From JBBIPZ01 sp037442505 [NCBI: Deltaproteobacteria bacterium] (lineage in GTDB: Bacteria > CALINM01): a stretch of 36,075 bases of DNA. How positions within the stretch are numbered: position 1 is the stretch's first letter; every line of letters begins with the position of its first letter. Of this stretch, positions 1-36,075 are shown piece after piece. Both the position numbers and the translations under genes were made by a program. Where the stretch lies: positions 1-36,075 of the forward strand of contig JBBIPZ010000022.1 of the NCBI GenBank assembly GCA_037442505.1, read 5' to 3'. The notes below the pieces were generated by a model, which had not been told where the DNA came from, searched no databases, and saw only the letters and a list, made by a program, of their open reading frames with translations.

Positions 1-4
1 AATA

Positions 5-38
5 GACCAAGCATGGGCATTATTTCTCATGCTTGGTC
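5..38 (-). terminator. Hairpin after the zinc-finger gene
   Basis: A perfect 11-bp inverted repeat (GACCAAGCATG at 5-15, CATGCTTGGTC at 28-38) with a 12-nt loop lies just past the stop of the minus-strand gene ending at 45. The run after the stem on the minus strand is only TATT before the window ends, so the T-tract cannot be judged. A transcription terminator is the simplest reading; one arm of a longer palindrome is possible. Confidence 0.5.
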
Positions 39-44
39 AAAATT

Positions 45-275
45 TTACCTCATAGGAACATGTCTTTTTGTTGGACTCTTTGAACAACTACCTGATGTTA
101 ATGATGATATACTGCTTCCTTGGCTACCGCAATATTTACAAAAATAAAACTTTTTTTCCTCTCCTTCATAAGGTTCATGTCTTCTGCCCATTGGATTTTT
201 TGAACACGAACTAGAAGTGAGACTTGAAACAGATGATGCGCTTGAACCACACCATTTACAATAATACCTTGGCAT
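45..275 (-). CDS. Small protein with two tandem CCCH-type zinc-finger-like repeats
   Basis: This 76-residue protein consists of two copies of a roughly 37-residue unit. Repeat 1 has C-x2-C-x14-C-x8-H and repeat 2 has C-x2-C-x14-C-x7-H. Both share a Ser-rich middle (SSxSSLTSxSC) and a Lys/Pro/Arg-His end. The Cys and His spacing suggests one zinc ion per repeat, but this is inferred. I start it at the ATG at 275 because AGGAGGT lies 5 nt upstream; an ATG 21 nt further up has no such site. It stands alone, facing away from the gene at 539. Short proteins of this pattern occur in many bacteria as uncharacterised proteins and no function can be assigned. Binding of nucleic acid or a phage or host factor is conceivable but not shown. 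Confidence 0.7.
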   Translation of the reverse strand: MPRYYCKWCGSSASSVSSLTSSSCSKNPMGRRHEPYEGEEKKFYFCKYCGSQGSSISSLTSGSCSKSPTKRHVPMR

Positions 276-471
276 ATTTACCTCCTGTATTTTCATTATT
301 AATAGAATCTTTTACCGCAAAATGTTTCAAATAATTGGTGGACTTTTATTAATAACCTGTTTCACAAAAATATTACTTAGCATTTAAGTTCTTTATATCA
401 CACTATACTGACAGCATTATGTCATCAGAAATATCTAAAAATATTTTTTTCAGTATGAAGACTTTAGAATT

Positions 472-489
472 ATGCAAAAAAAATTGCAT
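472..489. promoter_or_regulatory. Inverted repeat overlapping the -35 box
   Basis: ATGCAA (472-477) and TTGCAT (484-489) form a perfect 6-bp inverted repeat with an A6 spacer, and the right arm is the -35 hexamer of the promoter for the gene at 539. The position would suit a repressor site, but no regulator gene lies beside it. Confidence 0.35.
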
Positions 490-512
490 ATAGATAAAAA
501 TTTAGCTAAAAT
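484..512 (+). promoter_or_regulatory. Sigma-70-like promoter of the 539 gene
   Basis: TTGCAT (484-489) and TAAAAT (507-512) are separated by 17 bp, placing the expected transcript start near 519, about 20 nt before the ATG. Confidence 0.45.
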
Positions 513-538
513 AGGAAAAATCTTTCTAAAGGTCAAGC

Positions 539-1003
539 ATGTCAGAATCAATTGAAAAAGAAATGCTAAAAGATTTTATAGATGAGCTAAAACATAGGCA
601 ACAAAAATATTATAATGGACAGGGAAATGATAATCGTATAAAGGTTAATAATAAAGTTAGTTTTCAGTTCGGTGACTTGAGGATAGACACAGATAAATAT
701 CATATCATTATTGAAGTGGAAAGTAGCGGTGGAATCACCAACTTAGCCAAATACTGGTATGCTATAGAGAAGGGTAAAATAACAAAAACAGTAATACTAC
801 TTCACATCTACAAAAAACAATCTAAAAATGATTATGCTTCCCATGAAGAACTGTGGGACTTTATATATGATAAAATGAATGAAAAATTAAATAATAAAAT
901 TATAGCGAAAAGATTCGATTATAAAGATGGGCACCATGATAAAAATGCTCTCGTTTTTTTTAAATCTCTATTAGACGGGCAATTTCACATTTCTGATTAT
1001 TAA
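539..1003 (+). CDS. Unknown 154-residue protein, possibly nuclease-fold
   Basis: I do not recognise this soluble, Lys-rich protein. It has a charged N-terminal helix (residues 1-30) and then a block with DLRIDTD and, after a hydrophobic strand, IIIEVESSGG. An acidic residue followed by a strand ending in E-x-E resembles the core of PD-(D/E)xK nuclease-like folds, but the expected Lys is absent, so this is only a suggestion. The second half is helical and charged. A weak AAAGG lies 7 nt before the ATG, and a promoter with a palindrome over its -35 precedes it. It is a single-gene unit followed by more than 400 bp without genes, a setting typical of accessory genes. There is no predicted signal peptide or membrane segment. 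Confidence 0.55.
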   Translation: MSESIEKEMLKDFIDELKHRQQKYYNGQGNDNRIKVNNKVSFQFGDLRIDTDKYHIIIEVESSGGITNLAKYWYAIEKGKITKTVILLHIYKKQSKNDYASHEELWDFIYDKMNEKLNNKIIAKRFDYKDGHHDKNALVFFKSLLDGQFHISDY

Positions 1004-1213
1004 TCTCTGTACAAATTAAAGAAATATAGAAACTGATTTCACAAGAAAGTTAAGATATTCCAGATCTTATGAATTATAACAATAAATACTTATAACTTTT
1101 TTTTTCATAATTTATGCTGTTTTCATGGTTCTATCAAAATTTTATGTCATTTACATGGCTCTATTCTCACTTTTTTGCACGGGAAATAAAGTTTTTTAAA
1201 CTGCCCAATGAAT

Positions 1214-1334
1214 CTATCTTCGTCCCAGATAATATTCTCCTCCATTGGAAAGAAACTTTGCAAAATTCATCCCCTGTATGATGTCTCTTATCAAATCTAC
1301 AGAATATTTTCCACAATCGCTTAGTTTATTAAAA
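1214..1334 (-). pseudogene. Possible decayed gene fragment
   Basis: On the minus strand a 40-codon open frame reads like protein (containing DCGKYSVDLIRDI and FAKFLSNGGEYYLG) and stops at 1214-1216. No start codon or ribosome site precedes it, and in-frame stops follow. I cannot name the parent family; it may be a chance open frame. Confidence 0.25.
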
Positions 1335-1340
1335 TATTAT

Positions 1341-1359
1341 TGACCTGTCCCTTTTTTTT
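1341..1359 (-). repeat. Dispersed GGGACAGGT motif, copy 1
   Basis: On the minus strand this reads A8-GGGACAGGTCA. It lies between genes, upstream of the 1425 gene, with its CCTGTCCC strand pointing at that gene. Its GAC-CT-GTC core is a short palindrome shared with most other copies. Confidence 0.75.
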
Positions 1360-1380
1360 ACCCTAAAATCAATGATTTTA

Positions 1381-1389
1381 TGATATAAT
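1381..1389 (+). promoter_or_regulatory. Extended -10 promoter of the DUF486 gene
   Basis: TGATATAAT gives a TG-n-TATAAT extended -10 with a consensus hexamer at 1384-1389, 35 nt before the start. No good -35 is seen, as is usual for extended -10 promoters. Confidence 0.5.
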
Positions 1390-1424
1390 AATCAACTATA
1401 TAAAAAGTTTTTTGAGGTATGTTT

Positions 1425-1754
1425 ATGCAAGCTGTTTTGTTATTAACCATCTCTAACATTTTTATGACGTTTGCGTGGTACGGTCATCTAAAATTTAAAA
1501 ATGCCCCCATGCTAAAGGTTATATTAATCAGCTGGCTAATTGCGTTTGCTGAGTATTGTTTTCAGGTTCCTGCAAATAGGATTGGACATAATAGTTTTTC
1601 TGCAGCACAATTAAAAACAATGCAAGAAGTTATAACACTAATTGTTTTTAGCTTTTTCAGCGTTTTCTATCTGAAAGAAAGTCTTAAATGGAACCATTTG
1701 GTTGGTTTTGCTATGATTATCGGTGCAGTAGTATTTATTTTCAAAGAGTGGTGA
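1425..1754 (+). CDS. DUF486 / DMT-like small membrane protein
   Basis: This 109-residue protein is almost entirely membrane-embedded. Hydrophobic segments near residues 1-18, 28-50, 66-85 and 90-107 give the four-helix plan of the DUF486 group in the drug/metabolite transporter superfamily. The FAEYCFQVPANRIG segment and the KESLKWNHLVGF segment are typical of DUF486. The substrate is unknown. I use the second ATG (1425), since GAGGT at 1414-1418 lies 6 nt before it but abuts the ATG at 1419. The gene is monocistronic and its 3' end overlaps the convergent ABC ATPase gene by 14 bp. Family assignment is fairly sure; transport activity is inferred. Confidence 0.85.
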   Translation: MQAVLLLTISNIFMTFAWYGHLKFKNAPMLKVILISWLIAFAEYCFQVPANRIGHNSFSAAQLKTMQEVITLIVFSFFSVFYLKESLKWNHLVGFAMIIGAVVFIFKEW

Positions 1755-2490
1755 CCCGCTCTTCTGTAACCTTCAAGAATAGCTCTTCTAACTGTGTATC
1801 TGACGCATATTGTTTTTTTATATCGTCAATTGTTCCTGATAAAATAATCTCTCCTTTATTTATAATCGCAAGCGTTTTACATATCTCGTCAACAAGGCTT
1901 AATATGTGCGTAGAGATGAAAAACGTCTTGCCTTTATCAGAAAGTTCGTGAATAAGTTTTTTTAGAGTTTTTGCAGACTTTGGGTCAAGTCCAACAAGTG
2001 GCTCATCCATGATGTATATTTCAGGATCATGTGAAAAGGTAGATATTAGAATAAGTTTTTGCTTCATTCCATGTGAATAGTTCTCTATAAGTTCATCTAA
2101 CCAATCTTTGATTCCAAAAATTTCTGAATAATACGAAAAAAGCTGGTTAAATTTTTGGTCAGAAACATGGTAAATCTCTTTTACCATTTTTAAAAACTCA
2201 AAACCAGTTAGCTTTTCGTATAAAAACGGTCTGTCTGGAACATATCCAATAATAGCCTTTGCCTTTAAAGGCTCCTTGTCTATATCGATACCATTAATCG
2301 AGATGGTACCGCTATTTTGCTTGATAATACCAGTTATCATACGGATTGTAGTTGTCTTTCCAGCACCATTAGGACCTATAAATGCAAAAATATCACCTTT
2401 TTTTACAGAGAGGTTTATATCCTTGCACGCATGAAAATTTCCGTAAAATTTATTTAGATTTACTGTTTTAATCGCAAACAATTCGTTCAT
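1741..2490 (-). CDS. ABC transporter ATP-binding protein (EcsA/CcmA-like)
   Basis: A 249-residue ABC ATPase that would energise export or another membrane process. Visible motifs are Walker A GPNGAGKT (39-46), a Q-loop region GYVPDRPFLY where Asp stands near the usual Gln, signature YSHGMKQKL (138-146, in place of LSGGQ), Walker B IYIMDEP (158-164) with D-loop GLDP, and the H-loop His195. The GYVPDRPFLY and SHGMKQ variants resemble EcsA and related ABC-2-type exporters, which pair with a separate permease. No permease gene follows; the downstream neighbour is a convergent DUF486 gene, so its partner is encoded elsewhere or it works alone. The start overlaps the end of pgi by 23 bp, indicating translational coupling. 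Confidence 0.9.
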   Translation of the reverse strand: MNELFAIKTVNLNKFYGNFHACKDINLSVKKGDIFAFIGPNGAGKTTTIRMITGIIKQNSGTISINGIDIDKEPLKAKAIIGYVPDRPFLYEKLTGFEFLKMVKEIYHVSDQKFNQLFSYYSEIFGIKDWLDELIENYSHGMKQKLILISTFSHDPEIYIMDEPLVGLDPKSAKTLKKLIHELSDKGKTFFISTHILSLVDEICKTLAIINKGEIILSGTIDDIKKQYASDTQLEELFLKVTEERVTTL

Positions 2491-3802
2491 TCAATTTTTC
2501 CAACGATAATTTAAAATCGCCTATATCAAACCCTTTTTTGCCGAGCAGACCAAAGGCAATCTTTTTACCTATTTCCACACCCGGCTGGTCAAAAGGGTTT
2601 ATTCCATAAAGTTTGCCAGAAAAGGCGGTACATAACTCGAAAAAGTAAAATAGTCCTCCTAAGGTTTTGTCATCAAGTTTGTCGCACTCCAATTTTATAA
2701 CAGGCACAGACTCTTTAATTAGTGCACCATAAGTGCCTGTGTATTCTGCCTCGAACAAATCATCAAATGCTTTGCCACATAAATAGTTAACATTATCATA
2801 TTGCACACACTCGTGTGGTATCTGTAATAAGTTTTTCTCGTTACTCTTTAAAAGAACTATAATTTTATCTTTTGGACCTTCTAAATAAAGTTGAAGCTGT
2901 GAATGTTGATCTGTAACACCTCTTGCTACGATTGGTGTCTGACCAGTCCTTAAAACTTCTCCATTTAACCCATATTTTTTACCCAGACTTTCTGCCCATA
3001 ATTGTGAAAACCACAAAGAAAACTCTATCAGCCTATCACAATATGGCATCATAACAACGTTTTTTTTGTCTCGCCTCACATTTAAAAGATACAAAAGTAA
3101 AGAAAAAGAGAAAACTTGTTCAAGGCACTTTCTTTCTATATACCTTGCCCCATCTAAAATTTTTTCCACATCTGCGCCAATAAAAACAGCTGGCAACAAA
3201 CCCACAAATGAAAGTACAGAAAATCTTCCACCAACTTTTGACGGAACAGGAAATGTTAAAAAACCTTCTTCTTTTGCCAACTTTCTCAAAAAACCCTTCT
3301 CGGGGTCGGTAATCAAAACAAAGTGTTTTAATGGATCAAGTTGTAGCTGTTTTATCTTGCCATAACAATACATAAACTGTGATAATGTTTCGACTGTTTC
3401 TCCTGATTTGCTTATTACTAAAAACAGTGTCTTTTCAAAATTTAACTGTTCTAAAAAGTTTGACAGGGTAAAAGGATCTATATTATCAAGTACAAACACT
3501 TTTGTTTTCTGGCTTGAAACTGGAATAATATTCTGGATAGCCTTTGCACCAAGCGCAGATCCTCCAATCCCCATAACTACTACATTTTCAAAATGTTTAC
3601 AGGAGCTATAAAAAGATTTAGCCTCTTTTATAAGGTTTTTATCCTTAATAATCTCACAAAAGCCAAAAGAACGGTGTTCTTTTAAAAATTCTTTGTATGT
3701 TCCATCAAACTGATCTGTAAAGTATTCAAGTTCTCGCCTGGTAATTCCATCTTTTATACCAATATTATCGCTCAGGACACCAGCATAATTAATCGAAAAC
3801 AT
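2468..3802 (-). CDS. pgi: Glucose-6-phosphate isomerase
   Basis: Interconverts glucose 6-phosphate and fructose 6-phosphate in the cytoplasm (glycolysis and gluconeogenesis). At 444 residues it matches the shorter bacterial form. Family marks include GIGGSALGAKA near residue 80, the phosphate-binding VISKSGETVET, GGRFSVLS with the following LLPAVFIG, TDQHSQLQLYLEG, and the C-terminal NPFDQPGVEIGK with its catalytic-region Lys. It is followed by the ABC ATPase (overlap 23 bp) and preceded by the thioesterase gene (27-bp gap) on the same strand. A GH57 glycosidase elsewhere in the window would feed the same hexose pool, though the two are not linked in one operon. Confidence 0.96.
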   Translation of the reverse strand: MFSINYAGVLSDNIGIKDGITRRELEYFTDQFDGTYKEFLKEHRSFGFCEIIKDKNLIKEAKSFYSSCKHFENVVVMGIGGSALGAKAIQNIIPVSSQKTKVFVLDNIDPFTLSNFLEQLNFEKTLFLVISKSGETVETLSQFMYCYGKIKQLQLDPLKHFVLITDPEKGFLRKLAKEEGFLTFPVPSKVGGRFSVLSFVGLLPAVFIGADVEKILDGARYIERKCLEQVFSFSLLLYLLNVRRDKKNVVMMPYCDRLIEFSLWFSQLWAESLGKKYGLNGEVLRTGQTPIVARGVTDQHSQLQLYLEGPKDKIIVLLKSNEKNLLQIPHECVQYDNVNYLCGKAFDDLFEAEYTGTYGALIKESVPVIKLECDKLDDKTLGGLFYFFELCTAFSGKLYGINPFDQPGVEIGKKIAFGLLGKKGFDIGDFKLSLEKLNERIVCD

Positions 3803-3829
3803 ATAACCTCCCCAAAAAATGATAAGATG

Positions 3830-4246
3830 TTATAAGGACTTCTTTGGCAATGGCAATGCAGTAGCCATACCTTGAGCCAAAAGTTTGTTAGTTTTTTCGC
3901 TTAAGGCTTTAACTTCAACAACCATGCTACTTTTTCCTTTATGTATAACTCTCGACTCACCTATCACAGTGTCCCCAGGCTCTGTTGAACGAAAGATGTT
4001 AAAACTGAATTGAACACCAACCGCATCCGTTATTGAATTGACTGATATTGCGAATGCAACATCCAAAATAGCAAATATTAAAGCTCCGTGGGCAATATTG
4101 TGAGCGTTCAAAAACTCTTTTTTTACTACCGCCTTTAGTTTTGCATAACCTTCTTCTGCTTCTACAAGTTCCATATTATAGAGATGAAAAAGCCTGTCAC
4201 CTTTGATTATTTCTTCAATCCTTTCCTTAGCAATCTTATCTTTCAT
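3830..4246 (-). CDS. PaaI-type hotdog-fold thioesterase
   Basis: A 138-residue single hotdog domain of the PaaI group, which hydrolyses acyl- or aryl-CoA thioesters. The diagnostic segment is NAHNIAHGALIFAILDVAFA (residues 47-66): HG starts the hot-dog helix and the Asp after the hydrophobic run is the usual catalytic acid. A GD-T-V strand and a GKSSMVVEV strand complete the fold. The substrate cannot be read from the sequence. GAGGGAAGGT lies a few nt before the ATG. It starts 10 bp after gspE and is 27 bp from pgi, so it is probably co-transcribed, but these neighbours share no pathway. Confidence 0.9.
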   Translation of the reverse strand: MKDKIAKERIEEIIKGDRLFHLYNMELVEAEEGYAKLKAVVKKEFLNAHNIAHGALIFAILDVAFAISVNSITDAVGVQFSFNIFRSTEPGDTVIGESRVIHKGKSSMVVEVKALSEKTNKLLAQGMATALPLPKKSL

Positions 4247-4256
4247 ATACCTTCCC

Positions 4257-6554
4257 TCATTTTATACATACACTTCTTACCTCTTTGAGGTCAGTAAGTC
4301 CTTGAAAAGCCTTCAAAAATCCATCTTGCTTGAGCGTTGTCATCCCGTCCTTTATCGCCTGTGACCTTATAAGATCGATGTCTGCCTTTTTCTTTATCAA
4401 AGCCTTCATTTCATCAGTGCATTCTAAAAGTTCATGAAGTCCCAATCTACCTTTGTAACCTGTATTGTTACATTTTTGGCAACCTCTGGAGCGCCATAAT
4501 GTAATATCAGCGGGATTTATCCCAGTCTTTTTAAAATGTTCAACACCGTATTCTTCGATAATTTCACGCAGTTCTTTTGCATCAGGTTTGTAGCTTTCTT
4601 TACACTCTGAACAGAGTCTTCTTGCAAGCCTCTGGGCAAGAATACAAAGTAGTGCGTCAGAAAAACTGAATGGGTCCATACCCATATCAAGGAGACGAGT
4701 TACAGTTTCTGGTGCAGAATTCGTGTGAAGAGTTGAAAAAACTAAATGCCCTGTTAGAGAAGCTTCTATACCAATAGAAGCTGTTTCTTCATCGCGCATT
4801 TCCCCAACCATTATCACATCAGGATCCGCCCTTAAGAAAGAGCGTAAAGCTGCAGCAAACGTAAAGCCAATCTTTGGGTTTACCTGAACCTGACGTAGCC
4901 CTTTTTGTGTGATTTCAACAGGATCTTCTGCTGTCCAGATTTTGACATCCACAGTGTTTATAAGGGATATGGCGGAATGTAACGTGGTTGTTTTACCAGA
5001 ACCTGTAGGTCCCACTACAAGTATCAAACCATAAGGTTTTTCAACATTTTCCCTGAACACCCTTTCGTTTCTGTCTAAAAGTCCTAATTTGTCGAACGGA
5101 ATCGGCTCTCCTGATGCTAAAATTCTCATCACAACATCTTCCATCTGACCTACAGTGGGAACGGTAGCAACACGTAATTCTACATCAATTGGACCATATT
5201 TTTTAAAATTAATCTTGCCGTCCTGAGGCTTTCTGCGCTCTGCAATATCAAGTCCTGACATTATTTTGATTCTTGAAACGATGGCGTGTTTATATTTATA
5301 TGGAATTTTCTGATAAATCACACAGTTACCATCAACCCTCATCCTAACGATGGTGTCGTTTTTTCCTGGATATGGCTCTATATGAATATCAGACGCCTTC
5401 ATATTGTACCCGTCGTAAATAATTTTGTTAACTAACTGGACTATTACACTGTCCTCTTCAGAAACTTTTTTTACCTCTTCCTCAACATCTGGCTCATCAG
5501 TTTTATCAAGCTTATTTAAAATTTCAGCAATGCCAACGCTACCCTCTGCATACTTGCCTATTTTGTAAAAAAAATCGATGAAAAGCTCTATATCTTCTTT
5601 AAATGATGCTACATAGCTTATTCGCTTGTATTCGGGATATAAAAACCTAATAAAATCTTGTTTTTGGATATCCAGAGGATCTTCCATAGCAATGTACAAA
5701 ACACCATTTTCAACCTTTACAGGCACCCACACCTCTTTTTTCAGTTTGTCAGGCTTTATACGTTCTAAAAGGTGTTCAAGTGGGGGTAGATTAGCGTCAA
5801 AAAGAATAAACTCCGTACCAAAAAAGAGACTCAGACTCTTTGCCATATCTTCTCTAAGCACACCAAAATGCTTGATTAGAACTTGATCTATACCGATACT
5901 TTTAGCCTCAGGATGAGCTTCAGCCTTCTCAATATCACTTTCCTGAATTATGTTTTTATTTAGTAGATAATTGTATCTGCTCTTTTGTCGAGCAATTTTT
6001 GTAGCTTGTGTAATCCTGTGAAGGTTAAAGATTGCTATTGAAAGAGAAGTCGAAAGTTCGAGCGCATAAGCGATATCTGTTTCTGTAAACTTGTCGCCAG
6101 TCTTTTTGTTAATAAGCTGGATCACTCCAATCAATGTCTGCTGAAACTTCATTGGGACACACAATACTTGCTTTGTTTTATATCCCGTCTTTTTATCCCA
6201 TCTGTCATCAAATTTGAGTGACGAATTAATCATAGTTAGCTCGTGAGGGTCGTAGGCATTTTTTATATTTACTACCTCGCCATTAACGGCACAATACCCA
6301 GCTATACTTGTGGTGTCGAGAGGAATAACAATTTCTTTTACCTCTTCACCAGATTTAATCCTCGAAAAAAGCAGGTTTTTCTTGGTATCTGCTAAATATA
6401 TCGTGATTCTTTCTGCATCAAATAGCTCTGCTATACTTTCTTTCAAAAAAACCAGGATGGCATTAAGGTTACTTGCTGAGTGGATTTCGTTAATCTTATC
6501 CATCAGCTTCTTTCTATACTCTAACTGTTTTTTTAACGCTATGTCATCATTCAT
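4257..6554 (-). CDS. GAF-domain GspE/PilB-type secretion or pilus ATPase
   Basis: A 765-residue AAA-like ATPase of the type II secretion / type IV pilus assembly class. Residues 15-180 form a GAF domain (VLCVPMKF, GVIQLINK), and 200-340 look like the GspE/MshE N-terminal domain. The motor follows: ASDIHIEP near 390, Walker A GPTGSGKT (515-522), Asp box EDPVE (543-547), Walker B LRADPDVIMVGEMRD, His box TGHLVFSTLHTN (601-612), and a four-Cys zinc site C648-x2-C651 and C692-x2-C695. An N-terminal GAF is not part of canonical GspE or PilB and would let a small ligand or partner tune the motor. No pilin, GspF or secretin gene is nearby. There is no Shine-Dalgarno; a promoter lies directly at the start. 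Confidence 0.92.
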   Translation of the reverse strand: MNDDIALKKQLEYRKKLMDKINEIHSASNLNAILVFLKESIAELFDAERITIYLADTKKNLLFSRIKSGEEVKEIVIPLDTTSIAGYCAVNGEVVNIKNAYDPHELTMINSSLKFDDRWDKKTGYKTKQVLCVPMKFQQTLIGVIQLINKKTGDKFTETDIAYALELSTSLSIAIFNLHRITQATKIARQKSRYNYLLNKNIIQESDIEKAEAHPEAKSIGIDQVLIKHFGVLREDMAKSLSLFFGTEFILFDANLPPLEHLLERIKPDKLKKEVWVPVKVENGVLYIAMEDPLDIQKQDFIRFLYPEYKRISYVASFKEDIELFIDFFYKIGKYAEGSVGIAEILNKLDKTDEPDVEEEVKKVSEEDSVIVQLVNKIIYDGYNMKASDIHIEPYPGKNDTIVRMRVDGNCVIYQKIPYKYKHAIVSRIKIMSGLDIAERRKPQDGKINFKKYGPIDVELRVATVPTVGQMEDVVMRILASGEPIPFDKLGLLDRNERVFRENVEKPYGLILVVGPTGSGKTTTLHSAISLINTVDVKIWTAEDPVEITQKGLRQVQVNPKIGFTFAAALRSFLRADPDVIMVGEMRDEETASIGIEASLTGHLVFSTLHTNSAPETVTRLLDMGMDPFSFSDALLCILAQRLARRLCSECKESYKPDAKELREIIEEYGVEHFKKTGINPADITLWRSRGCQKCNNTGYKGRLGLHELLECTDEMKALIKKKADIDLIRSQAIKDGMTTLKQDGFLKAFQGLTDLKEVRSVCIK

Positions 6555-6561
6555 AGTCTTA

Positions 6562-6590
6562 AATATAGCATAGTAAACTGAAAAAGTGAA
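6562..6590 (-). promoter_or_regulatory. Promoter at the gspE-like gene start
   Basis: On the minus strand TTCACT (6590-6585) and TATATT (6567-6562) are 17 bp apart, with TGC before the -10 making an extended -10. The expected transcript start falls at or within a base or two of the ATG at 6554, so the message would be leaderless. Confidence 0.4.
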
Positions 6591-6596
6591 AAAAGT

Positions 6597-7463
6597 TTAT
6601 TTCTTATCAGAAGTTCCTGGAAATATTTGATATGGGGGTGGCACTTCAAGTCCCTTCAACACCCTATCAAAGTAAGAATTTTCCTTTATAATTTCGGAGG
6701 GGAAATTTACTATCGGTAGCGGTGGAAACCTAAAACCCTCTTTTTCGAGGCTAACCATTCCTGCCTTTACAATCATGGCACCCTCTGCAACAGTTTTTCC
6801 GATATTCCTTAAACTTCTCACGTTAAAAATGCCACTTACAGGTGGTCGCGTCCTTGAAGTTGAAGGAAGTATTCCATCTTTCCCAAGAGACACTTTCGAA
6901 TCACAAGTATCAACAAGCCCACCCAAAAACGATGCCTGCGGAGGAGGGTCGGAAGGAAATGGTCTTGAGCCTACCACAAAACTGCTACCTATTGCCATAG
7001 CAAATCTGTGGATTGTTGAAAGTGCAGATTCCTGCCCACCTCGTCTTTCAAAAGCTACGACAATACCTCCAACCACCTTGTGACTTAATGCTCCACTTAA
7101 CCTCGACCCTGCATAGTGACAGAAAGGTGCCCCCCGTTCAAATAAGGCTTTTAGTTTTGCTGAAATATCAAATGCATACGATGGACTTCCTATAATAATA
7201 CCATCAGCATCTACCAGTTTTCTATAAACCATTGCAACGTCATCTCTGTGAACAAAACAGATATGTTCCCAATCTGCGCCTTTTTTAAAACCATAACACG
7301 AGTAACATCCTTCACAAGGATTAATTTTTAAAGTCGCAAGAGATACTAGTTCAGTCTCGATATCAGGACTAATCTCTTTTGCTGCCTCAAGCGCAATTTG
7401 AACAGCTGTATCAGTATTGCCTTTTCTTGGACTGCCAGAAACACCTATTATTTTAACTTTCAT
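6597..7463 (-). CDS. NADPH-dependent FMN reductase / iron-sulfur flavoprotein
   Basis: A 288-residue flavodoxin-fold protein. It opens with the FMN phosphate loop GVSGSPRKGNTDTA (residues 7-20), then carries CEGCYSC followed about ten residues later by a fourth Cys (HICF), the compact cluster motif of Isf-type iron-sulfur flavoproteins, and then GIIIGSPSYAFDIS, which contacts the flavin. The C-terminal 100 residues (EGAMIVKAGM and a Pro-rich tail) form an extension beyond the usual 180-200-residue core. It probably transfers electrons between a reduced carrier and an unknown acceptor in the cytoplasm. A GGGGG ribosome site precedes the ATG, and the start overlaps the previous gene by 11 bp, so the two are coupled. 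Confidence 0.88.
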   Translation of the reverse strand: MKVKIIGVSGSPRKGNTDTAVQIALEAAKEISPDIETELVSLATLKINPCEGCYSCYGFKKGADWEHICFVHRDDVAMVYRKLVDADGIIIGSPSYAFDISAKLKALFERGAPFCHYAGSRLSGALSHKVVGGIVVAFERRGGQESALSTIHRFAMAIGSSFVVGSRPFPSDPPPQASFLGGLVDTCDSKVSLGKDGILPSTSRTRPPVSGIFNVRSLRNIGKTVAEGAMIVKAGMVSLEKEGFRFPPLPIVNFPSEIIKENSYFDRVLKGLEVPPPYQIFPGTSDKK

Positions 7464-8124
7464 AAATCCCCCTTAAGTTATAATCAAAAACTGTAAAACA
7501 TGGCTCGCCAATAAATCTTCTTATATCTATGATATGTTCTTTTTTCTCTATCTCTGCAAACACATTTTCGAAGATAATCTTCTGTAAAAACATAGTCTCG
7601 TAATCTTTAAACAAGATTATCGGGTGAAGATATGACCATTCATCTTTTAACACGGGATAAAGCTTCAAAAACATCTCTTTTAAAAAGAAAAACAGATTCA
7701 TCGGATATACGCTCGCTTCTGCCCTATCATAAACAATAAAATCAGGCTTTATACCCTTTTCTATGTATGAATAAAATTGTGGCTTTTTTATAACTGCATA
7801 AAATAGGTTTTCAGCTTCTATTGTTATGAAAGAAAGATAATTCCTGTATTTTGAGTTTGATGCTGGTATAGGTAAGAAAGCCCCATTTATTGGAGAAAAC
7901 ATTACACTCAATCCTAAACCAAAAAGTTTAGTGAGTTCAGTTTTAATACGTTTTTCATGTCTTTCTAAAAGAGTCTTTAGTATATTTACATCAGGAAAGT
8001 TTATAAAAATTGAGTCAGATTTTAGCTCACAATTCAATATATTTGTGAAAAATAATTGATTGTATGGATTTTTTAATATGAGATTGCGTAATATATTTGA
8101 GACGTTCAGAAATTCCTCTGCCAC
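7453..8124 (-). CDS. Unknown 223-residue protein
   Basis: I do not recognise this protein. It has no signal peptide or clear membrane span and is rich in aromatic residues. Residues 35-75 (SIFINFPDVNILKTLLERHE, then a LTKLFG helix) alternate strand and helix in a way that faintly recalls DnaA N-terminal-like domains; I would not rely on this. The later half contains FFFLKEMFLKLYPVLKDEW. The start shown is a GTG without a Shine-Dalgarno; a TATGCT hexamer lies just before it, so a leaderless message is possible, or the true start is a little downstream. Its end overlaps the flavoprotein gene by 11 bp, so it heads that operon and may serve the flavoprotein. Confidence 0.6.
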   Translation of the reverse strand: MAEEFLNVSNILRNLILKNPYNQLFFTNILNCELKSDSIFINFPDVNILKTLLERHEKRIKTELTKLFGLGLSVMFSPINGAFLPIPASNSKYRNYLSFITIEAENLFYAVIKKPQFYSYIEKGIKPDFIVYDRAEASVYPMNLFFFLKEMFLKLYPVLKDEWSYLHPIILFKDYETMFLQKIIFENVFAEIEKKEHIIDIRRFIGEPCFTVFDYNLRGIYES

Positions 8125-8273
8125 AAAGAAAGCATATCAAACTTAAAGCTTTTTTTAAAGTGCCAATCTAATAATACGCCTTTAGATTAGTATGGACATA
8201 TTGAGCAGTTAATTTTAGATTCTTCGGAACTTTGTCTCTCTGTATGGCGAAATTCCCCTTCTTAAAAAGAAAC

Positions 8274-8290
8274 AAAAGGGGACAGGTTAA
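8274..8290 (+). repeat. Dispersed GGGACAGGT motif, copy 2
   Basis: AAAAGGGGACAGGTTAA in the 276-bp gap between the radical SAM gene and the 8124 gene. The CCTGTCCCC strand points toward the 8124 gene. This copy has T instead of C after GGT. The rest of the gap (8125-8400) holds no gene; a G-rich run lies near 8346-8360. Confidence 0.75.
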
Positions 8291-8400
8291 TAATCTTTTT
8301 ATAATCTTCTAAAGATTCTCTAATGTCACCACTCTGTGGCAAAAGAGGGGTTGGGGGAGATTTTCAAAAACGTTCTCTCAGAAAAGTCCCTTGCAAGGTT

Positions 8401-9696
8401 TTACAAAAGTCTTGATATAATAGTTCTATGGGGATTAAAGTAGCCATAATAAAGTTCTGGGAACTCTTTTTTTAAGAGCTTCATCACATTCAAAATCCCC
8501 AACCCTTCTGGTAATCTGGTTATTTGCTGGTGTTCAAGATACCAATCGGGATCTATATTGAAGTTGCGCCACTGAATCATATTAATACGAGTGTTTTTAA
8601 TAATTTCTCTTAATGCTCTAAATTCATCTTCATTATCGGTCATGCCCGGCATAACAAAATAGTTAATAGACACCCACTTGTTGTGCTTTCTTCCGGCTTC
8701 AAGAGTTTTTAAAACATCAGAAAAACTATACTTCACTGGCTTATAATATCTTTCATAAATTGAAGGGATTGCACTATTCATACTTACCCTTATGCTATCA
8801 AGACCGTTTTTAAAAAGAGTTTCTACCATTTCTGGCAAGCTCCCGTTCGTGTTCAGATTAATAACACCTTTAGATGTTTTTTTTCTGACTAATTTGATAG
8901 CCTCTAAAATAACTTGACCAACGAGCAAAGGCTCACCTTCACACCCCTGGCCAAAACTGACTATTGGAAATTTGGCTCTTTCGAGGTGGAAAACAGCCGT
9001 TTCTACAATCTCTTCAGGGGTAGGGGTAAACTTAATACGTGGTTGGGTGCAACTGATAGGTGACTCAGATTTTTTTTGAAACGAAATGCACCCCAAACAC
9101 CTTGAATTACAATAAGGTGAAGTAGGTAAAGGCGCCTCAAAACGCCCTAAAACGAAATTTCTCGCTGCAGGACAAAGATAACTGAAGGCACAGTCCCTAA
9201 CAATATGCTCAACAAGTCTGTTTCGAGGAAACTTTTTAAGAATCTGCTTGCCTTTTCTTACAATCTCTGCCTGATTAAAAAGATAAGGTTCTTGCCTTTT
9301 GTCAGCATCTATTCTGACAGCAGGCACATAAAATTTCCCTTCATACCAACCAACCGCAGTATAAGCAAAAAGTGGTAATACTGGTGCTTCATCCGCATCT
9401 TTTTCATAAGCAGCAAATAAAAGTTGTGTATGTGCTGGCGCTAAAAACGCAGCTACAGCAGTTACGTCATTAACAATTTTGATTTTCCCTTCTTTAGTAA
9501 ACCCTACAGGATTTCTTTTAGGCAAAATGAAAATGTCACTACCTTCAGGCAACTCTATCAGAGACTCAGAAAATAACGGTTTATAATTAAAACCAGAACG
9601 ACCAACTGCATAATAGTTTATATCCTCAAAAATATTGCCAGCTTCATCGCTAAAAACAAGAAATGGTTTTATTTTTTTTCGATTTAACTTATTCAT
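8401..9696 (-). CDS. Radical SAM protein with CNSRCLGC cluster
   Basis: A 431-residue radical SAM enzyme. The [4Fe-4S] motif is C196-x3-C200-x2-C203 (CNSRCLGC), unusually far from the N-terminus because about 190 residues precede it. A Gly-rich FGQGCEGEPLL segment (GGE-like SAM contact) follows near 250, then NLNTNGSLPE and SINYFVMPGMTDNE, standard strands of the partial TIM barrel. Cys169 and Cys175 just before the core might bind a second cluster or metal. The substrate is unknown. It is a single-gene unit transcribed away from the patatin-que operon. A perfect TATAAT lies 24 nt upstream of the ATG. Fold assignment is firm; the reaction cannot be inferred. Confidence 0.88.
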   Translation of the reverse strand: MNKLNRKKIKPFLVFSDEAGNIFEDINYYAVGRSGFNYKPLFSESLIELPEGSDIFILPKRNPVGFTKEGKIKIVNDVTAVAAFLAPAHTQLLFAAYEKDADEAPVLPLFAYTAVGWYEGKFYVPAVRIDADKRQEPYLFNQAEIVRKGKQILKKFPRNRLVEHIVRDCAFSYLCPAARNFVLGRFEAPLPTSPYCNSRCLGCISFQKKSESPISCTQPRIKFTPTPEEIVETAVFHLERAKFPIVSFGQGCEGEPLLVGQVILEAIKLVRKKTSKGVINLNTNGSLPEMVETLFKNGLDSIRVSMNSAIPSIYERYYKPVKYSFSDVLKTLEAGRKHNKWVSINYFVMPGMTDNEDEFRALREIIKNTRINMIQWRNFNIDPDWYLEHQQITRLPEGLGILNVMKLLKKEFPELYYGYFNPHRTIISRLL

Positions 9697-9719
9697 AAAT
9701 AAAAGCAGAGTTTTTAAAC

Positions 9720-9725
9720 ATTATA
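9720..9725 (-). promoter_or_regulatory. -10 box of the radical SAM gene
   Basis: TATAAT on the minus strand, 24 nt before the ATG at 9696. No convincing -35 is present at 16-18 bp. Confidence 0.35.
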
Positions 9726-9771
9726 AATCTTTTCTCAACTCCTTGCCATCACCTTTTTGTTATCAAATAAC

Positions 9772-9789
9772 TGACCTGTCCCCTTTTTT
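9772..9789 (-). repeat. Dispersed GGGACAGGT motif, copy 3
   Basis: Plus-strand TGACCTGTCCCCTTTTTT in the divergent region between the radical SAM and patatin genes. It ends 15 bp before the -35 box of the patatin promoter and points toward it. Confidence 0.8.
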
Positions 9790-9804
9790 ACTTTTTTATT
9801 TTTA

Positions 9805-9834
9805 TTGACTTAAAAATTAATTACTCTCTATACT
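9805..9834 (+). promoter_or_regulatory. Promoter of the patatin-queD-folE2-queE unit
   Basis: TTGACT (9805-9810) and TATACT (9829-9834) are 18 bp apart, each one mismatch from consensus. The start point should fall near 9841, only about 4 nt before the ATG at 9845, so the transcript would be leaderless or nearly so. Confidence 0.65.
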
Positions 9835-9844
9835 TTAGTAGGGT

Positions 9845-10666
9845 ATGAAAAAGATTGGCTTAGTCCTTTCCGGTGGCGGGGTGAGGGCTTTTGCACATTT
9901 AGGTGTTTTGACAAACTTTAAGTGGGCTGGCATTCCCGTCCACATAATTTCTGGTTCGAGTGTTGGCGCACTTGTTGGGGCGATATTAGCAGCTGACATA
10001 AATTTTGAGTTAGCGAAAAATATCATATACAAACTCTCCTTCTTTAAGATTTTCAATCCCATTATCCCATTTATGGGTTTCTCAAATTTTGAAAAAATAA
10101 AAAAGATTTTAACGTTACTGAATATGCCTAAGGATTTCAATCAATTAAAAATTCCGTTGATTGTCACTGCCACAGAGCTTAATAGTAGAAAACCTGTTTA
10201 TTTTAATAGTGGGAATCTCTGGGATGCTTTATTCGCAAGTATGGCTATTCCCGGCATCTTTTATCCATTAAAAATGGGAGATCAGCTTTTTGTAGATGGA
10301 GGTATTTCTGACAACCTGCCATCAGCAATTCTTAAAAAAGAAGGCGTTGATTTTGTGATAGCTTCTGACGTTAACACAACTTCAAGAAAATACCCAGAAC
10401 TTACAAACAGCTTTCAGATAATTTACGAATCTGTTACACTATTAGTTGAGATGAACACAAAACCGTCAAGGGAAATTTCAGACTTTGTCATCGATACAAA
10501 CTTACCCGGTGTTGGTTTCCTTGACTTTAGTAAAGGCAAAGAAGTGTTTAATATTTCTCTAAAAGAAACATATAATAAGGTGTTAGAGTTAAAAAAACTA
10601 CTGGAGGAAAAAAAGTATGTACAGGATAGGGGTCTGGGACCACTTTTCGTCAGCCCACTACCTTAG
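9845..10666 (+). CDS. Patatin-like phospholipase / acyl hydrolase
   Basis: A 273-residue patatin-family serine hydrolase that would cleave acyl esters of membrane lipids. It has the oxyanion-hole loop GGGVRAFAHLGVL (residues 10-22), the nucleophile elbow GSSVG (Ser39) and the DGG loop (near residue 152, FVDGGISDNLP) supplying the catalytic Asp of the Ser-Asp dyad. This matches small bacterial RssA-type proteins. The 3' end overlaps queD by 50 bp in another frame, unusually long, so the last 17 residues lie over the queD start. It heads the queuosine-precursor operon, with no obvious functional tie. No Shine-Dalgarno is present; the promoter sits almost on the ATG. Confidence 0.93.
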   Translation: MKKIGLVLSGGGVRAFAHLGVLTNFKWAGIPVHIISGSSVGALVGAILAADINFELAKNIIYKLSFFKIFNPIIPFMGFSNFEKIKKILTLLNMPKDFNQLKIPLIVTATELNSRKPVYFNSGNLWDALFASMAIPGIFYPLKMGDQLFVDGGISDNLPSAILKKEGVDFVIASDVNTTSRKYPELTNSFQIIYESVTLLVEMNTKPSREISDFVIDTNLPGVGFLDFSKGKEVFNISLKETYNKVLELKKLLEEKKYVQDRGLGPLFVSPLP

Positions 10667-10988
10667 GAACTATCAAGGCAAGTGCGAGCATTTACATGGC
10701 CACAACTGGAAAGTAGAGGTTGTTTTATCAGGAGATACAGTTGATGATGCAGGCATGATACTTGACTTCGGCATTTTAAAAGGACATTTAAAAGAGATAC
10801 TCTCAACACTCGATCATAAATGCCTAAATGACGATGTTGACTTCTTTAAAAATTTAAGCCCATCATCTGAACATATCGCAAGATACATCTTTTCTGAGCT
10901 TAAAAGCAGACTTTCTAACAAACCTGTTAAAGTAGTAGAAGTTAAGGTGTTTGAATCAGAAAACTCTTACGCTATCTATTTTGAATAG
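10617..10988 (+). CDS. queD: 6-carboxytetrahydropterin synthase
   Basis: A 123-residue PTPS-family enzyme that converts dihydroneopterin triphosphate to 6-carboxytetrahydropterin, the second step toward preQ0 and queuosine. Zinc ligands are H14 (SSAH) and H27/H29 (HLHGH), with the catalytic Cys23 in KCEHLHGHN; EVKVFES near the C-terminus contains the substrate-binding Glu. The QueD role, rather than a folate or biopterin PTPS, is supported by folE2 and queE directly downstream. CTGGAGGA lies 10 nt before the ATG, inside the patatin coding region. It is separated from folE2 by 15 bp. Confidence 0.93.
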   Translation: MYRIGVWDHFSSAHYLRNYQGKCEHLHGHNWKVEVVLSGDTVDDAGMILDFGILKGHLKEILSTLDHKCLNDDVDFFKNLSPSSEHIARYIFSELKSRLSNKPVKVVEVKVFESENSYAIYFE

Positions 10989-11003
10989 CGAAAGGTGGAG
11001 TAA

Positions 11004-11804
11004 ATGAAAGAGCATTTAAAGGATGTTCAAAGTGAGGTAGATGAGCGCAAACTGGAGATACAAAAGGTTGGTATAAAAGGCATAAAATACCCTATATACG
11101 TGCTTGATAAGCTTAATAAGTATCAACATACAATCGCCACAATCGATATGTATGTTGACCTGCCACATAACTTTAAAGGCACACATATGAGTAGATTTAT
11201 CGAAATTATTAATTCGTATCGCAAGGGTATAGCAATTACAAACTTTAAAGACATTCTTCATGCTATTAAAACAAAGCTGCATGCAAAGTCTTCGCATTTG
11301 ACTATCGAATTTCCTTACTTTATCGAAAAAAAGGCTCCAGTTACAAAATCAAAAAGCCTTATGTCTTATGACTGCGTCTTTTCTGGAAATCTTGGTGAAA
11401 ATTTCGATTTTTTTGTCGAAGTAAGAGTGCCTATTACTACTGTATGCCCATGCTCAAAATCTATCAGCGACGAAGGTGCACACAATCAAAGGGGTGTGGT
11501 AAATGTTAGAGTCAGATTTGACGGCTTTTTATGGATTGAGGATCTTGTTGCGATTGTAGAGAAATCGGCAAGTTGTGATATATTTGCATTGTTAAAAAGG
11601 TCGGATGAAAAATACGTTACCGAAAAGGCGTTCTCGACACCTATGTTTGTAGAAGACATAGTCCGAGAAGTTGCGCTAAAATTGATGGAAGATACAAAAA
11701 TTAAATGGTTCTCTGTAGAGGCAATCAATTTTGAAAGCATTCATAACCACAATGCTTACGCCTATATAGAAAGAACGAAAGATGCCAGCGGCAGATTTGT
11801 GTGA
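11004..11804 (+). CDS. folE2: GTP cyclohydrolase I, type IB (FolE2)
   Basis: A 266-residue FolE2/MptA-type enzyme that makes dihydroneopterin triphosphate from GTP, feeding both folate and queuosine pathways. Family marks are the N-terminal DVQSEVDERKLEIQKVGIKG, the catalytic/metal Cys in CPCSKSIS near residue 148, HNQRG just after, and the C-terminal NFESIHNHNAYAY whose Glu and His also bind metal. FolE2 does not need zinc specifically, which in other bacteria helps under zinc limitation; whether that applies here is unknown. AGGTGGAG precedes the ATG. Its end overlaps queE by 23 bp. With queD and queE it supplies the first three steps to 7-carboxy-7-deazaguanine; queC is not in the window. 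Confidence 0.95.
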   Translation: MKEHLKDVQSEVDERKLEIQKVGIKGIKYPIYVLDKLNKYQHTIATIDMYVDLPHNFKGTHMSRFIEIINSYRKGIAITNFKDILHAIKTKLHAKSSHLTIEFPYFIEKKAPVTKSKSLMSYDCVFSGNLGENFDFFVEVRVPITTVCPCSKSISDEGAHNQRGVVNVRVRFDGFLWIEDLVAIVEKSASCDIFALLKRSDEKYVTEKAFSTPMFVEDIVREVALKLMEDTKIKWFSVEAINFESIHNHNAYAYIERTKDASGRFV

Positions 11805-12513
11805 GGTTTTCACCTCTATCCAGGGTGAGGGTCTTTACGTAGGTAAAAGGCAAATATTCATTAGATTTGCTGGTTGTAATTTAAACTGTCAATATTGTGA
11901 CACAAAATATTCATTTACAAAACCTTACTCCGCAAAGTTCGAAAACACGCCTCTTTCACAAAATTTCTACGAGGAAAGAAACCCAATACCTGCCTTTAAA
12001 CTGAACGAATACATTGATTTGTGCTATACACTGGATTCAACAATTCACAGCATATCTTTAACCGGTGGGGAGCCACTTTTACAGGTAGAATTTTTAGAGT
12101 TTTTTTTAAGGATGTATAAAAAAGACCGCATTTTCCACCTCGAAACCAATGGCACACTTCCAGAAAACTTGAAGCAATTGATAGATTTAATTGATTTTAT
12201 CTCGATGGACATTAAGCTTAACTATTTGAGTGATGCCGCCTTTTTGGCAAAACAGGCAGAGTTTTTAAGGCTTGCCAATGCAAAACCTTTGCAGGTGAAA
12301 ACAGTTATAACCAGACAGGATAACATCGCAGATTTTCAAAAAGCGGTTTCTATCATAAATGATGTTTCTGCAGATATTCCGCTAATAATTCAGCCTGACT
12401 CTACCGATATGCCTGAAATAAGCCTTTTGATTTCTTTACAAAAGGAGGCAGCTAATAAACTAAAAGATGTCAGAATCTTACCTCAGATTCACCCCTTTTT
12501 ATCTATCAAGTAA
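11782..12513 (+). CDS. queE: 7-carboxy-7-deazaguanine synthase (radical SAM)
   Basis: Catalyses the radical SAM ring contraction of 6-carboxytetrahydropterin to 7-carboxy-7-deazaguanine. The N-terminus has EVFTSIQGEG (residues 8-17), which holds the substrate, then the cluster motif C32-x3-C36-x2-C39 (CNLNCQYCDT) and the SAM-binding SLTGGEPLLQ. At 243 residues it matches the longer QueE form, with an insert after CDTKYSF. I see no strong ribosome site at the ATG; the 23-bp overlap with folE2 suggests re-initiation by the same ribosomes. The 3' end overlaps the convergent HAD gene by 25 bp, leaving no room for a terminator. Confidence 0.94.
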   Translation: MPAADLCEVFTSIQGEGLYVGKRQIFIRFAGCNLNCQYCDTKYSFTKPYSAKFENTPLSQNFYEERNPIPAFKLNEYIDLCYTLDSTIHSISLTGGEPLLQVEFLEFFLRMYKKDRIFHLETNGTLPENLKQLIDLIDFISMDIKLNYLSDAAFLAKQAEFLRLANAKPLQVKTVITRQDNIADFQKAVSIINDVSADIPLIIQPDSTDMPEISLLISLQKEAANKLKDVRILPQIHPFLSIK

Positions 12514-13802
12514 GAAACCACCCTCATTAAAGATGCAACATTCTCACAGAAAGCCAGCGGTTTGTATTTATAAAGATTCCTTTCCTTCCCCAGCCCCATA
12601 CCAACAGCAATAAAATCAACATTAGAATTTTGAGAAAACACACCGTCAATTTCCGAATCCCCAACATAAATCACCTGACTGTTATCAAGGTCATATCTTT
12701 CTAAAATTTTGTTCATCATCATACTATCTGGTTTTGGCAACATCCCATCATCAGCACCAATCATAAACGTAAAGTAGTTTTCGAGTTTAAGATAATTGAT
12801 TAGTTCGATCGCAAATGGAGCCTTTTTATTGGTGATTAAGCCAACAAGTATGCCCTTTTCTTTCAAAAACTTCAAAAGTTCTCTTACACCGTTAAAAAGC
12901 TGATTTCGTGCTAAATACCGTTCTTTATAGTAAGCACGGTAAAGCCTTACCCCTTCATCGACAAGATGCTCAGGCACTAACTTTTTAAAACCTTCAGAAA
13001 GCGCGGGACCTATAACAGTCTTTATCTTTTTTTCAGGTAGTTTTTCTAACCCAAGTTGTTCTAAAGAATAATTAAAGCTTTCATAAATGATGTCGAATCC
13101 ATCCACAAGGGTTCCATCGAGATCAAAAATAACAGCCTTGTACTCCCCAATTTTTTCAAAAAGCTTCCTTAAGTGAGAAAAGTCGTAAAAATAAAAATCA
13201 GATGTGTGTCTTTCCTTTTTTAACTTTTTTATCTTAGATAGAACATTTTTTTTGCCGAAAAACGCATCTGGCAACTCTGACGGACAGATGTCAGAAATCC
13301 CATCACCAACGTAAACAGAATGTTTCTCAACTTTTAGCGCCTTCTCTAAGGCTAAACTTTTGCATGTACCACAACTTCCACAATCAGTGTTGGGAAACAA
13401 ACTTTTTAGTGCAAATCCATCGCCATTTCTTGATAAAATAGAGTTTGCTATAAATTCGACAGAAAAATTATACCTTTCAAGAAACCTCTTTATGTAAAAG
13501 TCAAACCCATCACTAAGAATTAACATCTTATACGAACGATTATTACAAAAGTTGTAAAAATCTTTAAAACCCTTTGCAGGCAACAAAAAATTATCAATGT
13601 CTTTTAAGATTTGCTGACCTTTCTTATTCATCAAAGGCAGGAATATCTCATTATAAATTTTGAAATTATTTAGCTTTCCTTTAGCGTATAAAGAATTTAT
13701 CTCTTCCCAACGTTCATGCAGATAGGTTTTTAGTATTTTACTTCCTACATCGTATTTATTGATTGTGCCATCGAAATCACACACAACTAAAGATTTAGCC
13801 AT
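12489..13802 (-). CDS. Fusion of two HAD phosphatases
   Basis: A 437-residue protein made of two HAD hydrolases in one frame. The N-terminal half resembles the MtnX/PSP-like HAD-IB group: motif I DFDGTI (9-14), ILSDGFD (motif II, Ser), a CGSCGTCK Cys cluster (C141, C144, C147) and motif IV GDGISD (166-171). The C-terminal half is a phosphoglycolate-phosphatase-like HAD-IA enzyme: FDLDGT (226-231), LITNKK, and GDSEIDG near 390. Both halves keep their nucleophile Asp, so both may be active. Substrates are not readable. I chose the ATG at 13802, which overlaps the PHP gene stop by 8 bp; an upstream TTG at 13826 is in frame but less likely. It is last in its operon. Confidence 0.85.
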   Translation of the reverse strand: MAKSLVVCDFDGTINKYDVGSKILKTYLHERWEEINSLYAKGKLNNFKIYNEIFLPLMNKKGQQILKDIDNFLLPAKGFKDFYNFCNNRSYKMLILSDGFDFYIKRFLERYNFSVEFIANSILSRNGDGFALKSLFPNTDCGSCGTCKSLALEKALKVEKHSVYVGDGISDICPSELPDAFFGKKNVLSKIKKLKKERHTSDFYFYDFSHLRKLFEKIGEYKAVIFDLDGTLVDGFDIIYESFNYSLEQLGLEKLPEKKIKTVIGPALSEGFKKLVPEHLVDEGVRLYRAYYKERYLARNQLFNGVRELLKFLKEKGILVGLITNKKAPFAIELINYLKLENYFTFMIGADDGMLPKPDSMMMNKILERYDLDNSQVIYVGDSEIDGVFSQNSNVDFIAVGMGLGKERNLYKYKPLAFCENVASLMRVVSYLIDKKG

Positions 13803-14670
13803 ACATCTCTCTATGAACTTTCTCAAGATTTTTTACGACATCAATAGTTATTTCTCCAACGCTACCTAACTTTACGTCTTTTTTTATCTCTTCTCCATGA
13901 AAATCAGAACCAGCAGTAACTACCATATTTAGTTTTTCCGCTAAGTTAACATAAAAACACTTTCTTTCTTCACTATGATAAGATGAGTAAGCTTCAATTC
14001 CAACCGCACCATAGCCTTTAAGTAACTTTATCTGTGCTTCGTCAAGGTCTTTTGGATGAGCAATAACCGGCAAACCTCTACATTCTTTAATAAGTTTAAT
14101 CACTTCTTCTGTAGGCATATCTTTAAGTTCTACAAATGCAGGTTTGCCAGGCGTGAGATAGTCGTTATAAAAGTTCATGAATGGTGTGCGACTTTTTTCA
14201 CCAGAAATATAAGGGAAAAGCCTCTCATCTTTAAGATTTTCTGGTCTTTTCAATATACTCTTTAGAAACGTTACACCGGTTGCCGGTCTTGACTTTGCCT
14301 CAGCTAACACGTCCTCTAAGGAGAGAGAAAATCCTAACTCCTGTAACTTTTTCACCCTTTCTCTTGTCTGTTTTAGTTTTTTATCTTTGATTTCTTCAAT
14401 AAAGCTGTGAAGCTTTTTTGATTTAAAATCAATAAAATAACCAAGTACATGTACATCCTTGCCCTGCCAGTAGCTGTTGAACTCGACACCTGTTATATAC
14501 TTAATGGCGTATTTACTGGCAAGTTCAACGCCGTCATAGTTAGCCAAAATCTCGTTGTGGTCCGTGAAAGAAACTGTTTTAATTCCAATTTTCACAGCCA
14601 TTTCGATTATTTCGGCAGGCGAATACATACCATCGGAGCTAAATTTTGTATGAATATGCAAATCAACCAT
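13795..14670 (-). CDS. PHP-domain phosphoesterase
   Basis: A 291-residue PHP hydrolase like the YciV/RNase AM group. Metal ligands visible are H5 and H7 (DLHIHTKFSSDG), the TDHNE motif (residues 36-40), the Glu in YITGVEFN, IAHPKD near 200 and the late GSDFHG. The known family members remove nucleotides from the 5' end of RNA or cleave 3',5'-bisphosphates, so either role is plausible. No Shine-Dalgarno precedes the ATG; a TAAAAT hexamer lies about 8 nt upstream. It follows the TrmN6-like gene by 65 bp and overlaps the double-HAD gene by 8 bp, suggesting shared transcription and perhaps linked nucleotide or phosphate salvage. Confidence 0.88.
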   Translation of the reverse strand: MVDLHIHTKFSSDGMYSPAEIIEMAVKIGIKTVSFTDHNEILANYDGVELASKYAIKYITGVEFNSYWQGKDVHVLGYFIDFKSKKLHSFIEEIKDKKLKQTRERVKKLQELGFSLSLEDVLAEAKSRPATGVTFLKSILKRPENLKDERLFPYISGEKSRTPFMNFYNDYLTPGKPAFVELKDMPTEEVIKLIKECRGLPVIAHPKDLDEAQIKLLKGYGAVGIEAYSSYHSEERKCFYVNLAEKLNMVVTAGSDFHGEEIKKDVKLGSVGEITIDVVKNLEKVHREMYG

Positions 14671-14735
14671 AAGTTAATATTTTACAACATCAGGCTGTTT
14701 ATTGATACCAAAAGTTAGAAACGTTTATTGCACAT

Positions 14736-15404
14736 CTATCTTCTAAAAAAAGGAGGGAGAAGTTTTAAGGCCTTGCCCCCACTTTTAATACCCTTTACCA
14801 GAAAAACAGAGGAATTTTTTTCTTTGTATGGGTAAACAGGTAAAATCTCCTTTGGCTCAATATGTTTATGTCGCATTAAAGCAATTAAGTCCACTAATCG
14901 TTCTGTTAAAAAGACTGCATAAAAAACGCCTTTGTCTTTTAAGATTGTTTTCGCTGTATCTAAAAGACCTTCCAGCCCACCTGATAGGTCGTGTCGGGCA
15001 AGCGCTTTGTTTACAATTTTGCTAACCTTTCCCGAAGCGGCTTCTCTGAAAGGTGGGTTTGTTACAACGATATCAACGCAGTTATTATACTCTTTTTTTA
15101 ATCTTGTCCAATCAGACAAAACAGGAAGAACTCGCTCACTGAGATTGTTTTCTTCGACATTTTTTTTAAGAAATGAATGTAAAACAGTATCTATTTCAAC
15201 AGAAACTATTTTTATATTGGGAAACTTTTTTGCAAGGAGCAACGATATCACACCACATCCCGCGCCCATATCCACTACTGTAGCATTTTTTATTATTTTT
15301 TGAACAAAGTTGGCAAGCATTATGGAGTCTTCGTTGTAACGATACCCATGCTCTGGTTGTGAAATGGTTATATCAAGCGCTTGTAATAAATCCTCATTTG
15401 TCAT
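14736..15404 (-). CDS. TrmN6-like tRNA1(Val) adenine-N6 methyltransferase
   Basis: A 222-residue SAM-dependent methyltransferase. It shows the N-terminal ISQPEHGYRYNEDSIMLANF typical of TrmN6/YfiC, the SAM loop VVDMGAGCGVISLLLA near residue 40, the acidic VSVEID that binds the ribose, and the N6-adenine catalytic motif NPPF. The E. coli family member methylates A37 of tRNA1(Val); the same target here is inference. The start forms an ATGA overlap with the DUF1015 gene, indicating coupling. A basic C-terminus (KLLPPFFRR) could touch RNA. Confidence 0.85.
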   Translation of the reverse strand: MTNEDLLQALDITISQPEHGYRYNEDSIMLANFVQKIIKNATVVDMGAGCGVISLLLAKKFPNIKIVSVEIDTVLHSFLKKNVEENNLSERVLPVLSDWTRLKKEYNNCVDIVVTNPPFREAASGKVSKIVNKALARHDLSGGLEGLLDTAKTILKDKGVFYAVFLTERLVDLIALMRHKHIEPKEILPVYPYKEKNSSVFLVKGIKSGGKALKLLPPFFRR

Positions 15405-16681
15405 AAAAACGAATATATTACCGCTCCAGAAGGTATCTTTGGATAAAAGTATGTTGATTTTTGAGGCATTGTTTCGTTTAATTTTGCTACTTTATCAAGT
15501 TCCAAGACGTCCGTAGGATTTAGTAAAAATGCTACTTCTGCTGCCCCAGTTTTTACCTTGTTTAATGCATCTTCAACATCCTTTGTATAAGCAATCTTTT
15601 TCTGATTTTTCACATCTTCCTCTGAAACGCCAAAAAAACCTTTTATCAAAACATAAAACAGTATGTTCACATCAAGCTCCCACAAAACACTATGCATGTT
15701 TTGTGGGAAAAAACCTGCCACATTTTCAATACTTTTCAAAGATGCTACGTAAAAGACATCTTTTGTGATAATACCAAAAGCATGTCTTTCTTTATTTGCT
15801 TTAATTTCTTCCAAGCCCGTTTCAAGTTCCGTCAGGCTGTGTCTGGTTGTGTCAAAATACCTGTTGATAAACTGCTCTAAATCATCTTGATTATACTCAA
15901 TGTCATATAATAAGCGATAAGTTGGCAGCACAATCAAGCCCTCATTGTGCATATTAGAAAAATACATCATTGTGTACCGAGCCTTTTCGTTATCGGGAAA
16001 CTCATTTTTTAATCTAAGAGCTGTCTCATACCGATGATGTCCATCGGCTATAAACAGCCGTTTTTGAGACATCATTTCAGAAATCTGCCTGTTAACTGAA
16101 GCGTCTGTTGATTTATATAATGTGTTTTTCACGCCCTGATAATCTGTATAAATTAAGTATGGCTCGCCAAAACTTCCCTGAGCATACAGTTTTTCTAACG
16201 TCATTTCTTTGTCTTCGTAAATAGAAAAAACAGCACTAAAATATGCGCCACAACTTTTTGTTAGCTTATATCTATCTTCCTTAGGCCCTGACTGTGTCTT
16301 TTCGTGAGGCATAATTGTATCGTAAGAAAACTCGGTGAGTTTATATAACCCATAAAAGCCTAATCTTGAGTAATGCCTTTCTTCAACCTCAAAATCCTGC
16401 TTTAAAATGTAGTAACACTCTTCCTCATCTCTTACTAAAACATTTTCTTTGATCCATTCTGAAAACACCGTTTTAGCCCTTGTATAAACGTTCTCAAGCT
16501 CGTTGTCATCTGGATACTTTTTGCCAAAATCGATCTTTACAAAGTTATAAGGGTGCAAATTATAAAGTTTTTCTTGTAACTTATCGTCAATAATGTCGTA
16601 TGGTGGTGTAAGAACCAAAGAAAAATCATCTATCTTTTTGGCGTTGTAAGAAATGCCTTTAAATGGCTTAACAGTTATCAC
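15401..16681 (-). CDS. DUF1015 family protein
   Basis: A 426-residue cytosolic protein of the DUF1015 family. Diagnostic segments are the N-terminal VLTPPYDIID (residues 23-32) and IADGHHRYETAL near 205, a conserved polar motif that looks catalytic. The family is related to the ParB/Srx-like fold used by archaeal serine kinase SerK, so phosphotransfer with a nucleotide is possible, but I cannot assign a reaction here. It starts with GTG, preceded by a strong AAAGGAGG at a good distance. It lies 12 bp after the GH57 gene and overlaps the methyltransferase gene by 4 bp. Confidence 0.88.
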   Translation of the reverse strand: MITVKPFKGISYNAKKIDDFSLVLTPPYDIIDDKLQEKLYNLHPYNFVKIDFGKKYPDDNELENVYTRAKTVFSEWIKENVLVRDEEECYYILKQDFEVEERHYSRLGFYGLYKLTEFSYDTIMPHEKTQSGPKEDRYKLTKSCGAYFSAVFSIYEDKEMTLEKLYAQGSFGEPYLIYTDYQGVKNTLYKSTDASVNRQISEMMSQKRLFIADGHHRYETALRLKNEFPDNEKARYTMMYFSNMHNEGLIVLPTYRLLYDIEYNQDDLEQFINRYFDTTRHSLTELETGLEEIKANKERHAFGIITKDVFYVASLKSIENVAGFFPQNMHSVLWELDVNILFYVLIKGFFGVSEEDVKNQKKIAYTKDVEDALNKVKTGAAEVAFLLNPTDVLELDKVAKLNETMPQKSTYFYPKIPSGAVIYSFL

Positions 16682-16693
16682 AAAAACCTCCTT

Positions 16694-18856
16694 TTATGCA
16701 TGCCACAAGTAGTCTTCAAAGTTTTTCGCTGGCACTGTAATATTAACTGTGCCACGCAGCGGAAAACGAATACTCTCCGAATCTTTCAGCCTTATAAACA
16801 CAAAAAAAGATAATACATCATTTTCTTTTAAATTCAATAACCCAAGAGGCACTTTAAGCTCGAAAATCTTTTCAAATGCTGCATCAAGTATAACAGAATT
16901 TTCTTTAAATTTTATAAAAAAATCATGAGAACGTTTATTTTCAATGGTTCCTTGAATGATATAATCACTGTTGCAGTTAATAATAAAATCTAAGGGAAAA
17001 AACTCTTCATGACCTGTAAATCCTGTCTCTGGGTCAAATCTAAAGTAAACGTTATCAAAATCAAAACCAACATACATTGACTCAAAATAGACGTGGGTTC
17101 TGTGCATAGCAAAACCAAATTTTTTTAGTTCATAAAACGAAGATCCGAGCCACTCAAAGTAACTGGAAACCTTACCATCTATCTTTGGAGTAATAAAGTT
17201 TAACATCTCTTTGTCAGGTTTAATCTCTTTTTCTTTCTTAATGATTGGGATGTCAAGAATAACAGGATATTGCAACTGTAGTTTACGATAAACATCTTTT
17301 ACATAATCTCTGAATAATTCATCAAACTCTAAATCAAACTCTGTAGAATGCTCATCTCCATACCACCAGCACCAATCGCTACCTTCGGCTATATAAAGAC
17401 TTTGCATAAGTTCATGTCGTGAAGCTTCTGAAACTACATCATTCTTCAATTCAATTTCTTGTCTTGCCTGCGTTAATAAATCCCATGCAGTGTTGTCTTC
17501 CCTGTGTCCAATCCAGATTTTAAAGTTGCCATTAATCCAAGAACCAGGATGCAGATAGTTAAGTTTCTCTTGTGTTTTATATCTTTCAAGATATTCGGAA
17601 AAGGTAACTACTTCTATTTTCGCATCACTCTCTAAACTTTGATACATTTTGTTAAGAAAATCATATCCATCTTCGGGATAAAATTCCCACGCATTCTCAC
17701 CATCAAGTATTATAGGCACGATGTAGTCTTCTCTTGGTTGAACACCATCTAAATGTTCCTTGATATTGTGAAGTGCCTTGATAAAATGTGCAGCTGCATC
17801 ATTGGCAGACATTCTGCTGTAAACAAAACCAATATTATCAGAAAGTCTGTGGTCTCTGAAAAAAATGTTTACCTTCCCTTCTTTGGTATCGAAACTGTAT
17901 GGACGATAAAGCACGTGTGCCGATAAGTTCTGCAAATTTAATGAGTTAGCAAGCACCTTTTCGTCTGTTGCAACCCACTTCAATCCAGATTTTGCAATCA
18001 GTTCCAAAGCAGCAGCACTGACCGAACCTTCAGATGGCCACATCCCAAGCACATCTTTATTAAATCGCTCTCTTGCAAACCTCGTGGCAGAGGATATCTG
18101 AGAAAAGGCGTCTTGAGGGTATTGAAAGCGAGTTGACGGCAGCGTCGTCGAGGGATCTGATTTGGCAGCAATATAATTGTCAATAAGTAATGGAAGGATT
18201 GGATGATAAAAAGGTGAAACGCTTATCTCTATCCTGCCTTTCAAATAAGCATCCTTATATGCAGAAACAATCTTCCCCATAATCTCAAAATGCTTGTTAA
18301 TTAGCAATTCTTTATCTTTCTGTGTGAAATATCGCCCTTTCTTAACTAATTCCTGCAAAAACGGGTCTTCTTTTCGGAATATCGGATCCACCCATGCCAG
18401 ATTAAAAAGCACCTGTAAATCAATGAAATCTTGATTGTTAAAATATCTTTGAATATTTGTAAACTCTTCCTGACTCTGTGGATTACCACGCTTCATCAAC
18501 AACTCATAAAAACGAGGGAAGGGTTTAATCATTGTGTCCCAATTAGCCATAAAGAAATCTTTTAAAATCATGTTTTTTTCAAACGGCGTGAGCTCAGAGG
18601 GTGATTTTAAAGTGAGGTCAATATGAAGTTCTGGTGTACCATTAAGATAAAGTTCTATTTGCTGGATAAGTGAAGGTGTAAAATTAAAAACAGGCTTAAT
18701 CCTCTCATAATTTTCTGAAATCAGAAGCATATCAAGATAATCTTTAACACAGTGAAGTCTTACCCATGGCATCCTGAACCTTTTTGTTTCCGGATCTAAG
18801 TAAAAAGGCTGATGCATATGCCATAAAAAGGCTATCTTAAGGGTACTAACGGACAT
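16694..18856 (-). CDS. GH57 glycoside hydrolase (alpha-amylase/amylopullulanase type)
   Basis: A 720-residue GH57 enzyme, acting on alpha-glucans such as glycogen. It has the family motifs in order: HMHQPFY (13-19), GMWPSEGSVS near 270 with the catalytic nucleophile Glu, and DGENAWEFYPEDG near 380 with the acid/base Asp, followed by a helical domain and a C-terminal beta-rich part from about residue 560. No signal peptide is present, so it works in the cytoplasm, probably on stored glycogen or as a branching or transfer enzyme; amylase versus transferase cannot be decided. It lies 23 bp after the TPR gene and 12 bp before the DUF1015 gene. The ribosome site is weak. Confidence 0.9.
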   Translation of the reverse strand: MSVSTLKIAFLWHMHQPFYLDPETKRFRMPWVRLHCVKDYLDMLLISENYERIKPVFNFTPSLIQQIELYLNGTPELHIDLTLKSPSELTPFEKNMILKDFFMANWDTMIKPFPRFYELLMKRGNPQSQEEFTNIQRYFNNQDFIDLQVLFNLAWVDPIFRKEDPFLQELVKKGRYFTQKDKELLINKHFEIMGKIVSAYKDAYLKGRIEISVSPFYHPILPLLIDNYIAAKSDPSTTLPSTRFQYPQDAFSQISSATRFARERFNKDVLGMWPSEGSVSAAALELIAKSGLKWVATDEKVLANSLNLQNLSAHVLYRPYSFDTKEGKVNIFFRDHRLSDNIGFVYSRMSANDAAAHFIKALHNIKEHLDGVQPREDYIVPIILDGENAWEFYPEDGYDFLNKMYQSLESDAKIEVVTFSEYLERYKTQEKLNYLHPGSWINGNFKIWIGHREDNTAWDLLTQARQEIELKNDVVSEASRHELMQSLYIAEGSDWCWWYGDEHSTEFDLEFDELFRDYVKDVYRKLQLQYPVILDIPIIKKEKEIKPDKEMLNFITPKIDGKVSSYFEWLGSSFYELKKFGFAMHRTHVYFESMYVGFDFDNVYFRFDPETGFTGHEEFFPLDFIINCNSDYIIQGTIENKRSHDFFIKFKENSVILDAAFEKIFELKVPLGLLNLKENDVLSFFVFIRLKDSESIRFPLRGTVNITVPAKNFEDYLWHA

Positions 18857-18879
18857 TTGAGGCGTAATCCATCGTTTAA

Positions 18880-19530
18880 CTAATTTTCCACCTTTTGCTG
18901 CAATAATTTTGCAAGGTAAAAATCTGAATTAGATTTCAAAATTTCTTTGTAGATGTTGTTTGCCTCAGTGAAATTATTTTTCTGCTCCAAAAGTTGTGCC
19001 TTTCTATACAAAAGTTCATCTTTAAAAGGTTTTTTTACATCTTTTAAGGCAGATTCTATAATTTTTAATACTTCATCGTACTTTTTTTCCTTAAGCAATA
19101 TATCCGTCATAAGGACATAAGCAGCACCCTTAAAGTAAGTATCTTTAACGCTGAAAACCTTTTCTAATTCTGTCTTTGCCTGAGCGATATTTTGTTCACC
19201 GTTATAAATCTGTGCCAGATAGAAAGATGCGTATTTTGAAGCAGAACTAAATGACATTCCCTTTGCCTTGAGTAAAAGCTCTTTTTTTGCTTTTATGTCG
19301 TTTTCCTTTTCGAGAGCATTAGATAGATATTGATACCCCAAAGCTTCATTATTTCTAACATAGTACGCAAAGAAACTGGCTCCGATAACAACCAGAATCA
19401 CAATTATCGAAACAACAATAACCTTAGCTTCATTCGCTTTTACATAATTCAAAAAACGTGTACTCAGAGAAAGAAACTCATCGGGTTTCTTTAGTTCTTC
19501 TTTTTTCTTGACCTTTATTTTGCGAGCCAT
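18880..19530 (-). CDS. Membrane-anchored TPR protein (YfgM-like)
   Basis: A 216-residue protein with a basic cytosolic tail (residues 1-35, including KIKVKKKEELKK), a single membrane helix at about 37-57 (VIVVSIIVILVVIGASFFAYY), and then helical repeats consistent with TPRs to the end. The layout matches YfgM-like proteins whose TPR domain lies on the outer side and works with membrane chaperones; that role is inferred. It is the first gene of the operon running down to 12489. A clear promoter (19590-19562) precedes it and AAGGGGA lies 9 nt upstream of the ATG. Confidence 0.8.
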   Translation of the reverse strand: MARKIKVKKKEELKKPDEFLSLSTRFLNYVKANEAKVIVVSIIVILVVIGASFFAYYVRNNEALGYQYLSNALEKENDIKAKKELLLKAKGMSFSSASKYASFYLAQIYNGEQNIAQAKTELEKVFSVKDTYFKGAAYVLMTDILLKEKKYDEVLKIIESALKDVKKPFKDELLYRKAQLLEQKNNFTEANNIYKEILKSNSDFYLAKLLQQKVEN

Positions 19531-19561
19531 CTAACATCCCCTTGATTTTAATGATTAGATA

Positions 19562-19590
19562 AATATAAACCAAACTTGCCTTTATGTCAA
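19562..19590 (-). promoter_or_regulatory. Promoter of the TPR-GH57-HAD operon
   Basis: On the minus strand a perfect TTGACA (19590-19585) and TATATT (19567-19562) are 17 bp apart, giving a leader of about 25 nt before the ATG at 19530. Copy 4 of the dispersed motif ends 8 bp upstream of the -35. Confidence 0.7.
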
Positions 19591-19598
19591 TTTTTTAG

Positions 19599-19614
19599 AA
19601 AAAGGGGACAGGTC
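19599..19614 (+). repeat. Dispersed GGGACAGGT motif, copy 4
   Basis: AAAAAGGGGACAGGTC between the divergent TPR and aconitase genes. The CCTGTCCCC strand points at the TPR promoter and lies just beyond its -35. Confidence 0.8.
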
Positions 19615-19693
19615 TTTTATGCACGAAAAATTTTTGTTATAAAACTTGGAAAAGTGGTGTAAAATAACTATTTACATTTTTTGGAGGTAAACG

Positions 19694-21619
19694 ATGGGGA
19701 AAAATATTGTTCAAAAAATTCTCGAAAAACATCTTGTTTCTGGACAGTTAAGAAAAGGCTCTGAAATTTCTTTTAAAATAGACCAAACTTTGACACAGGA
19801 TGCTACAGGAACGATGGCATACCTTCAGTTTGAGGCTATTGGTATCCCTAAGATTAAAACAGAGCTTTCTGTCAGCTATGTTGATCACAACACGCTACAA
19901 ACGGGCTTCGAAAACGCCGACGATCATAGATTTTTGCGCACTTTTGCAGCTAAATATGGCATTTATTTTTCTGCCCCGGGAAATGGTATCTGTCATCAGA
20001 TTCATTTAGAGCGTTTTGGTGTACCAGGTAAAACGTTACTTGGTTCCGATAGCCATACGCCTACTGCCGGTGGTATTGGGATGCTTGCTATCGGCGTTGG
20101 TGGGCTTGATGTTGCAACTGCAATGGCTGGCTATCCTTTTTACCTGATTATGCCAGAAGTCATTAAGGTTAATTTAAAGGGCAAATTGTCACCTTTCGTA
20201 ACTGCAAAAGATGTCATTCTTGAACTTTTGCGAAGACTCACAGTAAAAGGTGGAGTCGGCAAAATTTTCGAATATGCTGGAGATGGAGTAAAATATCTTA
20301 CCGTTCCAGAAAGAGCTACCATAACAAACATGGGTGCAGAATTAGGAGCAACTACATCTATATTTCCTTCTGACGAAATGACCAAGGCGTTTTTGAAAGC
20401 TGAGGGACGCGAGACTTCATTTGTTGAACTTTATGCCGATGAAGACGCTTGTTACGACGACGAGATTGTGATAGACCTTTCTACCTTAGAACCATTAATT
20501 GCATGCCCTCATTCCCCAGACAACGTAGTTAAAGTAAAGGAGCTTGAAGGAAAACCTGTGGATCAGGTTTGTATTGGAAGCTGCACTAACTCATCTTATA
20601 AAGATCTGGCAACTGTGGCTACACTACTTAAAGGAAAGAAACTACCACCTACAGTAAGTCTCGTCATATCTCCAGGCTCAAAGCAGGTTATGGAAACTCT
20701 TGATAAAGATGGTTTGCTCTACCACATTATCGCTTCAGGCGCAAGGATAATAGAAAATGCCTGCGGCCCCTGTATTGGTATGGGACAATCACCTGCAACA
20801 GGAAGTGTTTCACTCCGCACCTTTAATAGAAATTTCGAGGGACGAAGCGGAACTAAAGACGCCCAGGTTTACTTATGTTCGCCCGAAGTTGCTGTAGCAT
20901 CTGCAATTTATGGTGTAATAACAGATCCAAGACGCTTGTCTACGGAGGTCAACATTAACATACCCGATAAGTTTATAATTAATGATAATCTTATTTTTCC
21001 GCCAGCCAAAGATAGCCATAACATAGAAGTAATAAAAGGTCCCAATATTAAATCATTACCGATTGCAAAAGAATTAACACCAGAGATTGCCGGGACTGTC
21101 TTGATCAAGGTTGGCGACAACATTACAACAGACCACATAATGCCTGCAGGATCAAAAATCCTACCATTAAGGTCTAATATTCCTGCCATATCAAAGTATG
21201 TTTTTAGTGCAATAGATGAGTCTTTTTCTGAAAGGGCGTTAAAAGCAGGTGGCGGCTTTATTATTGGTGGAGAAAATTATGGTCAGGGTTCAAGCAGAGA
21301 ACATGCTGCCCTTGCACCTATGTATCTGGGGATTAAAGCAGTTATAGCAAAATCTTTTGCCCGTATTCACAGGTCAAATCTTATCAATTTTGGCATAATA
21401 CCGTTAGTTTTTGAAAACACTGATGACTATGAAAATATCGAAATGGGTGATAACTTGTTGATATCAAACTATCACAACGCTCTAATAAAAAATCAAACTT
21501 TTGAAATTAAAAACATAACAAAAAATACAGTTTTTTTTGTGCGTGCAAATCTTACAGAACGACAGGCAGAGATTATTCTGAAAGGAGGACTTTTAAACTT
21601 TGTAAAATCTCAATGTTAG
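19694..21619 (+). CDS. Aconitate hydratase, Aquifex-type
   Basis: Interconverts citrate and isocitrate in the TCA cycle. At 641 residues it is shorter than AcnA (about 890) and matches the putative Aquifex-type single-chain aconitase. The [4Fe-4S] cluster Cys are in CIGSCTNS (near 292) and ENACGPCIGMG (two Cys near 355), and substrate residues are in GSDSHTPTAGG and the C-terminal swivel domain GGENYGQGSSREHAAL. TTTTTTGGAGGTAAACG precedes the ATG, giving a strong ribosome site. It is alone on the plus strand, and its 3' end overlaps the convergent MBL gene by 47 bp. Homoaconitase is an alternative, but full length with both domains fused favours aconitase. Confidence 0.93.
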   Translation: MGKNIVQKILEKHLVSGQLRKGSEISFKIDQTLTQDATGTMAYLQFEAIGIPKIKTELSVSYVDHNTLQTGFENADDHRFLRTFAAKYGIYFSAPGNGICHQIHLERFGVPGKTLLGSDSHTPTAGGIGMLAIGVGGLDVATAMAGYPFYLIMPEVIKVNLKGKLSPFVTAKDVILELLRRLTVKGGVGKIFEYAGDGVKYLTVPERATITNMGAELGATTSIFPSDEMTKAFLKAEGRETSFVELYADEDACYDDEIVIDLSTLEPLIACPHSPDNVVKVKELEGKPVDQVCIGSCTNSSYKDLATVATLLKGKKLPPTVSLVISPGSKQVMETLDKDGLLYHIIASGARIIENACGPCIGMGQSPATGSVSLRTFNRNFEGRSGTKDAQVYLCSPEVAVASAIYGVITDPRRLSTEVNINIPDKFIINDNLIFPPAKDSHNIEVIKGPNIKSLPIAKELTPEIAGTVLIKVGDNITTDHIMPAGSKILPLRSNIPAISKYVFSAIDESFSERALKAGGGFIIGGENYGQGSSREHAALAPMYLGIKAVIAKSFARIHRSNLINFGIIPLVFENTDDYENIEMGDNLLISNYHNALIKNQTFEIKNITKNTVFFVRANLTERQAEIILKGGLLNFVKSQC

Positions 21620-22469
21620 CGTCTTCAAGGGCATAAATGACTTCTGACATTGCAATAAGTGCATTATAGTTTGAGGGGAAGATTTGAGAAAGGAACTCAC
21701 TAAATTTTTTACCTTTACTAATTGTGTTTTGTATCTTTTTTGAAACAAGATAAACATACTCTTTGTGTTCTGCCGCAACTGTTTCTGGATTTGAAAACTC
21801 ATTACCGTGTCCAGGATAAACCTTTTCTGGTTTTAAAGCAATAATCTTATCTAATGAAATAAGATAGGTTTTTAATGCATTTTCTGGATATTCTACATCT
21901 AAAAATGATGAAATTCCTTCTTTTAAAAAGGCATCTCCTGTTATCACTGCATTTTCAGACTTTAGATAAAGTCCTATAGAGCCTTTCGTGTGACCTGGAA
22001 GGTCGATTAAACTAATATTACTATCCTTAAGCTGTGTAAAGTTAAAAACAAAATCGAGTGGTTCCATTAACTCTTTGTAATAATTTATTTTTTCCAGTTC
22101 TCTTTTTGCAACCTCATCGCTAAAACCAAAGAAATTAAGTGCCTTAATGGATTTTTTTACCCTTCGTTCAATCCGTCTTGAAAAATCTTCAGACAATCTA
22201 TCTTTTTCTGCCAAAGATGCATATACGGGCACATCATATCGTTCTGAGATTTGTTTAGCTAAGCCTGCATGATCTAAATGCCCATGTGAGAGAACAACAG
22301 CATCAATGCCACCAAAGGCATTAATTTCATCAACTAATAAGTTAAGCGCATTCTCAGTTTTTGCACCCGTGTCAAATAGAATTTTATTACTTCCAGTATC
22401 AACTAAGTAAGTATTTACGTAATTTGGAGGGAAAGGCAGTTGAATATTTATTTTTTTTATTAAAGCCAT
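21573..22469 (-). CDS. MBL-fold metallo-hydrolase
   Basis: A 298-residue metallo-beta-lactamase-fold hydrolase. The zinc motif is H62-x-H64-x-D66-H67 (SHGHLDHAG), with further ligands in LPGHTKGS, GDAFL (Asp) and VYPGHGNE (His). About 100 helical residues (70-145) are inserted between the metal motif and LPGHT, and a C-terminal helix bundle follows. Such proteins include glyoxalase II-like thioesterases and quorum-lactonase types; the substrate is not clear. It lies downstream of a terminator from the cytochrome genes, so is probably transcribed separately. The last 47 bp overlap the aconitase gene. Confidence 0.88.
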   Translation of the reverse strand: MALIKKINIQLPFPPNYVNTYLVDTGSNKILFDTGAKTENALNLLVDEINAFGGIDAVVLSHGHLDHAGLAKQISERYDVPVYASLAEKDRLSEDFSRRIERRVKKSIKALNFFGFSDEVAKRELEKINYYKELMEPLDFVFNFTQLKDSNISLIDLPGHTKGSIGLYLKSENAVITGDAFLKEGISSFLDVEYPENALKTYLISLDKIIALKPEKVYPGHGNEFSNPETVAAEHKEYVYLVSKKIQNTISKGKKFSEFLSQIFPSNYNALIAMSEVIYALEDANIEILQSLKVLLSE

Positions 22470-22471
22470 AT

Positions 22472-22507
22472 AAAAAAGAATAGCACCACGGCATTTAGCG
22501 TGGTGCT
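22472..22507 (-). terminator. Intrinsic terminator after the nonaheme cytochrome gene
   Basis: On the minus strand AGCACCACG and CGTGGTGCT (22507-22499 and 22490-22482) form a perfect 9-bp stem with an 8-nt loop, followed by ATTCTTTTTT. It lies 33 nt after the stop of the gene ending at 22540. Confidence 0.85.
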
Positions 22508-22539
22508 GTATAGCTATCTAAAATTATATTTACCCGAAC

Positions 22540-24216
22540 TCAATCTAAAAGCCATCTTTTTAATGAATAAATATCATTCACACCAGGAACTACATCTGTG
22601 CCATCAGAAAGTTTATTCGGGTATGCTGCAGAGTAATTGGAAAAGTTAATTATCTTGTTTGCGTCAGCATCGGCAACTGGTCTATTAGACAATTTATTAA
22701 TATCTTTCCCTGTCTGCAAATAAAATATTGAGTGGGATATTAATCTTTTTGCATAGGTTCTGTTGTGCACATGGGCACCTTTTTCTGCTTTGAGTAGTTC
22801 ATAATTAAATGCTGCTCCCATATTATTGGTGCCACTAACACCATCACCTGACTGTGGTCCGACATCAGTCCAGTTTTTTATAGTATTGTTACTATTAATC
22901 TCCGAAGCGTCAAGCTTACCATCTCCATTATTGTCTTTGTAAAAATAAGGATACGTAGGTGTATAAAACATCCCCGTCCTTTCAAGCTCATATTTAAAAA
23001 AGTCCATTCCTCTATTAAAAATTTCCTTCTCCTCTTCTATCAACTCCGCCATATTATCACCACTATGACAACCATAACAACCAGTTGTTCCTGTCGATCT
23101 TGCAACAAAAACTGGATTTAACGTGTGAGAGCTGTAATTTGTATACGTTCCACCATTGCCAAAATGGCATGCTACACACTGCCCATCTGTACCACTACCA
23201 ACAGGTGTCGTTTGTGTAAACTGACCGGTCATACCTATTCTGGAATGAGAAAAACCAAAGTTGTTGTAGTTATCATACTTCGCAACCGAAGTATAGTAAT
23301 GATAACCTGCTTTTGCATAAAAAACACCTGCAGCAGCTAAATAATGTGGATTTTTAAAACTTGCATTTGTGAAATCGGTAATTGCCCTCACACTCTGACC
23401 ACTTTCTCTCCCTGCATGACACGGGATACAGATGTTCGATTTACTGACATTGGGAAATTGTACGTAACTATCCTTAAAATTTTCTTTATACATCGCAGTG
23501 TACTGCCCAACATTCCTTACACTATTCTTAAAGTCATAACCTGTGTGACATACTTCGCAGGTAAGAACCTCTCTTGTGTTATCGTCTGTTGATGCCCATG
23601 TTGATGTTGGTGGTGTGAAATTGCTGCTTACATAGTTGATATAACCCGTAGAAGTATGACATCTAAGACAGTTAACGCTATCTTTAAAATCCCTATTAGA
23701 CCATGCTGCAGCAGTTACCTTACCGTGCCCCGTTCTTGCATACTGCCTATGCTCCGTTGTAGGATTTGGGTTGTGTGCATTATGACAGGCAGTGCATTTA
23801 GCTTTATAATTTTTACTTACATATTGAGCAGGATGGCTACCAGATGACGTATAAACTGCGTAATGGGCTTTTGGCAAAGTGTATTCATGACAGGAAAAAC
23901 AGATACTGCCATCAGGATACTTCTGGATATTTGGAAGCTCTTTAACTGAAGACGACAACTCTATCGGATGCTGGTAATTTCCACCAGTATGGCACGAATA
24001 GCATCCCGCACCATCCTTTAGATTATGGTTAGAAGAATACCATTCATAAACAATTTTTTTATTTGTAACCTTTGACACATCATTTCTGTGGCATGATATA
24101 CATTTTGATGATTGAGCAGATGCAGAACCATTTGAAGTCAATGGTTTACCAGTATCCCCACATGAAAATAGGATGAAACTAAATATCATGATTATAAAGA
24201 AGGAAATATCTTTCAC
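22540..24216 (-). CDS. Nonaheme c-type cytochrome lipoprotein
   Basis: A 558-residue lipoprotein with nine CxxCH heme sites (CISCH, CYSCH, CFSCH, CTACH, CLRCH, CEVCH, CIPCH, CVACH and CYGCH). The signal is a hydrophobic stretch ending ILFSC, whose Cys would be lipidated, placing it at the outer membrane. It is fairly similar in plan to the dodecaheme gene upstream: both have a NICIPCHAGRES/NVCMACHTGRE segment, a SHYLAAxG or PHYLAAAG segment and an AHVHNR/YAHNR motif near the end, so they are paralogues. The GTG at 24216 has GAGGAGG 6 nt upstream; a GTG at 24231 would add five residues but has no such site. Its role would be electron transfer at the cell surface. Confidence 0.9.
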   Translation of the reverse strand: MKDISFFIIMIFSFILFSCGDTGKPLTSNGSASAQSSKCISCHRNDVSKVTNKKIVYEWYSSNHNLKDGAGCYSCHTGGNYQHPIELSSSVKELPNIQKYPDGSICFSCHEYTLPKAHYAVYTSSGSHPAQYVSKNYKAKCTACHNAHNPNPTTEHRQYARTGHGKVTAAAWSNRDFKDSVNCLRCHTSTGYINYVSSNFTPPTSTWASTDDNTREVLTCEVCHTGYDFKNSVRNVGQYTAMYKENFKDSYVQFPNVSKSNICIPCHAGRESGQSVRAITDFTNASFKNPHYLAAAGVFYAKAGYHYYTSVAKYDNYNNFGFSHSRIGMTGQFTQTTPVGSGTDGQCVACHFGNGGTYTNYSSHTLNPVFVARSTGTTGCYGCHSGDNMAELIEEEKEIFNRGMDFFKYELERTGMFYTPTYPYFYKDNNGDGKLDASEINSNNTIKNWTDVGPQSGDGVSGTNNMGAAFNYELLKAEKGAHVHNRTYAKRLISHSIFYLQTGKDINKLSNRPVADADANKIINFSNYSAAYPNKLSDGTDVVPGVNDIYSLKRWLLD

Positions 24217-24319
24217 CTGCTTCCTCCTCACTTTTTTATAATAATACCCTTTTTGATTTCATTTTGGTATAAAAATTTTTTACCTTAATTCGTACCATTT
24301 TATTTAAATATAAATAATT

Positions 24320-24338
24320 GACCTGTCCCTTTTTTTTT
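24320..24338 (-). repeat. Dispersed GGGACAGGT motif, copy 5
   Basis: On the minus strand A8-GGGACAGGTC, between the nonaheme gene and the terminator of the dodecaheme gene. Here the G-rich strand points toward the downstream gene, opposite to copies 1-4. Confidence 0.75.
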
Positions 24339-24363
24339 ACAAAACCTGCAAAGGTCTTAATAA

Positions 24364-24394
24364 ACAAAAACCCCGACTTTTTACAGTCGGGGTT
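24364..24394 (-). terminator. Intrinsic terminator after the dodecaheme gene
   Basis: On the minus strand AACCCCGACT and AGTCGGGGTT form a perfect 10-bp stem with a 6-nt loop, followed by TTTG-T tract, 26 nt past the stop at 24420. This should separate the nonaheme gene from the conduit operon. Confidence 0.85.
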
Positions 24395-24419
24395 GTAAAA
24401 ATCATGTGTTGATCAACAA

Positions 24420-26590
24420 TTATGGTCTCGTTGTACCAAGATATTTCTTTGCAGCAGCTTTTTGTGCATCTGTAAGTCCAGTTAAACTATCTATTGTTGC
24501 AGTCATATCAAGATTACCCAACGTGCCGTCTGTAACAAAATCTATAGAATCCCAGAGCAGCCTCTTAACGTAGTAACGATTGTGCGCATATCCTCCTGGA
24601 TCATGGGCAAGTAAATTAATATTGAATGCTGCACCCATAACATGTTTTGCATTTGCCTTGCCATAAAGGGCAGCCCAGTTTCTGTAAGGGGTATTAGATG
24701 TAGTGTACCAATATGGATAGTTAGGACTGAAAACTATGCCTTTTGTAGCCAAAACAGCCTTTGCAGCTTCTATAGCAGCGTTATAATCTTCTTCTTCCTC
24801 AGTAAGTTTAGCAGGCGTTAAGTCGTATGTGCCGGTATGGCATTCAGCGCAAATCTTAGAAGTAATTTCTGTAATAGCCCCAGTATCATCTTTTTTCACA
24901 TTTGTGAAGAGATGTTTATTATTTGATGTCATGTGGCATCCGATACACGGACCATTTTTAGTAACAGACGTTGCTTCTGTCAAGCCTATCTTATCATGTT
25001 TGAAGTATGAAGGATTAGCATAGTTCATTCCAGCATACTCATATCCAGTCGTTCCAAAAAGTTGACCACCTGCGGCTAAATAGTGTGAATTGATAAATCC
25101 AACACTACTAAAATTAGCAAAAAAGTTCTTAATAGAATCGCCTGTTTCACGTCCAGTATGACATGCCATACAAACATTAGAACCACTTAAATCAGGATAA
25201 TTAACTGTTGCGTTATTACTGTAAGTGAAAGTAAGTGCTCCTGGATTTCTTAAAGTACCTAATCCTGCATTTGAATGACAACCCCAGCAATACAAAAGTT
25301 CATTTTGAGCAGAAGATGTAACTGTATCTGTTGTCGCGTTACGGGACCAACCAGCAAGATGAGAGAAGTTGTTGTTTACTGGATTGTAATTTGCTGGATC
25401 GCTCAAGAAATTAGATGCACCTGTTGCAGTATGACATCTCTGACAATCTCTCCTGCTCTTGTCATCCCAATCATAGTGATTCCAGGCAGCACCAGTTGCA
25501 TCTGTTACTGCTGCCTGCATTACATAGTTTACTTTATCTTGATTTCTTGTTTTCTTGCCACCACCAGCGGTTGATGAATAGGCGGCATATTTCACTTCAT
25601 AAATACGTCCAGCATGAGCCGATTTTGCCCAATCAGTATAAGTAGTAGAAGGTCTATCTACATCTGGTCTTGTGTTCGTCTTAAAGTCATGTCCATGACA
25701 TTCCAGACATGGATGCTCAGCATTCTTCCTTATAACATAACCTTCTATACCACTACCACTTGATGTTGCTGTTTGATCCATATGTGTAGTTGCAATAATC
25801 CTATACCATGCAGTTTCATGATAAAACTTATCAGAACTAATCGTAGTGGTACCAATAGTTAAGTCTTTTCCTGAAGCAATCAATTTAGTTCCATTGTAGT
25901 TATAAAGATTGTGGCAACTTGTGCAGATGTCAAACTCATCTGTTGTTCTGTTTTGGTTCGGGTCCCAAGCTACAAGCTTACCAGTAGCTGGATCTGTTGC
26001 CTTTACAGCACGAAGTTTACCGCCATGCTCATGACAGGTTTCACAGTTGATCTCCATTTTAAAACTATTCCTATCAACTGATAGTACCGGCCTATAAGAA
26101 TTGTTTAACAAAACATTATCCTTGTCTCCTGTATAACCTAAAATATTTGACAGAATTGCTCCTTCTGAGGTATGACAACGATAGCAAGGGTCTCCTGTCG
26201 TTTCTTCATATGGTTTTGCATGGTTTGAGTTAGCCCATTTTGCAGAGCTTGTTGCAGGTGCGGTTGTTCCATTGTGACAGGTAGCACAACGTGCCTGATC
26301 TGGCTCTGGGAAAGGAATTGGTCCAACACCGTTGTGTTGAGCGCCTCCACCATGGCAGCCTTCACATCCTACGTCCTTTGTGTAATGAGCAGACCTTTGT
26401 ACTGGGCAACTATAGTTTCGCCTGTGATTCGATCTGCTGTGGCACTATGACATTGTACACATTTAGTATCTCCAACTTTAGGCACATTTGTTAAACCTCC
26501 AGATGATTTATTGTCACTCCCACAGCCATAAACGAATAAAAAACTGGTAAACAAAAACAATGCTAACAAAATGCTCTTTTTCCAACGCAT
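24420..26590 (-). pseudogene. Dodecaheme outer-membrane cytochrome lipoprotein (OmcB-like), frameshifted
   Basis: Read through one frameshift this is a protein of about 720 residues with 12 CxxCH heme sites: CVQCH before the shift, then CEGCH, CATCH, CYRCH, CETCH, CTSCH, CLECH, CQRCH, CWGCH, CMACH, CIGCH and CAECH. The signal ends FVYGC, a lipobox at Cys23. Start ATG 26590 follows AAAGGAGG. The first frame stops at 26369. Near 26394-26398 one base seems lost: adding one makes QYK-x-SAHYTKDVGCEGCHGGG continuous. The frame after the shift is open to 24420. OmcB of Geobacter is a dodecaheme outer-membrane lipoprotein, and the porin and octaheme genes upstream match its partners. Deletion or sequencing error are both possible. 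Confidence 0.85.
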
Positions 26591-26610
26591 AACAACCTCC
26601 TTTAAAAATT

Positions 26611-27315
26611 TTAATATTCTAAATGACATTTTTTGCACGTCTTATCAGGATTTCCCTTGTTCCTGATGCTGTCCTTTATTGAACGCCAATTCTTAGGATG
26701 CGGATTTACCCCACCATCCTTTGCACTATGACACTGTACACATACATCTGCTGAAGGATGACAGGAAGAACAGGATTGTAAATTTCTCCTTGCTTCCTTA
26801 GCATGCTCATCATTCCAGTAGGTCTGGTTGTTTGCCCCTAAAGGTGTGTGCGATTTAATCTTCATCGTGCCTTTGTTAGGCAACTTTTCATGACAGCTCT
26901 CACAGAAGTTTGCCTCGTGACACCTATAACAATTTTGCGGATTGTCCATAGCTTTTATAGGATGGATAGATATAAAATCAGATCTATGCGTTTTTGGCAT
27001 GTAATTCCCCTTTGTTGATATGCTTTTTTTGAGGTCCTGGTCTATCCCCCCACCAATATGACAGTCAATGCAGAATGACTGATCATGACACTCTATACAG
27101 TTGCTACCAGACTTTTCAGCAAGTATGCGATGTTCTTTTATAAAGCTGCTGTCATGATTAGGTTGAACATTTGAATTTTTATGACAGTCTAAACATTCGT
27201 TCATCTGGATATTTTTAAACTCTTTGTGGTCAGTTTTTGCCTGTAAATCAGCTATTCTAAGAAGGAGTAAGACAGCTATTGCCAAAACTAAAGTAAGATA
27301 TTTTAATGTTTTCAT
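26611..27315 (-). CDS. Periplasmic octaheme c-type cytochrome (OmaB-like)
   Basis: A 234-residue exported cytochrome with eight CxxCH sites (CLDCH, CIECH, CIDCH, CYRCH, CESCH, CSSCH, CVQCH and CKKCH). The N-terminus is a hydrophobic signal, with cleavage likely after ADLQA near residue 26, so it is soluble in the periplasm. Geobacter OmaB is a periplasmic octaheme cytochrome that hands electrons to the porin-OmcB pair in the outer membrane; the same heme number and gene order suggest the same role. A strong GGAGGAGGAG site precedes the ATG. It lies 20 bp before the dodecaheme gene and the frame is intact, unlike its two neighbours. Confidence 0.92.
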   Translation of the reverse strand: MKTLKYLTLVLAIAVLLLLRIADLQAKTDHKEFKNIQMNECLDCHKNSNVQPNHDSSFIKEHRILAEKSGSNCIECHDQSFCIDCHIGGGIDQDLKKSISTKGNYMPKTHRSDFISIHPIKAMDNPQNCYRCHEANFCESCHEKLPNKGTMKIKSHTPLGANNQTYWNDEHAKEARRNLQSCSSCHPSADVCVQCHSAKDGGVNPHPKNWRSIKDSIRNKGNPDKTCKKCHLEY

Positions 27316-27330
27316 CGCTTTCTCCTCCTC

Positions 27331-28532
27331 CTAAAAGTTAATATTCAGTGCCACCATGCCTGATAGTTATGACTGTAGTTATAGTTTTCGTCATTCTCTA
27401 TGCGGGCAACTGCACTGACATTTTTGTTTATATCACACTTGGCACCAAGCCAATATTTTTTTGCCGTGCTTTCTCTTGAATCGTCTCTTCTGAAGTCGTC
27501 ATAATCTACACCTGTAGAAATTGTTGCTTTGCTAAACTTATATTCGCCATTAATGCGAATTCCGCTTAATTCACCAGCATAACCATTCCTTTTCTCGTAT
27601 TTGATGTTCAGAACCAAATTTTTGATAGGTTTGGCAAAAAGTCCTACCTGCTAAAGATTAGCATTTTCTCCTTCATCAAAGTCTTCTCTGGCATATCCTG
27701 CACTTATCAGATAATTATTACTCAACCTGTACTCAGCCTCAATAAGCTTTTCTTTATACTTGTCAACAGCAAAAACGCTATACACAGAAGTTGTATCAAA
27801 GGTTGGATAACTTTCGTAGTATTCACCTTTCACAGTTAGTTTGTCGAAGGGAAGAAGTTTTACACCAACAAGTAACTCCGATGTGGATTCTGAGATTACG
27901 TCATATTTTGTGTTGCCGTAAAGGCTAAAACCTCTTATAGGTGTAGAAGAAAAGTCAAAACCAACAGTTTCTCTCGCAATATCGCTATCGTCATACTTAA
28001 TTCCGTAACTTAGTTCTATACGACTATTTTTGGGAAGATTCATATAAATAGCTGACCCAAAAAGTGTATCACCCCTACCTGTAATCTCTTTTTTGCTGTC
28101 AAACTGAACATTTCTACCACCAAAAACAGTAATACCTACAGGTCCCAAATTTTTTATTTCAACGTTGGCACCATCTACGATACCAGACGCTGCTGTAAGA
28201 TAAACATATTGCCTGCCTAACCTTAAATCTAAACGATCATCAAAGAGCCCTCTGTAATCAAGGTAAAGATAGTAAAGCTTGCCTTCTACATCCTCTCCTG
28301 AAGATAGCTGTTTGGATACCCGTCCATAGCCATAGACGTTAAGTTTACCTTCCTTATCAATTTTTGTAATATTGAGTTTCAGGTATTCAGAAATATCTTT
28401 TTCGGTATCCTGTGTAAAGATATCTTCATACCATAAATACTGAGTTGAACTTTTAAGAGAAATTTCAGCTGCGTTAGAAAAGGATGTATAAATTAGCAGG
28501 GCTAAAAATACCAACAAAATCTTTAGTTTCAT
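27331..28532 (-). pseudogene. Outer-membrane porin of the cytochrome conduit (OmbB-like), with TAG and 3' frameshift
   Basis: An outer-membrane beta-barrel of about 400 residues, with signal peptide MKLKILLVFLALLI..., cut near SNAA, and alternating strands with aromatic ends. RLGRQYVYL and GITVFGGRN resemble OmbB-type porins, which hold the cytochromes in the membrane. Two lesions are seen. An in-frame TAG at 27653-27651 follows EGENANL; the same frame continues QVGLFAKPIKN for 100 more codons. Near 27362-27365 a base appears missing, since the main frame ends AWWH while the shifted frame gives SGMVALNINF and then TAG at 27333-27331: a normal barrel terminus ending in Phe. AAGGAGG precedes the ATG. 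Confidence 0.82.
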
Positions 28533-28941
28533 GCAGCCCTCCTTTCGAATTAAATTGAAAAACTATACCGTGACAAACAATTGAAAAAAAATCTAATAAC
28601 GTGATAACTAAGGTGGCAATTTTTCTAAACTTGGCTTCATATCACCCACCCCCTTTTTTTCATCTTACGTTAGATAAATCACATTAATTTAAACTTGTCA
28701 AATTTGAAAAAATATCATTAAGCCATTTAACTGCATAAAAAAATTTTTTATATTTTGATTAAACTTAAAAAAACTTAATTTGTCATTTTTTTTTAAATTT
28801 CTTAAAAATTTTAACCATCCTTAATATTCAGTCAATCAACGTATTAGCCAAATTAAATTTTATCATCTTTTGAAAATAAAACTTTTTTGGTAATATTACT
28901 TGTGAAATCTAAGTAAGCCAAAACTTAATTCCGGAGGCATT
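28533..28941. other. Very AT-rich divergent region between porin and ridA
   Basis: No gene is visible in these 409 bp. A minus-strand TTGACA (28701-28696) with a poor TTTATC -10 17 bp away could drive the porin operon with a leader of about 135 nt; I see no known riboswitch in that leader. The rest is A and T tracts. Confidence 0.5.
28870..28896 (+). promoter_or_regulatory. Possible ridA promoter
   Basis: TTGAAA (28870-28875) and TAATAT (28891-28896), 15 bp apart, a short spacing. The -10 lies inside a palindrome GTAATATTAC (28890-28899) that could bind a regulator. Confidence 0.3.
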
Positions 28942-29322
28942 ATGAAGCAAGAAATTTTTACCGATAGAGCACCCAAGCCGATAGGACCGTATTCTCAGGC
29001 AATAAAGGTGGGGGATTTTTTGTTTATTTCTGGGCAGATTGCTATAGATCCAGTAAGTGGATTATTTGAAGCAGGAGATATTTCAATTCAGACAACTATG
29101 GTGATTGAAAACATAAAGAAAATTCTGCAAGAGGCATCATTTACATTTGATGACGTTATTAAAACTACAATTTACTTAAAAAATATGGAAGACTTCCCCA
29201 CTGTAAACAATATTTATGCAGAATATGTGAAAAAACCATATCCTGCAAGATCTACTGTGGAAGTAAGCAACTTACCAAAAGGCGCATTGGTAGAGATAGA
29301 CGTAATCGCTTACAAAAGCTAA
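28942..29322 (+). CDS. ridA: RidA enamine/imine deaminase
   Basis: A 126-residue RidA (YjgF/UK114) protein that hydrolyses reactive 2-aminoacrylate-type enamines and imines released by PLP enzymes, protecting them from damage. The N-terminal [25 protein letters not shown] and the C-terminal [20 protein letters not shown], with its conserved Arg near 104, are characteristic, and the protein should be a trimer. CCGGAGGC lies 5 nt before the ATG. It is a single-gene unit whose stop overlaps the stop of the convergent rpmB by 4 bp. Confidence 0.96.
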
Positions 29323-29513
29323 ATTGCTTTTTCAACTCTGCCGCTTTTGATACAGTTTGTGCACACTTTTATACGTCTTACTGTACCACAAGACAACTTT
29401 GCCTTAACTGTTTGAAGGTTTGGCATAAAAAGCCTTTTGGTCTTGTTGTTAGCATGACTTACGTTGTTACCTTTAAGAGCACCTTTTCCACAAATACTGC
29501 ATATCTTAGACAT
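29319..29513 (-). CDS. rpmB: 50S ribosomal protein L28
   Basis: Ribosomal protein bL28, 64 residues, of the zinc-binding type: C5-x2-C8 (CSIC), Cys42 and C51-x2-C54 (CTNC). The family signature KCSICGKG...[13 protein letters not shown] is clear. AAAGGAG lies a few nt before the ATG. It stands alone, not beside rpmG as in E. coli. Upstream there are two tandem TTATAACGA units and several TATAAT-like boxes (see the finding). Confidence 0.97.
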
Positions 29514-29552
29514 AAAATACTCCTTTTAATTTGCTTTACAAGATTAACAATA

Positions 29553-29575
29553 CGTTATTATAACGATTATAACGA
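29553..29575. repeat. Palindrome and tandem 9-mers upstream of rpmB
   Basis: CGTTAT-T-ATAACG (29553-29565) is a 6-bp palindrome, and TTATAACGA occurs twice in tandem at 29558-29575. This lies 40-60 nt upstream of the rpmB start and could be an operator or a set of -10 boxes. Confidence 0.4.
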
Positions 29576-29643
29576 TTGAGCATTATATTATCACCTGTAA
29601 AAAAAATTTTTTCAATAAAAAATTTCAATTTCATTTTTTGTTT

Positions 29644-29660
29644 GGGACCTGTCCCCTTTT
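29644..29660 (-). repeat. Dispersed GGGACAGGT motif, copy 6
   Basis: Plus-strand GGGACCTGTCCCCTTTT, in which GGGAC and GTCCC form a 5-bp inverted repeat around CT, the most symmetric copy. It lies between the divergent rpmB and addA genes and ends 9 bp before the addA -35. Confidence 0.8.
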
Positions 29661-29669
29661 AATTTTGGT

Positions 29670-29699
29670 TTGACTTTTTTTGTTTTTGTTAAATAAAAT
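29670..29699 (+). promoter_or_regulatory. Promoter of addA-addB
   Basis: TTGACT (29670-29675) and TAAAAT (29694-29699) are 18 bp apart, giving a start point near 29706 and a leader of about 12 nt with no clear Shine-Dalgarno. Confidence 0.5.
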
Positions 29700-29717
29700 C
29701 AAAATGGGTATTATTAC

Positions 29718-32700
29718 ATGGCAAACTTCAATAACAATAATAAAGGCTTTATTTTAGATAAATTCCCCCACTTCAAGCTTATTAAGGCATCAGCTGGAAC
29801 TGGCAAAACATATATACTTTCTAAAAGGATATCTGAGTTTTTGCTCTCTGACATAGCCAACAACAACCTTAGAAACATTCTTGCCATTACTTTTACTGTA
29901 AACGCCGCTAAGGAAATGAAACAACGTGTAATAGCCTGGCTGAAAAATATAGCCCTCTCTGATAAAGAAACCCTAAAAAATTTTAACATCAAGGAAAAAG
30001 ACTATTTCTCCCAAAAAGCTAATGATGTAATAAATCAAATCTTCCTTAACTATAAAGATTTCCAGATAAAAACAATCGACAGTTTTCTTACATCTATCTT
30101 CAAAGCATGCTCGGTAGACTTTGGGTTTCCAGAAGACTTTAAAGTAGCTTTAAATAACAAAGAATATCTAAAATCTGCATTTAACAACTATCTTAATACC
30201 ATTGATTCACTTGATCACAATTTTATAAAAATTGTTGAATTTATTAATGAAAGTGACAATAGCTTTAAATTTGATCCACTAAACGCAATTTTCAATACTA
30301 TCAGAAAGCTTTATGTAAAACAGAGACATTACTCAACTGGTTTTGTTAATAAAGATAGAAGTGAAGATTTTAAAAAGATTAAACAAGAAATATCAAAACT
30401 TATAGCAGAAATTCAATCACTTATTTATAAACACGGCATAACAATAAGCGGTAAGTGCGGTCTTATAAAAATGATTGAAGATATTAACAAGGATGACTAC
30501 CAAAGTTTCTTTGAACGTGGTGACAAAGCAACTCCCATTAAAAAGGAAGATGTTAATGCTAACTGGGCAAATGAACTACTAAAACTATGGGAAGAACTTA
30601 AAGACAAAAAATTACAGGCATTATACCTTTATTCAGAGAATTATTATTATCCGTATATTTGGTTTCTTGGAGAATTGGATAAAATCTTAAAAGACGTTAA
30701 AGCAAAAGAAGAAGTTGTATTTATAGAAGATATTCCATCGATAATTTTGAAAAACGTTGGAAGTTTTACTATACCTGATGTTTATATTAAGCTTGGCGGC
30801 AGACTATATCACCATTTTATTGATGAGTTTCAGGATACTTCTCCAATACAGTGGGCTAACTTAAAAGAATTTATTGATAACTCATTGGCTCAGGGTGGTA
30901 GTTTATTCATTGTTGGAGATACTAAACAGGCTATCTACGGATTTAGAGATACTGATTATGAGATTATGAATAGTATCAGCAAAGAATGCCCTTTTGAATC
31001 AAGTAAGGAAAGCTTTTCAGTAGAGACATTAACCACCAATTTTCGTAGCGAAGAAGTGATTTTAAATTATGCAAAGTGTGTTTTTGGTGATATCAATTCA
31101 CAATATAGCGAAAATTTCGCTGATAGCGGTCTGTTCAACTGGGATTTTGATGTTAAAGACGAACAGAAAAACAAAGGTTATGTAGAGGCAGTAATAATTA
31201 AAAACGACACTGATACAGAAATACCAGTGGAAAGACAACATCTAAAAGAAATCCTGGAAGACTTGTTAAATAGAGGTTATACGTACAATGACATTGCTAT
31301 TTTAGCCCACAAAAACAGTGAGATTGTTGAAATATCCACGTGGCTTAACGAAGAAGGGCTGCCGTTTCTCTCTTTTAGCAGTCTGGACATTAGAGATAGA
31401 AAGGTTATAAAAGAGTTAATCTATTTGCTCAAGTTTTTTGATAATCCAAGAGATAATTTTTCTTTTGCATTCTTTTTAAAAGGAGAAATTTTTAAAAAAT
31501 TATGCCCCAACATTAATATAGATCATTTTATCTTTATGAACAAAAATACCTCGTTTTTATACAAGGCATTTTGCAAAGAATACCCACAAATATGGGAAAC
31601 GAGTTTTAAAGCCCCTTTTAATTACGTTGGCTATTTGCCTATATACGAGCTCGTAATATCAATAATAAATAGCTTTAAGATTACAGAAAATTTCGAAAAC
31701 GAAACAGGGGCAATAGCTAAGCTGCTTGAAATACTGAAAGATTTAGAGTCTAACGGCAACAATTCTTTAAAAGAGTTTTTAGAATTTTTAGATAGCCACG
31801 AAGAAGACGTGTACGAATCGAGTAGAATATTTGAGCTTTCTATACCACAAAATGCCAATGCAATAAAACTTATGACTGTTCATAAAGCAAAAGGATTGGG
31901 GTTCCCTGTAGTTATTTACTTTTTGTATGGTTCAAATAAAAATAGAAGCGAAAGCATAAAAATATATGAAACTACAGATGGATTAAAAATATTTAAACTT
32001 ACCCAAAAAATGGCAAATGACACGTTAGCTGAAATTTATTATAATATCAACAAAAAAGAAAAAATTAACGAACTGAACAGTATTTATGTGGGGCTTACTC
32101 GTGCCCAACAGGAACTTTATCTGCTTGGCATAGTCAAAGATAACAAAACTACTAATGAAAAATTGCCGTTTCCCGTAGACTTAATTAAGGTAACAACCAT
32201 GGGCTACAAACATACTTTACAAAATCATTCTAAAACTGAGACAAAAAACTCTTCAGAACTAAAAATTAGTTTTTCCCAAAACTTAAAAATCCAGCGAAAT
32301 TTTAAAAACAAAATAGCCTTTGAAGAAAAACAACGTGGCGAGTTTATCCACCTAATACTTTCAAAAATTGATCATCTAAATGATTTCACAATACAATCCA
32401 TAGCTGAAATTTTTCAAAAACTTTCTAACGTAAGCTTTTCATTAAATCTTGATAAGATCAGCAAAGAAATTTTAGACTTTCTTGCAAATAATGAGATTGC
32501 TGCATTTTTCCAGATACCAGATGCAAAAGTCTATGTAGAAAAAGAGTTTGTTTCTGCAGAATACGGTACTATCCGTATTGACAGATTGATTATCAAGCCA
32601 GAAAAGGCTATCATTGTTGATTTTAAGACCGGTGAAAAAGATAACGCATACAATGCACAATTAGAAAAATATGCAAAAGTGGTTAAAGAGATTTATGATA

Positions 32701-32765
32701 AACATATTGAATGTTTTATACTTTACTTAGATAAAAAAGAGGCTATAAAAGTATATGAATGTTGA
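29718..32765 (+). CDS. AddA-type UvrD/RecB helicase-nuclease
   Basis: A 1015-residue SF1 helicase with a C-terminal nuclease, the AddA (RecB-like) half of the double-strand-break resection complex that loads recombinase in RecA-dependent repair. Motifs: Walker A ASAGTGKT (24-31), motif Ia ITFTVNAAKEMKQR, motif II FIDEFQDTSP near 367, motif III GDTKQAIYGFR, KLMTVHKAKGL near 715, and VGLTRAQQEL (motif VI). The C-terminal nuclease has RIDRL and VDFKTG near 955-975, the PD-(D/E)xK core. It is shorter than the usual 1200-residue AddA. The stop overlaps addB by 11 bp. It has no strong ribosome site and a short leader. Confidence 0.9.
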   Translation: MANFNNNNKGFILDKFPHFKLIKASAGTGKTYILSKRISEFLLSDIANNNLRNILAITFTVNAAKEMKQRVIAWLKNIALSDKETLKNFNIKEKDYFSQKANDVINQIFLNYKDFQIKTIDSFLTSIFKACSVDFGFPEDFKVALNNKEYLKSAFNNYLNTIDSLDHNFIKIVEFINESDNSFKFDPLNAIFNTIRKLYVKQRHYSTGFVNKDRSEDFKKIKQEISKLIAEIQSLIYKHGITISGKCGLIKMIEDINKDDYQSFFERGDKATPIKKEDVNANWANELLKLWEELKDKKLQALYLYSENYYYPYIWFLGELDKILKDVKAKEEVVFIEDIPSIILKNVGSFTIPDVYIKLGGRLYHHFIDEFQDTSPIQWANLKEFIDNSLAQGGSLFIVGDTKQAIYGFRDTDYEIMNSISKECPFESSKESFSVETLTTNFRSEEVILNYAKCVFGDINSQYSENFADSGLFNWDFDVKDEQKNKGYVEAVIIKNDTDTEIPVERQHLKEILEDLLNRGYTYNDIAILAHKNSEIVEISTWLNEEGLPFLSFSSLDIRDRKVIKELIYLLKFFDNPRDNFSFAFFLKGEIFKKLCPNINIDHFIFMNKNTSFLYKAFCKEYPQIWETSFKAPFNYVGYLPIYELVISIINSFKITENFENETGAIAKLLEILKDLESNGNNSLKEFLEFLDSHEEDVYESSRIFELSIPQNANAIKLMTVHKAKGLGFPVVIYFLYGSNKNRSESIKIYETTDGLKIFKLTQKMANDTLAEIYYNINKKEKINELNSIYVGLTRAQQELYLLGIVKDNKTTNEKLPFPVDLIKVTTMGYKHTLQNHSKTETKNSSELKISFSQNLKIQRNFKNKIAFEEKQRGEFIHLILSKIDHLNDFTIQSIAEIFQKLSNVSFSLNLDKISKEILDFLANNEIAAFFQIPDAKVYVEKEFVSAEYGTIRIDRLIIKPEKAIIVDFKTGEKDNAYNAQLEKYAKVVKEIYDKHIECFILYLDKKEAIKVYEC

Positions 32766-35511
32766 AGTTGTAAACCCTGAGGAGAATATATTTGGGTATC
32801 TGTATCAAAAGCTATTGAAGGAGGGGGTAGATTTTTCGCAAAACCTGATAGTCTTTCCCGGTAAAAGACCTAAATATTTTTTACTTAACGAAATATCAAA
32901 ACAAATAAAAAAATCTTTTGTGCCACCTGCAATACTCTCTATGGATGAATTTATAGACTTTTGCTATGAAAGGGAGTTAGGGCTGAGTCATAAAAAAATT
33001 GATGCGCTATCAGCATGCAAAATCATGAAAGAGCTGGTCTCAAATAATGATTTGTATAAATCACACTTAAAGTCGTTCAATACTTTTTTGTCGCTCGGTT
33101 TTAAACTTTTTTCTATATTTGAAGAGTTGCTTATAGAAAATGTTTCAGCTAATAAATTGAAAAACGAAGACTTCAACATCGACGCAACATATACTATAAC
33201 TAACCTCAAAAGACTCTCAACAATATATGAACATTTTTACCAAAATCTTGAAAACAGCAATCTGTCCACACGTTCAGTAAGATATAAAAAAGTTTCTGAA
33301 AGCAAACTAAACTTAAGCGATTACAGAAAGATAGTGTTTGCAGGCTTTTTTGGATTAACCACATGTGAAAGAGCTATTTTTAATTCATTGATGAATGACG
33401 AAAGAGTATCTTTTATATTTCAGGGAGAAACTGCCAAAGAGTATGCCTTAAACAAAACATATAAGCCAGCTTCAAATTATTACGATAACATTGAGATTTT
33501 TGAATGCCCTGATACACACTCACAAGTATTTAAGGCTGCAGAAATGTTAAATAATGCGACAAAAAAATGCAACGAAACTTTCTTAATCATATTGCCATCA
33601 TCTACCACATTAATTCCCCTTATAAATGCACTTAAATTTGACTTTGAAAGTTATAACATTTCTCTGGGATATCCCTTAAAACGCACACCAATATTTTCGT
33701 TTATAAATCATCTTTTCAGCTTAATTTCATCTAAAAAAGACAATTACTTTGATGCGATAAGATATCTGAACTTTGTCTTGCATCCATACACAAAAAACAT
33801 AACTCTAAACCTACATGCAGAAGACACAAGAATCCTTTTTCATACAATAGAAGAACATTTAAATCAAAATAAATTAAAGACGCTCATAAAAATTAGTGAA
33901 CTCGAAGATAAACATTTCATTGATAGGATTTCTGAGGTTTTTAATGGTTCCTGTTCAAGCGAACAACTCCTCACTCATATAAAGACAATTCATGAAAATA
34001 CAATTAAACCCTTTGAAAAAATCGAAAACATTAAAGATTTTGCTGTCAAAATAAAACAACTTGTTAACTTCATATACGAACACAGCACTGCAAAAAAACA
34101 TATTTTATTTTTCCCCTATTGCGAGTCGTTAATATCCGCACTAAATGAATTAGAGTGTTCACTTATAGCAGATGAGCGTTTCCAGAACGTAGATGAGTAT
34201 TTTGATTTTTTTAGCAGATTTATTTCGATTTATAATGTTCCTTTTAAAGGCACGCCAATAAAAGACATTCAGGTTCTCGGATTTTTAGAATCAAGAAACC
34301 TAAAATTTGACAACGTTTACATACTCGATTTAAATGAGAGCGTGCTTCCAAACACACAGAAAGAAGAAACTATTCTTCCATATGACGTTAGAATGCGTTT
34401 GGGACTACCTACATATAAAGATAGAGATACTTTGTACGATTATTACCTTAATGGTATTATTGCAGGAGCCAAAAATGTGTCAATTTTTTATATAGAAAAC
34501 GACACAAACGAAAAGAGCCGATTCGTTGAAAAAATTATATGGGAAAAACAAAAAAAAGATAAAAATCTTAAAAAGCAGTATTTTACTCCAATCAGTTATA
34601 AATTTAGTTTATCGCCATATAAACCATGTTCTGTTACAAAAAATGATGATATCAATACTTTATTAAAGAATCTGACATATTCTGCCAGTACATTAGATAC
34701 TTACTACAGCTGTCCTGCAAAGTTTTATTATCAATACATTTTAATGCCATCTAAAGAGGATTCACTTGAAGAAGGACCTGAGAGCAAAGATATTGGCAAC
34801 ATCATTCATAAGATATTGTATGAATACTATACAGATAAAAAGCTGAATTGGGATGAAGAGAAATTTAATAATATATTAGATAGAGAATTTCGTGATAAAT
34901 TTGGTAAAGAATTACGGGGTGAAACATTAATCATCAATTATCAAATAAAAAAAAGAATCGGCGAATTTATTAGAAGTTATTACGAAAAATATCGCGACAG
35001 TGTTGAAATCGTTGAATTAGAGAAGACGTTAGAGACAGAAACAAACATTTCGGAGATAGGAAACATTAAAATTAAAGGCAGAATAGACAGGCTTGAAAAA
35101 AGATATGGAGAACTTTACATCATTGACTATAAGACAGCTGGCCCAGTAGATAAATACAAGGTCAAATGGGAAAAATTTAACATTAACGAAAGAGATAATT
35201 GGAAGAAGTCATTCAAAACAATACAAATGATGTTTTACTACTATTTACTGAAAGCTACTAACCAATCCCCAGCCAATGCAAGCGTTATATTGCTTGGAAC
35301 TAAAATTTCAGACAAACAAGAAATAAAGCTTTTTGCTGGTGGAACTGAAAACGAAGTTATTGAAAAAACGATTAGAGAAGAGATTGAAAACCATATCATT
35401 AAAATTATCGAAACTCTTTTCATGGAAATAATAAAAACATCAACTTTTGAACCCACTAAAGACTTAAAAGAATGTGCAAGATGCACTTACAAAAACATCT
35501 GCTGGAACTAA
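32755..35511 (+). CDS. AddB-type helicase-like nuclease with Fe-S cluster
   Basis: The 918-residue partner of the helicase upstream, with the layout of AddB. The N-terminal helicase-like part lacks an obvious intact Walker A (VFPGKRPKYF is seen), as expected of the inactive motor that binds the Chi-type site. The C-terminal PD-(D/E)xK nuclease has GNIIHKILYEYY, GRIDRL and YIIDYKTA (residues 774-790). An iron-sulfur cluster is suggested by Cys in YYSCPAKFYY near 654 together with CARCTYKNIC at 906-915. It overlaps addA by 11 bp. No ribosome site with strong GGAGG is seen at the ATG, consistent with translational coupling. Confidence 0.88.
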   Translation: MNVEVVNPEENIFGYLYQKLLKEGVDFSQNLIVFPGKRPKYFLLNEISKQIKKSFVPPAILSMDEFIDFCYERELGLSHKKIDALSACKIMKELVSNNDLYKSHLKSFNTFLSLGFKLFSIFEELLIENVSANKLKNEDFNIDATYTITNLKRLSTIYEHFYQNLENSNLSTRSVRYKKVSESKLNLSDYRKIVFAGFFGLTTCERAIFNSLMNDERVSFIFQGETAKEYALNKTYKPASNYYDNIEIFECPDTHSQVFKAAEMLNNATKKCNETFLIILPSSTTLIPLINALKFDFESYNISLGYPLKRTPIFSFINHLFSLISSKKDNYFDAIRYLNFVLHPYTKNITLNLHAEDTRILFHTIEEHLNQNKLKTLIKISELEDKHFIDRISEVFNGSCSSEQLLTHIKTIHENTIKPFEKIENIKDFAVKIKQLVNFIYEHSTAKKHILFFPYCESLISALNELECSLIADERFQNVDEYFDFFSRFISIYNVPFKGTPIKDIQVLGFLESRNLKFDNVYILDLNESVLPNTQKEETILPYDVRMRLGLPTYKDRDTLYDYYLNGIIAGAKNVSIFYIENDTNEKSRFVEKIIWEKQKKDKNLKKQYFTPISYKFSLSPYKPCSVTKNDDINTLLKNLTYSASTLDTYYSCPAKFYYQYILMPSKEDSLEEGPESKDIGNIIHKILYEYYTDKKLNWDEEKFNNILDREFRDKFGKELRGETLIINYQIKKRIGEFIRSYYEKYRDSVEIVELEKTLETETNISEIGNIKIKGRIDRLEKRYGELYIIDYKTAGPVDKYKVKWEKFNINERDNWKKSFKTIQMMFYYYLLKATNQSPANASVILLGTKISDKQEIKLFAGGTENEVIEKTIREEIENHIIKIIETLFMEIIKTSTFEPTKDLKECARCTYKNICWN

Positions 35512-35530
35512 TCCCCACCCCACCCCATAT

Positions 35531-35544
35531 AGGGGACAGGTCCT
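35531..35544 (+). repeat. Dispersed GGGACAGGT motif, copy 7, beside the transposase gene
   Basis: AGGGGACAGGTCCT, in which GGAC and GTCC form a 4-bp palindrome around AG, with CCCC-ATATA-GGGG just before it (35523-35535). It lies 95 bp upstream of the RAYT start. Unlike the other copies it lacks the A-tract, having TATA before the G-run. Confidence 0.8.
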
Positions 35545-35638
35545 TAATCCATTTTTCTCTTGCTTTTCCCTTCAGTTTAGTCCTAAAATGTATTCAGGCA
35601 GTCTAATCAACCAAATTTTCTTCCAAAGGAGGTATCCC

Positions 35639-36075
35639 ATGCCCCGATTAAGGAGAATAAAAGTAGTAGGCGAAGATGCCTATTATCACGTCATCAGCAG
35701 AACCGTTGGCAAGCAGTATTACTTAGGCGAGGTAGAGAAAGAAAAGCTATTCAATTACATCTTCCTCTTTAGCCGACTATACTTTGTCAAAGTGATCGGT
35801 TACTGCATAATGGACAATCACTTTCATCTACTAATAAAGTCAGAGTCAGACAGCAAGTATAGTGACGAAGAGTTGCTAAAGAGGCTATGTGAGTTTTACA
35901 ATCGAGACGGGATGGTATACAAAGACAAGTTAAAAGAGTATAGGAAGAAGCTAAGCGACATATCAGAGTATGTCAAATCAATCAAGCAGAGTTTTTCGCA
36001 GTGGTATAACAGAGTAAACAATCGTAGCGGCTACTTTTGGGGCGATAGGTTCAAGAGTGTGTTAGTGGAGAGTGG
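35639..36075 (+). mobile_element. REP-associated tyrosine transposase (RAYT), 5' part
   Basis: Truncated by the window edge after 145 codons. It belongs to the IS200/IS605-related Y1 transposases that process REP-type sequences without moving a full element. Seen are AYYHVISRTVG (15-25), the HUH metal site MDNHFHLLI with H61 and H63, and the helix IKQSFSQWYNRVNN with Tyr123 as the likely nucleophile, followed by GYFWGDRFKSVLVES. About 50 residues (DEELLKRLCEFYN and onward) separate HUH from the Tyr, as in longer RAYTs. A near-perfect AAAGGAGGT lies 5 nt before the ATG. The base composition is less AT-rich than addAB, a sign of transfer. No flanking inverted repeats are visible. Confidence 0.88.

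What the first reader, a model, noticed from the sequence alone, without database searches (positions are those of the whole stretch)
1341..35544. Seven intergenic copies of a GGGACAGGT motif, likely tied to the RAYT transposase
The 9-mer GGGACAGGT is found in seven places (1341, 8274, 9772, 19599, 24320, 29644, 35531), all between genes and none in the roughly 33 kb of coding sequence. Most are extended to A(4-8)G(3-4)ACAGGTC. Expected chance occurrence for a 9-mer on both strands of 36 kb is under one (4^9 is 262,144), and less in AT-rich DNA. One copy lies 95 bp before a REP-associated tyrosine transposase, the class of enzyme that spreads short intergenic repeats. I infer that these are REP-like elements with an unusual short GAC-xx-GTC core instead of the classic long hairpin.
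Basis: partly seen in the sequence, partly recalled or inferred. Interest (0 to 1): 0.72.

Follow-up and report, generated by a model that had tools for sequence, protein, structure and literature searches.

The report
Solitary transposon-end motifs between genes
A very short, unvarying DNA word sits in seven of the nine larger gaps between genes of this bacterium and is most likely the recognition end of a known type of single-strand transposase, scattered on its own and without the hairpin that such repeats usually have.

Summary
In detail: GGGACAGGT occurs seven times, always between genes (expected 0.09), once in each of 7 of 9 intergenic regions of 100 bp or more, with no degenerate copies. 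None of 230 genomes of the nearest class is similarly rich. The RAYT link is supported, though not by the window, where nearly every gap has a copy. In genome G156, which holds the nearest RAYT relatives found, 5 of 8 such genes carry GGGACAGG 83-109 bp upstream; it is the left border of a duplicated RAYT unit; and a solitary 24-bp copy of that end lies in another intergenic region. The word fits GGGGWSAS, published for terminal repeats of TIRYT transposases (PMC3733652, PMC6006769). The REP-hairpin reading fails: no hairpin, no GTAG foot in the unit, no inverted pairs. Best reading: solitary ends of a TIRYT-type element at REP-like density, a new variant of a known kind. The core never varies and 6 of 7 copies lie 63-98 bp from a start codon, so a regulatory site is the main rival. 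The window's own genome is not held; genome-wide counts were impossible.

The parts
1343..1351 (-). GGGACAGGT copy (AAAAAAGGGACAGGTCAATAATA); 67 bases from the start of the DMT-type gene at 1419, pointing away from it
8279..8287 (+). GGGACAGGT copy (CAAAAGGGGACAGGTTAATAATC); 154 bases from the start of the minus-strand gene ending at 8124
9774..9782 (-). GGGACAGGT copy (AAAAAGGGGACAGGTCAGTTATT) in the divergent region between a radical SAM gene and a patatin gene
19605..19613 (+). GGGACAGGT copy (AAAAAGGGGACAGGTCTTTTATG) in the divergent region before the aconitase gene
24321..24329 (-). GGGACAGGT copy (AAAAAAGGGACAGGTCAATTATT) before a multihaem cytochrome gene, pointing to it
29647..29655 (-). 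GGGACAGGT copy (TAAAAGGGGACAGGTCCCAAACA) before the UvrD/AddA-like gene at 29718, pointing away from it; the one copy without T-N-A-T
35533..35541 (+). GGGACAGGT copy (ATATAGGGGACAGGTCCTTAATC) before the transposase gene, pointing to it; the one copy without an A run
35639..36075 (+). Y1 (HUH) transposase gene of RAYT/TIRYT type, 3' part beyond the window; HUH motif NHFH, insertion between HUH and the (unseen) tyrosine region

Best explanation
The seven copies are solitary ends of a TIRYT-type element: the roughly 20-base recognition sequence (A-rich flank, GGGACAGGT, then an AT-rich stretch with T-N-A-T) that marks the left border of a Y1/HUH transposase gene unit, spread through intergenic DNA without the gene. 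Likely working: the transposase, of which one gene begins at 35639, recognises this end on single-stranded DNA, cuts at its A-rich outer border and joins copies of it to other A-rich single-stranded sites; only insertions outside genes and upstream of promoters survive. Shown: the count, the intergenic placement, that GGGACAGG is the left border of a duplicated transposase unit in another genome, and that a solitary copy of that end exists there. Inferred: that the window's transposase made the seven copies, the single-strand route, and the target preference.
For: Seven copies against 0.09 expected, all intergenic. Nearest RAYT relatives found are 8 copies in G156 (7 at 46-52% identity, 1 at 38%); 5 of 8 have GGGACAGG 83-109 bp before the aligned start. 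L108 and L109 of G156 are two copies of one unit: they are alike from ATAAAGGGACAGG to just past the stop codon and unlike outside. L230 shares 24 bases (GGGACAGGAAAATAATACTTGACA) with them, has no transposase after it and lies between two ORFs, 168 bases before one. The shorter RAYTs of G291, G400 and G253 (3 loci) are flanked by GGGGACAGGCTACTTT in inverted orientation, and G291 holds AAAGGGGACAGG 22 times against 1 for the control, mostly as inverted pairs 35-64 bases apart. Published TIRYT terminal repeats share GGGGWSAS (PMC6006769); the five G4 copies fit it, the two G3 copies lack its first base. A viral contig (L102) carries an inverted pair AAAAAGGGGACAGGTCCAATTTG...CAAATTGGACCTGTCCCCTTTTT.
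Against: The copies share only about 10-16 bases and then differ, and there are no decayed copies (seven score 28.5-34.0, the next place in the window 9.0), which is odd for a mobile family. 6 of 7 lie 63-98 bp from a start codon, where published REPs are mostly downstream of genes (PMC3733652). In G156 itself the end is not abundant (10 matches against 8 for the control), and 3 of 8 RAYT copies there lack it. G156 outer flanks are not all A-rich. No right end of the window's element can be seen. The copy before the RAYT is expected anyway at 7 of 9 regions.
Confidence: 0.6

Rival explanations
1. The word is an operator or other promoter-linked binding site of a host DNA-binding protein (a regulator or a nucleoid protein), and the transposase gene is one of the genes it controls.
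For: The 9-mer is invariant with no near-matches; 6 of 7 copies lie 63-98 bp from the nearest start codon (1.6e-4 for random places in the same regions, but the 60-100 range was chosen after seeing the data); one copy per region (0.023 by chance); no inverted partner; copies occur in both orientations, as for a near-symmetric GAC-N2-GTC site.
Against: Operators usually vary and are not in 7 of 9 intergenic regions; GGGACAGG is a unit border and a solitary duplicated end in G156 and belongs to the published TIRYT repeat consensus. Every larger intergenic region here has at least one start codon beside it, so upstream position alone is not informative.
Confidence: 0.22
2. They are remnants of longer paired elements (MITE or REPIN-like, as in G291) that have lost one end and the middle.
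For: G291 and G253 have inverted pairs of the related end, and L102 carries a complete short inverted pair with the same end.
Against: No second end, even a decayed one, scores above 9.0 anywhere in the window, while all seven remaining ends are intact; loss of one end only, seven times, is unlikely.
Confidence: 0.1
3. A DNA uptake signal or another chromosome-wide signal word, unrelated to the transposase.
For: Short, asymmetric, invariant, AT-rich beside it; a pilus-type ATPase gene is in the window.
Against: Such words (recalled, not from a call) are common inside genes; here 0 of 7 are, and the word marks transposase units elsewhere.
Confidence: 0.04

Closest known systems
TIRYT / TIRtron (TIR-associated tyrosine transposases; Di Nocera et al. 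2013, PMC3733652)
   Same: Y1/HUH transposase of RAYT kin; end motif GGGGWSAS at a fairly fixed distance before the gene; repeats of the ends elsewhere in some genomes.
   Different: Here the repeats are solitary, share only about 10-16 bases, and are found in 7 of 9 larger gaps; the paper describes longer terminal inverted repeats, many in dimers or clusters.
TnpA-Y1 subclass 2.3 (Quentin et al. 2018, PMC6006769)
   Same: Window protein and its G156 relatives have an insertion between HUH and Y regions and, in G156, the Y motif YIDLNP; plasmid relatives have YVDLNP and 316-364 aa.
   Different: HUH is NHFH, not NHYH; that paper found no REP-like structures beside subclass 2.3 genes. I see a short end motif: in 13 gammaproteobacterial loci GACACCC lies upstream in 9 and inverted downstream in 6.
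REP/REPIN with RAYT (PMC2817692 and PMC3116915 seen in listing only; PMC8266576 in passages)
   Same: Short repeats confined to intergenic DNA and tied to a Y1 transposase.
   Different: No hairpin, no GTAG in the 23-base unit, no paired copies.

Membership tests
REP element | Stable single-strand hairpin | tested here: not met
   40-nt folds of all 7 copies: 0 to -3.3 kcal/mol, z from +0.95 to -1.93
REP element | GT[AG]G tetranucleotide at the foot | tested here: not met
   None in the 23-base aligned units; wider flanks were not searched for it
REP element | Confined to intergenic DNA, many copies per genome | tested here: inconclusive
   7 of 7 intergenic in 36 kb; genome not held
TIRYT / TIRtron | Y1/HUH transposase of RAYT kin | tested here: met
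   PF01797 4.3e-8, motif NHFH; catalytic tyrosine lies beyond the window
TIRYT / TIRtron | Terminal motif GGGGWSAS near the gene start | tested here: met
   GGGGACAG before the gene at 35532; 5 of 7 copies fit fully, 2 lack the first G
TIRYT / TIRtron | Inverted copy after the gene | not testable with these tools
   Gene runs off the window. In G156 only 1 of 8 loci shows an inverted GGGACA within 600 bp downstream, and L108/L109 homology ends at the stop codon, so this may not hold for the subfamily
TnpA-Y1 subclass 2.3 | Insertion between HUH and Y, Y motif YVDLNP, about 325 aa | tested here: inconclusive
   Insertion present; Y motif and length not visible; G156 relatives YIDLNP, about 306-317 aa when complete

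The most novel reading that the evidence does not exclude
A transposase family whose whole dispersed repeat is a hairpin-less end of about 20 bases, planted once just upstream of most genes or operons in the genome, where it has been taken over as a promoter-side binding site of the transposase or a host protein: a transposon end turned into a genome-wide regulatory mark.
Probability: 0.15. Interest if true: 0.72.

Novelty: new variant of a known kind. Interest (0 to 1): 0.42.

Why it matters
REP spread by RAYTs is understood through hairpins and GTAG feet. If a Y1 transposase of the hairpin-less TIRYT kind can fill intergenic DNA with its bare end at about one copy per 5 kb, the hairpin is not needed for such spread, and the recognition unit is only about 20 bases. 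It would also give subclass 2.3-like enzymes, reported without REP-like repeats, a defined end motif to test in vitro.

Tried and rejected
Rfam: no family in the window. REP hairpin: rejected on folding. GAC-xx-GTC core as the conserved unit: rejected, GTC not kept in G156. Inverted partner ends in the window: none by weight matrix. Promoter carried by the motif: a TTGACA box follows the end in several G156 copies, but the seven window copies show no common box (my reading), and promoter-like sites in 19400-36075 are no more frequent than in shuffles (64 against 62.8). Same motif in relatives: AGGGGACAGGTC at most 4 per genome in 176 genomes of the order, GGGACAGGTNNNTNAT at most 5 per genome in 230 of the class (6 of the 7 window copies fit that pattern in 36 kb). 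Conservation at the same loci could not be tested: nearest AddB 49% among 395 genomes, aconitase 59-66% in the listed rows for 194 of 230 genomes. Transposase relatives in viral contigs: none. AAAAGGGGACAGGTC in viral contigs: 19 stretches, 18 with one copy, whose coding status I did not check; only L102 an inverted pair. Plasmid relatives: 13 loci examined, all 6 records and 7 of the 26 (chosen because the match spanned the insertion; the rest were not fetched). GACACCC was first seen in the first six loci (4 of 6 upstream) and then tested on the other seven (5 of 7 upstream; 2 of 7 downstream); two of the thirteen (L169, L200) have neither; several records are close kin. GACACCCANNNTAAT in the six plasmid records: 13 places in 3 records against 1 for the control; those of W03 and three of six of W05 flank the transposase, those of W06 do not lie at the transposase found there. 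Of five RAYT loci outside G156 fetched, L113 is cut upstream by the contig end and shows no motif downstream, L115 was not examined. A literature search for the bare word gave only unrelated papers in the list shown.

Full report
Observation. GGGACAGGT is present seven times in the window on both strands, none in genes, against 0.09 expected. The seven copies take one place each in seven of the nine intergenic regions of 100 bp or more; the two without are 297-538 and 28533-28941. A weight matrix over 23 positions gives the seven 28.5 to 34.0 and the next best place in the window 9.0, so there are no half-decayed copies. Six of seven lie 63-98 bp by the script's measure from the nearest start codon, the seventh 155. 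That clustering is unlikely for random places in the same regions (1.6e-4), but the range 60-100 was set after seeing the data.

Setting. The window is 35% G+C. Its AddB-like protein finds best relatives among Nitrospirota (181 of 395 genomes of the phylum match, best 49% in G291), and its aconitase is at most 66% identical to any of the class in the rows listed, so no close relative is held.

The transposase. A Y1_Tnp gene begins at 35639 and is cut by the window end. In 176 genomes of the order the only close relatives are eight copies in G156, seven at 46-52% and one at 38%; the other matches are short and weak. The G156 proteins and the window protein share an insertion between the HUH motif and the tyrosine region, and the G156 proteins have YIDLNP. 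More distant full-length relatives on plasmids of Alteromonadales have YVDLNP. This resembles subclass 2.3 of Quentin et al. (sections 12 and first part of 15 read), though HUH is NHFH here.

The motif is a transposon border. In G156 five of eight copies have GGGACAGG 83 to 109 bp before the aligned start, three do not; of those three, one match begins inside the reading frame at no start codon (L111). Two copies, L108 and L109, are alike from ATAAAGGGACAGG through the gene to just behind the stop codon and unlike outside: the motif is the left border of a unit that has been copied. L230 has the first 24 bases of that unit, and no transposase, between two ORFs: a solitary end. So solitary ends exist in a relative, although there they are rare: the looser pattern gives 10 places in G156 against 8 for the control, and 4 of the 10 are transposase ends (C17, C29, C55, C78) plus the one solitary copy in C91.

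Wider family. Shorter RAYTs in G291, G400 and G253 are flanked by GGGGACAGGCTACTTT in inverted orientation. G291 has AAAGGGGACAGG 22 times (control 1) and G253 14 times (control 0), in G291 mostly as inverted pairs, with a short palindromic unit seen at C15 and C22. Di Nocera et al. 2013 named transposases with such ends TIRYT and gave the shared motif as GGGGWSAS (passages); Quentin et al. repeat it and place 20 of 26 TIRYTs in subclass 2.1. In thirteen gammaproteobacterial plasmid loci of the subclass 2.3-like kind the place of the motif is taken by GACACCC, upstream in 9 (nearest copy 61-82 bp before the start) and inverted downstream in 6, on both sides in 4, neither in 2. These share GACA and often a following TAAT with the window motif, but do not fit GGGGWSAS.

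What it is not. The seven copies have no hairpin, no GTAG in the aligned unit and no partner; they are not REPs or REPINs as defined. The copy before the transposase is no evidence by itself, because most gaps have one.

Judgement. The most likely reading is that these are solitary TIRYT-type ends spread by the transposase (0.6). What speaks against it is the invariance of a very short core, the lack of decayed copies and the closeness to start codons, which suit a binding site (0.22). No relative in 230 genomes shows such density, so the spread would be a trait of this lineage.

Noticed in passing
window 24420-27330, minus strand: Multihaem cytochrome (MtrC/MtrF-like domain) coding runs through three frames in turn (open about 27330-26616, 26641-26374, 26444-24425, CxxCH motifs in each), so the gene looks frameshifted or the assembly has errors.
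   Followed up: partly
L102 3434-3524 (viral contig): A palindromic unit of about 91 bp whose ends read AAAAAGGGGACAGGTCCAATTTG lies just before a reading frame in a 66% G+C contig.
   Followed up: partly
L132, L143 and other G291 places: REPIN-like inverted pairs of AAAGGGGACAGGCTACTTTT at 35-64 bp spacing, dispersed in G291.
   Followed up: partly
L172 upstream of the transposase: Two direct copies of the GACACCCA...TAATATTTG end, 66 bp apart, before one transposase gene; L198 has four GACACCC copies upstream in a repeated block.
   Followed up: no
G156 L106, L108, L109: The transposon end is followed at once by TTGACA and a TATAAT- or TAAAGT-like box, so the left end seems to carry the gene's promoter, and the solitary copy L230 keeps the TTGACA.
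   Followed up: partly
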